Below are positions 1 to 64,000 of a stretch of 64,000 nucleotides of DNA, one piece after another. The notes beneath the pieces were generated by a model. That model was not told where the DNA came from, searched no databases, and was given only the letters and a program-made list of their open reading frames with translations. A program made the translations under genes and the position numbers. This DNA is from Bacillus sp. FJAT-42376 (GTDB lineage Bacteria > Bacillota > Bacilli > Bacillales > Bacillaceae), in the NCBI RefSeq assembly GCF_003816055.1, contig NZ_CP033906.1, positions 2,666,001 to 2,730,000 of the forward strand. The letters are read 5' to 3'. How positions within the stretch are numbered: the stretch's first letter is position 1; the number at the start of each line of letters is the position of its first letter.

Positions 1-1221
1 ACCCGTCAGACTGGTGACTTTAAGGCCCGATACTTTCGCAACGGCGCCATCAGGTGCCAAGTTGCCTTTAAGAATAACCAGCGGTCCTTCTGAACGGAGC
101 GGATTCTCCAGTGGCATAATCACTTTTTGACCTTCCCGGAGCCCGTCCATTTCTTTTAAGTTCTCTGCAATGGTTTTCCCGGTAACGGTCAGGCAGTCCC
201 CATTTAAATATCCATGTTCAAGGAGAAGCTTCATGACGCCCGGCACTCCGCCTGCTTCATGCAAATCCTGCATCACATATTTTCCGCTTGGCTTCAAGTC
301 AGCTATGTGAGGAACTTTCTTTTGAATTCGTTCGAAATCATCAAGAGTCAGATCGACTTCTATGGCATTTGCAATCGCAAGGAGATGAAGAACCGCATTA
401 GTGGAGCCTCCTAATGCCATCACCACCGTAATGGCATTTTCAAAGGCCGCCTTCGTCATGATGTCTTTCGGGTAAATATCCGCTTCAAGGAGGCGCAGGA
501 CCGCTTCTCCGGCCGTGTAGCAATCCTTTAGCTTATAATCGGATTCAGCCGGATTAGAGGAGCTGCCCGGAAGACTCATTCCAAGTGCTTCAATGGCTGA
601 TGCCATCGTATTAGCAGTATACATGCCTCCGCATGAACCCGCTCCCGGACAGGCATTGCACTCAATATTCCGAAGCTCCTCCCCGTCAATATCCCCTTTA
701 TTGTATTGGCCGACCCCTTCAAATGCGGAAACGATGTCAATGTCTTTTCCGTTCAGTTTTCCCGGTTTGATGGTTCCTCCATATACAAAAACAGAAGGAA
801 CTTCCGATCTGGCCATCGCAATCAGACAGCCCGGCATGTTTTTGTCGCAGCCCCCGATTGCGACATAGGCATCTAAATTCTCTGCCCCGACCACGGTTTC
901 AATGGAATCTGCAATGACATCCCTGCTGGGCAGCGAATATCTCATACCTGCTGTTCCCATAGAGATTCCATCCGACACCGTAATGGTATTAAAAATAAGT
1001 CCCGCCCCGCCGGAATCCTTAATTCCTTCTTTAGCGCGGACGGCCAGTTGATCGATATGTATATTGCATGGTGTCACTTCACTCCACGTACTGGCTACCC
1101 CGACCATCGGTTTTTTGAAATCTTCATCCTCAAATCCTACTGCACGGAGCATCGCTCTGTTTGGTGCTCTTTTTGGATCCTCGCTCAGCTGTCTGCTTTT
1201 AATTCTAAGATCTTTTTTCAT
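1..1221 (-). CDS. ilvD: dihydroxy-acid dehydratase, 3' end outside window
   Basis: Dehydrates 2,3-dihydroxy-isovalerate and its methyl homologue to the 2-oxo acids in valine and isoleucine synthesis (cytoplasmic Fe-S enzyme). 407 codons are present of roughly 555 expected, reading off the left edge with no stop. Start ATG at 1221 follows GGAGGGAAGC. Visible family marks: TPCN (Cys52), GGCDKNMPG (Cys125), [13 protein letters not shown] (Cys197), the three cysteines expected for the cluster, and SLPSRDV. The window's left edge still reads in frame ([10 protein letters not shown]). It is followed in the B. subtilis order by ypgR and ypgQ, but a terminator separates it from ypgR. Identification is firm; only the C-terminus is missing. 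Confidence 0.96.
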
Positions 1222-1331
1222 TGTAAGCTTCCCTCCTGCAATAATTGATTGTGTATTACTATAGAACGTTGACCGTCATATTGCAATAATATTCTTAAAA
1301 TTTTTAATTAATTGTTATTTTATCAAAATCC

Positions 1332-1365
1332 AAAAAAGCGCACCTCCGCTTATCGGGGGTGCGCC
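1332..1365 (-). terminator. intrinsic terminator after ypgR
   Basis: On the minus strand, GGCGCACCCCCG pairs with CGGAGGTGCGC around a short loop and is followed by six U. It lies 14 bases past the ypgR stop codon. Confidence 0.85.
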
Positions 1366-1378
1366 AAGATGTCTCTGC

Positions 1379-2509
1379 TTATTCGCTTGTTTTTCTGCTC
1401 TCCGTCATCTGTTTCCAGACAGAACCCATCGCTTCTTCTCCGCCTTCAATTCTACCGATTGCGAGCTTGATTTGCATGCTGACTTCAAATTCAGGATCAT
1501 CTTCTGCTGCCTTAAGGGCTTCAAGCGCCTGCTCATCGCCGACTTCATACAAAAACATCGCCGCTCTCCAGCGTACAAGTTTGTTTTTATCCTTTAAAGA
1601 AGCCATCATCGCAGGAATGGCTTTTGGATCGCCTATATCTGAGAGACAGTCTCCGGCTGTTCTCCGGACCGTCACGGATTTATCCTCCAGTGCTTTATAC
1701 AGCAGCGGAAGAACGGCTTCATCCTCAATCATCCCTAGATAGACGACAGCAAGTCTTCGAATGGATGCTTTCTCATCACTTAAAGCTTTCCTTAATACAT
1801 CCAGATCCTCTGCCTTTGGATCCATTTGCTCAAGATGGGCATAGCGTGCCGTCCATTCCGGCTCTTCCATCATTTCCTCCGTGACCTTATAGGCCGGACG
1901 GCTGATTGCCTGAACCCCTTCTTCTTTATTGATCATTTGCTGCGCGATGCGTTTTAGCCGTTCTTCCTTATAGGCGGCAGAGAGTTCTTCAACCATATCG
2001 TTTCCTATTTCATCCATATCACCGTAGCGGACCCCGTGGTCTTTCCAAACCCGGTTTAAAACAACGTTGGATGCATGCTGCTGGACAGAAAAGAGGATAT
2101 CCTGAAATCGCTGCGGAAGGGCATATCTCTTTTCTTGCATACCGTCTGTCAGCTTCACCTGCATCGGAATGCCGTTATACATTTGAACGGACGCTTTGAC
2201 TTCTCCGAAAGCATCATCAGCAGGTCCGGAAATCCCGTTTGCAGCTGGAGATTCGCCAAAGCACTCGCGTACATTGGAGAGGATTTCTTTCCAGTCATAT
2301 TTGGCATTCCGCTCTACCGCCAAAAAGTCGGCAACATGATAGACGCCTTTAACCCCTTCCACCTGAAGGATATCCTGAATGACTTGCGGAGCATGTTCTG
2401 ATTGATCTTTTTTGTAATTATTGCTCGTCCCTTTGGGCAGTTCCTCTGTTAAGATGATTTTCATCGTATTGGGACTTGGTGTCGGTTCAATTGTTTTAAT
2501 ATTCAGCAC
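1379..2509 (-). CDS. ypgR: CvfC-like protein: NifU-N/Scaffold domain plus HEAT repeats
   Basis: 376 aa. The first ~85 residues resemble the Scaffold/NifU N-terminal domain (ends near ECFGES). The C-terminal ~150 residues are HEAT-like helical repeats (phrases such as SIRRLAVVYLGMI, TVRRTAGDCLSDIGD and LVRWRAAMFLYEVGD at about 35-residue spacing). This architecture is that of YpgR and of 'conserved virulence factor C' of staphylococci; the biochemical role is not known. The start is a GTG at 2509, supported by AGGAGGTT just upstream. It sits between ilvD and ypgQ as in B. subtilis and has its own terminator. I infer a scaffold or adaptor role only from the repeats. Confidence 0.85.
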   Translation of the reverse strand: MLNIKTIEPTPSPNTMKIILTEELPKGTSNNYKKDQSEHAPQVIQDILQVEGVKGVYHVADFLAVERNAKYDWKEILSNVRECFGESPAANGISGPADDAFGEVKASVQMYNGIPMQVKLTDGMQEKRYALPQRFQDILFSVQQHASNVVLNRVWKDHGVRYGDMDEIGNDMVEELSAAYKEERLKRIAQQMINKEEGVQAISRPAYKVTEEMMEEPEWTARYAHLEQMDPKAEDLDVLRKALSDEKASIRRLAVVYLGMIEDEAVLPLLYKALEDKSVTVRRTAGDCLSDIGDPKAIPAMMASLKDKNKLVRWRAAMFLYEVGDEQALEALKAAEDDPEFEVSMQIKLAIGRIEGGEEAMGSVWKQMTESRKTSE

Positions 2510-2573
2510 CGTTTAACCTCCTGATACAGGAATTTTTCTTTATTCTAACATAGGAAAGCGGATTGGTTCATGT

Positions 2574-3188
2574 TCAGGATTTCCCGCTCCACTCCCTGAA
2601 AAATGTCTGCAGATAAAGCTCCATAAAACGATGTCTCTCGTCTGCTTCTCTCTTTGCTGCTTCCGTATTCATTAAACCTCTTATCTTGAGCAGTTTATCA
2701 TAAAAATGCTGAATGGCCGTGGCAGATCCCTGATCCGGCAGAGGATGATAAATGAGATGGCCTTTGCTCCCTGCATACGCAAAGGTGCGGGCAATTCCTA
2801 TCGCGCCAATCGCATCAAGCCGGTCGGCATCCTGGACAATCTTTCCTTCAATGGAATCCGGAATGCTCTTGCCAGTCCCTTTGAAAGAAATGGTATCGAT
2901 TATCCGAATAATTTCTTCAGCCTCCTCTTTTTGAACGGAGAATGAAGAAAGCAGCCCTTCGACTTCTTCCATCGTCATTCTCAGTTCCTCTTTCATTTTG
3001 CGGTCCGGAAGATCGTGCACTAAAGAGGCGAGCTCAATAATAAATGCATCTGTTCTGTACTCTTCAGCCAGTTGCAGGGCTGTTGTTCTGACTCTGTTAA
3101 TATGCCACCAGTCATGGCCCGACCCTTCTTTTTCCAGACGCTCTTTCACGAACTCGCTGACAGCATAAATTATTTCTTCCTTATTCAC
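2574..3188 (-). CDS. ypgQ: HD-domain nucleotide pyrophosphohydrolase YpgQ
   Basis: 204 aa. HD-superfamily metal-dependent phosphohydrolase: His25 in GHDWWHI, His58-Asp59 in LVHDLPD and a downstream QDADRLDAIGAIG segment form the metal site. B. subtilis YpgQ is known as a Mn-dependent NTP/dNTP pyrophosphohydrolase, so the same is inferred. The open frame extends upstream to 3257, but that would begin inside the bsaA terminator hairpin. The GTG at 3188 has GGAGAG at good spacing and gives the family length, so I use it. It lies between ypgR and bsaA as in B. subtilis. Confidence 0.87.
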   Translation of the reverse strand: MNKEEIIYAVSEFVKERLEKEGSGHDWWHINRVRTTALQLAEEYRTDAFIIELASLVHDLPDRKMKEELRMTMEEVEGLLSSFSVQKEEAEEIIRIIDTISFKGTGKSIPDSIEGKIVQDADRLDAIGAIGIARTFAYAGSKGHLIYHPLPDQGSATAIQHFYDKLLKIRGLMNTEAAKREADERHRFMELYLQTFFREWSGKS

Positions 3189-3254
3189 GTAATCACTCTC
3201 CAAATGAAACCGATTTCCGGCTATTTTTAGGGAGACAGGAAAGAGTCCTGAAAA

Positions 3255-3287
3255 CAAAAACCCGGGATGCCCTCCTCCCGGGTTTTT
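3255..3287 (-). terminator. intrinsic terminator after bsaA
   Basis: Stem AACCCGGGA / TCCCGGGTT with runs of T on both sides, about 35 bases after the bsaA stop. It is nearly symmetric, so it could stop transcription in either direction. It also argues against a ypgQ start at 3257. Confidence 0.85.
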
Positions 3288-3319
3288 ACATCATCCTCAG
3301 CAGAGCGCCCCTCTTTCGA

Positions 3320-3817
3320 TCATCTCGAAGCAGGCTGTTCTGCCAGCAGCTGTTTTATAGACTCTTCTATATCTTTTGGATTTGTATTGGGAGAAAACCG
3401 TTTGACAGGCGTACCGTCCCGGCCGATGAGAAATTTAGTGAAATTCCACTTGACTCCTTCTGAACCGAGCATTCCCGGCAGAGCTTCAGTTAAATAGCTG
3501 AAAAGCGGATGGGCATTTTTCCCATTCACATCAATTTTTGCAAACATGGGAAAGGTTACCCCGTAGTTCAGCTCACAAAATGCCTCAATCTCTTCTTCCG
3601 TTCCAGGTTCCTGATTCATAAATTGGTTGCATGGAAAACCAAGAATTTCCAATCCGTCGCCCGAATATTGCTCATAAAGCTCCTGCAGCCCCTTCAGTTG
3701 AGGGGTAAACCCGCATTTACTGGCTGTATTAACGATTAAAAGAACTTTCCCTTTGTATTCGGAAAGCGGCTGCTGCGTCCCCTTAATGGTTGCAGCCTGA
3801 AACTCATATACGCTCAT
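3320..3817 (-). CDS. bsaA: glutathione peroxidase family thiol peroxidase
   Basis: 165 aa, usual length. Reduces hydroperoxides with thiols. The peroxidatic cysteine is Cys35 in NTASKCGFTPQ; the companion residues lie in LGFPCNQF (Gln) and VKWNFTKF (Trp, Asn), the family's catalytic set. Bacterial homologues with Cys rather than selenocysteine normally use thioredoxin, so despite the name glutathione is probably not the donor (inference). Its ATG overlaps the TGA of the upstream gene (ATGA at 3814-3817), suggesting translational coupling with the unknown 172-aa protein and fhs. Confidence 0.92.
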   Translation of the reverse strand: MSVYEFQAATIKGTQQPLSEYKGKVLLIVNTASKCGFTPQLKGLQELYEQYSGDGLEILGFPCNQFMNQEPGTEEEIEAFCELNYGVTFPMFAKIDVNGKNAHPLFSYLTEALPGMLGSEGVKWNFTKFLIGRDGTPVKRFSPNTNPKDIEESIKQLLAEQPASR

Positions 3818-4332
3818 AGTCCGGCTCCTTTTTTATAATCGATCTTTTTCAGAGTGGTACATACTGATTCTACAACACTTTCTAAATCTCCTGCATGTTC
3901 TTCCGTAATCAGACGGTCAAAATAGATCGTCCATGTATGCTTGAATTGTTTCTTTTCTGCAAGCGGATTAAATGAAAGCTCTATGTCAACGGACACATCC
4001 TCCCCCCAAATTTCCCTAATGGATGTGAGAGGTTTTACATACCCGCTTTCAGAATCGGCCCATTGATAAAAGCTGATCTGGAGACTGCACCCGGCATAAT
4101 CCGCTGTCTTCTTCCACTCTGTCTGAAGCTGATCCGCTATAATGGAAAGCTGAATTTCAGCTTCTGTTCCCGCCGGGTCTTCTTGAAAAGAGATGCTCCA
4201 CGTCCTGGACATATCTGCCAGATTAACAAGGTCGTTTCTCGATTTCACCTCAATCAGTCCTTCAAGATCGAGATCATAAACCGCCCCTTCGAGAACAACC
4301 TTTAAATTATCAAATACGGTTGGATCAAACAT
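3814..4332 (-). CDS. conserved hypothetical protein between fhs and bsaA
   Basis: 172 aa, acidic, no signal peptide or membrane segment seen. I do not recognise a domain. The composition suggests a folded soluble protein rich in beta strand (alternating hydrophobics such as TWSISFQ, LQISFYQWAD and HTWTIYFDRL). The start ATG overlaps the fhs stop by one base (TAATG) and its own stop overlaps the bsaA start, so it is the middle cistron of a tightly coupled three-gene unit fhs-this-bsaA. That arrangement supports it being a real gene; the function is unknown. Confidence 0.75.
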   Translation of the reverse strand: MFDPTVFDNLKVVLEGAVYDLDLEGLIEVKSRNDLVNLADMSRTWSISFQEDPAGTEAEIQLSIIADQLQTEWKKTADYAGCSLQISFYQWADSESGYVKPLTSIREIWGEDVSVDIELSFNPLAEKKQFKHTWTIYFDRLITEEHAGDLESVVESVCTTLKKIDYKKGAGL

Positions 4333-6017
4333 TAGAACAGCCCTTTTGCCTTGCCGTGTTCATCTACATCCATATTAAGGGCGGCGGGTTTTTTCGGCAA
4401 TCCTGGCATGGTCATGATTTCGCCTGTCTTGGCTACGATAAAACCTGCACCTGCTGATGCCTTCACTTCCCTTATTGTCACGGAAAAATGTTCCGGTCTG
4501 CCCAATTTTACAGGATCATCCGACAGTGAGTATTGTGTTTTCGCCATGCATACCGGCAAATGGCCCCAGCCGTTCTCCTGGATTTCAGCAAGCTGTTTTT
4601 TTGCTTTTGGAGTGAACGTTACACCTTCTGCGCCATATACTTTCACTGCTATTTTTCTTGCCTTTTCACTGAACGAATCTTCTTTGCTGTAAAGGGGAGA
4701 AAAAACCGATTTCTGTGCAGCAAGTTCATCTACAATTTTAGCGAGATCCGTTCCGCCTCTGCCCCCTTTTTCCCATACATCTGCTGCCGCACATGGGTGC
4801 CCATGTTCGCTGCACCAATTTTTCAGCAACGTGATTTCTTCCTCTGCATCTGCCGTAAAACGGTTAATCGCAACCACATAAGGAAGGCCGAATTCCTGAA
4901 TCGTTTCAATATGCTTTTGGAGATTTTTGCACCCTTCAATCATAGCGCTCCCATTTGGTTTATGTAAGTCCGCTTTGCTGATTCCGCCATGCATTTTCAG
5001 TGCTCTGACCGTCGCAACAATGACAACCGCTGCAGGCTTAAGCCCTCCAGCCGGGGATTTAATGTTGAGAAATTTCTCGGCTCCCAGATCTGCACCAAAT
5101 CCCGCTTCCGTCACTGCGTATTCTCCGAGCTTTAAAGCCGTTTTCGTTGCAATCATACTATTGCATCCGTGAGCTATATTGGCAAACGGTCCGCCGTGAA
5201 TGAGGGCCGGTGTGTTTTCGATGGTTTGGACCAAATTCGGCTTAATGGCATCTTTAAGAAGAAGGGCAAGCGCTCCTTCAACACCGAGATCCCCTACGGT
5301 GACCGGCTTTCTTCCGGATGTGTAGCCGGCAATCATTTCAGAAAGGCGTTTTTTCAAATCCAAAAGATCATCCGCCATGCAAAGGACAGCCATTATTTCT
5401 GACGCTGCTGTTATGTCAAAATGATCTTCCCTGACCAGCCCGTTCGCAGATCCTCCAAGTCCGGTCACGACATTTCTTAATGCACGGTCATTCATATCAA
5501 GCGCACGTTTCCAGACAATTCTGCCCGGATCAAAGTCCAATTCATTTCCCTGATGGATATGATTATCAATAAAGGCGGATAGGGCATTATTGGCTGAAGT
5601 GATTGCGTGGAGATCTCCAGTAAAATGAAGGTTAATATCATCCATAGGAAGCACCTGTGAGTACCCCCCGCCTGCCGCTCCTCCCTTCAGCCCCATGACA
5701 GGTCCGAGGGAAGGTTCTCTCATGGCGATTACAGCTTTTTTGCCGATTTTGTTCAGCGCCTGTCCTAAGCCTACAGTCACTGTTGACTTGCCTTCTCCGG
5801 CAGGTGTAGGATTAATGGATGTAACAAGGATCAATTTTCCATCCTGGTCCTTTTTCAGTCTTGTTAACAGTTCATCTGAAAGCTTTGCCTTATACGGTCC
5901 ATACAGCTCGAGCTCCTCTTCCTGAATGCCGAGCATTGAACCGATTTCCGCTATTTTTTTCATGCTTGATTTTGAAGCGATTTCAATATCAGATAATGCT
6001 TTTTTCTCTGCCGTCAA
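4332..6017 (-). CDS. fhs: formate-tetrahydrofolate ligase
   Basis: 561 aa, full length. ATP-dependent formation of 10-formyl-THF from formate and THF, feeding purine and formyl-methionine synthesis. Markers: nucleotide loop [10 protein letters not shown] (about 70-79), [25 protein letters not shown] segment near residue 105, and ALKMHGG. The likely start is TTG at 6017 preceded by GGAGATGG. B. subtilis 168 lacks this gene at the corresponding locus as far as I recall, while other bacilli have it. It is the first gene of a coupled group with an unknown protein and bsaA; the divergent neighbour is metA, with a repeat copy in the shared upstream region. Confidence 0.95.
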
Positions 6018-6087
6018 AAAACCATCTCCATTTTTAAGGTTTTAGTATGTTCTCAGTTCTTTTTACTTTCGCTCTAATTCTCTAAAA

Positions 6088-6146
6088 AACTTGGCTGCCG
6101 ATTTCCGCTTAGGTGCTAAAAATCACCACTGCGGTTTAACATAGCC
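6088..6146. repeat. dispersed palindromic element, short copy 1
   Basis: AACTTGGCTG...GATTTCCGC at the left and GGTGCTAAAAATCACC...GGTTTAACATAGCC at the right match the ends of the longer copies at 48987 and 56489; the GC-rich middle is absent. It lies in the divergent fhs/metA upstream region. Confidence 0.6.
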
Positions 6147-6199
6147 TTATATGAAGCCGTTCACATTGTATCATATTCCTTACCTGTACCGGCCCTGAA

Positions 6200-6263
6200 G
6201 TGATTGATAATGAGAGAAACCGATGACAGCCCGGCTGCTCATCTTAATCCAATAAGATCGGAG
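6200..6263 (+). promoter_or_regulatory. candidate metA leader fold that hides the ribosome-binding site
   Basis: In the metA leader CCGAT (6220-6224) can pair exactly with ATCGG (6257-6261), which overlaps the GGAG ribosome-binding site at 6260-6263. A second fold between GATT/ATGAG and CTCAT/AATC is also possible. I see no S-box consensus (no GGCAACC or GGTGCTAAATCC in the right order). Regulation is inference from pairing only. Confidence 0.3.
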
Positions 6264-6271
6264 TGTTCCTC

Positions 6272-7195
6272 ATGCCTATTAATATCCCCTCAAATCTTCC
6301 TGCTAAGGCTATTCTTGAAGAAGAAAATATTTTTATTATGGACGAACACAGGGCGGCGGCTCAGGATATCCGCCCTCTCGATATATTGATCCTGAATCTG
6401 ATGCCCCAAAAAGAAAAAACAGAAACGCAGCTTCTCCGGCTGCTCGGCAACACCCCGCTGCAGGTCAATATCACCTTTCTTCATATGAAGTCCCATACAT
6501 CGAAAAATGTGGAACCGCGTCACCTTGAAGAATTCTATACGACATTTGACCACATCCGGCACAGGAGTTTTGACGGGCTGATCATTACCGGAGCGCCTGT
6601 GGAGCAGATGCCGTTTGAAGAGGTATCCTACTGGGAAGAGCTGCAGCAGATTCTGCACTGGAGCTCGAGTCAGGTGACCTCCACCCTGCATATATGCTGG
6701 GGTGCACAAGCCGGTCTCTACTTTCATTACGGTGTGGAAAAAGTGCCGCTTGAAACGAAATGCTTCGGAATCTTTGCCCATACCGTCAAAGCCCCTTCTG
6801 AAAAACTTGTCCGGGGCTTTGATGAAGAATTCTATGTTCCGCATTCCAGGCATACAGATATATCAAAAGAACAAGCTCTATCAAATAAAGATCTGATTAT
6901 TCTTTCTGAGTCCGACGAGGCCGGCGTATGCCTCTTAAAGTCAAGAGACGGGAAAAGGATCTTTCTGACCGGCCATCCGGAATATGATGCCTATACGCTT
7001 GATGAGGAATACAAAAGAGATCTTCATCGCGGGATTCCTATCAGCCTTCCGCTGCATTATTATAAAAATGACCAGCCTGAAAACGGTCCTTTATTCCGCT
7101 GGAAATCTCATGCAAGCCTTCTTTTTTCAAATTGGCTCAACTATTATGTCTATCAGGAAACTCCATTCGACTGGAAACATACGAATGGTAATTAA
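6272..7195 (+). CDS. metA: homoserine O-acetyltransferase (MetA family)
   Basis: 307 aa. Acylates homoserine in the first committed step of methionine synthesis. The catalytic cysteine is Cys142 in [11 protein letters not shown]. Residue 111 is Glu ([13 protein letters not shown]); in this family Glu at 111 goes with acetyl-CoA and Gly with succinyl-CoA, so acetyl transfer is expected despite the succinyltransferase name often attached. The ATG at 6272 (MPINIP, the family start) is preferred over an in-frame GTG at 6263, because GGAG at 6260 is correctly spaced for the ATG and overlaps the GTG. Monocistronic or with ugtP about 200 bases downstream. Confidence 0.94.
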
Positions 7196-7395
7196 ATGTA
7201 AGTCCTAAAAAGATATACCATGAAATTCCTGTATTTGTTAAAATAAGAGCATGGTTATGTTCGTTTCCCGTGAATATAACAAAGATTTAACATTATTTTT
7301 ATATTAGCAGGATATGAATATGTTACTCTATATAGTAAATTAAAGAGTATTGCAAAAGAAATGTGAGTGTTTTTATATTGATTGAGGTGAAAACG

Positions 7396-8556
7396 TTGAG
7401 ATCCAAACAAAAGGTTTTGATTCTGACGGCCAAGTATGGAAACGGGCATGTTCAGGTAGCAAACACATTGGTGAATCATTGCAGAAACATGGGAATAGAA
7501 AATGTGATTGTTTGTGATCTATATAATGAATCACATCCTGTTTTTTCAGAAATCACCCAGTATCTGTATTTAAAAAGCTTCTCAATCGGAAAACAATTCT
7601 ACCGCTTGTTCTACTACGGAGTAGACAAAATGTACAATAAACGAATGATGAATCTTTATTATAAAATGGGGCACAAAAGGCTTCATGAAATTATCTTAAA
7701 AGAGGATCCTGATATTATTATTAATACGTTTCCGATGATTGTCGTACCGGAGTACCGCAGAAGGACGGGAACGGTTATCCCTACATTTAACGTCATTACA
7801 GACTTCTGCCTTCATAAGATATGGGTGCATGAAAACATTGACAAGTATTATGTAGCGAACGAGCATGTGAAAGAAAAGATTGTCAGTCTCGGAATCCGGC
7901 CATCTGCCGTGAAAGTCACGGGGATTCCAATCCGTTCTCAATTCGAAGAAGAATTGGACCATGACCAGCTGATGGAGAAATACGAACTCGATCCCAATAA
8001 AAAGACTTTATTAATCATGGCTGGTGCCCATGGAGTTCTGAAAAATGTCAGAGAGCTTTGCCAGTCTTTTCTCCAGTATGATCATCTGCAGACGATTGTC
8101 GTCTGCGGGAAAAATCAGGTGCTGAAGGACAGCCTCACTCCCCTTGCCAATGCGTATCCGAAGCAAATTAAAGCACTTGGCTATGTAGAGCGTGTCGATG
8201 AGCTTTTCCGGATCAGCTCCTGCATGATCACGAAACCAGGAGGCATAACATTAAGTGAAGCATCGGCCATCGGGCTTCCGGTCATTTTATATAAGCCCGT
8301 ACCAGGCCAGGAGAAAGAGAATTCCATTTTCTTTGAAAATAAAGGAGCTGCCGTTGTCGTCAATAAATACGAAGAGATTCAGGAAAGTGTAGACTACCTG
8401 ATGAAAAATGAGCACCTTCTCGCCAATATGAAAACGAATATTAAAAAGCTTCACCACGCAAACTCTGCAGACGTCATTTTGGATGACATTATGGATGAAG
8501 CGATCCATATCATGAAAGAAAACGAGAAAAAGATGAAGGGTTCCGTGAATTATTAA
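7396..8556 (+). CDS. ugtP: processive diglucosyl-diacylglycerol synthase UgtP
   Basis: 386 aa. Membrane-associated GT28-type glycosyltransferase that moves glucose from UDP-glucose to diacylglycerol, making glycolipids that anchor lipoteichoic acid. In B. subtilis it also links carbon status to cell size through FtsZ. Markers: VLILTAKYGNGH near the N-terminus, YLYLKSFSIGKQFYRLFYYG (about 50-70), INTFPMIVVPEYRRRTG, and the donor site MITKPGGITLSEA. The start is TTG at 7396, preceded by GAGGTGA; longer readings lack a binding site and the family N-terminus fits TTG. It follows metA as in B. subtilis. Confidence 0.93.
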   Translation: MRSKQKVLILTAKYGNGHVQVANTLVNHCRNMGIENVIVCDLYNESHPVFSEITQYLYLKSFSIGKQFYRLFYYGVDKMYNKRMMNLYYKMGHKRLHEIILKEDPDIIINTFPMIVVPEYRRRTGTVIPTFNVITDFCLHKIWVHENIDKYYVANEHVKEKIVSLGIRPSAVKVTGIPIRSQFEEELDHDQLMEKYELDPNKKTLLIMAGAHGVLKNVRELCQSFLQYDHLQTIVVCGKNQVLKDSLTPLANAYPKQIKALGYVERVDELFRISSCMITKPGGITLSEASAIGLPVILYKPVPGQEKENSIFFENKGAAVVVNKYEEIQESVDYLMKNEHLLANMKTNIKKLHHANSADVILDDIMDEAIHIMKENEKKMKGSVNY

Positions 8557-8619
8557 TTTTCCCCTTCTTCATTGGCTTCTGGATGCTTTGGGAAATTTCT
8601 TGCATCTTGGAGGATAAAA

Positions 8620-9612
8620 ATGGATACAAGCACACACATCGCAATGGGGTTCGGTCTCGCCGGGCTTTCTTCTCTGGATCCTGCTGTCGCAGCAGATCCC
8701 GTTCTGGCACATGCTATTCTTGCAGGAACACTGCTCGGGTCAAATGCGCCTGATTTCGATTACGCTGTTAAACTTTTTAAAGGCGAGGGAGCGTACTTGA
8801 GGCATCATCGTGCCCGTTCCCATTCAGTGCCGGCATGGATCATATGGAGTGTCCTGCTTACAGCATGCATCTGGCCTTTTTTTTCGGGGATTGATCTTTC
8901 CCGGCTTTTCGGATGGACATTCGCTGCCGTTCTCATTCATGTTTTTGTGGATTTATTTAACTCCTACGGTACACAGGCGGGACGTCCCTTTTCAAAAAAA
9001 TGGATTACCTTTGACGCGATTTATATTTTTGATCCTTTCATCATGCTTCTTCATATCATCGGTTTTGCTCTTTGGGGCGGCGGCCTGCCTTCCGGCCAAG
9101 TGTTCGCCGCCGTATATACCGTCATGATTCTCTATATGCTTCAAAGGCTTTTTGCTTCCAGAAAGGTCAAGGGGAAAGCTGAAGCCCAAATTGCCTCTGA
9201 ATTTAAGAAAGTCAAAGCGATTCCGACCATTCGCTTTGGAATATGGCATGTATGTGCCGAATCGGAAACGGCTTTTATGACGGGTGAATACCGGCATGGA
9301 CAGTTCACGTGGATTCATACGTTTAAAAAAACCAGCCTCTCCTCTCCCGTTATACAAGCCGCTCTGAGCGATCCGAATGTCCAGCACTTTCATGTGAATG
9401 CTGAAATGGCTCATGCCATCCTCTGGAGAAAAACGGATGGGTACGAGGTCAGATGGTTTGATGTAAGGTATAGAACGAAACAGCACTATCCTTTTATGGC
9501 CATTGTCCACGTAGACTTCGATTTGAGAATTGCACAGTCCAAAACAGGCTGGCTTCATCATATCCAAACACTTGAACAGCCAGAAGCCTTAACTGAATCC
9601 GTATCCCATTAA
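8620..9612 (+). CDS. yfhP: membrane-bound metal-dependent hydrolase, YdjM/YfhP family
   Basis: 330 aa, multi-pass. The N-terminal two thirds match the YdjM-type membrane hydrolase family: THIAMGFGLAG, GSNAPDFDY, LRHHRARSHS (conserved His/Asp metal ligands) and VFVDLFNSYGTQ, set among four or five hydrophobic helices up to about residue 190. The last ~140 residues are soluble, as in YfhP. The start ATG at 8620 follows GGAGGA. In B. subtilis yfhP is elsewhere in the chromosome, so here it is an insertion into the ugtP-cspD interval or a lineage-specific placement. The substrate is unknown. Confidence 0.8.
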   Translation: MDTSTHIAMGFGLAGLSSLDPAVAADPVLAHAILAGTLLGSNAPDFDYAVKLFKGEGAYLRHHRARSHSVPAWIIWSVLLTACIWPFFSGIDLSRLFGWTFAAVLIHVFVDLFNSYGTQAGRPFSKKWITFDAIYIFDPFIMLLHIIGFALWGGGLPSGQVFAAVYTVMILYMLQRLFASRKVKGKAEAQIASEFKKVKAIPTIRFGIWHVCAESETAFMTGEYRHGQFTWIHTFKKTSLSSPVIQAALSDPNVQHFHVNAEMAHAILWRKTDGYEVRWFDVRYRTKQHYPFMAIVHVDFDLRIAQSKTGWLHHIQTLEQPEALTESVSH

Positions 9613-9632
9613 GAGGTGCTGTTAAGCTTTTA

Positions 9633-9666
9633 GAACCCCCCGTTCACTGAACGGGGGGTTCTTTTT
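9633..9666 (+). terminator. intrinsic terminator after yfhP-like gene
   Basis: AGAACCCCCCGTT pairs with AACGGGGGGTTCT around CACTG, followed by five T. It is placed 20 bases after the stop. Confidence 0.9.
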
Positions 9667-9710
9667 GTAAAAATTAGTTCATCCTCAAAGTCCTTGCATG
9701 CCTCTTCAGA

Positions 9711-10406
9711 TCAGCTTTGCTGACTTAAGTAAATTTCCTCAAAAGGCTGGACAACGACAAATCCATCTCCATCAAACTTCATTTGAATGGATTCCCCGCT
9801 CCCTCTTCCTAAAAATGTTTTCAGTGAAACATCTGTTACAAACTCAGGACTCAGGCTGCCAGACCAGGCGACGGTTGCATTGGGATCCGTATAAACCGGG
9901 CGCCCCTTTTCTGCAAAAAGCGTCAATGGCTCATAATGAGAAGTTATGGCAATCAGGCCTTTCCCTGATAAATGAATATTAAACAGGCCCCCTGAAAGCA
10001 TGCCTGCCACTTTTCGCATTAATTTTATATCCCATTCAATCGTCGGTTCAAACGCCAGTAAATCATTTCCATTCACTGTGATGGATTCATCGTTCAGAGA
10101 AAGGATTGTAATCTTTTTGCCTTGGTCCGCCAAATACAATTGCCCGCTGCCGCTCGCCTTCATGAGAGAGGAACCTTCCCCGGTAAAGGCTTTTTTTAAG
10201 AATTTCCCGACACCGTGTTCTAAAACCCCTTCCCTTTCAAACTTGATCTGTCCATTGTATGCAACCATGGCGCCTGCTTTGGACCATACGAGCCCATCTA
10301 AGTTCACTTCAAGCATTCTCGGAGTTTCCAGCTCAAAAAACCCTTGCTTACGGTCGGATTGCTTGGTTGCCCCCACGAATTCCTGTATTGAATAACGCTC
10401 TTCCAT
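9711..10406 (-). CDS. AIM24 family protein
   Basis: 231 aa. Looks like the AIM24/TIGR00266 beta-helix-type family: repeated Gly-rich strands (LVWSKAGAMVAYNGQIKF, GSGQLYLADQGKKI, SGKGLIAITSHYEP) and the FLGRGSGESIQMKF segment. No enzymatic function is known to me for bacterial members. The ATG at 10406 is chosen over an upstream in-frame start because AAAGGAGA precedes it and it overlaps the methyltransferase stop (TAATG), implying coupled translation. It is accessory relative to B. subtilis gene order. Confidence 0.78.
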   Translation of the reverse strand: MEERYSIQEFVGATKQSDRKQGFFELETPRMLEVNLDGLVWSKAGAMVAYNGQIKFEREGVLEHGVGKFLKKAFTGEGSSLMKASGSGQLYLADQGKKITILSLNDESITVNGNDLLAFEPTIEWDIKLMRKVAGMLSGGLFNIHLSGKGLIAITSHYEPLTLFAEKGRPVYTDPNATVAWSGSLSPEFVTDVSLKTFLGRGSGESIQMKFDGDGFVVVQPFEEIYLSQQS

Positions 10407-11107
10407 TACACCGTCTCCTTTTCGTTTCTGCATAGGAAAAGAGTTAAAAAAGAAAGAGCTTGCTTTAATTCCGCATTTAAATTTGCAGTCATCTCCTGTT
10501 TAACCCCCTCCTTATATACGGATAGCTGATCAATCGGTTTCAATTGATTTTCCTCCGCAAGCCTTGCAAACTCCCACGGCATCATCGTATTGCAGATAGC
10601 CGGCTCACTTTTCAGACGCGGGTAGCTATTGCTTCTCGGTCCGGCAGTCGGTCCGAGTACCGCAACGCAAGCGGCTCCCCCAGGTTTCAGCACCCGCACC
10701 AGCTCACGGATCGCCTGCAGAGGTTCAGCCACCCATTCAAGGCAGTTGATGACAAGGAGTGCGTCCGCCTCATTCTCTCCAGCCGAAAGGTTCATAACAT
10801 CGTCTTGAAGAAAGTCTAATCCGGAAATTTCAAATTCTTTGTTAGCGGTCGCAATCATTTCAGCAGAGAAATCAATACCGGTTACTTTATGTCCAAGCTG
10901 AGCCAGTTTAAAGGAACCGTATCCGTCCCCGCATCCAATATCAAGAACGCGGCATGCTGACGGGACGTGGCGGGAAAAGAAGGGGATAATTTGTTTTCTG
11001 CTCCCATTTTCCCACATATCCCTGCTCCTGCTGTGCCAGCTGCTTGAATTTTTATTCCATTGGGTCTCTGCTTCTTTACCCCAGTTAAAAACATTATTTC
11101 TTTCCAT
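10406..11107 (-). CDS. class I SAM-dependent methyltransferase
   Basis: 233 aa. SAM-binding motif I is VLDIGCGDGYGS (about 54-65), acidic motif II is VTGIDFSAEMI, and ALLVINCLEW with LKPGG is the usual post-motif region (Methyltransf_11 type). The target is unknown; the fold is shared by small-molecule, quinone and tRNA methyltransferases. The ATG at 11107 is preferred over the longer reading because GGAGGTG sits 6 bases upstream. It is coupled to the AIM24-like gene by a one-base overlap. Confidence 0.85.
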   Translation of the reverse strand: MERNNVFNWGKEAETQWNKNSSSWHSRSRDMWENGSRKQIIPFFSRHVPSACRVLDIGCGDGYGSFKLAQLGHKVTGIDFSAEMIATANKEFEISGLDFLQDDVMNLSAGENEADALLVINCLEWVAEPLQAIRELVRVLKPGGAACVAVLGPTAGPRSNSYPRLKSEPAICNTMMPWEFARLAEENQLKPIDQLSVYKEGVKQEMTANLNAELKQALSFLTLFLCRNEKETV

Positions 11108-11173
11108 ATGTACACCTCCGCCTCTACCACTTCTCCATTCACACTTCATTTTCCTTTGAATCGTGTCGAAAAC

Positions 11174-11208
11174 ACAAAAACAAGCAGCTACTACAGCTGC
11201 TTGTTTTC
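11174..11208 (-). terminator. intrinsic terminator containing the stop codon of the 49-aa gene
   Basis: Stem AACAAGCAGCT / AGCTGCTTGTT followed by U run; the TAG at 11191-11193 lies in the loop. It would end transcription of the 49-aa gene before the methyltransferase. Confidence 0.8.
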
Positions 11209-11340
11209 CGGTTCGTCATCAATCAAAATTGGTGCTGATTCGACATTAATTCGCTCAAAATCAGAGACTTTTGAATCATTTTTAAATGCTTCCTCTATTC
11301 CTTTGTTCGCTATATAGGATTCATCTTGTTTTCGTTTCAT
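11191..11340 (-). CDS. small hypothetical protein, 49 aa
   Basis: Highly charged (KRKQDE at the N-terminus, acidic C-terminal half ending ENKQL), without cysteines or hydrophobic stretches, so probably soluble and partly disordered. The ATG at 11340 has AAAGGCGG upstream. The reading frame ends exactly inside a strong terminator, which supports a true gene with its own transcript. I do not recognise a family. Confidence 0.55.
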   Translation of the reverse strand: MKRKQDESYIANKGIEEAFKNDSKVSDFERINVESAPILIDDEPENKQL

Positions 11341-11515
11341 GCGCAATCCGCCTTTCTCTGCTATTGATTCATTCGCAGTATGGATATCATGCCACAAAAA
11401 GACCCCTTACTTGCTGATCCGCACATTAAAAATAAGTTTTTTTAAATCGCTTACACGCCTCTCTGTGAACGCAGAAAAAATTCAGAAAGTTTCAACAGAA
11501 TCTTTTCTTCCCATC

Positions 11516-11626
11516 TTGACGGCAATGGCTTTTTTTTGTATATTAAAAACATCATTAGGCTAGGTGGTTTCCAATGATGCATTTGGCATAGTGGTGAATA
11601 CTTTTTATAGCGCTCTCATAGCGCTA
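11516..11626 (+). promoter_or_regulatory. SigA promoter and ~100-nt leader of cspD
   Basis: -35 TTGACG (11516-11521), 17-base spacer, -10 TATATT (11539-11544). The transcript would carry a leader of about 100 nt before the ATG, typical of cold-shock genes. It contains a hairpin from two copies of TAGCGCT (11608-11614 and 11619-11626) just ahead of the AGGAGG site at 11636. A role in cold regulation is inference from family precedent. Confidence 0.75.
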
Positions 11627-11650
11627 CAGAAATTAGGAGGATTATGTAAT

Positions 11651-11851
11651 ATGCAAAACGGTAAAGTTAAATGGTTCAACAACGAAAAAGGTTTCGGTTT
11701 TATTGAAGTGGAAGGCGGAGACGATGTATTCGTACACTTCACTGCCATTCAGGGAGACGGTTTTAAATCTCTGGAAGAAGGCCAGGAAGTATCTTTTGAA
11801 ATTGTTGAAGGAAATCGCGGACCTCAAGCTGCAAACGTTACAAAACTGTAA
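11651..11851 (+). CDS. cspD: cold shock protein CspD
   Basis: 66 aa, single cold-shock domain. Binds single-stranded RNA/DNA and prevents RNA structure at low temperature. RNP-1 is KGFGFIEV (about 13-20), RNP-2 is VFVHF (26-30), and the N-terminus [10 protein letters not shown] is classic. The start ATG follows AGGAGG. It is named cspD because it follows ugtP in the B. subtilis order; sequence alone would also fit cspB or cspC. Confidence 0.95.
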
Positions 11852-11886
11852 TCCAATATGAATAGGGAATGACCAATAGATCGGAA

Positions 11887-11915
11887 GAGACCGGATGGAA
11901 TATCCGGTCTCTTTT
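11887..11915 (+). terminator. intrinsic terminator of cspD
   Basis: GAGACCGGAT pairs perfectly with ATCCGGTCTC, followed by TTTTC. Confidence 0.88.
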
Positions 11916-12100
11916 CATTTGCTATTTATCATCAAGTATTCAATGGCCTTTACATTCTGTTTAATTTTTCTCTCTACTCTCGTTATTTCCAGGTGATTAA
12001 ATACATTGGCATGATTGGCAATGTAAACAAGCTTTTCCAAGTCCTGATAGATCTCAGTGAAGGCCTGTCTGATATGCTCTTCCAGATGTTTATTTTTCAT
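11915..12100 (-). CDS. small hypothetical protein, 61 aa
   Basis: Helical, amphipathic and charged; no cysteine or membrane segment. ATG at 12100 is preceded by GGGGGATC. It is convergent with cspD, and its stop abuts the cspD terminator. In B. subtilis degR lies next to cspD and codes for about 60 aa, but I cannot establish that this is DegR by sequence. Treat as conserved-position hypothetical. Confidence 0.55.
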   Translation of the reverse strand: MKNKHLEEHIRQAFTEIYQDLEKLVYIANHANVFNHLEITRVERKIKQNVKAIEYLMINSK

Positions 12101-12304
12101 GATCCCCCACAGCTCCCTTCTTCAGCAGGTTTTTGTTTAAAACCTGGATTTACCCTTCTTTTTACAAAAACTAATTCTTATGAACTATTTTTATCCGTTA
12201 TAACGAATATAACAGGAAATCGTGACATTTGCACTCTTTAACTCACAATTTTTGCATATTTTTTCTGAAGATGCCTTATCCTAATCGTTGGAGGTGCTTT
12301 TCAT

Positions 12305-12571
12305 ATGAATCAAAACAATCAAGAACAGCCTGTAAATGGATTAAATGATCTCGCTCAGCTCGAACTAGCGGTCGAAGCCTCTCAAAAAATGACGGGTGCA
12401 AGCACAATGAGCATGGATCCTGAAGCACTCAGTCAAGCCCAAAAATCAATTGAGGATGCAAAAACCCATCTGGAGCAAGTAAGTCTTACCGGTGTTGACA
12501 GGGAATTCCTTGAACATCAAAAAAAGCTTCTGGATCAGTGTCAGCATCAGCTGAATGAAGCGAGAAAGTAA
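12305..12571 (+). CDS. ypzA: YpzA-like protein (DUF2564)
   Basis: 88 aa, Gln/Glu-rich and almost entirely helical, with AQKSIEDAKTHLEQV-type heptads in the second half. The start ATG follows GGAGGTG. Length and position after cspD match B. subtilis ypzA (DUF2564); the function is unknown. It is followed 26 bases later by a strong terminator. Confidence 0.75.
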   Translation: MNQNNQEQPVNGLNDLAQLELAVEASQKMTGASTMSMDPEALSQAQKSIEDAKTHLEQVSLTGVDREFLEHQKKLLDQCQHQLNEARK

Positions 12572-12592
12572 CACAGCCTTCAGCTTTAAGAG

Positions 12593-12638
12593 ACAAAAAC
12601 CCCCGGAATGCAAAACTGCTTTCCGGGGGTTTCGTTTT
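12593..12638 (+). terminator. bidirectional terminator between ypzA and ypeQ
   Basis: AAACCCCCGGAA / TTCCGGGGGTTT with T runs on both outer sides. It serves ypzA (+) and probably ypeQ (-), which converge here. Confidence 0.88.
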
Positions 12639-12669
12639 CATTCATATATAGCAGCTGTACGATTTACGG

Positions 12670-12849
12670 TCAGGATAGCTTCTCCCCCAATTCTTTCAGC
12701 TTCAGTCCGACTGTACATTGACTGATGCAGAAAGAATGGGCATGTGTCTTCCCATATTCTTTGCGAAAATGCTGCTTAAGGAGGCAATCTACACAATACG
12801 TGTCCAGCAGCTCCCCTATTTCATCCAGTTTCTGTTTTCGATTATTCAT
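12670..12849 (-). CDS. ypeQ: small zinc-finger protein YpeQ
   Basis: 59 aa. Four cysteines in two pairs (YCVDCLLKQHF, about 19 and 22; FCISQC, about 41 and 45) plus histidines suggest one zinc site. N-terminal MNNRKQKLDEIGELLD and the CTVGLKLKELG tail match the YpeQ family (DUF2602). ATG at 12849; a weak GGCGAAGG site lies upstream. Gene order ypzA-ypeQ-ypeP agrees with B. subtilis. Confidence 0.85.
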   Translation of the reverse strand: MNNRKQKLDEIGELLDTYCVDCLLKQHFRKEYGKTHAHSFCISQCTVGLKLKELGEKLS

Positions 12850-12865
12850 CCTTCGCCCACTCCAT

Positions 12866-13522
12866 TTAATCCAATTTAATCCGGCTTCTTACATTCATGC
12901 CCTGAATAGCCTGTTTGGATAGCTGGTCTGCTTCCTTGTTTTCTTTTCTCGGGATTGCCTCATAATTTCCTGAGATCTTGAGCTTCATCAGCCCTTCTTC
13001 AATGCGGTTAATCCAGGATTGATGCTGCTCTTCATAACATGGCCATTCACCTGACAGCTGATTGACGGCTACGAGCGAGTCTCCTTTAAACAGCACTTCC
13101 TGCCCTGAAACCCCAAGTTCTGCCAGGTAATTCACTGCAAGGAGCAAAGCAGCATATTCAGCCTCATTGTTTGAAGGGAGTTCATCAAGAGTTTGACTGA
13201 TGCGCACTCTGAAGCGCTCTTTGCCCAGCTTGTAGTAGATCGCAGCTCCTGCGCCGCTTTTTCCTGATTCTTTATCGTAACTGCCGTCAAAGTAAACCAT
13301 GATTGATGCCGGCTCGTATTCAAGTTCTTCCATTAGTTTAAGCATTTCCTTCTTGCTCCACGTTACTCCGCGTGCATCTGTAAATTCAATGCTTTTTGTC
13401 CTGCCGGTCCGCTCCATGTCTTCTGCCATTAACAGCGCAAGCTCTGCTTCAAGCTCATCAGACTGAAAGAAAACCGTTTGTTTTTTAGGGGTTTGGTATG
13501 TCCAGTTCATTCTAACCTTCAT
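12866..13522 (-). CDS. ypeP: RNase H-like (reverse transcriptase-like) protein YpeP
   Basis: 218 aa. About 70 N-terminal residues of unknown fold, then an RNase HI fold: VYFDGSYDKES (first Asp), NNEAEYAALLLAV (Glu), LFKGDSLV (Asp) and RKENKEADQLS (fourth Asp), so all four catalytic acids are present. Expected to cut RNA in RNA-DNA hybrids, although activity of this family is not settled. ATG at 13522 follows GGAGGCGCAGG. It is divergent from a second RNase H-like gene (13680). Confidence 0.85.
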   Translation of the reverse strand: MKVRMNWTYQTPKKQTVFFQSDELEAELALLMAEDMERTGRTKSIEFTDARGVTWSKKEMLKLMEELEYEPASIMVYFDGSYDKESGKSGAGAAIYYKLGKERFRVRISQTLDELPSNNEAEYAALLLAVNYLAELGVSGQEVLFKGDSLVAVNQLSGEWPCYEEQHQSWINRIEEGLMKLKISGNYEAIPRKENKEADQLSKQAIQGMNVRSRIKLD

Positions 13523-13679
13523 CCTGCGCCTCCTGCATGCAGCTTTAAAATGGTATGACTTATTTTATATTCTTATGCTACACTATGAAAGTGTTTTGCA
13601 TGCCGCATTTTTACATTTTACCATGCCTTGCAGAAGAATTGTATGCTTACGCATTCCTTTTACAGAGAGGATGAGGGAA

Positions 13680-14069
13680 ATGATTGAAGTGTATATTGAT
13701 GGAGCCAGCGCGGGAGATCCCGGTCCTTCAGGCGCTGGAATTATTATTAAGGGAAACGGTAAAACGGAAGCTTTTTCCTATCCGTTAGGAACAATGTCCA
13801 ATCACGAAGCGGAGTTTCATGCATTGATACTCGCTCTTAAGTTATGCCTTGAAAGAAAGCATCCGATTGTTTCATTCAGGACGGATTCGCAGATCGTCGA
13901 GAAAGCGGCAGAGAACCGGTATGCAAAAAACAAACTTTTTGCTCCGCTATTAGAGGAAGCTGTCCAGCTGATGGATCAATTCGACTTATTTTTCATAAAG
14001 TGGATTCCTTCAAAACTGAATCCTGCAGACCGGGCTGCAAAAGAAGGAATCCGCCAGAATAAAAAATAG
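13680..14069 (+). CDS. ypdQ: RNase H-like protein YpdQ
   Basis: 129 aa. Compact RNase HI domain without N-terminal extension: VYIDGASAGDPGPSGAG (Asp), SNHEAEFHALILAL (Glu), FRTDSQIV (Asp), NPADRAAKEG (Asp). Resembles B. subtilis YpdQ throughout (DGASAG, AEFHALI, FFIKWIPSK). The ATG at 13680 is taken because AGAGAGG is 9 bases away; an ATG at 13671 would be too close. Confidence 0.86.
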   Translation: MIEVYIDGASAGDPGPSGAGIIIKGNGKTEAFSYPLGTMSNHEAEFHALILALKLCLERKHPIVSFRTDSQIVEKAAENRYAKNKLFAPLLEEAVQLMDQFDLFFIKWIPSKLNPADRAAKEGIRQNKK

Positions 14070-14131
14070 CCAGCCGCAAGCTGACCAAAATGGATGTCCG
14101 CTGAAGCCCAGCCCTTCTCCGGACCGTTTTG

Positions 14132-14398
14132 CTACAGCAGCTGAAGCGAGCGCACCTTTTCCAGAGCGAGCGCTTTCGTATGTACATTCTCTTCTACAAA
14201 GGTTTCGAGAAGAGAGATAAAAAACGATCCCTCAAAAGATTTCTGGATTTTCAGCGTCAATTCTATGGCTGATATTACCTGTCCGTCTGCTGCACCGGTA
14301 TAACTTTTGCCAAAGTAAATAAACCGGATGGTTTCATCTCCGAATTTGAATCCCTTCCCATATAAATCATCGAGATACTCTGCTAGATCGCAAGCCAT
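14132..14398 (-). CDS. conserved hypothetical protein, 88 aa
   Basis: Mixed alpha/beta pattern (ETIRFIYFGKSYTG, VISAIELTLKIQ) without recognised motif, signal or membrane segment. The chosen ATG at 14398 has GGCGGGA upstream; the frame is open to 14434 without a site. It ends shortly before the convergent ypdQ. The region 14399-14573 upstream of it shows no gene that I can support. Confidence 0.5.
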   Translation of the reverse strand: MACDLAEYLDDLYGKGFKFGDETIRFIYFGKSYTGAADGQVISAIELTLKIQKSFEGSFFISLLETFVEENVHTKALALEKVRSLQLL

Positions 14399-14573
14399 AC
14401 TTTGACATCCCGCCCTTACAAAGCAAATAGTCACCAGTAAATTTTACGCCAATATCCCCCAAAATTCCAGTAAATTTTTGTGAACATTTGTTTGGGTCCA
14501 CCAGGGATCTCTGCACAGCTGCCCATCCTTCAGAATTGGCTGGTGTCCGTTTTCCAGCATCATTCCGTTTCAT

Positions 14574-14609
14574 GAAAAAAATCTGCCGGACCATCCCGGC
14601 AGATTTTTT
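14574..14609 (-). terminator. intrinsic terminator of ypcP
   Basis: AATCTGCCGG / CCGGCAGATT with six U on the minus strand; the stop of ypcP lies at its foot. T-rich on both sides, so it may act both ways. Confidence 0.87.
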
Positions 14610-15501
14610 AACCAGCTCTATACTCAGCCGCCCTTTTTATCAAGCTGTCTACACCCCTGATTTCTGCGTTTAACAGCCATTGTTCCGCTATAGCCAGATC
14701 AATGTTTAATACCGCCTCTTCAATGATTAACTCAAGCGGTACTTCACAGTGGATTTCGGCGAGACTTCTGGATAAGTGGAGCATCTCCAAGTCTTCTTCA
14801 ATTTTCTTCCGCTGGGAAGGAGTCAGCAAATGGATTCTCTCAAGGATTCCTTCAATTGAAGCATGCTCTTGTATAAGTTTATAAGCTGTTTTTTCACCAA
14901 TCCCCCGAACACCCGGATAGTTGTCGCTGGAATCGCCCATAAGCCCTTTTACATCAATTAATTTAGAAGGATGAATGCCTTTTTCCTCTTGGAAAAGTTC
15001 CGCGCTGTAAATGAGATATTGACCCATCCCTTTTTGAAGCAGCACGACTTCCACATGGTCATCCAGCAGCTGAAGCAAATCCCGGTCACCTGTAAGAATG
15101 GTAATGTTCATAGACGATTTAAACTGGGCAGCAATCGTACCGATACAGTCATCTGCTTCATATCCCGGGACTCCTATGTTCGGAATTCCAAGGGAAGCTG
15201 CCGCTTCTTTCGCCATATCAAATTGAGGAAGCAGCTCAATTGGCGGTTCACTGCGGTTCGCCTTATAATTTTTAAACGTTTCTGTTCTGAAGGTTTTGCT
15301 TCCCATATCCCAGCAGCAAATCACCTGTTCAGGTTTAAAGGCATCGATACTCATAAGCAGGTGTTTCATAAAGCCGCTGACTCCGTTTGTCGGGGTCCCT
15401 TTGCTGTTGATCATAAAATTGCCATGAACGGAGGTGGCAAAAAATGCGCGGAATAATAGCGCCATTCCATCTACAAGCAATAAATCTGTTTTTCGCTGCA
15501 T
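14608..15501 (-). CDS. ypcP: 5'-3' exonuclease (Pol I small-fragment-like, FEN family)
   Basis: 297 aa, the free-standing homologue of the N-terminal nuclease of DNA polymerase I (also called ExoR/YpcP). Removes RNA primers and flaps. Metal-binding acids: LLLVDGMALLFRAFF (Asp), CCWDMGS (Asp), PGYEADDCIGT (Glu-Ala-Asp-Asp), LTGDRDLLQL (Asp pair), MGDSSDNYPGV (Asp pair), followed by the helix-hairpin-helix GVRGIGEKTAYKLI. ATG at 15501 with AAGGAGAG upstream. Full length, monocistronic. Confidence 0.94.
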   Translation of the reverse strand: MQRKTDLLLVDGMALLFRAFFATSVHGNFMINSKGTPTNGVSGFMKHLLMSIDAFKPEQVICCWDMGSKTFRTETFKNYKANRSEPPIELLPQFDMAKEAAASLGIPNIGVPGYEADDCIGTIAAQFKSSMNITILTGDRDLLQLLDDHVEVVLLQKGMGQYLIYSAELFQEEKGIHPSKLIDVKGLMGDSSDNYPGVRGIGEKTAYKLIQEHASIEGILERIHLLTPSQRKKIEEDLEMLHLSRSLAEIHCEVPLELIIEEAVLNIDLAIAEQWLLNAEIRGVDSLIKRAAEYRAG

Positions 15502-15697
15502 CGTATTCTCTCCTTTATTTCCATACTCCTATCGTACCATAAGCTGTTTATGGTGCCTAACGGAAAGTGAAGGAAACAGAAAGGCCTGCAATTTGCCGGC
15601 CTGATTTGAGGATGAGTCACTGAATGAAGATGTCCGCACAATCAGATTTAGGGATATCAGAAGCTGGTCTCACGTTTTCACCTATTTTCCCGGGTTC

Positions 15698-15733
15698 AAA
15701 AAAAGACTGAACCCGAAGAGGGTCAGTCTGCTT
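15698..15733 (-). terminator. intrinsic terminator overlapping the stop of the 45-aa gene
   Basis: AGACTGACCCT / GGGTTCAGTCT with a run of seven U on the minus strand. The TGA at 15723-15725 is part of the stem. Confidence 0.85.
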
Positions 15734-15860
15734 TTTTGGAGCTGTCCAGTTTTGCCGCTTCCGCTTCCGCGTATGAAGCAAATTCGTGTTCAAAACCATT
15801 CTTTTTTTTCGCGTTATTATTGGCCATTGCATTAGCATTTGCAGGTTTCGTTTTGCCCAT
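15723..15860 (-). CDS. possible small acid-soluble spore protein, gamma-like
   Basis: 45 aa, Asn/Ala/Lys-rich. The stretch GFEHEFASYAEAEAAK resembles the FGTEFASET repeat of gamma-type SASP, and the Asn-rich low-complexity N-terminus (ANANAMANNNAKKK) fits that class, but there is only one repeat and no duplicated unit. A very strong AAAGGGGGA site precedes the ATG. The frame ends within a strong terminator. It is next to ypcP, where B. subtilis has an ssp gene as I recall. Assigned tentatively. Confidence 0.5.
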   Translation of the reverse strand: MGKTKPANANAMANNNAKKKNGFEHEFASYAEAEAAKLDSSKKAD

Positions 15861-15917
15861 AGCTATTCCCCCTTTCCTAAGGGATCGGCTTTAGCATGTG
15901 CAAAATCCAAACGAAAC

Positions 15918-16184
15918 TTACCCCCTGCTCTTCTTTTCCACGAACTCCCTGACCATTTCTTCTGTTACGGTTTTCCGCATGGGAAGATTGACTTTCCCTG
16001 CCAATGAATTCATTTTGCCTGTTATCTCATTGATCTCCGCTACTGAAAAAGGTTCTCTTTCCCTGCATTTTAAGATAGCCTCTTCAATTTTTTGTTCTCT
16101 TTCCCCGTCAAGCCGGATAAATGCCTGCACCTCATCATGCTGGCCTTGAGAATGCCTGCTTATTGCTTTATGAACTTCTTCCAT
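15918..16184 (-). CDS. ypbS: YpbS-like protein (DUF2533)
   Basis: 88 aa, all-helical and strongly charged; begins EEVHKAISRHSQGQHDEV and continues with a coiled-coil-like segment. Matches the small DUF2533 family of bacilli (YpbS) in length and position beside ypbR. Of two adjacent ATGs the second (16184) fits the GGAGAG site better. It overlaps the end of the cysteine-containing upstream gene by 17 bases, so the two are probably co-translated. Confidence 0.72.
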   Translation of the reverse strand: MEEVHKAISRHSQGQHDEVQAFIRLDGEREQKIEEAILKCREREPFSVAEINEITGKMNSLAGKVNLPMRKTVTEEMVREFVEKKSRG

Positions 16185-16374
16185 CATTTAACTCTCCTCT
16201 TTTTTCCATTAATTTTATGACTTCCTTTTTTGGCGTCCAGCAGCTGAAGGAATATTCGGGTCTCGTTTCAAAACCGAGCCGGGAGCAGAAATATGTCATC
16301 CCGCTGCCGGTTTTTTCAGCTCTAAAATGAATACAGGCAGCGCAGCACTGGTAGCCGGGCTTCGCTTTATTCAT
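16168..16374 (-). CDS. small cysteine-rich protein between ypbS and dynA
   Basis: 68 aa. Four cysteines (QCCAACIHF, YFCSRLG, SFSCWTPKK) and one conserved-looking histidine could hold a metal ion. No family name is known to me. Overlaps dynA by 8 bases at its start and ypbS at its end, so it sits in a compact dynA-this-ypbS operon. Soluble, basic. Confidence 0.68.
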   Translation of the reverse strand: MNKAKPGYQCCAACIHFRAEKTGSGMTYFCSRLGFETRPEYSFSCWTPKKEVIKLMEKRGELNDGRSS

Positions 16375-19300
16375 AGGACAAAGCTCCGTAAATTTTCACA
16401 GACTGCTCATATGTGTGTTTCAGCTGCTCTGCCGATTCCGTGTCCTGATAAAGCTGCTTCAAGCCTTCAACATAAGCATCAGCATCCCCGCGGAATTTTT
16501 CTGCCAGCCTGGCTGCCCGTTCATTCAGCTCTTCCCTGTAAAATTTGGAAAAATCTGCTTCGCACTCTGACAATCGCATCTCAAGCTCTTTGTGGAGCTT
16601 TTTCCAGACGGCCTCACTCATTTTCACACGACCGTCCTTCTCAAAATACACTTTCGTATTCGTAAAAAGGCTTAGTTCCTGCTGATAATCTGCTGCCTTT
16701 TTGCGCAGAACTCCGGAAAAAGACGGGGTGTCAATTCCTGCTGGTTCAGGAACAGTCAATCCCTCGAGATTCATGATGGTATTCAGATTTGCGGAAAGCT
16801 TTTCACCAAATTGAACCATTTGCTCCATCACCTTTTTTTCGCATCTCAGCGTAATAGCCTGCAGTTCCTGGGAAAGTCTGCGGTCCGCGAATTGAATGAG
16901 TTCATCCATCTGATGGTTCAAAATGGATTTTATGCTTCCTTCCTGATTAAAAATCCCCGGATGAAAATGCTCCTTGAACATTTCAGAAAACTGCAGCCCT
17001 ATCCGCTGAATTAAATAATAAAATTGTTCGGTGATCTCCTGATTGACGTTTTTGATAAAAGGTTCCGTGCTCTCTCTCCCCAAGTACTCTGAAGCGTCTG
17101 ACAGCTCCTTTTCCTTTTGCATCAGCACCATTTTTTTCTCGTCTTCGCTTTTGTTCATCTCTTCCATATAGGAAGAAAGCTGGCCAATCAGCCCGCTCAT
17201 TTCGTCTTTTAGCGAGGAAACAGCCGTTTGAATAAGGTCTGCTTCAATAAACCTGCCCAGGTCTGCTTTAAAAAGGGCAAAATCTGACTGGACCTCCATT
17301 TGTTTTCCTGTCAGTTCATGCAAACTTGAAATGCCGTACATTCTTGGCTGGCGAATCCCTTCCTGTAAAAACTGAGACTGAATATAATCTTTCACAAGCG
17401 TAACTTCCCGGCTGTCCTTAGCCAAATCGATGGCGTTGATTAAAAAGAACATTTTATCAAGAGAGAAAGAGTCCTTCACTCGGCCAAGCTGACGGATGAA
17501 TTCCCGGTCTCCCTTAGAAAATGGATGGTTGTAATAAGTCACATATAAAAGAGCATCCGACTGTTTGATAAACTGGAAAGCGACATCGGTATGCCGTTTA
17601 TTGAGCGAGTCCGCTCCGGGAGTATCGACGAGAGATATCCCTCTTCTAGTGAGTGCGCAATCATAATAAATAACAGCCTCTTCCGTTAAAACCGCAAGTT
17701 TTTCTTCTGAAACAAACGGCGCAAAAGAATTCAAGTCCGTCCAATAGACAGATTCCCCGCCCCAATCATGCGCTCTCAAACCATCTGCGTATACAGATAA
17801 AGCATCCTTCTGCCGCTGATCCGGCTGATCGCCGGAAAGAAGCGTCTCTGTTATATGCAGCAATTCAGAGTAGGTCTCTGCCTGAAAAATGACTTCCGGA
17901 AGGATCTCCATCATCTCCGCACAAAGCTTTGAAACGGATTTTCTTTTCACTGCAACGGTTCCGTGACCGTGATTCGGTGAAACTGGGACAATTCGGTTAA
18001 TAGCAGCCGTTGTCGGGTTAGGTGAAGAAGGCAGAACTTTTCCGCCAAGAAGGGCATTGGCAGCGGATGATTTCCCCGCACTGAAAGCTCCGAATAGAGC
18101 AATGGTGAAAGTGCGGTCTTTCAAGCGGTTTGACTTTTCGTTTATAAGAAGCCTTCTGCCTTCAAGTCCTTTAACATTTTGGGCCAGCCGCGCCATTTCC
18201 ATCGCCGTTTCAACCACCCGTTCTGTATCCAGTGACCCCGCCTCATAAACAGAATGTTCCGCTAGTGATGCAGCCTTTTCTGTACTATGTTCCTTCTTCT
18301 TCATTATAGAAGGGATGGCTGTCCGGATTTTTTTTGTATGCAGCCACGCTTTTTCGTCTGCTTCAGCAGGCCAGTCTCCGCTGAGGATTTTTAAGAGATG
18401 CTCTTTTTTCTCCATCAGCTCGGTTATTTTTGCAAGCTTTTCTTCCGCTTCTTCCAACTCGATCCTCAGCTGTTTGCTTGAATCGATTGAGTGCTGGTCC
18501 GATAACCGCTGCATCGCACACTGCTCTAAGTTATCGAGAATCATTTGAGCCTGCTTTTTCGCATCAGCCTTCACATGTTCAGCTGTTGATTTCGTATAAT
18601 TCATTACATATTCCGGAGTCGCATCTGCGTTTTCATGAAGCGATTTGAGGATGATCTCCTCAAGTCCGCCAGTCGCAAACGAGGAAATATCAGCCTCTAT
18701 CTTGGAATCGCTTAAATTCAGGGCTCTGTGCGTCTTAGAAAGCAGATCTTTTATATGCCAGTCTATTTGAGAAGAAACAAGATCTTTCAATGCCGCGGTA
18801 TATGTAGAGCTTCTCCTCGCCATTTCTTCCTCTGTCTTTTTCTTAGCAAAAATCAGCCCGGCTTTAAACCCTGGTTTTCTCGATTCAACAAACCGTTTTG
18901 CATGCTCCCTCATTTCAAAAGGCGTGATATTGGCATTGGCAAGGATGTTCCCCATGTCCGCCCTTGCTCTTTTGACCGCGGTGGAAATGGCTTTTTTCCC
19001 CTCATCGGCCTGGTCTTGGATGCGATTAAGCTCAGTTGAAAGCCGACTGATTTTCTGTTCGGCAGCCGGCTTCTCCTCCGCCTTGACCCCCGCCTGATTT
19101 TCAAGAAAACGGACATGTTCATGAATAACGAGCTCAGCCTGAAGTGATTCACTGCGTTTCTGCTCGCTGCTCAACTCGTTTTCGATTATTTTTTTTACTT
19201 TTTTGAGTTCATTGAAGGGATTGTTTGCATCTTTCATCGTTGTATAAAATATCCGGTCTTCCTTTAGACCAATCTCTTTAAAGCTTTCTTCAATCCGAAG

Positions 19301-19945
19301 CTGAAATTGGTAAAAAGGAAGCTCTTCTTCCCGATGCTTATCAATCTGATTGACAATTAAAGCAGCTTCCTGCCCGTCTTCAATCAGCTTTTTTATAAAT
19401 TCGAAGGTTCCTTCTGACTGAACATGGTTATAATCTGTCACATAAAAAATAAAGTCTGCAGCATGCAGAGCGGAAAGTGTGGATTCCATATGGGCTGCAT
19501 CATTCGAATCAACACCGGGTGTATCAAGAAGCGCCACCGCTTCAGGCAGAAGGTGAGAAGGCTTCCAAATATGAATTTTGGCAATTTCATCCCCTTCCCT
19601 GGCATACTGCTGCAGTTCGTCAAGATTCATATCCGGATTCGCTTCAGCCTGCTCTCCTCCATGTGTCTCAAGGAGGATTCTTTTTTCCCCCCGTCTGACA
19701 TAAACAAGATTCGCGCTTGTCGGAATCGGACTGGCGGGTAAAATTTCCTCTTCGAGCAGCGTGTTCAATAAAGTAGATTTGCCTGCAGAGAAATGCCCGG
19801 TAAATGCAATTTGCTTTTCTCTGCTTATCGATTTATAAATAAGATCATCAAGTTTTGATGCTGAAGTAAAATCAGATGAGCGGCTCATTTCCGATTGGAT
19901 GGCAATGAGCGGCTTAACTGCAGAGTCCTGCTGTAAGACTGCCAT
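16367..19945 (-). CDS. dynA: bacterial dynamin-like GTPase DynA, tandem fusion
   Basis: 1192 aa. Two complete dynamin-type GTPase halves in one chain. First half: P-loop GHFSAGKST (50-58), G3 LLDTPGVDSND, G4 VNQIDKH. Second half: P-loop GAFSAGKSS with Lys625, G3 LVDTPGADSLN, G4-like INAIDLAKD. Each is followed by long coiled coils. The B. subtilis protein (YpbR/DynA) tethers and fuses membranes and protects against pore-forming agents and phage. The start ATG at 19945 has AAAGGGGTATG upstream. Full length. Confidence 0.94.
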   Translation of the reverse strand: MAVLQQDSAVKPLIAIQSEMSRSSDFTSASKLDDLIYKSISREKQIAFTGHFSAGKSTLLNTLLEEEILPASPIPTSANLVYVRRGEKRILLETHGGEQAEANPDMNLDELQQYAREGDEIAKIHIWKPSHLLPEAVALLDTPGVDSNDAAHMESTLSALHAADFIFYVTDYNHVQSEGTFEFIKKLIEDGQEAALIVNQIDKHREEELPFYQFQLRIEESFKEIGLKEDRIFYTTMKDANNPFNELKKVKKIIENELSSEQKRSESLQAELVIHEHVRFLENQAGVKAEEKPAAEQKISRLSTELNRIQDQADEGKKAISTAVKRARADMGNILANANITPFEMREHAKRFVESRKPGFKAGLIFAKKKTEEEMARRSSTYTAALKDLVSSQIDWHIKDLLSKTHRALNLSDSKIEADISSFATGGLEEIILKSLHENADATPEYVMNYTKSTAEHVKADAKKQAQMILDNLEQCAMQRLSDQHSIDSSKQLRIELEEAEEKLAKITELMEKKEHLLKILSGDWPAEADEKAWLHTKKIRTAIPSIMKKKEHSTEKAASLAEHSVYEAGSLDTERVVETAMEMARLAQNVKGLEGRRLLINEKSNRLKDRTFTIALFGAFSAGKSSAANALLGGKVLPSSPNPTTAAINRIVPVSPNHGHGTVAVKRKSVSKLCAEMMEILPEVIFQAETYSELLHITETLLSGDQPDQRQKDALSVYADGLRAHDWGGESVYWTDLNSFAPFVSEEKLAVLTEEAVIYYDCALTRRGISLVDTPGADSLNKRHTDVAFQFIKQSDALLYVTYYNHPFSKGDREFIRQLGRVKDSFSLDKMFFLINAIDLAKDSREVTLVKDYIQSQFLQEGIRQPRMYGISSLHELTGKQMEVQSDFALFKADLGRFIEADLIQTAVSSLKDEMSGLIGQLSSYMEEMNKSEDEKKMVLMQKEKELSDASEYLGRESTEPFIKNVNQEITEQFYYLIQRIGLQFSEMFKEHFHPGIFNQEGSIKSILNHQMDELIQFADRRLSQELQAITLRCEKKVMEQMVQFGEKLSANLNTIMNLEGLTVPEPAGIDTPSFSGVLRKKAADYQQELSLFTNTKVYFEKDGRVKMSEAVWKKLHKELEMRLSECEADFSKFYREELNERAARLAEKFRGDADAYVEGLKQLYQDTESAEQLKHTYEQSVKIYGALSYE

Positions 19946-20218
19946 GAAACATACCCCTTTGAACGTCTTTTCCTTCTATTTTACTGAAAAGTTTGGAGAT
20001 CGGCATCTATTTTCTTTAAAAGCCCGGAAATAGAAGCTGCAGGCTGGCATGTAGTGCTTTGTGAAATGAAGAAAATGAGGAGCGTTCTATGTGAGACTTC
20101 ACACCCTTTTTGCAGTTGATTTGTGAAGGCTGACTTCCACTCCTGTTTGAATTCCGGTAGATCCTCAATAGTGCTGGGCGCCTCTCAACGTTCGCGCTTC
20201 TCTTCCGGCACAAACAGG

Positions 20219-20312
20219 TTAGCTCTGTTAAACTTGGCTGTTGATTGCAGCTAGCAGGCGCTCGCCTTCCACTCCAATCAACAGGTGTTAAAAATCAACA
20301 TCAGGATTCAAC
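20219..20312. repeat. dispersed palindromic element, copy 2
   Basis: Starts TTAGCTCTGTTAAAC and ends near GGTGTTAAAAATCAACATCAGG; the core TTGATTGCAGCTAGCAGGCG and TTCCACTCCAATCAACAGG are shared with the copy at 48987. It is internally shortened. It is the main content of the 520-base stretch between dynA and the 27-aa gene; I see no gene in the rest of that stretch. Confidence 0.8.
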
Positions 20313-20316
20313 TTAA

Positions 20317-20358
20317 AAACCCCCTGAATGCTCATATAAGAGCTCCCAGAGGGTTTTG
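20317..20358 (-). terminator. intrinsic terminator downstream of the ypbQ/27-aa genes
   Basis: AACCCTCTG...AGCTC pairs with GAGCA..CAGGGGGTT, T-rich on both outer sides. It would stop the minus-strand bcsA-ypbQ-27-aa transcript just past its last gene, before the repeat copy; it could act in both directions. Confidence 0.6.
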
Positions 20359-20468
20359 GTTTCATCTTTTTCTCTCTTCAGGATTGAAGTATGCCATAGA
20401 GAAGCGGCAAGGTAAAACCCTGAATGAAGAGACTCCTATCAGCCAAAAAGCGCCGTTAGCGGGGCCGA

Positions 20469-20552
20469 TCAACTGGCATCTATTTTTTTCAAAACAGTTT
20501 TTGCCAATCCGATATAAAGAAGGATGGTTGCAAGGATCGCCGTGAACACCAT
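20469..20552 (-). CDS. 27-aa predicted single-span membrane protein
   Basis: Reads MVFTAILATILLYIGLAK then TVLKKIDAS: a continuous hydrophobic helix followed by a short charged tail, topology probably N-out/C-in. The ATG is preceded by GGGAGG at exactly 7 bases, a very strong site. It lies downstream of ypbQ in the same orientation. Too short for usual gene callers. The function is unknown. Confidence 0.55.
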   Translation of the reverse strand: MVFTAILATILLYIGLAKTVLKKIDAS

Positions 20553-20630
20553 GTGGATTCCTCCCATTTCAGTGAGAAGTATTGTCATTTGGATACAACA
20601 ATACCATGACTGGCAGCGGCTTTCAATCAT

Positions 20631-21176
20631 TTATTCAGGCTCATGCCGGTCCAAAAGAAAAGCTCTTTGATAATCTGTGTGCTCTTTTAGCGCCTTCTCC
20701 TCAGCCGGTATCCGCACCGCAAGCATGAGTGCATTCAAAACAGTGAAAAGAACGGCCGTTCCATAGGCTTGGAAAAGAAGCGGAAACAAAATAATTTCTG
20801 CCGTAACCGCAGCATAGTTCGGATGCCTGAAATATTGATAAGGTCCCGAAACGACGACCTGCTCTTCAGGCATTAAAATAATCTTCGTATTCCACCTTGT
20901 GCCAAGTGAGGCAATCGCCCAATAGCGAACAGCCTGAGCAAAAAAGATGACGGGGATCAAAAACATCCAGATTGGCGAAATGCTTCTGTGGAGCAGCACA
21001 ATCTCCCCGATTAATGAGAGCAAAAATGCGGCATGCATACACACCATATACGGGTAATGCCCGCTGCCGTATTCCCGGCCTCCCCGGGCTTTAAGCTTCT
21101 TCTCGTTTGCTTTTGCAATAAAAAGCTCTGAGACACGCTGAAGCACAATGATGAGAAATAGAATCAGGACCGTCAT
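20631..21176 (-). CDS. ypbQ: isoprenylcysteine carboxylmethyltransferase-family membrane protein YpbQ
   Basis: 181 aa, about five hydrophobic helices. The C-terminal half shows the ICMT/PEMT signature: GPYQYFRHPNYAAV and a following EIILFPL, with Glu near RIPAEEKAL. B. subtilis YpbQ partners BcsA and is reported to methylate its alkylpyrone products. The ATG overlaps the bcsA stop (ATGA at 21173-21176), consistent with a two-step pathway in one operon. Confidence 0.88.
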   Translation of the reverse strand: MTVLILFLIIVLQRVSELFIAKANEKKLKARGGREYGSGHYPYMVCMHAAFLLSLIGEIVLLHRSISPIWMFLIPVIFFAQAVRYWAIASLGTRWNTKIILMPEEQVVVSGPYQYFRHPNYAAVTAEIILFPLLFQAYGTAVLFTVLNALMLAVRIPAEEKALKEHTDYQRAFLLDRHEPE

Positions 21177-22273
21177 GACGTTTCCTCCCAGCTGATCAGC
21201 AATAGCTCTGCACAGAAACCAGGCCCAAGTGCTCCTGATAAAGACAGGGCAGGCCTCGATGCATAGCGTTCTTTCATGGCCCTTTCCAGCACATAAAAAA
21301 TGGTGGCGGAAGACATGTTCCCATGCTTTTTTAGGATCTCCTTGCTATGCCTGATTGCCGACTCTTCCAAATCCAATGTTTTTAAATAAGCATCGAGCAC
21401 TTTTTTCCCCCCGGGGTGGGCGAGAAACATCCCAATCTGATTTGATTCGACCTCTTGTTCATGCAAAAACGTTTTAACGTTGGGTCCAAGCCAGTTCTGT
21501 ATAATCGCGGGAATATCCCGTGAAAAGATCACATGGAGCCCGTCGTTTTGGATATCCCAGCCCATCACTTCTTCTGAATTTTTCATAAAGACCGACCGGG
21601 AAGCGTTAAGTCTTGGTATGTACCGGAGTTTCGAATGATTAACAGCATGAGAATCGCGGCCTGCTATAAGCATGCAGGCAATTCCGTCAGCAAAAAGCGA
21701 CGTACCAATCAAATTGCTCTTCGTCAGATCACCCTTTTGAAAGGTCAGGCTGCACAGCTCCACTGACAGGACAAGGACAGAGGATTCAGGATAAGCTGTG
21801 CAATAATCCATCGCCCTAGTCAGTCCCGAAGCACCTCCTGCACAGCCAAGCCCCCAAATCGGAATTCTCTTAATATCTTCTCTGAATGGCAGTCTATTGA
21901 TGATCCTTGCATCAATACTTGGCGTGGAAAGACCTGTTGAAGAAATGAAAAAAATCGCATCAATGTCTGAATAATCCAGTGGCTTATTCAGAAAATCCCT
22001 GCTATTTAAGGTCTGCTCAATCGCTTTTACTCCATGGTTTACCGAATGGGCAACATAACGGCTGTTTTTCTCTTCAAAAGTGTGGTTTTGTGAATACCAG
22101 TCTAACGGTTCAACGAATTGCCTGGATTCAATTTCTCCATTTTGAAATGCTTTTAAAAGCCTCGGCAAATCCTTAAATGACCCTTCAAACATTTGTTCCG
22201 CAAATGCAGTGCCTGCTTCCTGCTCTACATGATAAGGCGGAATGGATGTACCGCAGGATAGAATATACCCCAT
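21173..22273 (-). CDS. bcsA: type III polyketide synthase (alkylpyrone synthase)
   Basis: 366 aa. Chalcone-synthase-fold enzyme condensing fatty acyl-CoA with malonyl-CoA to alkylpyrones. Catalytic Cys144 in WGLGCAGGASG, His in LAHPGGKKVL, Asn in HGNMSSATIF; final GALGPGFCAELLL is the C-terminal family signature. The open frame starts at a GTG at 22285, but ATG at 22273 gives the B. subtilis N-terminus (MxxILSxGTS) and has AAAGGGTG upstream. Coupled to ypbQ. Confidence 0.93.
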   Translation of the reverse strand: MGYILSCGTSIPPYHVEQEAGTAFAEQMFEGSFKDLPRLLKAFQNGEIESRQFVEPLDWYSQNHTFEEKNSRYVAHSVNHGVKAIEQTLNSRDFLNKPLDYSDIDAIFFISSTGLSTPSIDARIINRLPFREDIKRIPIWGLGCAGGASGLTRAMDYCTAYPESSVLVLSVELCSLTFQKGDLTKSNLIGTSLFADGIACMLIAGRDSHAVNHSKLRYIPRLNASRSVFMKNSEEVMGWDIQNDGLHVIFSRDIPAIIQNWLGPNVKTFLHEQEVESNQIGMFLAHPGGKKVLDAYLKTLDLEESAIRHSKEILKKHGNMSSATIFYVLERAMKERYASRPALSLSGALGPGFCAELLLISWEETS

Positions 22274-22367
22274 ATTTTCCCACACCCTTTTGTATAATTA
22301 AGGATACTATTTCCAACAGCAGCCTCTCTCATACAAACGAAACGTCCTGCCTCACAGTTAAATACCA

Positions 22368-22916
22368 TTATTCGGCTTTGTTAAAAAAATAGGCCATATG
22401 AATTTCATCATCATAAACGCCGTTTAAATACGCCTGCTCTTTCTGAATGCCTTCCACTGCAAATCCCGCTTTTTCATAAAGTTTAACCGCTACTTCATTA
22501 CTCTTGAATACAGTAAGGCAAAGCTTATGAAGACGATGGCCCCTGCACCAGTCGAGTGTATAGGCCATCACTTCTTTTCCAATCCCAAGCCCTTGTCCAG
22601 AGCTTGTAATCCACGTTCTGAAAAGTCCGGTATGTCTTTTCATTTGCAGCTCCCCTCTCAGAACCCTGGCAATGCCCGCAACCTTGCCATCAATCTCGAT
22701 AGCTGTGTACATATTATTTTTTTCTTTCATCTCAAGAATAAAGGATTGTTCTTCATCAAGCGTTCTTACTCGTTCTTTTTGTATGTAAATCCCTGTCTGA
22801 ACGACACTTTCAGCAGCCGTAATGATGTCATGTGCATCCTCCATGGCAACCGGACGCAAAGTTACAATCCGGCCGTCTTTCGCTGTAAATTTCCTGGTAT
22901 CGTCTTGATTATGCAT
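22368..22916 (-). CDS. GNAT-family N-acetyltransferase
   Basis: 182 aa. Acetyl-CoA site GQGLGIGKEVM (Q-x-x-G-x-G) followed by LHKLCLTVFKSNEVAVKLYEK, the standard motif A to B transition. The substrate is unknown; homologues of this layout act on amines or protein N-termini. Begins MHNQDDTRKFTAKDG with AAGGAG 11 bases upstream. It is monocistronic between bcsA and the divergent CheX-like gene. Confidence 0.86.
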   Translation of the reverse strand: MHNQDDTRKFTAKDGRIVTLRPVAMEDAHDIITAAESVVQTGIYIQKERVRTLDEEQSFILEMKEKNNMYTAIEIDGKVAGIARVLRGELQMKRHTGLFRTWITSSGQGLGIGKEVMAYTLDWCRGHRLHKLCLTVFKSNEVAVKLYEKAGFAVEGIQKEQAYLNGVYDDEIHMAYFFNKAE

Positions 22917-23065
22917 GTGTTTTCAGCTCCTTGCCCATTAGTATGCTTACCGTTAAGCAAAGAATTCATTATACATCGTTCGACAAATTCTTTCAAAATG
23001 ATATTCTTTTATCTGGAATCTGTGGTATGATGAAACCGAAAATATAAGTCGGAGGAACTATTTTT

Positions 23066-23518
23066 ATGTCAGATTTTACTTATGAATTGATAATATCCGG
23101 TACGTTTGATTCAATAAAAAATATGATCCCCGGCCATTTTCAATTTGAGGGTGAAAAAAATCAATCGTTTACGACCGCTGTTCAAATCGGTGTTGTCGGA
23201 GAAGTGAATGGCCGATTGATGATTGAAGGGAATGAACTTCTATTTCAGGATTTCGGTCTTAAACTTTACGGAATGGCCCTTGAAGGTGAAATGCTCTCAT
23301 CCTTTATTGGAGAATTCGCCAATATGGTTGCCGGTCAAATGGCGACAAACCTGTCATCAAGAGGAATGAACCTGGACATTACACCTCCCATCCTTTTAGA
23401 AGAACCAGTATGGAAGGATTCCCTCATCCAGAAGCAAGAAGGCCCTTTAAAAGTTTCTTTTTACGGGGAAGCAGCTGAAGAAAGCCTAAAAAAAGGGACT
23501 GTCCAGAAAGTATTCTAA
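23066..23518 (+). CDS. CheX-like phosphatase-domain protein
   Basis: 150 aa. The segment EMLSSFIGEFANMVAGQMATNLS (split here: GEFANMVAG at 82-90) carries the ExxN signature, Glu83 and Asn86, used by CheX/CheC/FliY phosphatases to dephosphorylate CheY-P. One copy of the motif is present, as in CheX. There is no chemotaxis gene nearby, so the partner is unclear. ATG at 23066 follows GGAGGA. It could act on another response regulator (inference). Confidence 0.78.
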   Translation: MSDFTYELIISGTFDSIKNMIPGHFQFEGEKNQSFTTAVQIGVVGEVNGRLMIEGNELLFQDFGLKLYGMALEGEMLSSFIGEFANMVAGQMATNLSSRGMNLDITPPILLEEPVWKDSLIQKQEGPLKVSFYGEAAEESLKKGTVQKVF

Positions 23519-23534
23519 GATGTCCCACTTGCTA

Positions 23535-23682
23535 TTTAACTTAGATTTGTTGGGGCAGATTTCCGCTTCAGGACTCCCTCATCCAGGGGCGTGCGGTGAG
23601 CCTCCGCGGCGCAAGCGCCTTTGGGGTCTCACCTGTCCCGCTGCTCCCGCAGGAGTGTCGCCCTTCCGCTTCAATCAGCCTG
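23535..23682. repeat. dispersed palindromic element, copy 3
   Basis: Carries the GC-rich core: CGGTGAGCCTCCGCGGC, GGGGTCTCACCTGTCCC, GCTGCTCCCGCAGGAGT and TTCCGCTTCAATCAGCC. Flanking TTAAC..AGATTTG at the left is diverged. It is between the convergent CheX-like gene and pbuX. Confidence 0.82.
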
Positions 23683-23698
23683 ACTCAAATTTTAAACG

Positions 23699-23735
23699 AA
23701 AACAGGGAAACGCTTAGAATGCGTCTCCCTGTTTT
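23699..23735. terminator. bidirectional hairpin between CheX-like gene and pbuX
   Basis: 15-base stem AAAACAGGGAAACGC / GCGTCTCCCTGTTTT with one G-T pair. U runs are short on either side (TTTT), so strength is moderate. It lies between convergent genes. Confidence 0.6.
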
Positions 23736-23813
23736 AAATGAATGAGACTTTTCAGGCAGCCCCTTTTTGATGGAGCTCTTGTTTTCTCAGTAAAGAGCAG
23801 AAGCACGCTTTAA

Positions 23814-25735
<1,922 letters not shown>

Positions 25736-25741
25736 TCAATT

Positions 25742-25812
25742 AAGCTATGTTAAACCTGGCTTGCGCTCGCTTTCCGCACCTTAAAACCACCAATACTTTT
25801 TAACATAGCCTT
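25742..25812. repeat. dispersed palindromic element, short copy 4, in the xpt leader
   Basis: Ends AAGCTATGTTAAAC and TTTTAACATAGCCTT are inverted copies of each other; the inside keeps only GCGCTCGCTTTCCGC and TTAAAACCACCA. It sits between the riboswitch terminator and the xpt start codon. Confidence 0.8.
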
Positions 25813-25827
25813 CAATGAAGGCGGTAA

Positions 25828-25868
25828 ATAAAAAAAGGCACCGCCTACTATGAAGTAAGCAATGCCTA
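25828..25868 (-). terminator. riboswitch expression-platform terminator of xpt-pbuX
   Basis: AGGCATTGCTTAC pairs with GTAGGCGGTGCCT (several G-U pairs) and is followed by seven U on the minus strand. Confidence 0.88.
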
Positions 25869-25911
25869 ATATAAACCTGAAGTAACTTCAGATTTGTCCG
25901 CACGTACGCTT

Positions 25912-25980
25912 ACTCATAGTCGGATTGTTAACGGCAATCCGGTAGAAACTTGCAGGCCATATCCCTGCGATTATATGAGT
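25912..25980 (-). promoter_or_regulatory. guanine-sensing purine riboswitch
   Basis: Minus-strand aptamer: ACTCATATAATCGC opening, ATATGGC and AAGTTTCTACC loops, closing GACTATGAGT. P1 is ACTCAT/ATGAGT. The base before TATGAGT is C (C74), which pairs with guanine and xanthine-type ligands rather than adenine (U). It turns off xpt-pbuX when guanine is plentiful. Confidence 0.97.
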
Positions 25981-26111
25981 ACAATTGAGTTAACTAGGAT
26001 TATAGCATGTATGACTGCTTTTGAAAAGATTTACGAACAAAAAAAACTTCAAGATTAAAAAACGTTCGCCTTTAGAGAAAATGAGGTTTTTACAAACGAT
26101 CCATTCACCCT

Positions 26112-26156
26112 AAAAAAACCGGGATGGCTTATGCAGCAGCGCTCCCGGTTTTTTTA
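26112..26156 (-). terminator. strong terminator, likely for ypwA
   Basis: AAAACCGGGA... / ...TCCCGGTTTT with long T runs both sides. It is separated from the ypwA stop by the repeat copy at 26163-26297. Could act in both directions. Confidence 0.82.
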
Positions 26157-26162
26157 TCTTTT

Positions 26163-26297
26163 GGCTCTTTTAAACCTGGCTGCTGATTGCACCTGGCAGT
26201 CGTTCGCTTATTCTTGGGCGGGCGATGAGCTTTGAGTCTTAAGTCTTCCGCTCCAGTCAGCAAATGTTAAAATCAACAACGTGTTTTAACATAGCCT
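26163..26297. repeat. dispersed palindromic element, copy 5
   Basis: GGCTCTTTTAAACCTGGCTG at the left, GGCGGGCGATGAGC core, TCCGCTCCAGTCAGCAAATG and GTTTTAACATAGCC at the right. It lies between the ypwA stop codon and its terminator. Confidence 0.78.
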
Positions 26298-26314
26298 ATC
26301 TTTTAAGTTACCAA

Positions 26315-27820
26315 TCATGATAATGAATAAAGCTTCGTATATTTTTCCGTAACATAATCAACCAGATGGCCCGGATTCAATTCCTCACCCGTTACCTCCA
26401 TTAGCAGCTCCAGCGGTTTTTTGGTTTTGCCGTACTGATGGATTTTCTCTGAAAGCCATGCGAGGATGTCCTCCAGCTCACCTCTTTCAATCCGGTCCTC
26501 CAAATCAGGGATATCCTTCAGCATGGCCTGGCGGATTTGGGCTGCATACAGCAGGCCAAGCGCATAGGAAGGGAAATAGCCGAAGCTGCCCCCTGCCCAA
26601 TGGACATCCTGCAGAACGCCTTCCGCATCATTTGGAGGTGTTACACCTAAATACTCTTCATACTTTTTATTCCACACTTCCGGCAGCTCAGACACGTTCA
26701 TATTCCCGTTGAACAGCTCTTTTTCAATCTCATAGCGAATCATGATATGAAGCGGATATGTCAGTTCATCCGCTTCAATCCTGATTAAAGAAGGTTTTGC
26801 CTCATTAATGGCAAAATAGAAATCTTCGAGGGAAACAGAGTCAAGCTGATCCGGTGAAAAGCTCCGGAACGTATCATAATATCGTTTCCAGAATCCAAAG
26901 CTTCTGCCCACAAAATTCTCATAGAACAAAGACTGGGATTCATGGATTCCGTAAGAAGTTCCGCTGCAAAGCAGAGTTCCTTCCAATTCAGCTGATATAT
27001 TCTGCTCATATAGGGCATGACCGCACTCATGAATGGTACCGAATACGGCAGTCCGGAAATCACGCTCATCATATTTCGTTGTAACCCTGACATCATTGCG
27101 GTTTAAGGAAATCTGGAAAGGATGAACGGTTTCATCCAGGCGTCCTGCAGAAAAATCATAGCCCAGTTCTTTCAGGAAGAACGCACTGGCTTTTTTCTGT
27201 CCCTCTACCGGGAAAGACTCAGTAATAAAGCCGGTATCCGGCTGTTTCTCAGCTGCCGCGATTTGTTTGACAAGCGGAACGATCCGCTCTCTCAAACTAT
27301 TGAATACCCGGTCCAGAACCTCTGTCGTCATGCCCGGCTCATAGAAGTCAAGCAGGGTATTGTACGGCGTGCCTTCATAGCCCCAATAGGCCAGAAACCT
27401 TTTATTCGTTTCAATCAATTTTTCCAAATATGGAGCAAACAGATGAAAATCATTCGTTTCTTTCGCTGTTTCCCAAACTGATTCCGCTTTGGTTTGAAGC
27501 ATTACATACTCTGCATATTCTTTTTCAGGAATGATTTTATACTTCTTGTATTCTTTTAACGACTCTTCAACAGCAGCTGAAGTTTTCGCTGACAGACCGT
27601 CCTGTGCTGCCAGCTGATCCAGCAGCTCTTTCATTTCATCCGACGTTTTTAATCTAAATGCTTCGGAAGACAAAACACCGATTGTTTTGGAGCGCTGGTC
27701 CACCCCTTTTTTCGGGGCCCCTGTCCGCAAATCCCAAAACATGACATTTAACGCTTCATTATAGCTCTCAATTTTTTGAAGCAGTTCATAAAAACGCACT
27801 TCCAGCTGTTCTTTATTCAT
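26315..27820 (-). CDS. ypwA: metallocarboxypeptidase, M32 (Taq) family
   Basis: 501 aa, expected length. Removes C-terminal residues from peptides in the cytoplasm. Zinc site HECGH at residues 264-268 (HEXXH) with the downstream family motif NEAKPSLIRIEADELTYPLH-type region (Glu in IRIEADELTY). N-terminal coiled-coil segment and C-terminal SFGYFPSYALG are family hallmarks. ATG at 27820 follows GAGGGG. It is monocistronic. Confidence 0.95.
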   Translation of the reverse strand: MNKEQLEVRFYELLQKIESYNEALNVMFWDLRTGAPKKGVDQRSKTIGVLSSEAFRLKTSDEMKELLDQLAAQDGLSAKTSAAVEESLKEYKKYKIIPEKEYAEYVMLQTKAESVWETAKETNDFHLFAPYLEKLIETNKRFLAYWGYEGTPYNTLLDFYEPGMTTEVLDRVFNSLRERIVPLVKQIAAAEKQPDTGFITESFPVEGQKKASAFFLKELGYDFSAGRLDETVHPFQISLNRNDVRVTTKYDERDFRTAVFGTIHECGHALYEQNISAELEGTLLCSGTSYGIHESQSLFYENFVGRSFGFWKRYYDTFRSFSPDQLDSVSLEDFYFAINEAKPSLIRIEADELTYPLHIMIRYEIEKELFNGNMNVSELPEVWNKKYEEYLGVTPPNDAEGVLQDVHWAGGSFGYFPSYALGLLYAAQIRQAMLKDIPDLEDRIERGELEDILAWLSEKIHQYGKTKKPLELLMEVTGEELNPGHLVDYVTEKYTKLYSLS

Positions 27821-27919
27821 ATATGTATCCCCCTCTGATCATTGGGAAAATTCCCACTTTTAGATTAATCGATGAATGAATGGGATGTCAATTCATCCAC
27901 AAATCGAAATAAGGGAGCA

Positions 27920-27967
27920 AGCTTCTGATGGCAGGTGCAAAAATCAACATCACGCTTTAACAGAGCC
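27920..27967. repeat. dispersed palindromic element, fragment 6
   Basis: GCTTCTGATGGCAGGTG and AAAATCAACATCACGCTTTAACAGAGCC match the right end of copies 9 and 10. Only one end is present. Confidence 0.6.
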
Positions 27968-27971
27968 AAAG

Positions 27972-28003
27972 AAAAAGAAAAACGGCCCTAAAAGAGCCGT
28001 TCT
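27972..28003 (-). terminator. intrinsic terminator of ypvA
   Basis: AACGGCTC / GGGCCGTT stem followed by TTTTTC on the minus strand, 12 bases past the stop. Confidence 0.75.
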
Positions 28004-28015
28004 CGGTTAATTCAT

Positions 28016-29944
28016 CTATTCTTTATGTGAGGGTGCTGTCGGGAGAACGTCCTGTATCGCTTCCAATGTCTCCTCTGACTGCCCTTCATTTATAAAAATT
28101 TCAGCCGTTCCGGTGTCATTTCCGGAGCGGATCAGGCGGCCTAAACCTTGGCGCAGCCTTAAAATCATGTAAGGCAAGTCCACTTGTTTGTATGGGTCCG
28201 GCGAATGGTTTCGTTTAGAGTTGAACACCGGATCGGATGGCGGGTACGGCAGGGCCCAGATAATCAAATGGGACAGTGATTCTCCCGGAACGTCCAGTCC
28301 TTCCCAAAGATTGACGGTACATAAAACAGAATGGGTCTCTCTTTGAAACTTTGAAACCGTTTCGCTTATTTCATTATCCCCTTCATAATAAACAGGGAAA
28401 TGAAAAGATTCTTCTCCAATATGCTGTCGAAACCATTGCATCTCTTTTACCGTCGGGAAAAGAATGAGTGATTTCCCTTCGTTTTTCACGATGGATGATT
28501 TTATTTTTTCTGCCTTTTCTTCATTGCTTATGCCGTTATACAAAGCCAGGTTCATTTGCTCTTCGTAATCGAATGGCGAATCAACGGAAAAAGAAAGAAA
28601 ATCGGATATCCCGAGACTGCTTGCCATATAATCAAATGATTTTCCGCTTGAAAGAGTGGCTGAAGAAAAGATAACCGGCTTGTCACTGCTGAATACTTTT
28701 TCCTTCAGGACTTCTTCTACCGTTCTCGGCATGATCACGAGACATAAATCCCTATCCTTGCTTTCTGTCCAGGAAACCGCGTGATTGCCTTTGTTGAACA
28801 GCTGAAAGGAGTATTCCATTTGTTCAAGAGTTTCTTCTGCTATTTTTAGTTCAAACGGATCGATTGTATACAGCTCCCCCTCGAATACAAGGGCTTCGCC
28901 GATTTGCTCAAGAGCAGACTGGAGCTGGACTGCTTTCCGTTTTAATTTTTCACTCTGTTTTATCTCATATCGTTCGGAATCCGGGGCCATGACTGAGGCC
29001 TCTTCCAGCTGGCTGAAAAAATCATCATTGATCATCAGCGCTTCTTCTACCAGGTTGGCGAATTCTTCTCTGATTTCATTCTGAAGCAGTCTTTCCAGGC
29101 TCGCTTCCAGTGTGCTTTTCCTCACTCTAAACGTTAGCGCCTTCTGGGCAGCGAATTCCAGCAAGTGTCCTTCATCAAAAACCACACTGCTATGCTCTGG
29201 AAGAAACGGCAAGTGTCCTTCCCGTTTGCGTGAATCAGCAGTCCACACATGCTCCATGTAAAAGTCATGAGAACAGATGATCAGATCCGCAGCTTTTCGG
29301 TAATGATCCCTTGAGAGTGTCAAACCGCACCGCTGGCGCAGCTCGCAGGTCTGACAGTCCTGAAACGGATCCCATGAAATGCGCTTCCACTCCCCGTCCG
29401 ACACTTCCGGGTACATTTTCCGGTCCCCGTACGGTGTATAGCGCTGCAACCCAGCAGGCTGGTGGACAAATTGCGGCAAATCTTCGTGAATTTGATCGAA
29501 CTTTTCGTTGTCTTCCCTCTTCACGGCATCTTCAAGCTTTTTGACGCATAAATACTGATCCTGCGACTTGCTTAATCTCGCATCCACCGTCAAATCCAAG
29601 TGCTTGGCAATTTTACGGATATCGCCCTCTTCTTTGACAAGCTGCTCGATTAATGTTTCGTCTGCACAGGCAATAACAGCCGGCTTTCCAGTATATCTTG
29701 CATAAGCAATCGTAAAGAGCAAATACACGAGCGTTTTTCCTGTTCCGACCCCGGCTTCAGCAAAGATCGTTTTCTTTTCTTTAAAAGCCCGTTCAAGCTG
29801 AAAAGCCATAAAAATCTGTTCATCTCTTAAATCGAATCCTTTTTCGGGCAAAATATCGTAAAAAACGTCCCCAATCCAATTGGATAACCCTTCATAAAAC
29901 GTTTCTTCTTTAGAAATAGGAAAAGGCAATCGAGCAGTTGTCAT
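28016..29944 (-). CDS. ypvA: DinG/XPD-type ATP-dependent helicase YpvA
   Basis: 642 aa, superfamily 2 helicase. Walker A is AEAGVGTGKT (62-71), Walker B FDEGH. Between motifs Ia and II are four cysteines, Cys133, Cys197, Cys200 and Cys206, placed as in the 4Fe-4S domain of XPD/DinG, so an iron-sulfur helicase acting 5'-3' is expected. C-terminal motif RLRQGLGRLIRSGND is motif VI. No exonuclease domain, in contrast to DinG at 51299. Monocistronic. Confidence 0.92.
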   Translation of the reverse strand: MTTARLPFPISKEETFYEGLSNWIGDVFYDILPEKGFDLRDEQIFMAFQLERAFKEKKTIFAEAGVGTGKTLVYLLFTIAYARYTGKPAVIACADETLIEQLVKEEGDIRKIAKHLDLTVDARLSKSQDQYLCVKKLEDAVKREDNEKFDQIHEDLPQFVHQPAGLQRYTPYGDRKMYPEVSDGEWKRISWDPFQDCQTCELRQRCGLTLSRDHYRKAADLIICSHDFYMEHVWTADSRKREGHLPFLPEHSSVVFDEGHLLEFAAQKALTFRVRKSTLEASLERLLQNEIREEFANLVEEALMINDDFFSQLEEASVMAPDSERYEIKQSEKLKRKAVQLQSALEQIGEALVFEGELYTIDPFELKIAEETLEQMEYSFQLFNKGNHAVSWTESKDRDLCLVIMPRTVEEVLKEKVFSSDKPVIFSSATLSSGKSFDYMASSLGISDFLSFSVDSPFDYEEQMNLALYNGISNEEKAEKIKSSIVKNEGKSLILFPTVKEMQWFRQHIGEESFHFPVYYEGDNEISETVSKFQRETHSVLCTVNLWEGLDVPGESLSHLIIWALPYPPSDPVFNSKRNHSPDPYKQVDLPYMILRLRQGLGRLIRSGNDTGTAEIFINEGQSEETLEAIQDVLPTAPSHKE

Positions 29945-30023
29945 ATATAAACACCGTTCCTCTTTGTGAAATTCAGAATTTTAATTTTACCACGATGTTC
30001 AAACCACTGCAACCGGTATACAT

Positions 30024-30058
30024 AATAAAAAGAGGACCCGGGATACGGCCCCTCTTCA
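30024..30058 (-). terminator. intrinsic terminator of the 63-aa gene
   Basis: AGAGGGGCCG...CGGGTCCTCT with TTTTTATT on the minus strand; imperfect stem. Confidence 0.65.
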
Positions 30059-30093
30059 ATCCTGCTAATTGATCCATCATCCATGAATGTCTT

Positions 30094-30285
30094 TCACCGG
30101 TCATACAGTGTATGAACGATTAATTTTCTTTCAATAGAAGAAGCGTGGGACATTGCCTGAAGCAAATCCTCCCTGGCCGTTCCGATCGATTGAATTCCTG
30201 CCTGTCCGGCTCCCTGCTCAGATAATTGCTCATATGTCCGATTCAGCGCTCTCGTAATCAGCTGAAAGTCTTCATTGCCCAGCAT
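30094..30285 (-). CDS. small hypothetical protein, 63 aa
   Basis: Soluble, helical, with a central QGAGQAGIQSIGTARED turn region and IERKLIVHTLYDR end. ATG at 30285 follows GGAGTGG; the frame extends upstream without a site. It lies between ypvA and ypsC in the same orientation. I do not recognise the family. Confidence 0.6.
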   Translation of the reverse strand: MLGNEDFQLITRALNRTYEQLSEQGAGQAGIQSIGTAREDLLQAMSHASSIERKLIVHTLYDR

Positions 30286-30342
30286 AAACGGCTCCACTCC
30301 TTTTTGCACAGTTACTAGCAGTTTATGCCGGGCTTACGTATT

Positions 30343-31485
30343 TTATACGTTTCTTGGAGGCCTAGGTCCCCAATATTGATAATAATCGGTTCGGATAAAC
30401 CCGTTGAACAGTTTTCGTTTTTTTGTCGCTTTTTTCCCGTAGAATTTCTCAAACTCAGGGTGTGAGGTCAGCATATAGACAGACCACGTATCAATCCCAT
30501 CGAATGCCTGTCCCATTTCCCGGTACATTTGCTCGACCTGTTTTTTATCTCCCAGTCTTTCTCCGTATGGAGGATTGCCTACAACCACACCATATTTCAA
30601 GGGAGAGGTAAAATCCCTGACCTGCATTTGCTTGAATTGAATCAAATCAGACAATCCGGCCTCTTCCGCATTTTCCTTTGCGATTTCCACCATGCGGTGA
30701 TCAATGTCGCTGCCCTGAATCTCAAGTTTCTGGTCATACCGGGCGAGGTCTTCCACTTCCATTCTCGCCTCCTGCCAGATGCTCTTGCCGATCCAGTCCC
30801 ATTGTTCGGATGCAAAGTCACGATTGAAGCCCGGTGCAATGTTTTGTCCAATCAATGCCGCTTCCATGGGAATGGTGCCGGAACCGCAGAACGGATCTGC
30901 AAATGGTTTATCGGCATTCCAATTTGTCAGCATCACCAAAGCCGCCGCAAGCGTTTCTTTAATAGGCGCTTCCCCCTGGGCTATCCTGAATCCGCGTCTG
31001 TGGAGCCCGGTTCCGGAAGTGTCCAGAGTTAATGTACAGATATCTTTATGCAGAGCCACTTCTATTCGGTACAGCGGCCCTTTTTCTTCAAACCATCCGG
31101 ATTGATGGTTATAATGCTTCTTCAGTTTTTCCACGACCGCTTTTTTTACGATACTTTGGCAGTCAGGTACAGAAAACAGTTTGGATTTAACGGATTTTCC
31201 GATAACCGGAAACTCCGCATTCTCCGGTATGTAGTCGCCCCAGTTTAACGCCTTTGTCTGTTCAAACAGATCATCAAATGTTTCCGCTTTAAACTCGCCG
31301 ACTCTGATTTTAATCCGGTCAGCCGTGCGAAGCCATAGATTGGATCGGGCGATCGCGCGGCCATCCCCTTTGAAAATGACTTTTCCGTTTTCTGTTTCAT
31401 ATTCATATCCAAGATCTCCAACCTCTTTGGCAACAAGGGATTCAAGACCCATGGCACAGGTGGCAATCAGGGTAAGTTCTTTCAT
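30343..31485 (-). CDS. ypsC: THUMP-domain 23S rRNA guanine-N2 methyltransferase (RlmL-like)
   Basis: 380 aa. N-terminal THUMP RNA-binding domain (about 1-160), then a Rossmann methyltransferase: FADPFCGSGTIPMEAALIG as motif I and NPPYGERLG (Asn304-Tyr307), the N-P-P-Y target motif of N2-guanine methyltransferases. Modifies 23S rRNA; the equivalent half of E. coli RlmL makes m2G2445. It has the usual place next to rnpB and gpsB. ATG at 31485 (MKELTLIATCAMG). Confidence 0.92.
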   Translation of the reverse strand: MKELTLIATCAMGLESLVAKEVGDLGYEYETENGKVIFKGDGRAIARSNLWLRTADRIKIRVGEFKAETFDDLFEQTKALNWGDYIPENAEFPVIGKSVKSKLFSVPDCQSIVKKAVVEKLKKHYNHQSGWFEEKGPLYRIEVALHKDICTLTLDTSGTGLHRRGFRIAQGEAPIKETLAAALVMLTNWNADKPFADPFCGSGTIPMEAALIGQNIAPGFNRDFASEQWDWIGKSIWQEARMEVEDLARYDQKLEIQGSDIDHRMVEIAKENAEEAGLSDLIQFKQMQVRDFTSPLKYGVVVGNPPYGERLGDKKQVEQMYREMGQAFDGIDTWSVYMLTSHPEFEKFYGKKATKKRKLFNGFIRTDYYQYWGPRPPRNV

Positions 31486-31551
31486 ATTTACAGCTCTCCA
31501 ATCTATCAGATGGCGGCGCCCTCATAACAGACGTCCGTACATATTGTAACG

Positions 31552-31581
31552 AAAAAGCTCCCCTTTCACAAGGAGAGCCGG
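31552..31581 (-). terminator. intrinsic terminator of rnpB
   Basis: GGCTCTCC...GGGGAGC stem followed by TTTTTCG on the minus strand, about 30 bases past the RNA end. Confidence 0.82.
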
Positions 31582-31611
31582 AACAATCTTCATATTGTGG
31601 GTAACTTTTAC

Positions 31612-32022
31612 CTAATAACGTTCGATAAGCCATGTTTTGTTCCTTCGTACTGCAAACGGCTGTCGCCTCGTACTCAGGCGGCAATCATCTATCTACAGAG
31701 ACCACGGTCTCTGTCTTTCCCTTCGTTCAATTCCTCCGGGAAAATGCCCCTACCATTATTTGGGTTTCTCGCTCGAGGGGTTTACCGCGTTCCACTCCTG
31801 CAATTTCTTGCAGGACTACGTCACTGTGGCACTTTCAGAGTAGTTAAGCCATATTCCGTACGGAACTTAGGCTTGTTCCCCGCCGTTAGCCCAGAAATTC
31901 CGGGCTACCCTGGCTTATGAATTCGCCAGGCACGAACACTACGGGCATCTCAGCACCGTGCGAGCATGGACTTTCCTCTGCAGCCCTGAAGACTGCAGCG
32001 ATTACCTGAACGTCATTATTTA
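31612..32022 (-). ncRNA. rnpB: RNase P RNA, Bacillus type B
   Basis: About 410 nt. Catalytic RNA that matures tRNA 5' ends. Conserved blocks on the minus strand: AGAGGAAAGTCCATGCTCGC, CACGGTGCTGAGATGCCCG, GAAAGTGCCACAGTGACG, GTGGAACGCGGTAAACCCC, TCGAGCGAGAAACCCAAAT and near the 3' end ACAAAACATGGCTTA. P1 is formed by AATAATGACGTT and AACGTTATT. Ends are estimated from P1 and may be off by a few bases. Several open frames cross it, and none is a gene. Confidence 0.97.
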
Positions 32023-32048
32023 GTTAGCCGCTGTTAACAGCAAAACTC

Positions 32049-32077
32049 ATTATAACTTGTTATGATAAAAAAAACAA
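32049..32077 (-). promoter_or_regulatory. SigA promoter of rnpB
   Basis: -35 TTGTTT (32077-32072), 17-base spacer, perfect -10 TATAAT (32054-32049). The predicted start is near 32042, about 20 bases before the mature RNA 5' end. Confidence 0.88.
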
Positions 32078-32107
32078 GAGCCTTTTTGGAAGATGAAAGA
32101 ATATGTA

Positions 32108-32404
32108 TCAGTCGTACAGTTTGCTTCCGAAAACATGTTTTTCAAGATTAGACAGCCGTTTGAGAATATCAAAATTTGTTGTATTTGTCTGGGAAGGCTG
32201 TTTTTTATACGCTTCCTCCAGCTGCTTCTTCAACCGGAGATTTTCCTGCTGAAGTTCTTCAATCTCCTGATGGAGTGTTTCATAATCCTTAATTATATAA
32301 TCAAGGTATTTATCCACATCTTCCTGTCTGTATCCTCTTACAGAGGTTTTAAATTCTTTTTCAAGTATGTCTTTTGCCGTCAGCTTCACTTTATCAGAAA
32401 GCAT
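32108..32404 (-). CDS. gpsB: cell-division protein GpsB
   Basis: 98 aa, DivIVA-related. N-terminal lipid/partner-binding domain with [18 protein letters not shown], then a coiled coil ([20 protein letters not shown]) and a C-terminal trimerising helix ([14 protein letters not shown]). Shuttles PBP1 (PonA) between side wall and septum; ponA is encoded at 42755. ATG at 32404 with GGGGTGAAAG upstream gives the 98-aa family length; the frame starts at a GTG three codons earlier. Confidence 0.95.
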
Positions 32405-32500
32405 CTCTTTCACCCCGATCGAAAATGGTTACTTCATATTTTTTCAGAAATCCTTCCAATTGTCAATTTCCCCATTAAAGTATATTTTTAAACAAGCTCT

Positions 32501-33049
32501 TTATTCATCTTCCTGGAGTTCTTCCACAATATTCTGAAGGTCATAAAAACTAAAGGCTCTAATGGTATATTCGTTTTGGGATTTCATTTTACGGGCGGTT
32601 TCCAGCATAAATTGCGGAGAACCCGGTTTTTCTTCGTCATAAATAAGCAAAAGCCCATCGGTTTTCTTTATAACAAACTGATTTTTCATCATAAACTGCT
32701 TCGGGTTTTCATATGGACGTTTTGTAATACTGTCAACAAAATCAGCTTCCATCAGAACCCTTTCATATTGCTCCTTGTTCGAGTCCTTCCACCTCTCTTC
32801 CTGATTAAGGAACGGAGTCAGAACAGCAAGGTTCAGCTGCGGATAGTCCAATCTTAATTCAATCACCACTTCCGCCGCCCACAGTTCCACGCCAAGCTGA
32901 CCGGAAATGATGACCCATTCCAGTCCTTCATCAAGGAGAACTTTCAACTCCTTTTCAATTAACTTCTTTATGTAAAAAACAGCAGGGTGGCTTTTTGTAA
33001 AAACACCCAGCTCATGCGGCTTGTATCCTGTAATGGCTATTGTTTTCAT
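32501..33049 (-). CDS. ypsA: YpsA, SLOG-superfamily protein
   Basis: 182 aa. Starts [16 protein letters not shown], with [19 protein letters not shown] as the nucleotide-binding-like Gly motif and [17 protein letters not shown]1273/SLOG fold; in B. subtilis and S. aureus it affects division (filamentation on overproduction). Of three consecutive ATGs the last (33049) fits GCAGGTGATG best. It is next to gpsB as in relatives, supporting a division-related role. Confidence 0.92.
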
Positions 33050-33105
33050 CATCATCACCTGCAAAATAAGTAAAGGAGCTGAAACAGTCAGCTCCTCCCT
33101 GAATC

Positions 33106-33330
33106 TTAGCGTGGTCCTGGACCGCCGCAGTTAAAGTGCTGGTGGGAAACCTCATTCACAGCAGATTGAGTTTGCGGATGATAGTGCAGATGCTGATACA
33201 TTTGATGGTTTACAAATGTAGTATGCTGAGGATGAATGTGGGGCACTGCTGTTGTTGAAAATGAATTTTGCACACAGCACTGGGTAGGGTGCACAATAGG
33301 AGGCATCATACATGGTCTTCTTCCAAACAT
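33106..33330 (-). CDS. cotD: spore coat protein CotD
   Basis: 74 aa, His/Pro/Gln-rich with [25 protein letters not shown] and [12 protein letters not shown], the CotD signature. Structural protein of the inner spore coat. ATG at 33330 preceded by GGAGTGG; an in-frame GTG three codons earlier overlaps that site and is rejected. Expressed presumably from SigK in the mother cell; I do not see an unambiguous SigK promoter. Confidence 0.93.
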
Positions 33331-33427
33331 TTCTTCCACTCCTTTAGTTGATCATCTTGCTTTCCATACAAGTTATGTGAAAAGGAGTGTACATGTACTA
33401 TTATAAACACCTATTTTTTTGTGCAAA

Positions 33428-33523
33428 TTACAAATACGCGTAAAACGTTTCCTTAAAAGCAGAGAAAACATAGACCGTTACAATCAGAACGATAAAAAAC
33501 AAATAGAATACACCTTTATACAT
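33428..33523 (-). CDS. 31-aa predicted membrane protein
   Basis: MYKGVFYLFFIVLIVTVYV followed by FSAFKETFYAYL: one strongly hydrophobic helix covering most of the protein. ATG at 33523 has TAGGAG 9 bases upstream. It lies between cotD and yprB. No family recognised; its size is below common gene-calling limits. The remaining bases to 33683 hold nothing I can support. Confidence 0.45.
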   Translation of the reverse strand: MYKGVFYLFFIVLIVTVYVFSAFKETFYAYL

Positions 33524-33683
33524 TTGAGCATTCTCCTAACAGATGATTGGCTTACAGTCATCTATTTTACATGGTTCTGCAGCATTCTACAATTAATGTT
33601 TTGATTTGTTTGAAAATGTCACAAAAACGTTAAAAAATTGGCGGATTTTCTCATTTCCTGCGCTTGCCCGGGGAATAATTTCT

Positions 33684-34913
33684 TCATAATTTCCCTTTAA
33701 GGCGTTCGATTCGTTTCTGCCCATCCTTCAGTGCCCGGTCGATTCCGGCGGTTCCAAGAAGCCGCTGCCGTTCTTTTACTTGAAACAAAGCCTTTTCTGC
33801 CCACTTAAGCGCCGTTTCAGGATTTTTCTCCACATGTTCATAATACATTGCCAGCTGAATGCAGGAATGAATGCTTAATTTCCCGGGTGCTCCCGCAGCA
33901 ATTTCTTCCCACGCTTTTACAGCGGGAATCCAGTCTTTATCTTTTTTTAGTTTTGCCGCCACCTTGAATTTGGCCTCGTTTGACTTTTGATGGCCTTCCT
34001 CTGCAATCTTTTCGTATTCATTCATGGCAGTCCGCTGTTCACCTGCTGTTTCAAACCACCTCGCAATTTCATATTGCTCCACCTCATCCCGGGTATTTCC
34101 CGATCCGATATTAAGAAGGATTTTTGATAAGTGTGTGTACAGGGTGATCAGGGTTAATACGTCCAGTTCGTTATGCTTCATGATTCCTTCGAGGACCGAC
34201 TCATCCCCTGTCTGCACATAATGCTGGTAAATGATCGGCGCCAGATACCCGGGAACATCGTCTTCCCTGTGTATTCCCAGTATTTCCGATTCCACATTTA
34301 CAAGCTTAATTGGAAAGTCCCTATGCTTCCAAAGCCTTCTGGATGCATGATATAAATCGAAGTGTCCGAAGGATGGAAGTTCCGGTACGAAATCCCGGAT
34401 CAGTGTGTGTCTCGTTTTTACCTGCGGCCAGTCGAATGATTTTCCATTATAGGTAACCAAAGTGGTGATATCCACGTACTTCAGGAAATTCTGATAGAGC
34501 GCAACCTCATGCCCCGGCTTTGGGAGCAGATGCTGGCGGATGATAACCTCATTATCTGTGAATGAGGCATGTCCAAGCAGAAAAATCATGTTTCCTGTCC
34601 CTCCGCCAAGTCCGGTTGTCTCCGTATCGAAAAAAAACAAGTCTCCCGGACTGTGCCCCTTTGAAGAAAGCGGATGGTTCAGCATGCTTTCATTCCAGTC
34701 CGATACAGCCTCCGCGCACTCCTTAAGCTTGTATAATCCGTGCCGGTGCTCAAGAGGATAGACGGACTCGCGCATCAGACAATAATCATCCCCGTACCTG
34801 ACTTCTGCCAATCCGGAAGAACTTCTTTCCGCCGCAGCCGGTATAGGGGCGGTTTCTTCCTGTTCTTTAATTATATGATGTTTAAGTCTGTTTAATTTGT
34901 TTTTTAAAGACAT
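33684..34913 (-). CDS. yprB: DEDD-type exonuclease MrfB (YprB)
   Basis: 409 aa. RNase H-like exonuclease domain (about 85-270): FFFDTETTGLGGGTG with the Asp-x-Glu pair, LVTYNGKSFDWPQV, and HNELDVLTLITLY as the last acidic motif. The C-terminal third is TPR-like helices. In B. subtilis MrfB works with helicase MrfA in repair of mitomycin C adducts. The start overlaps the end of yprA by 32 bases, so the two are made together. Confidence 0.92.
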   Translation of the reverse strand: MSLKNKLNRLKHHIIKEQEETAPIPAAAERSSSGLAEVRYGDDYCLMRESVYPLEHRHGLYKLKECAEAVSDWNESMLNHPLSSKGHSPGDLFFFDTETTGLGGGTGNMIFLLGHASFTDNEVIIRQHLLPKPGHEVALYQNFLKYVDITTLVTYNGKSFDWPQVKTRHTLIRDFVPELPSFGHFDLYHASRRLWKHRDFPIKLVNVESEILGIHREDDVPGYLAPIIYQHYVQTGDESVLEGIMKHNELDVLTLITLYTHLSKILLNIGSGNTRDEVEQYEIARWFETAGEQRTAMNEYEKIAEEGHQKSNEAKFKVAAKLKKDKDWIPAVKAWEEIAAGAPGKLSIHSCIQLAMYYEHVEKNPETALKWAEKALFQVKERQRLLGTAGIDRALKDGQKRIERLKGKL

Positions 34914-37182
34914 GATCTTCCCTCAAATCATTTAAAAGAGTCAGCGTGTCGCGCTTTTGAGAATCCATGCTGCCGTCAGTGCCGATGCAGGACGGGCACC
35001 CGTGCTCGCAAGGACATTTAAAGATTAGTTCATAGCTTTCTCCAATAAGCTCATGAAATTGTTCAAAGATCTTTTTGGAAAGACCTACTCCGCCAGGATA
35101 CCGGTCATACAAAAAGACCGTTGGCCGTTCATTGTGAGATGCTTTAACCTGGGATACAACATGAAGGTCGGAAGGGTCGCACATCACCTTCAGCGGGGCT
35201 ATGTGGCGGAAAACATTGGCCATCCCCATAAGCGCTTCTTCAATCCGGTCCTCTCTCCAGTCCCGGTTCTCCATATGGAGACTCAGCCAGGCGGCATTCG
35301 TGTGCAGAATTTCCTCGGGAAGAGATATTGGACCGGAGCCGATGTTTTCATGGGTATCAAATTTTATCTTCTTAAAGATGGTCGCCATTGCCTGTACAGC
35401 CGCATCTCCAAATCCCGTTTCATATTCTGGAGCCTGGCTGGATAAATCGGTTTCCAGCACCTTTAAATGAACAGCTAGATTTGCATCGGTATAATAATCC
35501 GTCTTTACTTCCCTGACAAATGCCTTTTTTTCTTCCCAGTCTAAAAATTCAACCTGGAATTGAATGCCCTGATGCAGATAGATTGCCTCATCATGCAAAA
35601 GAGTCATGGCGCTGAAACGGTCCATCTCTCCGATAACTTTGACGGCCGATATGTCCGACTGATCAATAATGACGACATTTTCCTGGGAAGCGGACCTTAA
35701 AGAGATGTTGTGGGCGGGAAAAGATGCATTCATCCAGTGAAATTGGCCTCTGTTCCGGACGAGAACGTGTTCCTCGGCAAGGTAATCAAGAATCTCTGTA
35801 ATGTCTGCCTCCCCGAATGTATCCTGCTCGCGGAAAGGAAGTTCAAATGCCGCACACTTAATGTGATCCACCAGCACAATTAAATTATCCGGATCAATAA
35901 CCGCCGTTTCCGGATTTTGATTGAAAAAATAATCAGGGTTCTGGATGATGTACTGATCCAGAGGATTGGAGCTTGCAACCATGACAATGAAGGCTTCTCC
36001 GTGGCGCCTTCCCGCTCTGCCTGCCTGCTGCCATGCACTGGCAATCGTTCCGGGATACCCTGTCATTATACACGTTTGCAGCTGACCGATATCCACACCA
36101 AGCTCAAGTGCGTTTGTGCTTACGACTCCGATAATATCCCCTGAACGCAATCCTTTCTCAATCTCTCTTCGCTGCTTGGGCAGATAGCCGCCCCGGTAGC
36201 CTCTTATCGTTTTAGGTCCGAGCTTTTTCTTAATCAGTTCCTGTAAATAGGTCAGGATAATCTCTACCCTTACCCTGCTTCTCGCAAAAACAATCGTCTG
36301 AATGCCATTGCTCAGGAAATGGCCGGCAAGGTCCCTCACTTCAAGCGTTGCACTTTTCCGGATATTCATTGCCTTGTTCACAATCGGGGGATTGTAAAAC
36401 ACAAAATGCTTTTTCCCCGAGGGTGCACCGTTGTTATCAATGAGTTCCATGGCACTTCCCGTCAGGCGCTCACCAAGTTCCTTCGGGTTGGCAATGGTCG
36501 CGGATGTACATATGAATACAGGCTCACTTCCGTAATACCGGCAGATCCGCAGCAGGCGCCTCAAAACATTCGCCACATGGCTGCCAAATATTCCTCTGTA
36601 TGTGTGCAATTCATCAATCACAATGTATTTGAGATTCTCAAAAAGCGAAATCCATTTTGTATGGTGGGGCAGAATGGCAGAATGGAGCATATCAGGATTC
36701 GTCATCACCACATGGCCGGCTTTTCTGATTACCTGCCTGATTGCAGGTGACGTATCCCCATCATAGGTATAAGAATGAATGTCCGCATCCATCGCCTGAA
36801 TGAGTTCATTGATTTCGCTTTTTTGATCCTGTGCCAATGCCTTTGTCGGAAAGAGATAAAGGGCACGGCTGTCCGGTTTTTCCATAATGCTTTGCAGCAC
36901 CGGCAAGTTGTAGCAGAGTGTCTTTCCGGAAGCCGTCGGGGTAACGGCCACAAAGCTCCTTCCATTCCTTGCTTCTGTATAGGCTGTTTTTTGATGCGTA
37001 TAGAGTTCATGAATTCCCCTCGTATGAAGAGCTTCCAGGAGCTTTGGATGCAAATCCTCAGGCATAGCTGCCGTTTTCGCCTCTCTCGGCTCAATCGTCC
37101 TCCAGTGCACGATTTTATCTTTGAAGGCTTCATCCTTTTTCAGCCAGCTTACTAGCTGGTCCAGTGTTTTTTTCTTAAACAA
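34882..37182 (-). CDS. yprA: DEAD/H-box helicase MrfA (YprA)
   Basis: 766 aa. SF2 helicase: VTPTASGKTLCYNLPV (Walker A), IVIDELHTYRG (motif II DELH), VICTSATIANP (motif III), and AWQQAGRAGRRHGE (motif VI). C-terminal DUF1998-type zinc domain with FKCPCEHGCPSCIG, four cysteines. 3'-5' helicase of the MrfAB repair system for mitomycin C damage. Most likely start is TTG at 37182 (MKKK-type N-terminus) after AGAGGTGA; a GTG at 37191 lies inside that site. A LexA-like box is 29 bases upstream. Confidence 0.94.
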   Translation of the reverse strand: MFKKKTLDQLVSWLKKDEAFKDKIVHWRTIEPREAKTAAMPEDLHPKLLEALHTRGIHELYTHQKTAYTEARNGRSFVAVTPTASGKTLCYNLPVLQSIMEKPDSRALYLFPTKALAQDQKSEINELIQAMDADIHSYTYDGDTSPAIRQVIRKAGHVVMTNPDMLHSAILPHHTKWISLFENLKYIVIDELHTYRGIFGSHVANVLRRLLRICRYYGSEPVFICTSATIANPKELGERLTGSAMELIDNNGAPSGKKHFVFYNPPIVNKAMNIRKSATLEVRDLAGHFLSNGIQTIVFARSRVRVEIILTYLQELIKKKLGPKTIRGYRGGYLPKQRREIEKGLRSGDIIGVVSTNALELGVDIGQLQTCIMTGYPGTIASAWQQAGRAGRRHGEAFIVMVASSNPLDQYIIQNPDYFFNQNPETAVIDPDNLIVLVDHIKCAAFELPFREQDTFGEADITEILDYLAEEHVLVRNRGQFHWMNASFPAHNISLRSASQENVVIIDQSDISAVKVIGEMDRFSAMTLLHDEAIYLHQGIQFQVEFLDWEEKKAFVREVKTDYYTDANLAVHLKVLETDLSSQAPEYETGFGDAAVQAMATIFKKIKFDTHENIGSGPISLPEEILHTNAAWLSLHMENRDWREDRIEEALMGMANVFRHIAPLKVMCDPSDLHVVSQVKASHNERPTVFLYDRYPGGVGLSKKIFEQFHELIGESYELIFKCPCEHGCPSCIGTDGSMDSQKRDTLTLLNDLREDHVFKKQIKQT

Positions 37183-37210
37183 AACGATCACCTCTTTCCT
37201 GCTATTGTAT

Positions 37211-37224
37211 CGAATACACGTTCG
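37211..37224 (-). promoter_or_regulatory. LexA (DinR)-like SOS box before yprA
   Basis: The minus strand reads CGAACGTGTATTCG; the Bacillus consensus is CGAAC-N4-GTTCG, so 9 of 10 defined bases match. A -10-like TACAAT follows at once on the minus strand, so the box would overlap the promoter. Confidence 0.6.
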
Positions 37225-37255
37225 TTTTAAAAGTTTTTTATCAGGATGTCCACGC

Positions 37256-37286
37256 TAAAAAAAAAGAGCCCCTTCCCGGGCGCTCC
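37256..37286 (-). terminator. intrinsic terminator of ypqE
   Basis: GAGCGCCCGG / AGGGGCTC stem followed by at least eight U on the minus strand, 12 bases beyond the stop. Confidence 0.85.
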
Positions 37287-37297
37287 TGTATTTTCCT

Positions 37298-37798
37298 TTA
37301 TTTAGCTGTAACATTGAAGATTTTCGTTTGTCCTTCCACTGTATCCTGCGAATCCATTTTCTCAACGGACTGAAGAATATCTCCATTTGTGATCACAATC
37401 GGAGTGATGGTACTGGATGCTTTTTCATTAATTAAGTTTAAGTCGCATGTAATCAGATGATCGCCGGCAGACACCTTGTCGCCTTCCTTCACGTGGGCTT
37501 CAAAGCCTTCGCCGTTCATTCCCACTGTTTCAAGGCCAATATGAATGAGAAGTTCCATGCCTGTTTCAGAGCGGAGTCCAATCGCATGTTTTGTGTGAAA
37601 AAGCTGGATGACTTCTCCATTAACAGGGGAAACAACCTTTCCTTCTGCAGGAATGATCGCCGCGCCGTCTCCCATCATCTTTTGTGAGAAAACCGGATCC
37701 GGAACTTCCTCCAGTGATACAAGCTTCCCTTTCATCGGGGCAAAGACCGTTTCATGTTTTGAAGCTTCTTCTTTTTTTCCAAATAGTTTTTTAAACAT
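37298..37798 (-). CDS. ypqE: PTS glucose-specific EIIA-like protein
   Basis: 166 aa, stand-alone EIIA(Glc)/Crr domain. HTKHAIGL (His71) and LLIHIGLETVG (His86) match the E. coli His75/His90 pair, His86 being the phosphorylated one. FAPMKGKLVSLEEVPDPVFSQ is the usual N-terminus. Carries phosphate from HPr to an EIIB/C permease or regulates by its phosphorylation state. The ATG at 37798 follows GGAGGAA; the longer open frame has no support. Confidence 0.93.
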   Translation of the reverse strand: MFKKLFGKKEEASKHETVFAPMKGKLVSLEEVPDPVFSQKMMGDGAAIIPAEGKVVSPVNGEVIQLFHTKHAIGLRSETGMELLIHIGLETVGMNGEGFEAHVKEGDKVSAGDHLITCDLNLINEKASSTITPIVITNGDILQSVEKMDSQDTVEGQTKIFNVTAK

Positions 37799-37984
37799 CG
37801 GGATTCCTCCTACCGCAATGGTCATTATTAAACATACCCTTGATTGGTGTCCATAAACACGCTTTTCTGCAAGAACTTGTATGTACAGGAATATTAAAGC
37901 ATAAAGGACGCTGTGATTCAATCAATAACCTTTTCTTTTCCTCTGCATATTGTATGGTAGCCCAAAAGAAAGGCGTGAGCTGCA

Positions 37985-38425
37985 TTGAAGGAAAAAAACC
38001 AAAAAGACAGCCATTCAGAATTGATCAATTTTGACGGAGATTTGACACAGGCAGTGGATTATTTTTTTAACTCCTCACCAGTGAAGCATTTTTTAAGGCA
38101 GTTTGAAGATATGCTGCTTCAAAACGCCTCTTTTCCGTACATGGATATTGAAACATTTGATTCTGATGAGGAAGTGATCGTCGAAGCGAACCTTCCTCCT
38201 GTTGCGATGGAGGATATCGAAATCGATATTACCGGGCGGACATTAACACTGGAAATTGATCATAAAGTACAGCATTCCGAGAATAAAGAAGATTTTTACT
38301 TTTCCCAATCGACCACCTACAGTCATTTTTCAAGATCCGTTTATCTCCCTGCCGAAGTAGATGACACCCAAATGATTACAGCTTTTCATAATGGAAAGCT
38401 CCTCATACGCATTCCAAAAAAATGA
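37985..38425 (+). CDS. Hsp20/alpha-crystallin small heat-shock protein
   Basis: 146 aa. Alpha-crystallin domain from about residue 50: MDIETFDSDEEVIVEANLPPV, IDITGRTLTLEI, and terminal GKLLIRIPKK in which IRI is the I-x-I motif for oligomer contact. Holdase chaperone (spore Hsp20 proteins are common in bacilli). The start is probably TTG at 37985, with AAAGGCG about 11 bases away, so uncertain. Ends in a strong terminator. Confidence 0.82.
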   Translation: MKEKNQKDSHSELINFDGDLTQAVDYFFNSSPVKHFLRQFEDMLLQNASFPYMDIETFDSDEEVIVEANLPPVAMEDIEIDITGRTLTLEIDHKVQHSENKEDFYFSQSTTYSHFSRSVYLPAEVDDTQMITAFHNGKLLIRIPKK

Positions 38426-38449
38426 CGCGCCGGGCGCGTCTTTTTTTTT
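38424..38449 (+). terminator. intrinsic terminator of hsp20
   Basis: GACGCGC / GCGCGTC with a 3-base loop and nine T; the TGA stop begins the hairpin. Confidence 0.9.
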
Positions 38450-38451
38450 GC

Positions 38452-38616
38452 TTACTCTTTCCTAACCCACTGTACCGTAGAGTCAGACAATTCCATCACA
38501 GGTAATGAATCCATCCCCTTTAAGATTTCCCGTCCATGAATGGTCCGGGCTGATCCGCAAATACTACAAGAGGTGAGTGCAGGGTCGCCTGTTTTTACGG
38601 AGCACCCTCCCGCCAA
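38452..38616 (-). other. open zinc-ribbon-like frame without a normal start
   Basis: The minus frame contains LKCLAGGCSVKTGDPALTS and CSICGSARTIHGREILKG: four cysteines as C-x4-C and C-x2-C, like a zinc ribbon. The first usable start inside the frame is a TTG at 38616 without a ribosome-binding site and after the first cysteine. The frame is open to about 38680 behind AAAAGGGA, but offers no ATG, GTG or TTG there. It is either a gene with a rare start or a decayed remnant. Confidence 0.3.
38537..38566 (+). promoter_or_regulatory. possible SigG (forespore) promoter
   Basis: TGAATG, 17-base spacer, AATACTA; SigG consensus is TGAATA and CATACTA. It would drive the 46-aa gene at 38653 with a leader of about 85 bases. 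Confidence 0.35.
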
Positions 38617-38652
38617 GCACTTTAAGACCCGTTCAGAGGAAGAAGGCAGGAT

Positions 38653-38793
38653 ATGATGGAAAAACGTTCCCTTTTAAAAACCTATTCCGATACAGATGCT
38701 GAAAAAGTAAAACAGGCGAACGCCAATTCAGGCTTGTCCTACCGGGAGACAATAAACAGACTCGCATCTGAATTTCAGATGAAACGGCAATAA
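38653..38793 (+). CDS. small protein, 46 aa, weakly SASP-like
   Basis: Contains YSDTDAEKVKQANANSG, which recalls the T-D/N-x-x-x-V-K-x-Q-N-A segments of gamma-type SASP, followed by LSYRETINRLASEF. GGCAGGA precedes two adjacent ATGs. A SigG-like promoter 85 bases upstream fits forespore expression. Assigned tentatively; sequence is short and the resemblance partial. Confidence 0.5.
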   Translation: MMEKRSLLKTYSDTDAEKVKQANANSGLSYRETINRLASEFQMKRQ

Positions 38794-38827
38794 ATGGACC
38801 TCCAGGAGAACCCGGAGGCCGCTTTAG

Positions 38828-39286
38828 CTATTTAAAAAAGCCGGTAACGCCTTTAAACAAAGAACTCATTTGATTAACCGCACTCATCATCTGCCCGGCT
38901 GTGTCCATCATTTTATTGTAGTCATATTGTCCATTCGGTTTCTTGAACTGGGACATAACGGACTGCATACCGCCCTGCGGCTGCTGTTTTGGGAACGGTC
39001 CCTGTTTTGGGTATGGGTACGGGTATGGAGATTGAGGCTGAAAAACTGTATTTGGAGTAAATTGGCCGAGATTCTGCATATACGGCAGCGTAGGTGTAAC
39101 TGGCTGATATTGATACAGCGTTTGGTTATAAAAAGGATTCGCCTGCTGATAGGCTTCATATGGATAAGCGTGCTGCTGAGGGCTCTGCTGGTAATTGAAT
39201 CCCCAGCCTGCTTCTCTGCTTCCGCGTCTCCGCTTTATTCTGGGAGCTGTTTCAGATGTACCATCTGTGCCATACGGATAAAACAT
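38828..39286 (-). CDS. yppG: YppG-like protein (spore coat-type)
   Basis: 152 aa. Tyr/Gln/Pro-rich low-complexity middle (for example YPYEAYQQANPFYNQTLYQY) and a more conserved C-terminus VMSQFKKPNGQYDYNKMMD...MSSLFKGVTGFFK. Matches the YppG family of sporulating bacilli. ATG at 39286 with GGAGGGG upstream; the frame extends 13 codons upstream without support. Likely a coat or crust component (inference from composition). Confidence 0.8.
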   Translation of the reverse strand: MFYPYGTDGTSETAPRIKRRRGSREAGWGFNYQQSPQQHAYPYEAYQQANPFYNQTLYQYQPVTPTLPYMQNLGQFTPNTVFQPQSPYPYPYPKQGPFPKQQPQGGMQSVMSQFKKPNGQYDYNKMMDTAGQMMSAVNQMSSLFKGVTGFFK

Positions 39287-39470
39287 TGGGTTTTCCCCTC
39301 CTACACTGATTAATCGCTGGTCCATTCTGTACGAATGACCGGACGGATTGGGCTAATAACCATTTTATTCAATTTTTCCGCAAAGGTTCTTTTAAAAAGC
39401 AAGAGTTGATAAATCAGGAAAAGCTTGCATCGCAGTATTCAAAAATACGCTTTGGAGGAAGGAGGGATGG

Positions 39471-39638
39471 ATGATGGGAAGAGGCGAACATTTTAACCAC
39501 AAGCAAAAGGGACACAAACCGGAACAGCCGGCATATGGAAAAGACGTTCCGGCTAAACAGCATGAAGCTACAGGCTATGCAATTGAAACGACTGCATCAG
39601 CGGATCACGGTCCTGTTCAAGTGATATCTGAAAAATAA
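39471..39638 (+). CDS. small hydrophilic protein, 55 aa
   Basis: Begins MMGRGEHFNHKQKGHKPEQ and ends ADHGPVQVISEK; rich in His, Gly, Gln and Lys, no cysteine, probably disordered. A very strong double GGAGGAAGGAGGG precedes the two ATGs. Composition resembles minor spore proteins, but I cannot assign a family. Confidence 0.55.
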   Translation: MMGRGEHFNHKQKGHKPEQPAYGKDVPAKQHEATGYAIETTASADHGPVQVISEK

Positions 39639-39774
39639 AGCTCTGATTGCAGCTGGCAGTCGTTCGCTTATCCATGGGCGGGCTGTGAGTCTCCTCCTGG
39701 TTTCGCCTGGGCCGCTTCTTAGCCCGGAGTCTCTCGCCATGGTCTTAAATATCAGCAACATGCTTTAAAATAGC
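39637..39774. repeat. dispersed palindromic element, copy 7
   Basis: AGCTCTGATTGCAGCTGGCAG at the left (TTAAAC segment missing), GGGCGGGCTGTGAGTC core, ATCAGCAACATGCTTTAAAATAGC at the right. It starts at the stop codon of the 55-aa gene and ends at the yppE terminator. Confidence 0.75.
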
Positions 39775-39812
39775 AAAAAAAAAGCCTGGCCGGAATACCC
39801 GGTCAGCTTTCT
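39774..39812 (-). terminator. intrinsic terminator overlapping the stop of yppE
   Basis: GCTGACCGG / CCGGCCAGGC imperfect stem and nine U on the minus strand; the yppE TGA (39803-39805) is in the stem. Confidence 0.7.
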
Positions 39813-40165
39813 TTTTTAATGAGCCAGTCAATGACTGAATTCACCACATAATCAATGGATTCTTTCGTGTTTTTATAGCGCACCGACTTAGCCTTCGGAT
39901 CAAAGGATTGGAGAATCTGCTGCTCGATATTCGATACAGCCGATTCCAGCTGTGATGGATGAATATGTTTAGGACGGTCGGTTTTATACCGCTCTTCTAT
40001 CAATTCCTTCCATTTCACAGCAATTCGTGAGCCCTCTTCAAAAACAGGCTTTATATCTTCATAAAAATCAAATGGACGTTCTTCCGCCTTGTTTTGTAAA
40101 TAACGTTTCATTGATTCGTCGTTTATTTGTTTCACCTTATAGGATAATTCCAATTCGATATTCAA
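39803..40165 (-). CDS. yppE: YppE-like protein (DUF1798)
   Basis: 120 aa, all-helical, charged: RPFDFYEDIKPVFEEGSRI, KWKELIEERYKTDRPKHIHP and SQLESAVSNIEQQILQSF match the DUF1798 family (B. subtilis YppE, about 123 aa). Its structure class is a helical bundle; function unknown. Belongs to the recU-yppC-yppD-yppE neighbourhood. Confidence 0.83.
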   Translation of the reverse strand: MNIELELSYKVKQINDESMKRYLQNKAEERPFDFYEDIKPVFEEGSRIAVKWKELIEERYKTDRPKHIHPSQLESAVSNIEQQILQSFDPKAKSVRYKNTKESIDYVVNSVIDWLIKKES

Positions 40166-40214
40166 ACAGGTTCACCTCTTCAAATATCATATCAGAAACG
40201 GTTTAGGAATGAAA

Positions 40215-40457
40215 TCAGGTATTCAGGCCAAACGAGATCTCCCCCGGCCATACACGTTCAGCCGATGCGAGACGAGCCGTGTATTCAATATTATCCATCG
40301 TATCCATTGCCGCACATGTTTTGGCCGTAATGGACAGTTCCTTTTTATTACTCTCTGTCATGATTGCTGTCCCCATTTTTTCCTCAAGCCTTCTCATATC
40401 CTCTTCAATTTCTTTAAGAAGCTCCTCAATTTCACTGCGGTCGATCAATTTCTCCAT
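40215..40457 (-). CDS. small protein, 80 aa, in the yppD position
   Basis: N-terminal half is a charged helix (EIEELLKEIEEDMRRLEEK), second half ends WPGEISFGLNT. ATG at 40457 has GAAAGGAGTG upstream. It occupies the place of yppD in B. subtilis, but I cannot confirm homology from sequence alone. Confidence 0.6.
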   Translation of the reverse strand: MEKLIDRSEIEELLKEIEEDMRRLEEKMGTAIMTESNKKELSITAKTCAAMDTMDNIEYTARLASAERVWPGEISFGLNT

Positions 40458-40650
40458 GTCCGATCACTCCTTTCATGCTAATAGACATTCTCTCTTTTCC
40501 CCCCGCTCCCTTCCTGTTTGACAAAACTAGAAGCGTTTCGGCAAACAAAGAAATAAGCTCCCCCATTCCCCTTTCATTCGACAGCCTGCAAAGCGGCAAA
40601 AAGAATGAAATTTTTTTAAAGGTAAACAATAGAATACAGGAGGTGCGAAC

Positions 40651-40743
40651 ATGGAAAAACAAAAGCCAGCGCAAAAAAAGGAACAGCAAGAACGAAAAAC
40701 CGGAGATAAAAAACTGGACGGACCAAATCGTCCTTCCGTATAA
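40651..40743 (+). CDS. sspM: small acid-soluble spore protein M
   Basis: 30 aa, Lys/Gln-rich, ending KKLDGPNRPSV; B. subtilis SspM (34 aa) ends in an almost identical KLGGPNRPST. ATG preceded by AGGAGGTG. A minor SASP bound in the spore core, expressed in the forespore from SigG in B. subtilis. Located beside yppC/yppE as expected. It lies below common gene-length limits. Confidence 0.82.
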   Translation: MEKQKPAQKKEQQERKTGDKKLDGPNRPSV

Positions 40744-40780
40744 AGTTTAAAGCTTCTCTCCCTTTTTACCATTCGATTGT

Positions 40781-40908
40781 TTTGGCTGATTTCTGCTCCA
40801 GGCTGCTTGTTCATTTGGCGGGCGGTGAGCCTGCCCGGCGAATTTGCACATGCCGGGTCTCACCTGTCCTGCTGCTCATAGCACCTTCTGCTCCAATCAG
40901 CCAATATC
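40781..40908. repeat. dispersed palindromic element, copy 8
   Basis: GGCTGATTTCTGCTCCAGGC at the left, GGCGGGCGGTGAGCCTGCC, CCGGGTCTCACCTGTCC and TCTGCTCCAATCAGCC at the right. Left and right ends are complementary (GGCTGATT / AATCAGCC). The TTAAAC outer arms are absent. Lies between convergent sspM and yppC. Confidence 0.8.
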
Positions 40909-40919
40909 AAGTAGGTTCA

Positions 40920-40966
40920 AAAAAAATAAACCTCCTGAATGCCATGAGCGTTCAGGAGGTTTTGGT
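40920..40966. terminator. bidirectional terminator between sspM and yppC
   Basis: AAACCTCCTGAA pairs with TTCAGGAGGTTT; T runs on both sides (A8 to the left, TTTTGGTTTT to the right). Confidence 0.88.
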
Positions 40967-40984
40967 TTTCATTATTTCCTCCCT

Positions 40985-41980
40985 TCAAGACTTTTCAGAC
41001 GGCCCCTTTTTTTGCATCGTCCAAAATTCCTTCAGCGAGGAAATCAGCTGAAGCTGATTCCGTTTTTTACGGTGCCATTCCGTCAATTCGCTCCGCCCGT
41101 TAATGCGAGGGGCTTTGTAAAACCGGGATAAATCTTGTCCGTGAAACCAATTTCGCTTTGTCTCGTCTATATGATGAGAAACAGCAGGACAGACCATCCT
41201 TAAGATCGGAGACTGCCTTTTGCGCTTGTTTTTAAAATAGGCTTCGTAGTCAAATCTGGAACCTGTATGCGGAGCTTTAGCGGCAAAGGAATAAAAGTCG
41301 CTGCTCCATTTACTTTGAAACAGCAGCCAGGCCAGTTTTTTGCCGAGTTCTATTCTCGCTGCCGGGTTCTTAAAATCATAAACAGAAAACCCGAACAGGT
41401 GCCCGTCCAATGTCGGAAAAAGAACAGTTGAAAAATGGAACATATCCTGGAAGCGGTATACGAATGATGTAAAAACAGCTTTTTTAAAAACAGGATGACA
41501 AATAATGGGATGATGAATCAGGTGCTGCTCATTAATGATAAGCGACGTGAGAAGGTTCACCACGCTATTATCCTTCCAAAAAGATTCCCATACGGAAATC
41601 ATAAACGGGGACACCGAAAAGGCCTTAAGGAGATGAAACAATGGAGTACCGGCGGATTTGGAGTACTCATAGACCAGAAGCTGCGGATAGGCATCGGAAA
41701 AAATCAGCCAATTGGCATCCTCATAGGTTAAAAACAGCTGATCCCGCATATTTTGATTAAGCGCAGCCGTGAAACAGGCAGTGTGCAAGTCTGTCATGTT
41801 GTATCCCGCATTGCGGGATACCATGCTTGCAAGAAAAGCCCATTGAATTTCCGGATTTCTCCTATAATAATGGAAATACGCATTTGTTCTTGAAATGTTA
41901 TCAAAATTTGCACACTCTGTTCTCTCTTTTATAAGGGCCACGAGCCTGTTTTCTTTTCTTAGATCATATTCAATACGCAT
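40985..41980 (-). CDS. yppC: YppC-like protein (DUF2515)
   Basis: 331 aa. DUF2515 family: [20 protein letters not shown] near the N-terminus, [15 protein letters not shown] and [14 protein letters not shown]. Soluble, no known activity. ATG at 41980 follows GGAGGTGAAAGG. Divergent from recU, the conserved arrangement in Bacillus. Confidence 0.88.
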
Positions 41981-42097
41981 CCTTTCACCTCCGTGACGGT
42001 GCTTATAATGACAATCATGGGAAAAATCTCATTTTTTTATGACAAGGAACTTTTTTCTGATATGATAAGATATAGTCTTTGCCATGGGAGGGGAAAT

Positions 42098-42700
42098 ATG
42101 ACTTATCGGTATCCTAACGGTAAAATATATTCACCGGCGGAAAAAGAGAGAGCTCCTGCAGCCAGGAAAAGCAATTCGATTTACAGCAACAGAGGCATGA
42201 CGCTTGAAGAGGATTTAAATGAAACGAATCAGTTTTATCTGAATCGGGGAATTGCCGTTGTTCACAAAAAACCCACTCCAGTCCAAATCGTTAATGTGGA
42301 TTATCCCCGCAGAAGCGCAGCTGTTATAAAGGAGGCTTATTTCAAACAGTCATCCACTACAGATTATAATGGGATTTATAAAGGCCGATATTTGGATTTT
42401 GAAGCAAAGGAAACAAAAAATGCGTCCTCATTTCCGCTCCAGAATTTTCACGGACATCAAATATCCCATATGAAGCAGGTTCTCGATCAGGACGGGATCT
42501 GTTTTGTCATTTTGTCCGCATTCGGGAATATTTACCTGCTTCCGGCCAATCATCTGATTGGCTATTGGAACCGCCGTGAAAGCGGGGGACGAAAATCGAT
42601 TACGAAGCTGGAAATTGAAGAAAACGGCTTCCGGATTCCGCTCGGCCTGCATCCGAGAATCGATTATATTAAAGTTTTAGATGCACTTTATTTTAATTAG
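42098..42700 (+). CDS. recU: Holliday junction resolvase RecU
   Basis: 200 aa. Cuts Holliday junctions in recombinational repair and chromosome segregation. [39 protein letters not shown] and [19 protein letters not shown] contain the nuclease core (Asp and Glu-x-Lys). ATG at 42098 with GGAGGGG upstream gives MTYRYPNGK, the family N-terminus; the frame is open 35 codons upstream without a site. 54 bases before ponA, conserved linkage. Confidence 0.95.
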
Positions 42701-42754
42701 TTTCGTACATGGTTAAAATACAATCATGGTTTCGCAGCGAAAGGTAGAGATCAA

Positions 42755-45394
42755 ATGTCAGATAATTATCAGAGTCGTGAAGAACGAAGAAGGGCCTCAA
42801 AACCCGGCAAACAGAAAAAAACTCCTAAAACCCGCAAAAACGGGCCTTTATGGAAGAAAATAGTTCTCGGTGTACTGGCAGCATGTATCGTTTTAATGAT
42901 TGCAGGAGGCGTGGCCTTTGGCGTCATCGTCGCGAAGTCCCCTTCCCTTGACCAGAAGAAGCTTAAATCCATCTACACTTCCCAGGTGTATGATAAGAAT
43001 AATGAAAAGCTCTTTGAAATTGGCGGCGAAGAAAAACGGACCTATGTTGCTTATAAAGATATACCGAAGAACGTGGAAAACGCGTTTTTGGCTACAGAAG
43101 ATGCCCGCTTTTATGAACACAGCGGAGTCGACTTCATCCGTCTTGGCGGAGCCGTTCTCGCAAACTTTAAAGAAGGCTTTGGAGCAGAAGGCGGAAGTAC
43201 AATCAGCCAGCAGGTGATCAAGAACTATTTGCTGACCAATGAAAAATCCGTGCAAAGGAAAGTCCAGGAAGTCTGGCTTGCCTTCCAGCTTGAGCGGAAA
43301 TTTTCCAAGCAGGAAATCATGGAATTATATTTAAATAAGCTTTATTACACCGGCAACACATACGGAATCGGAAAAGCGGCAGAGAACTTTTATGGAAAAG
43401 AAGTAAAAGATCTGACATTGGATGAAGCCGCGATGCTTGCAGGTATGGTTAAGGCTCCGAATAATTACAACCCGCGCGTTGAGCCTGAACGGGCAACACA
43501 GCGGAGGAACACCGTGCTTAACTTAATGGCGAAGCATGGCTTCATCACAGAAGCGGAGGCTGAAAAAGCCAAACAGGCGGATGTTACAGCTGATATCGTT
43601 GCGCCAAAAGAGGATAAAAATCCGTACAAAGCATTTGTGGATAAAATAACAGATGAAATTAAAGACAAAACGGATGTAGAAGTCAGCTCTTCCGGTTTGA
43701 AAATTTATACAAGCATCGATCCTGATGCCCAGGATTATGTTAATCGTGTGATGCAGGGTGATGAAGTGAACTTGCCTGACAGTGAAGAATTCCAGGCAGG
43801 TCTGACATTGACAGATACGCAGACCGGAGAAATCAAGGCACTTGGAAGCCATGGACCGAAAAACGACTTTAACTATGCAACCATGCCAAAAAGGTCTCCC
43901 GGATCCACAATCAAGCCTGTTTTGGATTACGGTCCTGCGGTTGAATATTTAAAATGGTCGACCTATCATCAGATTACTGATGAAAAGTATCAGTACACCA
44001 ACGGAAAACCCTTCAAAAATTTTGGGGATAATTACCACGGAAGAGTTTCTATCAGACAGGCTTTAAAAGGATCCTATAATACGCCTGCTGTTAAGACGCT
44101 TCAGGAAGTGGGATTGGATAAAGCGAAAGAATTTGCGCTGAAGCTTGGCATGCCGAGTGAAAATTTCTATGAATCCTCCGCAATCGGCGGATATGATTAT
44201 GTTTCAAGTATGCATATGGCCGGTGCTTACAGTGCATTCGGAAATGGCGGAATCTACATTGAACCCCATGTGGTAAAATCGATCGAGTTCCAGGACGGAA
44301 CGAAGATGGATCTTGCTCCGGAGCCTGTGGCAGCAATGAGTGATGCCACTGCCTTCATTATTACTGACATGCTGCGCTCCGTTATGGAAACAGGCGGAAC
44401 GGGAGCCAAGGCAAACGTTCCGGGATTGGATATTGCGGGTAAGTCCGGAACTTCTAATGATGTCAGAGATTCGTGGTTTGTTGGCTATACTCCTTCCACT
44501 ACCCTTTCAGTATGGACAGGGAAAGATAAAGGATTGAATGTCGACGCAGGCGAAAGCGATATAGCCAAGAAAATATTCAAATCCATAATGTCAGAAGTGG
44601 CTTCTGATGATAAATCAACTTTCAAAAAACCGGCAAGTGTATCAAAGGTTGAAGTATTAAAAGGATCTAATCCTGCAGCTGCTGCCGGACCTTACACACC
44701 GGACAGCGAAAAAACAACAGAGTATTTCGTAAAAGGCACTGAGCCTTCTGAGGATACGGAGCAATACACAGAACCTCCAAAAGAGGAAGAGCCTGAAGAT
44801 GAACCGAAAACGGTGTCCAAACCGGACGTTTCCGTCAATTATGATCAGGCATCCAACGCGATTTCTCTCACATGGGGATACGATGAAGCAGAAAAGGCAA
44901 ATGTTACATTTGAAGTGACACAATCCCAGGATGGCGGCCCTGGACAGGTGGTTACAAGCACGAAGGATACGTCCTTCTCGGTTTCCAATCCTCAGCCTGG
45001 GTCGACGTACCAATTTCAGGTAACAGCCATCCGGGACAGCGACAGTTCCCGCAGCGCCCCTGCAGCCGCATCGGTTACGATTCCAGCCGCGGAAGAAGAG
45101 CCTGCACCGGATGAAGGCGGCCAGACACCTGAGGAACCTCCTGCAGACGGGGAACAGCCTCCGGGTACAGAGCCTCCTGCGGGTGAGGAGCCTCCTCCTG
45201 GCCAAGAGCCACCGACTCCTCCAGCTGATGGCGGGAATGGCGGCGGCCAAGGTCAGGGCGGTCAGGGCGGTCAGGGCGGTCAGGGAGGCCAAGGCGGCCA
45301 GCAGCCAGGCCAGCCTGCTACACCGCCGCCTGGACAAGGCGGAACCGGCGGGACCGGCGGGACCGGAAATACCGGCGGAACAACGAATCAGTAA
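42755..45394 (+). CDS. ponA: class A penicillin-binding protein 1
   Basis: 879 aa. Bifunctional peptidoglycan polymerase and crosslinker. Cytoplasmic basic tail, one membrane helix (about 36-60), GT51 glycosyltransferase with Glu115 in ATEDARFYEH, transpeptidase with Ser384-Thr-Ile-Lys387, Ser440-Tyr-Asn442 and Lys563-Ser-Gly-Thr. Then a fibronectin type III-like domain (about 690-780) and a Pro/Glu- then Gly/Gln-rich tail of about 90 residues. GpsB (32108) is its known partner. The tail is encoded by 9-base tandem repeats. Confidence 0.97.
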   Translation: MSDNYQSREERRRASKPGKQKKTPKTRKNGPLWKKIVLGVLAACIVLMIAGGVAFGVIVAKSPSLDQKKLKSIYTSQVYDKNNEKLFEIGGEEKRTYVAYKDIPKNVENAFLATEDARFYEHSGVDFIRLGGAVLANFKEGFGAEGGSTISQQVIKNYLLTNEKSVQRKVQEVWLAFQLERKFSKQEIMELYLNKLYYTGNTYGIGKAAENFYGKEVKDLTLDEAAMLAGMVKAPNNYNPRVEPERATQRRNTVLNLMAKHGFITEAEAEKAKQADVTADIVAPKEDKNPYKAFVDKITDEIKDKTDVEVSSSGLKIYTSIDPDAQDYVNRVMQGDEVNLPDSEEFQAGLTLTDTQTGEIKALGSHGPKNDFNYATMPKRSPGSTIKPVLDYGPAVEYLKWSTYHQITDEKYQYTNGKPFKNFGDNYHGRVSIRQALKGSYNTPAVKTLQEVGLDKAKEFALKLGMPSENFYESSAIGGYDYVSSMHMAGAYSAFGNGGIYIEPHVVKSIEFQDGTKMDLAPEPVAAMSDATAFIITDMLRSVMETGGTGAKANVPGLDIAGKSGTSNDVRDSWFVGYTPSTTLSVWTGKDKGLNVDAGESDIAKKIFKSIMSEVASDDKSTFKKPASVSKVEVLKGSNPAAAAGPYTPDSEKTTEYFVKGTEPSEDTEQYTEPPKEEEPEDEPKTVSKPDVSVNYDQASNAISLTWGYDEAEKANVTFEVTQSQDGGPGQVVTSTKDTSFSVSNPQPGSTYQFQVTAIRDSDSSRSAPAAASVTIPAAEEEPAPDEGGQTPEEPPADGEQPPGTEPPAGEEPPPGQEPPTPPADGGNGGGQGQGGQGGQGGQGGQGGQQPGQPATPPPGQGGTGGTGGTGNTGGTTNQ
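45250..45300 (+). repeat. 9-base tandem repeat in the ponA tail
   Basis: About five units close to GGTCAGGGC, each coding Gly-Gln-Gly, in frame, within ponA. Confidence 0.85.
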
Positions 45395-45405
45395 AATAGA
45401 CTGCG

Positions 45406-45439
45406 AAAAAGCCGCTTGCTATTGCAAGCGGCTTTTTTC
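45406..45439. terminator. bidirectional terminator between ponA and ypoC
   Basis: AAAAAGCCGCTTGC / GCAAGCGGCTTTTT with a TATT loop. The last codons of ypoC lie in the hairpin. Confidence 0.93.
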
Positions 45440-45955
45440 TTCCTTTATTTTCAGGAGAGCCATTTGTTTATGATGCATTTTTTCCAGCTCTTCAAAAAGC
45501 TGTTTTAACTGGATGAATGAGTGAAATTGAAGAGGATTATTCATAATATAGGATAGCCTATCTTCAACATTCACCGGTTTTCTTGTCAAGGGCCCGATGC
45601 TGCTGGATACAGACGGGGCGTGCTGTCCATTTATCCAGTGGATACAGGCTATAAAAGCGCTATAGGAATAACCCATCAACGCCAAATCTGCTTTCCCTCT
45701 TTTGTTTTGGAATCTTCTCTCCTGCTCTTCTTTTGCCGCTGACCAGGCCTTGAACAAGTGCTCAATGGGCTCCCTCCCATGATTCCACGGCTCATATGGA
45801 GCGGTTCCTTCATTTTCAGCGAGCATATCGAAAATCAGCGGGTATTTCCCGATTGTTTTAAGAGGATCCTCTCCCGGATCCAGGGATAATTCCGTTTCCT
45901 TCATCATAGCAGGCAGCATAAAGGACGGCGGAATGTTGAAGCGTTTATTTGGCAT
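45419..45955 (-). CDS. ypoC: YpoC-like protein
   Basis: 178 aa, helical, with PYEPWNHGREPIEHLFKAW, DLALMGYSYSAFIACIHWIN and VNVEDRLSYIMNNP, characteristic of YpoC. Function unknown; always encoded after nth and before ponA. ATG at 45955 lies 11 bases inside the nth end with AAAGGA upstream, so translation is coupled. Its terminal codons form part of the terminator. Confidence 0.88.
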   Translation of the reverse strand: MPNKRFNIPPSFMLPAMMKETELSLDPGEDPLKTIGKYPLIFDMLAENEGTAPYEPWNHGREPIEHLFKAWSAAKEEQERRFQNKRGKADLALMGYSYSAFIACIHWINGQHAPSVSSSIGPLTRKPVNVEDRLSYIMNNPLQFHSFIQLKQLFEELEKMHHKQMALLKIKEEKSRLQ

Positions 45956-46610
45956 ACTGGATAAGTCCTTTTTTCATTCTCTTTGTGCCTTCCCTGCACA
46001 TGTGGAATAAAGGACACTCCGCACATTTTGGAGCCTGTGCCTTGCAATGGTACCTTCCGAAGAAAATCATGCGGTGATGGGTATCAGACCATTCTGAAGA
46101 AGGAATTTTTCGCATCAGCGTTTTCTCCACTTCCAATACAGAATCTTTCCATCTGCAGAACCCAAGTCTTTTGGAGACTCTCTCCACATGAGTATCAACC
46201 GCTATTGCCGGGATGCCAAAGGCTACAGACACGACAACATTTGCTGTTTTCCGGCCCACTCCGGGCAATTTCACCAGCTCGTCCCTGTCCATCGGAACCT
46301 CCCCGCCATACTGTTCCAGAAGAAGGGCACAGAGATTGCGGATATTTTTTGCTTTATTCCGATACAGACCAATCGAGCGGATATCTTGCTGCAGTTCTTC
46401 CAAGGTGACAGCAAGATAGTCTTCCGGTTTTTTATACTTGCTGAACAAGGATTTTGTTACTTTATTAACGAGCACATCCGTACATTGCGCTGAAAGGGCT
46501 ACAGCGATGACAAGCTCAAAGGGATTATCATGGACCAATTCACAATGGGCATCAGGAAAAAGCTCCCCCATGGTATCGAGAGCTTCCCTCATTTGAATTT
46601 TTGTCAGCAC
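45945..46610 (-). CDS. nth: endonuclease III (DNA glycosylase/AP lyase)
   Basis: 221 aa. Excises oxidised pyrimidines. Helix-hairpin-helix LVKLPGVGRKTANVV with catalytic Lys121, and Asp139 in AVDTHVERV. The 4Fe-4S ligands are in CKAQAPKCAECPLFHMC (C-x6-C-x2-C-x5-C). Middle gene of dnaD-nth-ypoC, 27 bases after dnaD. Complete. Confidence 0.96.
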   Translation of the reverse strand: MLTKIQMREALDTMGELFPDAHCELVHDNPFELVIAVALSAQCTDVLVNKVTKSLFSKYKKPEDYLAVTLEELQQDIRSIGLYRNKAKNIRNLCALLLEQYGGEVPMDRDELVKLPGVGRKTANVVVSVAFGIPAIAVDTHVERVSKRLGFCRWKDSVLEVEKTLMRKIPSSEWSDTHHRMIFFGRYHCKAQAPKCAECPLFHMCREGTKRMKKGLIQYAK

Positions 46611-46637
46611 GTCCGATCCTCCTTTCGACAGTCCCCT

Positions 46638-47339
46638 CTAGTTTTCGAGCCAATTATAGAATGGGACTTTTCTTTTATAAGGCTCGTTTGTATTTGAATC
46701 CGGCTGGCGAGTTTTACCCTGGCTTTGTCTGAATTGGCGGGAATGGGTTTTGGCTTGCTCAATCGATTTAATTCCATTTCTTTTCCACTCGAACAGAATT
46801 CGGTCAATGTACCGGAAATTGAGCTTTCCTGAGATGACCGATTCCCTTAATGCTGCTTTGATGATGTCGTGATCATGATGATCCTGATCGATCCAAATCC
46901 CAAGTGTTTCACATTCAAAAGGAGATAAAGGACGCCCGAATTCCTGCTCAAAAACAGAATAAAGGCTTTCTTCTGTCACTTCAGGCTCACACTCTTCTCT
47001 TTTCGCCTCTGTCAGGAACCGGTAAAGCTTGTCCCAAAGAGGTTCAAGAGAGTATTTTTCAAAACGGACGGATTGGATTTCTTCATCTTCGATTTTCAGA
47101 AACCCTCTCTGGATCAGGCTTCTGAGCATCATAGAGCAGTCCGGGGAAGAAGCAGACATTCTTCCGGCAAGCTCTTCCGGTGTAGGAAATGGCTTCCCCT
47201 GCTGGATATAGAGCTGCACCTGAAATAGAAGCAGCATTTCTGGTTCTGTGAGTCCGAGTTTTGGATAATTCAGCAGAAGGACACCGGGGATGGATAGAGA
47301 CCCCTCTAACTGGACGGAAACAAACTGTTCTTTTTTCAT
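46638..47339 (-). CDS. dnaD: primosome component DnaD
   Basis: 233 aa. Helps load the replicative helicase at oriC and at restarted forks. N-terminal winged helix (MKKEQFVSVQ...), and C-terminal DDBH2 domain with EFGRPLSPFECETLGIWID and AALRESVISGKLNFRYIDRI, ending in a basic tail (YKRKVPFYNWLEN). ATG at 47339 follows AAAGGGGGG. Operon dnaD-nth-ypoC. Confidence 0.94.
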   Translation of the reverse strand: MKKEQFVSVQLEGSLSIPGVLLLNYPKLGLTEPEMLLLFQVQLYIQQGKPFPTPEELAGRMSASSPDCSMMLRSLIQRGFLKIEDEEIQSVRFEKYSLEPLWDKLYRFLTEAKREECEPEVTEESLYSVFEQEFGRPLSPFECETLGIWIDQDHHDHDIIKAALRESVISGKLNFRYIDRILFEWKRNGIKSIEQAKTHSRQFRQSQGKTRQPDSNTNEPYKRKVPFYNWLEN

Positions 47340-47430
47340 TTTTATCCCCCCTTTTTAAATCGTTTTTGTCATGCTTGCTGTTCATTCCAGCTATAATTTA
47401 ATCTTCTGGCTCAAGGATATGCTCCATAAG

Positions 47431-47470
47431 CCGCATCTGTACAGATCTCTTCCTGTCTGTACAGATGCGG
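47431..47470. repeat. 15-bp perfect inverted repeat between asnS and dnaD
   Basis: CCGCATCTGTACAGA and TCTGTACAGATGCGG with a 10-base spacer. No T run on either side, so not an ordinary terminator. Each arm itself contains the palindrome CTGTACAG. Confidence 0.85.
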
Positions 47471-47501
47471 CCATCATAAGATTCTCTTACTTATATGGCT
47501 G

Positions 47502-47528
47502 AAAAAAGTCTCCAATAATGGAGACTCT
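47502..47528 (-). terminator. intrinsic terminator of asnS
   Basis: AGTCTCCA / TGGAGACT with a short loop and six U on the minus strand. Confidence 0.88.
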
Positions 47529-47542
47529 CGTTTGTTTGATTA

Positions 47543-48835
47543 TTAAGGGTACAAACGGTTAAGCAGACGCGGGAATGGGATAGACTCCCGTACATGCTCC
47601 ACTCCGCTGATCCATGCTACAGTCCGTTCTAATCCAAGACCAAATCCTGAATGAGGCACGGAACCATACTTACGTAGTTCAAGATACCACTTATAGGCGC
47701 TGCTATCCAATCCATGTTCTTCCAGGCGCTGCTGAAGCAGTTCCTGATCGTGAATTCTTTCAGAACCGCCTATAATTTCACCGTACCCTTCCGGAGCAAT
47801 TAAGTCGGCACAAAGCACAACATCCTCACGGTTTTTATCAGGCTGCATATAGAAAGGCTTGAGAGAAGTCGGATAATGAGTAATAAACACCGGTTTGTCA
47901 AAGCTTTCCGCTATCGCTGTTTCATGAGGCGCTCCAAAGTCATCTCCCCACTGAACATCATCGAATCCTTTTTCATGAAGCAATGTTAGCGCATCATCAT
48001 ATGTGATTCTAGGGAATGGGGCTTTAATGTTTTCAAGCTTTGACACGTCCCGTCCCAGTGTATTCAATTCTAATGCACAATTTTCCAGTACGCTCTGAAC
48101 GATGAAAGATACATAATTTTCCTGAACAACAAGGTTATCCTCAAACTCATAGAAAGCCATTTCAGGCTCAATCATCCAGAACTCAATTAAATGACGGCGT
48201 GTTTTTGATTTTTCAGCACGGAACGTCGGTCCGAATGAAAAGACTTTTCCAAGAGCCATAGCTGCTGCTTCCATGTATAGCTGGCCGCTCTGGGAAAGAT
48301 AGGCATCCTCATCAAAATATTTCGTGTGGAACAGTTCGGATGTCCCCTCAGGCGCGCTGCCGGTAAGAATTGGAGGATCTACTTTAGCAAACCCTTCTTT
48401 ATTAAAGAATTCATACGTTGCGCGGATAATCTCGTTTCTGATTTTCATCACGCTGTGCTGGCGTTTAGACCGCAGCCATAAATGACGGTGATCCATCAAA
48501 AACTCAGTCCCGTGCTCTTTAGGCGTGATCGGGTAATCTGTAGCCTCATGAATGACCTCCACGTTCGTTACGCCCATTTCATAGCCAAAAGGAGAACGCT
48601 CGTCCTCCCGGATGATTCCCGTCACATAAACAGACGTTTCCTGAGTTACAGATTTCGCTTTTTGGAATACTTCTTCCGGCACCTCAGCTTTAACGACTAC
48701 ACCCTGAATGAATCCAGTCCCGTCTCTTAATTGCAAAAAGGCAATTTTCCCGCTGGAACGCTTATTGGCAATCCAAGCTCCGATTGTCACTTTTTTACCT
48801 GTATACTGATGTACTTGTGATATGGTTGTTTTCAA
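47543..48835 (-). CDS. asnS: asparaginyl-tRNA synthetase
   Basis: 430 aa, class IIb. N-terminal OB-fold anticodon domain ([30 protein letters not shown]), motif 2 [20 protein letters not shown] and motif 3 [15 protein letters not shown]. The start is TTG at 48835 (MKTTISQVH), matching the B. subtilis N-terminus and length, after GGAGGG. No T-box in the leader; a plain SigA promoter precedes it. Confidence 0.96.
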
Positions 48836-48883
48836 TTTCAGAATTCCCTCCACGGACTCTTTGTCCGAATATGTATGTTTTCT

Positions 48884-48913
48884 ATTATACTAATCCTCTT
48901 CCCGGATGGTCAA
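48884..48913 (-). promoter_or_regulatory. SigA promoter of asnS
   Basis: -35 TTGACC (48913-48908), 18-base spacer, -10 TATAAT (48889-48884). The short leader contains a CGGAC/GTCCG hairpin immediately before the GGAGGG site. Confidence 0.8.
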
Positions 48914-48934
48914 CAAGAGCCGGTTACGTTAAAC

Positions 48935-48953
48935 GGGCGGTTTAACACCGCCC
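48935..48953 (-). terminator. hairpin, possible terminator of aspB
   Basis: GGGCGG / CCGCCC with GTTT after it on the minus strand; weak U run. Lies beyond the repeat copy that follows aspB. Confidence 0.4.
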
Positions 48954-48986
48954 TCATCATCCCGCGCCATGCAGCTTCTTTATCCT

Positions 48987-49132
48987 TAGCTCTGTTAAAC
49001 TTAGCTGTTGATTGCAGCTAGCAGGCCGTGAGCCTCCCCGCCGCTTTGCGTCCTGCTGCTCTTAGCAGGAGTCCCGCACCTTCCACTCCAATCAACAGGT
49101 GTTAAAATCACCATCAGGCTTTAACAGAGCCT
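48987..49132. repeat. dispersed palindromic element, copy 9
   Basis: TTAGCTCTGTTAAACTTAGC at the left and GGCTTTAACAGAGCCTTA at the right are inverted. The inside has GCCGTGAGCCTCCCCGCCG, GCTGCTCTTAGCAGGAGT and TTCCACTCCAATCAACAGG. Fills most of the 320 bases between aspB and asnS. Confidence 0.88.
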
Positions 49133-49158
49133 TAAAAGCATTATGGAACTATTTTTCT

Positions 49159-50343
49159 TTACGCTTTGTGTTTCTCCATAAAGCGCTTCATTCTGGAAAT
49201 CGCTTCGGTCAGAAGATCCTGAGAGGTCGCATAGGACAATCTGACATGGTCAGGCGAACCGAATCCTGAACCTGGAACAAGGGCTACTTTTTCTTCTTCA
49301 AGCAGGGCTTCTACGAAGGCATCGACAGAATCATGTCCTGTCATTTCCGCTGCTTCTGCTGCATTGGCGAACAGATAAAATGCTCCTTGAGGCTTGATGC
49401 AGGAAAAGCCCGGTATCTGTACAAGCAAATCATACGTTTCATTCAGTCTGCTTTCAAACGCTTTTCTCATCGCTTCAACCGGCTCCTGTGAACCTCTGTA
49501 AGCTTCAATTGCACCGTATTGGGCCATGGAGGCGGGATTGGATGTACTATGGCTCGCAAGGTTCGTCATAGCGCTGATAATATCCTTTGGACCTGCTGCA
49601 TAACCAATTCTCCATCCAGTCATGGAATGGGATTTTGACACGCCATTAATGACGACTGTCCGCTCTTTAAGCTCAGGAGAAATTTCAGCAATGGATATAT
49701 GATTAGCCTTTCCATAGATGAGCTTTTCATAAATTTCATCGGATATAATGAGCAAATCGTGTTTTTCACACACTTCTCCTATAGCTTTCAGCTCTTCAAG
49801 GGAGTAGATCATGCCTGTCGGATTGCTCGGGGAGTTGATGATGACAGCTTTCGTTTTCGCATTTGCTGCCTTTTCAATCTGTTCAGGTGTTATTTTAAAC
49901 TGTTTCTCTTCCGTCCCTTCAATAATGACCGGAATTCCGCCGGCAAGCTTCACTTGCTCCGGATAGCTTACCCAGTATGGAGATGGAACGATCACTTCAT
50001 CTCCCTCGTTTAGGATCACTTGGAACAGGGTGTAAAGTGCATGCTTTGCGCCAGTGCAGACAATAATTTCAGAATGCGCATAATCCAGTTTCTGATCAGT
50101 TTTAAACTTTTCGATGATGGCATCTTTAAGTGTCTTTAAACCGCCTGATGGAGTATATTTCGTGAAGCCTTCTTCCATCGAAGCCGCCGCTGCTTTAATA
50201 ATGGCTTCAGGAGTGTTAAAATCCGGTTCACCCGCTCCAAGACCAATTACATCATGTCCTGCATCCTTTAATTCTTTTGCCTTGGCTGTGATCGCCAAAG
50301 TTGTTGAAGGTGTTAATGAAGCTGCTCGATCCGCTAATTTCAT
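49159..50343 (-). CDS. aspB: aspartate aminotransferase
   Basis: 394 aa, PLP fold type I. Interconverts aspartate and oxaloacetate with glutamate/2-oxoglutarate. PLP lysine is Lys237 in NGVSKSHSMTGWRIG; SPSNPTGMIY and DEIYEKLIY are family motifs; substrate arginine in HVRLSYATS. ATG at 50343 with GGAGGGAAC upstream. Order ypmA-ypmB-aspB-asnS as in B. subtilis. Confidence 0.95.
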   Translation of the reverse strand: MKLADRAASLTPSTTLAITAKAKELKDAGHDVIGLGAGEPDFNTPEAIIKAAAASMEEGFTKYTPSGGLKTLKDAIIEKFKTDQKLDYAHSEIIVCTGAKHALYTLFQVILNEGDEVIVPSPYWVSYPEQVKLAGGIPVIIEGTEEKQFKITPEQIEKAANAKTKAVIINSPSNPTGMIYSLEELKAIGEVCEKHDLLIISDEIYEKLIYGKANHISIAEISPELKERTVVINGVSKSHSMTGWRIGYAAGPKDIISAMTNLASHSTSNPASMAQYGAIEAYRGSQEPVEAMRKAFESRLNETYDLLVQIPGFSCIKPQGAFYLFANAAEAAEMTGHDSVDAFVEALLEEEKVALVPGSGFGSPDHVRLSYATSQDLLTEAISRMKRFMEKHKA

Positions 50344-50357
50344 TTTCCTGTTCCCTC

Positions 50358-50882
50358 CTATTTCACTGCATAATGAGCCAATAACTTTCCGGTTTTAAAT
50401 TCATAGTAATCATATGTATAACGGTCGTAACTGTCGATATATTTTACTTCCCAAACCGGCACCCGGCTTTCCTTTTGCATCAGGATGCCCATTTTGCTGC
50501 TGATCATTTTTCGGGGAGAATAATTCTTTTCTGCAAGATTTTCTGCTTGTTTTGCGGTAATCCCAGCAGACAATTCCAATACCGCCGGCTTAGCACCGAG
50601 GTCCCTTGCCGGAAGGAGTGCGACTGACTCTTTGCCTTTAGAATTTATTCCGTGTACAGCATAATAAGAAGCAGGTTTGTTATCCGAGCCGGGATAAGGT
50701 CCGTTAAACGTGGTCACCTTATCAGCAGATACCAGCATTCCTCCGCTGATCACGGCAGATTTCGCACGGTTCTGCCCTTTATTCAGCTCATTTATACCGC
50801 CCTGAACGGCAGAAAACACGTACCAGCCGGCAGCAAGAGCCGCCATAACAGCAATAATTGCGAACAGCCATCTTTTTTTCAT
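50358..50882 (-). CDS. ypmB: membrane-anchored protein YpmB
   Basis: 174 aa. One N-terminal membrane helix (RWLFAIIAVMAALAAGWYVF), then an extracytoplasmic part with two PepSY-like units (GITAKQAENLAEKNY; VPVWEVKYIDSYDRYTYDYY). Function unknown; the DUF5590/PepSY type is often linked to protease inhibition or cell-wall processes. ATG at 50882 with GGAGCGG; an upstream frame lacks a site. Confidence 0.87.
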   Translation of the reverse strand: MKKRWLFAIIAVMAALAAGWYVFSAVQGGINELNKGQNRAKSAVISGGMLVSADKVTTFNGPYPGSDNKPASYYAVHGINSKGKESVALLPARDLGAKPAVLELSAGITAKQAENLAEKNYSPRKMISSKMGILMQKESRVPVWEVKYIDSYDRYTYDYYEFKTGKLLAHYAVK

Positions 50883-50895
50883 GATGTCCGCTCCG

Positions 50896-51066
50896 TTATG
50901 TCCGGTAAATCGTGAATACAGCCTGGTTTTTATCTTCTTCATCAAGGGCCAGGCCAAACATCAGATTTTCCCGTTTCAGTGTCCGGTTTAATGAATCCAC
51001 AATTTTGTACAAATCATCAGAATGTTCTACTTTAACAGTAGAGAGAATTTCAATTTTGCTTTCCAT
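50896..51066 (-). CDS. ypmA: small protein YpmA
   Basis: 56 aa: MESKIEILSTVKVEHSDDL to FTIYRT, matching the DUF4264 family of short conserved proteins between dinG and ypmB. ATG at 51066 follows GCAGGAGGAA. The long open frame upstream of it is fortuitous. Function unknown. Confidence 0.86.
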   Translation of the reverse strand: MESKIEILSTVKVEHSDDLYKIVDSLNRTLKRENLMFGLALDEEDKNQAVFTIYRT

Positions 51067-51298
51067 TACAAATTCCTCCTGCGAACCACAAATATTGTAA
51101 CTAATATATGCCCGGGTCCGGGACAAACTACTAGTACGACAGCAAAGACTGCTGTACATGTTCCCATTATAACAAGAACCGTTCCATGTAGTGAAAATAA
51201 ATTTCTCCCTAACCCACACCAACCATTGACTAGAGGCGCAGCCTGCCCTTCTAGTCCTTTTTTTGTTTACCATTCCTTGCGCTATCGGCAGCGGAGGA

Positions 51299-54100
51299 TT
51301 AGTTTTGAAGCCAATCGGATGCCATTTCCGCAAGCTCCTCTGCCGGACTGTAATGAACGCCTACCTCCGGCATTGCCTGCAGAAAATATTTTCCGTAGCG
51401 GGCTGACAAAATGCGGCGGTCGAGCACAATCAATAGGCCTTTATCTTTTTCCGTCCGGATCAGCCGCCCAAATCCCTGTTTATATTTTAAAATGGCTTCC
51501 GGCAATGAATATTCATAAAATGCGTTGATTCCGGCATTCTCAAGCTTTTTGGATTTAGCTGATACAACGGGCTGATCGGGTGGCGCAAACGGCAATCTGA
51601 CCATCATGACCGCTTTTACTTGTTCGCCGGGAAAATCAATTCCCTCCCAAAAACTATTCGTGCCGAGCAGAATACTTTTATCGGCCTGGCGGAACGATCT
51701 GATCAGCTTCATCTTGCTCCCACCCCCTATTCCCTGTCCGAGAATCGCATAATCATCCAATTCTTCCCCTTCTTTCAGCCAGGTATAGGTGCTTTTCAGC
51801 ATATCATAAGAGGTAAAGAGAACAAGAATTTTACCGTTCACGGCAGGGGCAAATTTTTTGATGGCGGAAGCCACCGCCTCTGTATATACTTCCTGTGAAA
51901 CATCCCTGATTCCGGGAACGTCTGATGGGACGAGCAGCTTTGTTTGCTTTTTGTAATCAAACGAAGAAGGAAGCATAAGCTGTTTAGGATAAAAATCGGT
52001 CAAGCCGAGCTGTCTGATGGCATGATTGAAAGACCCATTGACAGAAAGTGTTCCCGATACAAGAATCACCGAACGCTTTTTTTCAAACAGAGAGGCCGCA
52101 AGCTGTTCGGAAACATCAACAGGCCTGCTGCAGATCACGGCTGCATTTTTGGCCCCTTTTGCTTCCGCTTCAATCCAAAAAGCGGAATCGCCGCTGCCGT
52201 TTGAAAACAGATCATTGATTGCTTCACTCGCGTATTCAAACCGGTTGGCATAAGAGAAATATTCATTCATCTTCGACTGGGTTTTCAAAGGAAGATCAGC
52301 CGCATTCAATAATTGTTTTTGCTTTTTCATGACAAAAAGAATGTCATATATGTAAAACCGGATCCGGTCCCCCAATTCTTCAATCACAGACCAATAAGGT
52401 TCTGCCGCGGCATGATCCGCGACTGAATAGGAAACACGGTTCGCTGATCCTTTTTTTCTTTTCAATACAAAAGAATGCAGCGTGGTAAAAAAATCATTCA
52501 ATTCATCTGCAAATTCTTTCAGTAAAACATCCATTTCCAGGCAGTAGTCATAGCCTTTTTCCCCTTCGAGCTCAAACCAGTCTGCTACCGATGCCAGCAA
52601 ATCCCCGGAGTACAGGTGTCCAATCCTCTGAAGCCATGAATGCATCGTTACATATTCCAATCTGTACCCCCACTGCTCACCCGCCATTCTTTCTAAATGG
52701 TGGGCTTCATCGATCAGCAGATCATCAAAGTCAGGAAGCTGCTTTCTTTCGGCAGCCGCATCGTTCAGCAGTAATGCATGGTTTACGATAATAAGGGTGC
52801 TGTGCTCTGCTTTTTTCCTTGCCAGATCATAAAAGGACCGTTCCCGATATGGATTCTTCGGATGATTTGAAAGTTTATCGTGATGGATTCTCATCCAAAG
52901 ATTTTTACCGCCTGAGGGCAGATTTAATTCATCCGCATCTCCTGTTTCTGTTTGCATCAGCCATATCAATATTTGGGCCTTCGCCAGGTTTGAGTCATAA
53001 TTCTCATCTGTTTCCAGCAGAGAAAGCTCAAATTTGTGAGGGCAAATATAATGAGATTCCCCTTTTAAAATGACCGCTGTTATCTCTTTAGAAAAGATGC
53101 GCCCGGCTAGTTTTGCATCCCTGTCAATCAGCTGATTTTGCAGCGCTGTCGTATGGGTGCTGTAGACAATTCTAGTTCCGTTATCCATTGCGTATTTGAT
53201 TGCAGGAATTAAAAGCCCCAGTGACTTTCCGCTGCCGGCCGGCGCTTCTGCCAGCATATGCTCCCGATTAAGCAGGGCTTCATACACTTCAGCTATCAGC
53301 TTTTGCTGCTGCGGCCTTGATTCGTAACGATCCAATCTGCTTTTCATGATTTCTGTCAGTTCGCTAAGTTCAGGCTGTGTTTCTTTCTTTCCCTGCTGTT
53401 CCATTTCTTCGTTCCTGTTAAAAACAGGCGAGAATGCAAACGAGCCGAATAGATCCACATCTCCGCCCTCTTTGCTGAATCCCGATTGGTTACCTTCTGC
53501 GATCAGCTCATCCAGCAATTCATGGAGATCACTGATAAAAACGTCGGAAAGATTTCTCAGCTTTCTAAGTGTCACCATAGGCAGTGCTGACAGCTTTTTC
53601 AGGATGATTCCAAAAATTTCAGCGGTCACTTCTGCGTCGCTGTCTGCCTGGTGAGGCCGGTCATGCTGAATCGCCAGTTCCCGGCAAAGCTCGGACAGCT
53701 TATAGCTTTCAAATGACGGGAACATCATTCGCGAAAGCTCAACCGTGTCCATGATACCGCCCGAAAAACGGGGATAGCCTGCCTGTTCAAGCTCTGCCTG
53801 GACAAAGGACAAATCAAAATGAACATTATGGGCAACGAACCATGCGCCATCCAGCATGCTGTTTACTTTGTCAGCAATTTCTGAAAAGACAGGTGCATTT
53901 TCCACGTCCTCATCACTAATTCCCGTCAAGGATTGTATAAAAGCGGGGATGGGCTGAAGAGGATTGACATAACTCATAAAACGGTCTGTTATTTTCCCAT
54001 CTTCAAAAACCACGGCCGCAAATTGTATAATTTTTTCTCCCTTTTTAGGGGAAGTTCCAGTTGTTTCAACGTCCAAAACGACATAACGCCGATGCTCCAT
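51299..54100 (-). CDS. dinG: DinG-type nuclease-helicase fusion
   Basis: 933 aa. N-terminal DnaQ-like 3'-5' exonuclease: YVVLDVETTGTSPKKG (Asp-x-Glu), AHNVHFDLSF, HQADSDAEVT. Then an SF2 helicase-like part: APAGSGKSLGLLIP (Walker A), LLIDEAHHLER (DEAH), and GFGRLIRTEKD (motif VI). The region holding the Fe-S cysteines in other DinG proteins has only one Cys (HYICPHKF), so no cluster; such proteins in staphylococci act mainly as exonucleases. The ATG at 54100 is chosen over a GTG at 54109 because GAGGTG precedes it. Confidence 0.92.
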   Translation of the reverse strand: MEHRRYVVLDVETTGTSPKKGEKIIQFAAVVFEDGKITDRFMSYVNPLQPIPAFIQSLTGISDEDVENAPVFSEIADKVNSMLDGAWFVAHNVHFDLSFVQAELEQAGYPRFSGGIMDTVELSRMMFPSFESYKLSELCRELAIQHDRPHQADSDAEVTAEIFGIILKKLSALPMVTLRKLRNLSDVFISDLHELLDELIAEGNQSGFSKEGGDVDLFGSFAFSPVFNRNEEMEQQGKKETQPELSELTEIMKSRLDRYESRPQQQKLIAEVYEALLNREHMLAEAPAGSGKSLGLLIPAIKYAMDNGTRIVYSTHTTALQNQLIDRDAKLAGRIFSKEITAVILKGESHYICPHKFELSLLETDENYDSNLAKAQILIWLMQTETGDADELNLPSGGKNLWMRIHHDKLSNHPKNPYRERSFYDLARKKAEHSTLIIVNHALLLNDAAAERKQLPDFDDLLIDEAHHLERMAGEQWGYRLEYVTMHSWLQRIGHLYSGDLLASVADWFELEGEKGYDYCLEMDVLLKEFADELNDFFTTLHSFVLKRKKGSANRVSYSVADHAAAEPYWSVIEELGDRIRFYIYDILFVMKKQKQLLNAADLPLKTQSKMNEYFSYANRFEYASEAINDLFSNGSGDSAFWIEAEAKGAKNAAVICSRPVDVSEQLAASLFEKKRSVILVSGTLSVNGSFNHAIRQLGLTDFYPKQLMLPSSFDYKKQTKLLVPSDVPGIRDVSQEVYTEAVASAIKKFAPAVNGKILVLFTSYDMLKSTYTWLKEGEELDDYAILGQGIGGGSKMKLIRSFRQADKSILLGTNSFWEGIDFPGEQVKAVMMVRLPFAPPDQPVVSAKSKKLENAGINAFYEYSLPEAILKYKQGFGRLIRTEKDKGLLIVLDRRILSARYGKYFLQAMPEVGVHYSPAEELAEMASDWLQN

Positions 54101-54183
54101 TATTGACACCTCAATCAGCTTGCATTCCTGCTTATTGTACCATTAACCGAAGCAAAACGCTCGGGAGCCCCGAAGAAATGAAA

Positions 54184-54208
54184 ACAGCCGGCGATACGGC
54201 AGCCGGCC
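54184..54208 (-). terminator. intrinsic terminator of panD
   Basis: CCGGC / GCCGG stem (AGCCGGC palindromic arms) followed by TGTTTTC on the minus strand, about 20 bases after the panD stop. Moderate. Confidence 0.6.
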
Positions 54209-54226
54209 AATTTCCGCTTAATATAG

Positions 54227-54613
54227 TTACATGCGGACGGTTGATGCGGGTTCCGTCCCCAGCATTTCAACAATCCGGTTATTTTCATCCATTATGGCAA
54301 CCTTTGGAGTATGGGTGCGGATTTTTTCTTCCGCCATCATTGCGTACGAAATGATAATGACCACATCTCCTTCCTGAACCAGTCTGGCAGCTGCCCCATT
54401 TAAGCAGACGACACCGGAATCCCTTGGACCGGGAATAATATAGGTTTCAAAACGTGCGCCGTTATTATTATTAACAATCTGCACTTTTTCATTGGCTGCC
54501 ATCCCGACAGCATCCAGAAGATCTTCGTCAATCGTAATGCTTCCCACATAATTTAAGTTGGCTTCTGTAACACGGGCACGATGGATTTTGGCATTCATCA
54601 TGGTGCGGAACAT
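54227..54613 (-). CDS. panD: aspartate 1-decarboxylase
   Basis: 128 aa. Makes beta-alanine for pantothenate. The pyruvoyl group forms by self-cleavage at Gly24-Ser25 (NYVGSITID). Also [19 protein letters not shown] segment near residue 70. Last gene of panB-panC-panD, 21 bases after panC. ATG at 54613 with GGAGGA upstream. Confidence 0.97.
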
Positions 54614-54634
54614 AGGATCTCCTCCAGTAGGTGA

Positions 54635-55492
54635 TTATTTATCGTTTACCTTCCAAATCAAGTTATCAATCAGCCTGGCACCGGAAAATTTAACAGCGGC
54701 AGCCGCAATGATTTCCCGGCTGTTTTCCGTGACCGGAATCAGTTCAGGGTATTGCAAGACTTCGATATAGTCCATTTCTGCCCCTTTAATTTCTCTCAGC
54801 AGGCTTAATATATGGTTCTGGATATCTTCAGCACTTCGATTTGCCTCTTTTGCAAAGGTATAGCCAGCCTGGAGACTTTCGTAAATTTTCGGTGCCTCTT
54901 TTCGCTCTGCTTCTGTCAAAAACACATTTCTTGAGCTTTTAGCCAGACCATCTTCTTCCCGGACTGTATTTACCGGCACTATATCCAGGGGAAAGAAGAA
55001 CTCATCGACGAGTCCTCTGATCACAGCTACTTGCTGAGCATCCTTTTGGCCGAAATACGCACGGTCAGGCTGAATAATATGAAACAGCTTGGTCAGGACG
55101 GTGACCACCCCGTCAAAATGACCGGGTCTTGATTTTCCGCACAGCACATCTGTTCTCGCAGCGGCTTTAAGAGTAACGTAAGGAGCATGGCCATACATTT
55201 CGTCAGGTTCCGGGGTGAATACGAGATCCGCTCCTGCCTCTTCAGCCAATTTCAAATCTCTTTCAATATCCCGGGGATAAGATTCAAAATCTTCATTTGG
55301 ACCGAATTGAGTTGGATTTACAAAAATGCTGACGGCTACTTTTTCATTTTCTTTTCGTGCCCGTCTCATTAATTCCAGATGTCCTTCATGCAAATAGCCC
55401 ATAGTAGGCACAAATCCAAGTGAACGGCTGTTTTCTGCTTTCCATCCTGCCACAATTTCTTTAGCTTCGCTCACTTTTTTTACAACGATCAT
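54635..55492 (-). CDS. panC: pantothenate synthetase
   Basis: 285 aa. ATP-dependent joining of pantoate and beta-alanine. [15 protein letters not shown] holds the HxGH nucleotidyl motif; [21 protein letters not shown] and KSSRNVFL are further active-site blocks. ATG overlaps the panB stop (ATGA at 55489-55492). Complete. Confidence 0.97.
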
Positions 55493-56328
55493 TTTGAGAC
55501 CCCTCCGTACAAGCCATTCAGCAATTCTTCATTCATCGTAAACGTGTGCTCCTGTGCAGGAAACTTCCGTTTTTTCACATCTTCAACATATTGGTTCAAC
55601 GCCTTTTGCATTTCTCCATCTGCGTTTCCATATTGTTTAACGAACTTCGGTGTCCGCTCCACTCCATACCCTGCTACATCATGATAGACAAGAACCTGTC
55701 CGTCTGTATCCGCACCGGCACCGATTCCGATTACCGGAATGGCGAGCTGCTCTGACAGGAGAGCGGCAAGCTGACGGGGAACACATTCTAAAACAAGAGC
55801 GATGGCGCCAGCCTGTTCGCATTGTTTTGCATCATGAAGCAATTTCGCCGCAGCTTCAGGCGTTTTGCCCTGCACCTTATATCCGCCAAGCACTCCGACA
55901 GACTGCGGCGTCAGACCAAGATGTGCAACAACAGGAACTCCCGCTTTCGTTAATGCATCGATCATGCCGGCAACTTCGTCTGCTCCCTCCAGCTTTAACG
56001 CATCACTTCCAGCTTCCTGCATCAGCCTTGCACCATTCCGAAGCGTATCTTCTTTGGAAAGATGGTAACTCATAAAGGGCATATCCGTTACGATAAACGT
56101 CTCAGGAGCCCCCCTTTTTACAGCTTTCGTATGATGAATCATATCTTCCATCGTTACCGGAATGGTTGAATCATACCCCAGTACAACCATTCCAAGGGAA
56201 TCCCCTACGAGAATCATGTCTGCACCCGATTTTTCCGCTTGTTTGGCAGACGGATAATCATAGGCTGTAATCATGGCAATCGCTTCGGAATCCTGTTTCA
56301 TTTTTTGAAAATCTGCTCTGCTTTTCAT
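55489..56328 (-). CDS. panB: 3-methyl-2-oxobutanoate hydroxymethyltransferase
   Basis: 279 aa. First pantothenate step, adding a hydroxymethyl group from methylene-[49 protein letters not shown] and [15 protein letters not shown] are family blocks; Glu in ALVLECVP is the base. ATG at 56328 follows GAGGAGGG. A candidate regulatory leader with a terminator lies directly upstream. Confidence 0.97.
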
Positions 56329-56372
56329 TCGTTTCCCTCCTCTTTATAGAGGAACAAAGGGATCCACAACAT

Positions 56373-56408
56373 AAAAATTCCTTCTTCTGCAAGTGGAGAA
56401 GAAGGAAT
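56373..56408 (-). terminator. leader terminator (attenuator candidate) before panB
   Basis: ATTCCTTCTTCT pairs perfectly with AGAAGAAGGAAT around CCACTTGC and is followed by TTTTTA on the minus strand, 45 bases ahead of the panB start. Its place in front of the first gene, not behind one, suggests attenuation. Confidence 0.7.
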
Positions 56409-56423
56409 GGACATACCAAATTA

Positions 56424-56462
56424 GCCGGATCATTCCTCTGTCCCAGTCCTCTGGATCAAGGC
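56424..56462 (-). promoter_or_regulatory. candidate structured leader element of panBCD
   Basis: On the minus strand GCC-TT-GATC and GATC-C-GGC can pair around a loop holding CAGAGGACTGGGACAGAGG, with the direct repeat AGAGGA twice. It lies immediately before the leader terminator. A 'pan' motif RNA is known before pantothenate genes in Firmicutes; whether this is one I cannot verify by eye. Confidence 0.4.
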
Positions 56463-56488
56463 AGATTTACTATGGTTTATTTTTTGGA

Positions 56489-56674
56489 TAAGCTCTGTTA
56501 AACTTTGCTATTGATTTCCGTTACAGGCGCTCGCTTTCCGCGGGGCGGGCGGTGAGCCTCCTCGCCGCTTTGCGCCTGCGGGGTCACACCTGTCCCGCTG
56601 CTCCCGCAGGAGTCTCGCGCCTTCCACTACAATCAACTGGTGTTAAAATCAACAAAATGCTTTAACATAGCCTA
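56489..56674. repeat. dispersed palindromic element, copy 10 (longest)
   Basis: TAAGCTCTGTTAAAC at the left, CTTTAACATAGCCTA at the right. Inside: GGCGCTCGCTTTCCGCGGGG, CGGGCGGTGAGCCTCC, GGGGTCACACCTGTCCCGC, TGCTCCCGCAGGAGTCTCG and ACAATCAACTGGTG. It appears to be the fullest copy, about 186 bases, between birA and the panB leader. Confidence 0.9.
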
Positions 56675-56766
56675 TGGATAAAAAACCGGTGGTGAAGTTC
56701 CGTGAAAACGGATACTGCCCGCATTAAGTATACCAAAACCGGCTTATTTTTCAATCCATTTACCTT

Positions 56767-57756
56767 TTAGACGATTTCAATATCAGCTGAATAAATCTTT
56801 TCTATTGAGCCTTCAGCTGTTTCAACAAGCAGGACACCGTCATCGTTGATTCCGAGCGCTTTCCCGCAAATCGTCCCCTGGAGCGTTCTTGCCTTAATTT
56901 CGCGGCCCAGACTAATCGCATACGATTCCCAGAGGAGCTTGACCGGACGGAACCCGACTGAAAGATAGGTGGTGTACAGCTGCTCCAAATTGTACAGAAT
57001 CGACTGGATGAGCCTGGATCTTGAAACTTCCTTTCCCTCTGCCATCTTCAAAGAGGTCGCGATCGTTCTTATTTCCTCTGGAAAGTCTTCAGCATCCTGA
57101 TTTACATTGATGCCCATTCCGATAATGACAGAATGCACCGAGTCCGCTTCCGCCTGCAGTTCAGTTAAGATCCCGACAGCTTTTTTTCCATTGATCAAAA
57201 TATCGTTCGGCCATTTAATGGAAGGATGGATACCGGTTGTTTCTTCGATCGCCTGAACGATGGCAACCGCCGTAAGCAGAGTTAGCTGAGGCGTCCGGCT
57301 GAGAGGGATTTCGGGCTTTAAAATACAGCTCATCCAAATCCCTGTATTGATGGGAGAATGCCAAACCCTGGCGAGCCTCCCTCTTCCCTCTGTCTGTTCA
57401 TCGGCAATGATAATCGTCCCTTCATCTGCTCCCTCACCGGCGTGCACGTACGCGATTTTCTGGGTGGAAGGCACGGATTTTTCATAAATGATGGACTGCC
57501 CGATAAAGGAAGTACGGAGTCCGGATTGGATCTCTGCTGCACTCAGGACTGATGGCTTTTTCTTCAGCCGGTATCCTACCCTTCTGACGGCTTCGACCTC
57601 ATATCCTTCCTTCCGGAGACTTTCAATATGTTTCCAAACAGCTGTCCTGGAACAGCCGAGCATATCGCTGATTCTCTGGCCGGAGACATATTCCTGACCG
57701 GATTCGGCAAAGGCCTCCAGCAGCTTTAGCTTTACATTTCTCTTTGCTTGCTCCAA
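56767..57756 (-). CDS. birA: biotin-protein ligase and biotin operon repressor
   Basis: 329 aa. N-terminal winged helix (SGQRISDMLGCSRTAVWKH, about 25-43) and biotin ligase domain: EGRGRLARVW (about 123-132) binds biotinyl-AMP, SIKWPNDILINGKK carries the catalytic Lys, VGILTELQAE. Charges acetyl-CoA carboxylase and represses biotin genes. Start TTG at 57756, 8 bases after AAAGGTGG and inside the last codons of cca; a GTG at 57768 would sit in that site. Confidence 0.94.
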   Translation of the reverse strand: MEQAKRNVKLKLLEAFAESGQEYVSGQRISDMLGCSRTAVWKHIESLRKEGYEVEAVRRVGYRLKKKPSVLSAAEIQSGLRTSFIGQSIIYEKSVPSTQKIAYVHAGEGADEGTIIIADEQTEGRGRLARVWHSPINTGIWMSCILKPEIPLSRTPQLTLLTAVAIVQAIEETTGIHPSIKWPNDILINGKKAVGILTELQAEADSVHSVIIGMGINVNQDAEDFPEEIRTIATSLKMAEGKEVSRSRLIQSILYNLEQLYTTYLSVGFRPVKLLWESYAISLGREIKARTLQGTICGKALGINDDGVLLVETAEGSIEKIYSADIEIV

Positions 57757-58931
57757 CGGACAAACCACCTTTTTATATCTGTACTAGAGTTTGGCAGCCT
57801 GGCTGCCAGTACTTCCAATTCAATCTTGCGCAGCGCTTCCGCAATCCATGGACCAGGCTTTTGCTCAGCTGCTGCCAAAAGATCATTTCCATTTATTTTT
57901 AAATCATTTCGTGAATGGATCGGGAGCTTGCGATACCTGTAAACTGCATGATCTGGACCGCCTTCATCGACCCATTCAGGCTGCAAGCTGCAAATTTTCT
58001 CCGTTAAAGCAACGGTCTCTTCCCCTGCCTCGTAGAGCATGACGTTCGTCCATGGACTGTTTAATCTTTTCAGCAAAAAAGAATGGATGGAACAGATCTT
58101 ATCGATTCTTTTTGAGGACATTTTCCACCGTTTTAAAAATGCTGCTGGATTTTCTGTTTTCAGGTCGAAAAGGAGAAGAGCCCACCTTTCCATTAACCCA
58201 AGTTCAGCTGAGAGCATCCTTTTCAGGAAATTCGTCCATCCCGGACGATCCAAACCAGGCAAATGACGGATCAGTCCTGTTCTTTCAAGAAGCACCGATG
58301 CAGAGGAAAAAGCTTGTCCTGTAAGGAGCTTGTCAAACTCCGCCAGCTTTCTTTCAATGGAAATGTGCTCCATCAGATGGGACAGCTGACGGATTGCCTG
58401 AACGGATTCATCTGCGATCATAAAATCAAGCTGGCTTGAAAATCTTAAAGCCCTCAGCATTCGCAGCGCATCCTCAGTAAACCTCTCTTCCGCTTTTCCC
58501 ACTGTTTCAATTCTTCTTTCCCGCAGGGCTTCCCGCCCGCTGAAGTAATCATGCAGCGTGCCGTTCTTATCCATAGCGATGGCATTCATAGTGAAATCCC
58601 TTCGCTTCAAATCCTCTTTCAAGGATGAAACAAAATCAACCTTTTCGGGCCTTCTAAAATCCGCATAACCCGACTCTGTGCGGAACGTCGTCACTTCGTA
58701 AGATTCTCCATCCTGAAGGACGAGGACTGTCCCATGGGCCGCCCCGACATCCGCAGTTTTCACAAAAATCCTCTGGACTTCTGCGGGCACAGCCGATGTC
58801 GCAATATCCACATCATGAATCTCCCTGCCAAGCAGAGAATCGCGGACCGCTCCTCCAACAAAATAAGCTTCATAGCCTTCTTTTTCAAGCTTGCTGATGA
58901 TAGGCAGTGCGTTCAGAAATTCCTTTTCCAT
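57732..58931 (-). CDS. cca: CCA-adding tRNA nucleotidyltransferase
   Basis: 399 aa, class II. Adds or repairs the 3' CCA of tRNA. YFVGGAVRDSLLGREIHDVDIA holds metal Asp40 and Asp42 (given here in two parts: VGGAVRDSLLG and HDVDIA), then LKRRDFTMNAIAM and EDALRMLRALRF. ATG at 58931 has GGGAGA upstream and gives the family N-terminus; the open frame extends to 59018 inside bshA. Overlaps birA start; 4 bases after bshA. Confidence 0.95.
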   Translation of the reverse strand: MEKEFLNALPIISKLEKEGYEAYFVGGAVRDSLLGREIHDVDIATSAVPAEVQRIFVKTADVGAAHGTVLVLQDGESYEVTTFRTESGYADFRRPEKVDFVSSLKEDLKRRDFTMNAIAMDKNGTLHDYFSGREALRERRIETVGKAEERFTEDALRMLRALRFSSQLDFMIADESVQAIRQLSHLMEHISIERKLAEFDKLLTGQAFSSASVLLERTGLIRHLPGLDRPGWTNFLKRMLSAELGLMERWALLLFDLKTENPAAFLKRWKMSSKRIDKICSIHSFLLKRLNSPWTNVMLYEAGEETVALTEKICSLQPEWVDEGGPDHAVYRYRKLPIHSRNDLKINGNDLLAAAEQKPGPWIAEALRKIELEVLAARLPNSSTDIKRWFVRWSKQREM

Positions 58932-58935
58932 CGCA

Positions 58936-60072
58936 TCAGTCTCCCTGAAGCAATCCGTAATAGATGGATTCATACTGCCCGACAATTTGATCCCGCTTAA
59001 AAATTTCCTGAGAATCAATCATTGCCTGCTCTGAAAAACGGCTGTGCAGCTCTTCGTTTTCCAATAAGGAAAGGACATTCTCCGCCGCCGCTTCTACATC
59101 CCCTACTTCCACAATGAATCCATTCTTTCCGTCTGAAATGACTTCCGGAATGCCGCCTATATTGGTTCCGATGCATGGAACACCGCATGCCATTGCTTCA
59201 AGAAGGACAAGGCCGAAGCTTTCCTTCTCTGACATGAGCAGCTTGATATCACTAATGGAGTAAAGCTCGTCCAGATTCTCCTGTTTGCCTAAAAACAGCA
59301 CCTTATCCCGCAACCCCATTTCTTCAACGAGTGCGCACACACCTGACATTTCAGGACCGTCTCCGACTAAAAGAAGTTTAGAAGGCATTTTCTCAGCAAC
59401 ACGGGCAAAGATTTTCACAACATCCGTTACCCTTTTTACCTTCCTGAAGTTCGACACATGAATGAGCACTCTTTCATCGTCCTGAATGCCAAAATCCTTC
59501 TTCAGATAGGCTGCGTCCTTTTTGAAATAGACTCGTTCATCAATAAAGTTGTAAACGGTTTCGATGTGCTTGTTCGGAGCAATCAAATCGTATGTCTGCT
59601 GAACGAGAGCATTTGAAACGGCTGTCACCCGGTCGGAGGCTTCGATCCCAAACCTGATCAGCTGGGCCATAGAAGGGTCTGAGCCGAGTACGGTAATGTC
59701 TGTCCCGTGAAGGGTCGTAACGATTTTCAGCTGATCGCCGGTCATCTGCTTAGCCAAAAATGCACATATCGCATGCGGAATCGCATAATGGACGTGAAGG
59801 ATGTCCAGATTCTCTCTTTGCGCTACCTCTGCCATCTTACTTGAAAGAGCAAGGTCATACGGAGGATTTTTAAAAACTGAATATTGGTTCACTTCAACAC
59901 CGTGAAAATAGATATTGCTGTAGACTTTATTGAGGCGAAACGGGATGCTGGAGGTAATAAAATGGATTTCATGCCCCTTTTCTGCAAGCAGCTTCCCGAG
60001 TTCTGTGGCTACGACTCCCGATCCTCCTACAGAAGGATAACAGGTTATGCCAATTTTAAGTTTCTTTTTCAT
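58936..60072 (-). CDS. bshA: bacillithiol glycosyltransferase BshA
   Basis: 378 aa, GT4 family. Joins GlcNAc from UDP-GlcNAc to L-malate, the first step of bacillithiol synthesis. [18 protein letters not shown] near the N-terminus, [30 protein letters not shown] and [16 protein letters not shown] (E-x7-E motif). ATG at 60072 with TAGGTGA upstream. A relic of bshB1 runs into its start (see 60056). Confidence 0.95.
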
Positions 60073-60175
60073 TTTTTTCACCTAGCAATTCACTTATTAC
60101 GAATGGATTTTCGCTGACTAACTCTTCAGCACTCTGTTAGTGGGCGGCCTTCCAAAACCGCTTCAGAATACGGAA
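60056..60175 (-). pseudogene. bshB1: decayed 3' end of bshB1
   Basis: In the minus frame, FRILKRFWKAAH, a stop codon (60137-60139), then [20 protein letters not shown] and a TAA at 60056 inside bshA. It lines up without gaps with the end of B. subtilis BshB1 as I remember it (K-x-F-x-K...YAE-G-F...P...DLLG). Position (between mgsA and bshA) and the overlap with the bshA start are those of bshB1. The rest of the gene, including the metal-binding HPDD motif, is gone; 60176-60289 reads as nothing else. Confidence 0.5.
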
Positions 60176-60289
60176 GAATGGCGGTCCGGATTCGACTTGT
60201 TTCCAAACACCGGTCTTCAAGACCTGCCAAAGGCACGGCCCGCATTATTTCCTCAAAGGTACAGGCCGTTTTTAAAAGAATTCTGCGGA

Positions 60290-60712
60290 TTACGATTCAT
60301 CATGCTCTTCTTTTCGCTGGTGAATCACTTTTCTCCATGTTAAGTCCCCTCTGTTTAATCCATGGATGACTATTTCTGCGGTACCCATATTGGTTGCGAG
60401 AGGAATGGCATACACATCACATAGCCGAATAAGAGCTGAGACATCAGGTTCATGCGGCTGAGCGGTCAGCGGATCCCTGAAAAAGATGACAATATCCATT
60501 TCATTTCTTGCAATCATCGCACCGATTTCCTGGTCTCCCCCAAGAGGGCCCGACTGGCATCTTGTAACAGATAATCCGGTTGCCTCCATTATCCGCAGTC
60601 CGGTCGTACCTGTCGCATACAAATCATGCTCTTCTAAAATACTTTTATAAGCCGTAGAAAATTGAACCATATCATTCTTTTTTTTATCATGGGCAATCAA
60701 GGCTATTTTCAT
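60290..60712 (-). CDS. mgsA: methylglyoxal synthase
   Basis: 140 aa. Converts dihydroxyacetone phosphate to methylglyoxal and phosphate, a bypass of lower glycolysis. [12 protein letters not shown]-terminus (His8), ATGTTGLRI phosphate site and the catalytic base Asp60 in [10 protein letters not shown]. Located dapB-mgsA-(bshB1 relic)-bshA. ATG at 60712. Confidence 0.96.
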
Positions 60713-60726
60713 CAGCTAATCCCTCG

Positions 60727-61527
60727 CTATTCAATGATATTCTCCAGTCCATAAACAAGTGTTTCAATCTTCATTACCTGCTCTGCAGAAAGTCTGACTC
60801 CTGACATAAAAGATTTGCGGTCATATGAATCATGCCTGATCTTCAGCGTTTGCCCTTCTCCTCCGAATAAAACCTCCTGATGGGCCACAAGCCCCGGAAG
60901 CCTTACACTATGTATTCTGATTCCGCTGTAAGAAGCTCCTCTTGCACCGGAGAGCGTCTCTTTCTCATCCGGATGGCCCTGCTGTTTCTCCTGTCTGACT
61001 TCTGAAATCATTTCAGCTGTTTTCAGACCGGTGCCTGATGGCGCATCCAGTTTCTGATCATGGTGCTGCTCGATAATTTCTACATCGGGAAAGTATTTGG
61101 CTGCCATCTGTGAGAATTTCATCATGAGAACGGCTCCAAGCGCAAAGTTGGGGGCGATGATCACACCGAGGCCGTTTCTCTCGGATAACTCTTTCAGTTC
61201 TCTTAAATCGTCCTCTGTGAACCCTGTCGTTCCTACAACCGGCCGCACTCCCATCTCAAGCGCCGTTCTGGCATGAAGCATTCCGGTTTCAGGCGTTGTC
61301 AGGTCGATGAGCACATCCGGCTTCGTTTCAAACAAGCACGTTTTTAGATCTTGATAAATTAGGGCTTCACTTGCAAACCCTTCACCGGTCTCATTTAATT
61401 TTTGACCGCCATTTTTCCGGTCCAGAACCCCGGCCAGTTGAAAATGCTCCGTTTCTTCCACTAAAGCTACTGCTTCTCTCCCCATTCGCCCGCGGGGGCC
61501 GGCTACAACGATTTTAATGGTTTCCAT
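60727..61527 (-). CDS. dapB: 4-hydroxy-tetrahydrodipicolinate reductase
   Basis: 266 aa. Lysine and dipicolinate pathway. Rossmann [14 protein letters not shown] (G-x-x-G-x-x-G from Gly10), [11 protein letters not shown], and substrate motif [15 protein letters not shown]. Start taken as ATG at 61527; the in-frame codon before it is GTG. It begins 4 bases after the ypjD stop. Confidence 0.96.
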
Positions 61528-61530
61528 CAC

Positions 61531-61863
61531 TTAAAGCTCCTCTTTCTTTGTCCAGCGGTCTTGGTCCCGGACAGTAAATTTTTTCATGACGAGATCATGT
61601 GCATCCGCTAAGTTAATATTTAAAGAATTAGCCATACAGACTAACACGAAAAGAACATCGCCCAGCTCTTCTTCAATGGCTTTATCCGCTTCCGTTGATT
61701 TTTTAGGTTTTTCACCATACCGGTGATTGATTTCACGGGCCAATTCTCCAAGTTCCTCTGTCAGCCTGGCGGTCATGGCAAGCGGACTGAAGTAGCCTTC
61801 TTTAAACTGGCCGATATACTGGTCTACTTCCTGCTGAATGTCATTCATCGTTTTCTCATTCAT
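61531..61863 (-). CDS. ypjD: MazG-type nucleotide pyrophosphohydrolase
   Basis: 110 aa. All-alpha NTP pyrophosphatase: LTEELGELAREINHR (E-x-x-E) and AIEEELGDVLFVLVCMAN (E-x-x-D) form the Mg site. Probably hydrolyses (d)NTPs. First gene of the ypjD-dapB-mgsA-bshA-cca-birA run. ATG at 61863. Confidence 0.92.
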   Translation of the reverse strand: MNEKTMNDIQQEVDQYIGQFKEGYFSPLAMTARLTEELGELAREINHRYGEKPKKSTEADKAIEEELGDVLFVLVCMANSLNINLADAHDLVMKKFTVRDQDRWTKKEEL

Positions 61864-61935
61864 CTATGACACCTGCTTTCTATATGTACGATTATGCACT
61901 TAATTATATCATTTCAATAGGGGATACGTGCTGAT

Positions 61936-61964
61936 TTGCTGTTTCTTCTCCGGTGAACTATAAT
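61936..61964 (+). promoter_or_regulatory. SigA promoter of ypjC
   Basis: -35 TTGCTG (61936-61941), 17-base spacer, -10 TATAAT (61959-61964), 39 bases before the TTG start. Confidence 0.75.
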
Positions 61965-62003
61965 ATTATCGCCATTATAAGCAGAATTGGGAGCTGATTT
62001 ATT

Positions 62004-62873
62004 TTGAAAGGATTGAAAATTCGCAACATCCTCTTTATCCTGCTTGGATCTGCAATTTTTGCATTCGGACTTGTTCATTTTAACATGCAGAACAAGCTCG
62101 CTGAAGGCGGATTTACAGGGATTACGCTTCTTCTTTATTTTATCTTTACCATTGACCCTTCCATATCCAATCTTGTCCTGAACATACCTCTGTTTTTCTT
62201 GGGATGGAAGCTTTTAGGGAGAATCTCCTTTATTTATACGATGATTGGGACGGTCAGCTTGTCCGTATTCTTATGGATCTTCCAGCGGTATCAGTTCAAT
62301 CTCCACTTATCGGACGATCTTCTCCTCGTTTCCCTTTTCGCCGGTGTCTTTATAGGCGTCGGACTTGGGATCATCTTCCGCTATGGAGGGACGACCGGAG
62401 GTGTGGATATTATCGCAAGACTTGTCCAGAAATATAAAGGAGTCAGTATGGGGAAGACCATGTTCCTATTCGACGTCTGTGTCATTGGATTGTCGCTTTT
62501 GACCTATCTCGATCTCAGAAAAGCAATGTATACACTGGTGGCAGTCTTTGTTGGAGCAAGGGTCATTGACTTCATGCAGGATGGCGCCTATGGAGCAAAA
62601 GGGGCCACAATCATCTCCTCGCAAAACCAGAAGATTTCCAGAAAAATTCTGGAGGAAATGGACCGGGGTGTAACCATTCTTAAAGGCCAGGGCTCGTATT
62701 CCGGTCATGCTATGGATGTATTATACTGTGTGGTAGATAAAAATGAAATTGTCCGGCTTAAGCAGGTTATTACGTCCGTTGATCCGCATGCCTTTGTTGC
62801 CGTTACCGATGTTCATGATGTGCTTGGAGAAGGATTTACGCTTGACAGCGAGAAAAACCCTATCCAGCGTTAA
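62004..62873 (+). CDS. ypjC: YitT-family membrane protein YpjC
   Basis: 289 aa. Five or six hydrophobic segments up to residue ~180 (GGFTGITLLLYFIFTIDPS, GTTGGVDIIARLVQKY are YitT hallmarks), then a cytoplasmic DUF2179 domain (about 200-280, GVTILKGQGSYSGH). Function not established; members are proposed transporters. The start is TTG at 62004 with GGGAGCTG upstream. Divergent from ypjD. Confidence 0.9.
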   Translation: MKGLKIRNILFILLGSAIFAFGLVHFNMQNKLAEGGFTGITLLLYFIFTIDPSISNLVLNIPLFFLGWKLLGRISFIYTMIGTVSLSVFLWIFQRYQFNLHLSDDLLLVSLFAGVFIGVGLGIIFRYGGTTGGVDIIARLVQKYKGVSMGKTMFLFDVCVIGLSLLTYLDLRKAMYTLVAVFVGARVIDFMQDGAYGAKGATIISSQNQKISRKILEEMDRGVTILKGQGSYSGHAMDVLYCVVDKNEIVRLKQVITSVDPHAFVAVTDVHDVLGEGFTLDSEKNPIQR

Positions 62874-62957
62874 ACAGCATGCCAGTGGGGGTCCCTTTTC
62901 CTTAGCGGGTAGTCATCCCGCAGCTTCCTCTCTGATCCGTCTTGCCTCTAAATAAAT

Positions 62958-62990
62958 AACCCCCGGACTGCTGAGCCCCGGGGGTTGTTC
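62958..62990. terminator. terminator between ypjC and ypjB
   Basis: AACCCCCGG / CCGGGGGTT stem with TGTT after it on plus and TATTTATTT on minus; serves two convergent genes. Confidence 0.8.
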
Positions 62991-63040
62991 ATTTGAATCC
63001 GTTCTTTACGTGAAGGCCGTTTTGAGAGCCGTATAATTGT

Positions 63041-63829
63041 TTATCTTTCCCGCTCTCTTTCCACCTGCTTTTCCTTTTCTCCCTTAAACTTTCTCCACCC
63101 GGCATAAATTAAGGTTAAAATGATCATTCCTCCTGTAGTAATAATCACCCACAGTAAAGATGGATCTGCCTCATCATCTTTCACCCGGTCGAATATATTT
63201 TTGAACTCTGTCTGCATTTCTGTTAACTGACTGATTCTTTCCGCTTTAGGCAGGCTTTTTGATAAGTCCGACTCCACATTTGCGATCATTGCTTCTACTT
63301 TTCTGATTTGGCCCGGCGGAACATCTACAGAGACGGAAGGATAAATTGTATCATAGAGAGTCCGAAACTCATTCCAGTCCTGTTCAAATGAAACCTGCTT
63401 TCCTCCCTTTGTATCTTGTTTCAAGTGATCGAAAGAAGACATCACGCTCGCTTCCATCGAACTCCACAGGGGCTCATTTTCTGTGAATGCCGCATCTACG
63501 ACCATATGGAACTGGGTAATGGCCCGCATTTTTGATTCTTGGTCGCCGTCCTGGTCCTCCAGCGTTTCAATGGCCTTTCCGTGAACCGCTGAGATGGTGC
63601 GGACCGTTTGGCTCGATACAGCCTTTCTGGCTGCAGGCTGTTTATTAAACTGCCTGGCAAAATATTTCAGCATTTGAAGAGATTCGTCCGTTCTCCCCTG
63701 CTTGGCCAGCTGAAAGGCATTAAAGGACGTTTCAGATAAGCGATTCCATCTATTGGTCTCTTCCGCTTTCCCCTTCGTTCCTGAGATAAGAAGAAACAGG
63801 ATCGTGAAGTATACAATGAATCTTTTCAT
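63041..63829 (-). CDS. ypjB: sporulation protein YpjB
   Basis: 262 aa. Signal peptide KRFIVYFTILFLLISGTKGKA (two parts: KRFIVYFTILFLL and ISGTKGKA), a helical extracytoplasmic body, one membrane helix near residue 230 (WVIITTGGMIILTLIYAGW) and a short charged tail. Matches the SpoYpjB family. ATG at 63829 has GGGGGGACA upstream; the frame before it is unsupported. Sits between ypjC and ypjA. Confidence 0.9.
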   Translation of the reverse strand: MKRFIVYFTILFLLISGTKGKAEETNRWNRLSETSFNAFQLAKQGRTDESLQMLKYFARQFNKQPAARKAVSSQTVRTISAVHGKAIETLEDQDGDQESKMRAITQFHMVVDAAFTENEPLWSSMEASVMSSFDHLKQDTKGGKQVSFEQDWNEFRTLYDTIYPSVSVDVPPGQIRKVEAMIANVESDLSKSLPKAERISQLTEMQTEFKNIFDRVKDDEADPSLLWVIITTGGMIILTLIYAGWRKFKGEKEKQVERERER

Positions 63830-63900
63830 GTTTGTCCCCCCCAAATCATCTAGTAAAAAATATGTTGGCGGGGACAAGATTAGACCACTATGAAGACCCT

Positions 63901-64000
63901 TTAAAAAATCTCAAGCTTCCATCTTTTTTCCTTTATGACAAACCAATAGGCAATTCCAAGGGAAACGACACTCAGCCAAAAAGTAAAGTAGCCGATATTC
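63901..64000 (-). CDS. ypjA: C-terminal end of YpjA (DUF1405), cut by the window edge
   Basis: 33 codons up to TAA at 63901, reading NIGYFTFWLSVVSLGIAYWF then VIKEKRWKLEIF: the end of a membrane helix and a basic tail. Position directly upstream of ypjB identifies it as ypjA, a multi-pass protein of unknown role. The sequence alone would not be enough. Confidence 0.65.
   Translation of the reverse strand, partial: NIGYFTFWLSVVSLGIAYWFVIKEKRWKLEIF

Follow-up and report, generated by a model that had tools for sequence, protein, structure and literature searches.

What are the palindromic repeats that recur in this 64-kb window (the whole stretch of DNA that was analysed), and what put them there? 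The original prediction was of ten copies or fragments of a single palindromic element, and when the sequence was read at each of the ten places all were found to be real, as element copies or their remnants (10/10). The only complete copy in the window, at 56491-56671 (+ strand, approximately 183 bp), lies between panB and birA, gave a full-length nhmmer match and consists of a left arm, a GC-rich hairpin core and a right arm, with the imperfect terminal inverted repeats RGCTCTGTTAAAC / GYTTTAACAKAGCC around the core and an 8-bp flanking duplication matching at 7/8 positions (L004). These terminal repeats are about 13 bp long and are accompanied by a conserved sub-terminal TGTTGAT; in this genome the left end mostly begins with A, versus mostly G in IS1595. 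The size of the element is mostly 180-187 bp, falling to 77-99 bp in copies without a hairpin, and a transposase gene is absent. The element is a MITE and, judged from its sequence features, very probably one of the IS1595 family that carries a structured hairpin as cargo.

Six places in the window (6088, 20221, 25742, 26163, 48988 and 56491) show the two IS1595-type arms, whole or as remnants, and all copies are given here on the + strand. Beside the complete copy, two copies detected by nhmmer retain both arms: 48988-49131, between asnS and an aspartate aminotransferase-like gene, has a partly deleted core and a duplication matching at only 3/8 positions, and 26163-26296 has a mostly deleted core and an 8/8 duplication. 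Three are short forms, namely 20221-20318 (nhmmer match; core hairpin deleted, right end degenerate, duplication 3/8), the 70-bp copy at 25742-25811, and 6088-6147 (degenerate left arm), which lies between fhs and metA. The 70-bp copy sits between a purine riboswitch aptamer and xpt (xanthine phosphoribosyltransferase), downstream of the aptamer and 24 nt before the xpt start codon; aptamer and gene are both on the minus strand. A degenerate copy at 39637-39774 has a damaged left arm and a partly kept core (nhmmer E 1.2e-16), and a fragment at 27920-27966, recognised by sequence reading, has the right arm only. The two remaining copies are cores without IS1595 arms, at 23532-23696, with flanks that are common to another locus of this genome (L042) and look terminator-like by eye, and at 40782-40920, with flanks resembling those at L038:10825. 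It had been noted that arms and core vary independently; the observation was correct and appears to have two causes: the copies with arms only appear to have lost their hairpin between short direct repeats, and other cores lie in other wrappers.

The repeat count in the 4.25-Mb genome is far above chance, and the search brought to light the further copies that had been expected beyond the window. A 25-bp pattern of arm plus sub-terminal motif (up to 2 mismatches) gave 180 matches, up to two of them per complete element, compared to 0 for the reversed pattern, and the 12-bp arm alone (up to 1 mismatch) gave 370 compared to 71. In a 464-kb sample, made up of the window and 20 evenly spaced 20-kb stretches, an HMM of the element detected 32 merged loci, 25 of which were outside the window (400 kb); by extrapolation this is approximately 265-295 per genome, an undercount because the HMM missed 3/10 of the window copies. 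The claim that all copies are intergenic held for 31 of these 32 loci, which are in gaps between the open reading frames predicted by a crude ORF caller, and failed for one locus inside a predicted 102-aa frame and at 40782 in the window, where the copy overlaps an unconfirmed 95-aa ORF at its edge.

Evidence of insertion came from target duplications and from empty sites. Duplications were scored only where both ends could be placed, which reduced 68 placements to 62 after removal of duplicates and edges (46 from this genome, 16 from others). Among the 46 both-armed copies of this genome, 26 had 8-bp duplications matching at 7/8 positions or better (8/8 in 12, 7/8 in 14), against approximately 1.9 expected with right flanks shuffled, and 9 matched at 4/8 or fewer, including those at 48988 and 20221. 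The flank match of the 16 copies from other genomes fell from 0.75 at position 8 to 0.25 at position 9; that of the own copies was still 0.67 at position 9, and the duplication length of 8 bp is therefore taken from the other genomes and from IS1595. The gap corresponding to 56491 is element-free in five congeners, and that at 48988 is both shorter and element-free in 5/5. The gap at 25742 is likewise element-free in five congeners, yet in G004 it is hardly shorter; at 6088, the corresponding fhs/metA gap of G003 holds a full element copy. As the congeners are different species, compared through largely coding 1500-base flanks that are 65-88% identical and were missing in 3/50 site-genome pairs, these empty sites are not base-perfect. 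Inverted repeats at the ends, target duplications of 8 bp, sites that are empty in congeners and a high copy number all support the prediction of a non-autonomous mobile element.

The mover is most likely an IS1595-family transposase, to judge by shared ends and co-occurrence. Of 38 IS1595 matches, 30 loci were examined for element-type ends (GGCTNTGTTAA-N5..7-TGTTGAT, up to 2 mismatches), and 14 had at least one such end and 7 had both; in a further set of 11 loci, 3 had at least one and 2 had both. The nine two-ended loci carried duplications matching at 8/8 in seven cases, 7/8 in one and 4/8 in one. Among control loci, one or more IS1595-type ends were present in 0/5 for PF01609, 1/30 for Y1_Tnp (both ends) and 1/20 for xpt. 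Two ORFs among the examined IS1595 loci scored 209 bits against NF033547 (transpos_IS1595, cut-off 75). Across genomes, PF12762 (IS1595) was present in 15/24 arm-bearing compared to 5/56 arm-less genomes (p 1.5e-6), and outside the genus in 9/18 compared to 5/56 (p 4e-4); it was missing from 9 of the 24 arm-bearing genomes, including the high-copy G069 and G070. G243, which has cores with IS1595-like ends (both ends placeable in 6/20 of its loci), is absent from the order-wide PF12762 matches. Metabacillus, Cytobacillus, Niallia, Neobacillus, Bacillus and one Bacillota record were among the matches listed for the arm pattern in named genomes.

Within this genome a full-length IS1595 match was not found; there are two partial copies, with frames of 206 aa and 160 aa, the latter interrupted by one stop, and a partial copy scored 152.6 bits against NF033547 (cut-off 75). 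The congener G001 (L139) has a 316-aa IS1595 frame with two matching ends and an 8/8 duplication. A MITE can outlive its autonomous partner. IS1595 transposase would recognise the element ends in trans, and DDE transposition would have carried the 183-bp unit into AT-rich sequence between genes; the autonomous copy may later have decayed in this genome, so that the element copies would now mostly diverge and lose their hairpin by slippage.

Several other candidates were also considered. PF01609 transposases were rejected as the mover, with 0 in this genome and none of 5 congener loci having IS1595-type ends. Two long pairs of arm-like sites in the examined loci enclose ordinary genes and were likewise rejected; the further long pairs inside the window, taken as a group, combine arms of separate copies. 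Searched against plasmids at E up to 10, the right arm gave weak matches in 162 records, 139 of them Acinetobacter.

The core is the less ordinary part of the element. It is a module of its own that recurs across the order and also inside other wrappers: its motif occurs in 99/199 sampled genomes and 49/98 genera, and it was also found between IS1182-type ends. Core presence does not follow IS1595 in the order (20/42 IS1595 genomes, 79/157 others, p 0.86); the IS1182 model matched 132/199 genomes at E<=0.001, with 63 above the model's cut-off. Covariation was scored on 30 of the 32 sequences that passed two flanking-motif filters, several from one genome, out of 42 loci that were all pre-chosen by exact match to the central motif, so that the invariance of the motif columns is by construction. 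The core stems scored 0.388, compared to 0.133 (sd 0.010) for shuffled and at most 0.099 for slid alignments. The idea of a structured family is thus borne out for the core, given its covariation across the order; the terminal arms are too invariant to judge. Asymmetric parts of the core, a bulged A and a GCTTTCC/AGGAGTC internal loop, are conserved, although partly required in the choice of sequences.

No Rfam family reached the gathering threshold at the element positions in the window, and among six core or element loci (E up to 5) none was above threshold on the core or element. The sub-threshold matches touching them were mir-3156 in L175 (E 1.4) and tsr24 in L005 (E 3.3). A T-box in L175 lies away from the core. 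In viral contigs the core was not found by exact scan.

A rival view is that the element as a whole acts in cis as a structured RNA, retained for a function in regulation or as a 3' end element, with the arms as its outer stem. The covariation of the core speaks for this, and so does placement: 44/60 HMM copies in co-directional gaps are antisense to the genes (four sets pooled, some core-only; p 0.0004), or 27/40 without the own-genome sample (p 0.04), and divergent gaps are avoided (1/31 compared to 54/206 background gaps, p 0.0026; 6/87 in the four element sets), although the background gaps derive from a crude ORF caller. Only copies with genes to either side entered these orientation counts, which left out 6 from the four element sets and 1 from the order-wide cores. 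However, orientation is unbiased in congeners (5/10) and in order-wide cores (12/23), the genes adjoining the window copies vary from copy to copy, a simple terminator scan of 48900-56800 marked 0/2 elements, and insertion is shown by the target duplications and element-free gaps, making this explanation improbable. REP and REPIN elements, which are served by RAYT transposases, are abundant intergenic hairpins, as is the element here, and the core might be a REPIN-like repeat moved by a RAYT (Y1 tyrosine transposase) with incidental IS1595 arms. Y1_Tnp proteins are indeed common in the order (159/199 genomes) and present in 30/30 arm- or core-rich genomes, most of these having been chosen with that known. 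Yet the repeats do not flank the gene: a clear core lay within approximately 1.5 kb in only 3/30 Y1_Tnp loci (with a single locus taken from each genome, and at least two being IS200-like and not RAYT-like), leaving 27/30 without one nearby. At least 8 core-bearing genomes have no Y1_Tnp match, including G172 with 28 exact cores, and armed copies have 8-bp duplications, which Y1 transposition is not known to make. A RAYT was rejected as the mover, and this origin for the core is very unlikely.

A more searching question is whether the core covaries through selection on an RNA or DNA fold or through palindrome-templated mutation, by template switching in quasi-palindromes. Imperfect palindromes in many copies, as the core is, are a setting where template-switch mutation is expected; replication slippage is suggested by deletions that lie at the base of the hairpin, between short repeats, and two of five covariation measures lay only a little above the shuffles (further pair types, 56 compared to 54.9; pairs changed on both sides, 21 compared to 18.4). 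Against this, the non-palindromic bulged A and GCTTTCC/AGGAGTC loop are also kept, an argument weakened because both were partly required in sequence choice. We regard templated mutation as a serious, if somewhat doubtful, possibility. The core fold would be kept by one process or the other, and the core would spread mainly as a rider in MITEs of several IS families. A more speculative proposal, which we regard as less likely than not, is that the core may be an undescribed, order-wide structured module, that MITEs with unrelated transposases (at least those of IS1595 and IS1182) may have taken it up as cargo, with one MITE nested in another here, and that its fold may favour its carriers, for example by protecting nearby transcription or attracting a host protein.

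A published description of the element was not found in a literature search that covered openly available papers. An ISHwa6-related MITE of H. walsbyi (IS1595 family) has 165 bp, 7 copies and 8-bp direct repeats (PMC3852290); IS1595-family MITEs so described resemble the element in size, 8-bp duplications and ends common with IS1595, but the element is far more numerous and its cargo hairpin occurs independently across the order. The bcr1-bcr3 repeats of the Bacillus cereus group are outlined as high-copy, intergenic and MITE-like, often within transcripts (PMC3446304), and by description alone they are similar to this element of another Bacillaceae genome; the title of a 2004 paper describes bcr1 as B. 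cereus group-specific, and the order-wide core is set apart from it by that description. Bhal-1 of Bacillus halodurans, summarised as a stem-loop family of 74 bp and 36 copies (PMC2267715), is likewise a repeated intergenic stem-loop in a related bacterium, and on its description it is possibly related to the element.

The abundant repeat of this genome now has a family and a testable mover, and a covarying hairpin, present in one of every two genera sampled in the order, is seen to travel in transposon wrappers of more than one kind. A functional fold would make the core a cargo module widespread enough to influence, in many bacilli, where transcripts end or how stable the genome is; without a function it would be a striking natural example of palindrome-templated evolution, and one that could mislead searches for structured RNAs.

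The sequence described for the repeat by the original prediction was present at all ten of its places when these were read. A full copy, mostly 180-187 bp by alignment, consists of a left arm RGCTCTGTTAAACTTGGCTGTTGATT, a GC-rich core and a longer right arm ending GCTTTAACATAGCC; the core of the complete copy has a GC content of 74% (56525-56625) compared to 45% for the whole window. BLAST with one element copy gave at least 45 matches (40 of the 228 first-look candidates scored), and the genome held 180 matches to the arm plus sub-terminal motif, with 0 for the reversed pattern. Merging gave 32 element loci in the 464-kb sample (the window plus 20 evenly spaced 20-kb stretches), which extrapolates to approximately 265 loci per genome without the window and 295 with it.

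Target duplications were scored by setting the element start at the R of RGCTCTG and comparing the left and right flanks. The 8-bp flanks matched at 8/8 in 12 of the 46 own copies (0.7 expected on shuffling) and at 7/8 in 14 (1.2 expected), with the remaining 20 matching at 6/8 or fewer, including 9 at 4/8 or fewer. The match extended to the ninth base in own copies (0.67), and in 16 copies of other genomes was 0.75 at position 8 and 0.25 at position 9. The element at 56491 was absent between alignable flanks in all five congeners, with a gap of 32-37 bases in four of them compared to 225 in Bacillus sp. FJAT-42376, and of 159 compared to 311 in the fifth. Across the ten window gaps (3 of 50 site-genome pairs lacked flanks), a recognisable congener copy was found in four: 6088, 20221, 26163 and 39637 (in G003, G004, G001 and G001, respectively). 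The element is a transposon.

IS1595-type ORFs were reached by eye from arm matches in low-copy genomes. The IS1595 marker PF12762 gave 38 matches across 80 genomes of the family, and 14 of the 30 loci fetched had at least one matching end (both in 7), as did 3 of 11 further IS1595 loci (both in 2), compared to 0/5 (PF01609), 1/30 (Y1_Tnp) and 1/20 (xpt) control loci. Nine two-ended IS1595 elements carried exact 8-bp duplications in seven cases, 7/8 in one and 4/8 in one. All three ORFs tested against NCBIfam were classed as IS1595, one being a partial copy of Bacillus sp. FJAT-42376, whose genome has two such partial copies with one matching end each and no PF01609 transposase. IS1595 was found in 15 of 24 arm-bearing genomes compared to 5 of 56 without arms, a test inflated by shared ancestry, and 9 of the 24 lacked it. 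That the repeats are an IS1595-type MITE is well supported; IS1595 transposase would mobilise them in trans. By eye, translations at L098:534-1525 and L104 placed IS1595-type ends around or beside other genes, possible passengers (a putative lipoprotein and a 215-aa ORF).

Divergent gaps were avoided (1/31 element copies compared to 54/206 background gaps), and 44 of 60 copies in co-directional gaps lay antisense to the genes, a bias absent in congeners (5/10) and order-wide cores (12/23). Gap avoidance and antisense bias hint weakly that the element affects transcripts, and are accounted for equally well by insertion preference and purifying selection; no terminator-like site was marked in two elements scanned.

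Hairpin loss and nesting in other repeats appear to account for the varying combination of arms and core. In short copies of the MITE (77-99 bp), GCTTTCC is joined to TTCCGCT or TTCCACT downstream of it, or the junction falls at other short repeats, with at least four different junctions by eye. Good duplications flank several of these short copies, which therefore either transposed already shortened or shed the hairpin at their present sites. A short element copy at 25742-25811 lies between a purine riboswitch aptamer (25897-25998, minus strand) and the xpt start, and thus within the regulated leader of xpt.

Some own copies sit inside a larger repeat whose ends resemble those of the IS1182 element L095 (NCBIfam, 443.8 bits, cut-off 270), a MITE within a MITE. 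Of 15 core matches in the 464-kb sample, 2 lay between two such ends and a further 3 had a single one, compared to 1.25% per side at random positions. Nested MITEs, with IS1182-type ends containing the IS1595-type element, were found at L035:17563-17888, L045:7781-8099, L050:5342-5567 and L051:1210-1430. One kind of host repeat contains the element in both orientations (by eye), suggestive of two or more insertions.

Of 199 genomes sampled across the order, 99 held exact matches to the central core motif, as many as 145 in a single genome, and these genomes covered 49 of the 98 genera; the reversed motif occurred in 0 of the 199. Viral contigs gave no match in an exact scan. A whole-element query matched 17 plasmid records, of which six were read; ten had the core only, seven included the left arm and none the right end. 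Cores in genome G243, which has no PF12762 match despite their IS1595-like ends, had both ends placeable at 6 of 20 loci, with duplications of 8/8 in three, 7/8 in one, and 5/8 and 4/8 in two. In other genomes, cores had IS1182-like ends nearby, at either flank of the core in L236, L251, L169 and L187; G249 has another candidate wrapper, and the core copy at 23532 shares its flanks with L042:18049. Several core copies (23532, L042:18049, L048, L050) are bordered by a recurring sequence that resembles a terminator (CAGGGAAACGCTTAGAATGCGTCTCCCTG and variants). Hybrid copies in L234, L236, L242 and L182 join a left half of core to a right half of another repeat (GGCTTAGAGGCACATGTCATAAGTCAAACCGACC and variants), and halves of elements appear to have been exchanged.

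No clear core was found near 27 of 30 Y1 transposase loci, and core presence across the order was independent of IS1595 (p 0.86). An alignment of 30 core copies, several from one genome, gave 87.8% standard pairs over 35 pairs. Both sides had changed in 179 cells, compared to 69 on shuffling, and covariation scored 0.388, compared to 0.133 shuffled and 0.074-0.099 slid. Further pair types (56 compared to 54.9 shuffled) and pairs with a double change (21 compared to 18.4) showed little or no excess. As the sequences were picked by the central motif and two flanking motifs, conservation of those columns is no evidence; the covarying pairs fall outside them. Counts and covariation support a hairpin module found across the order, with changing wrappers.
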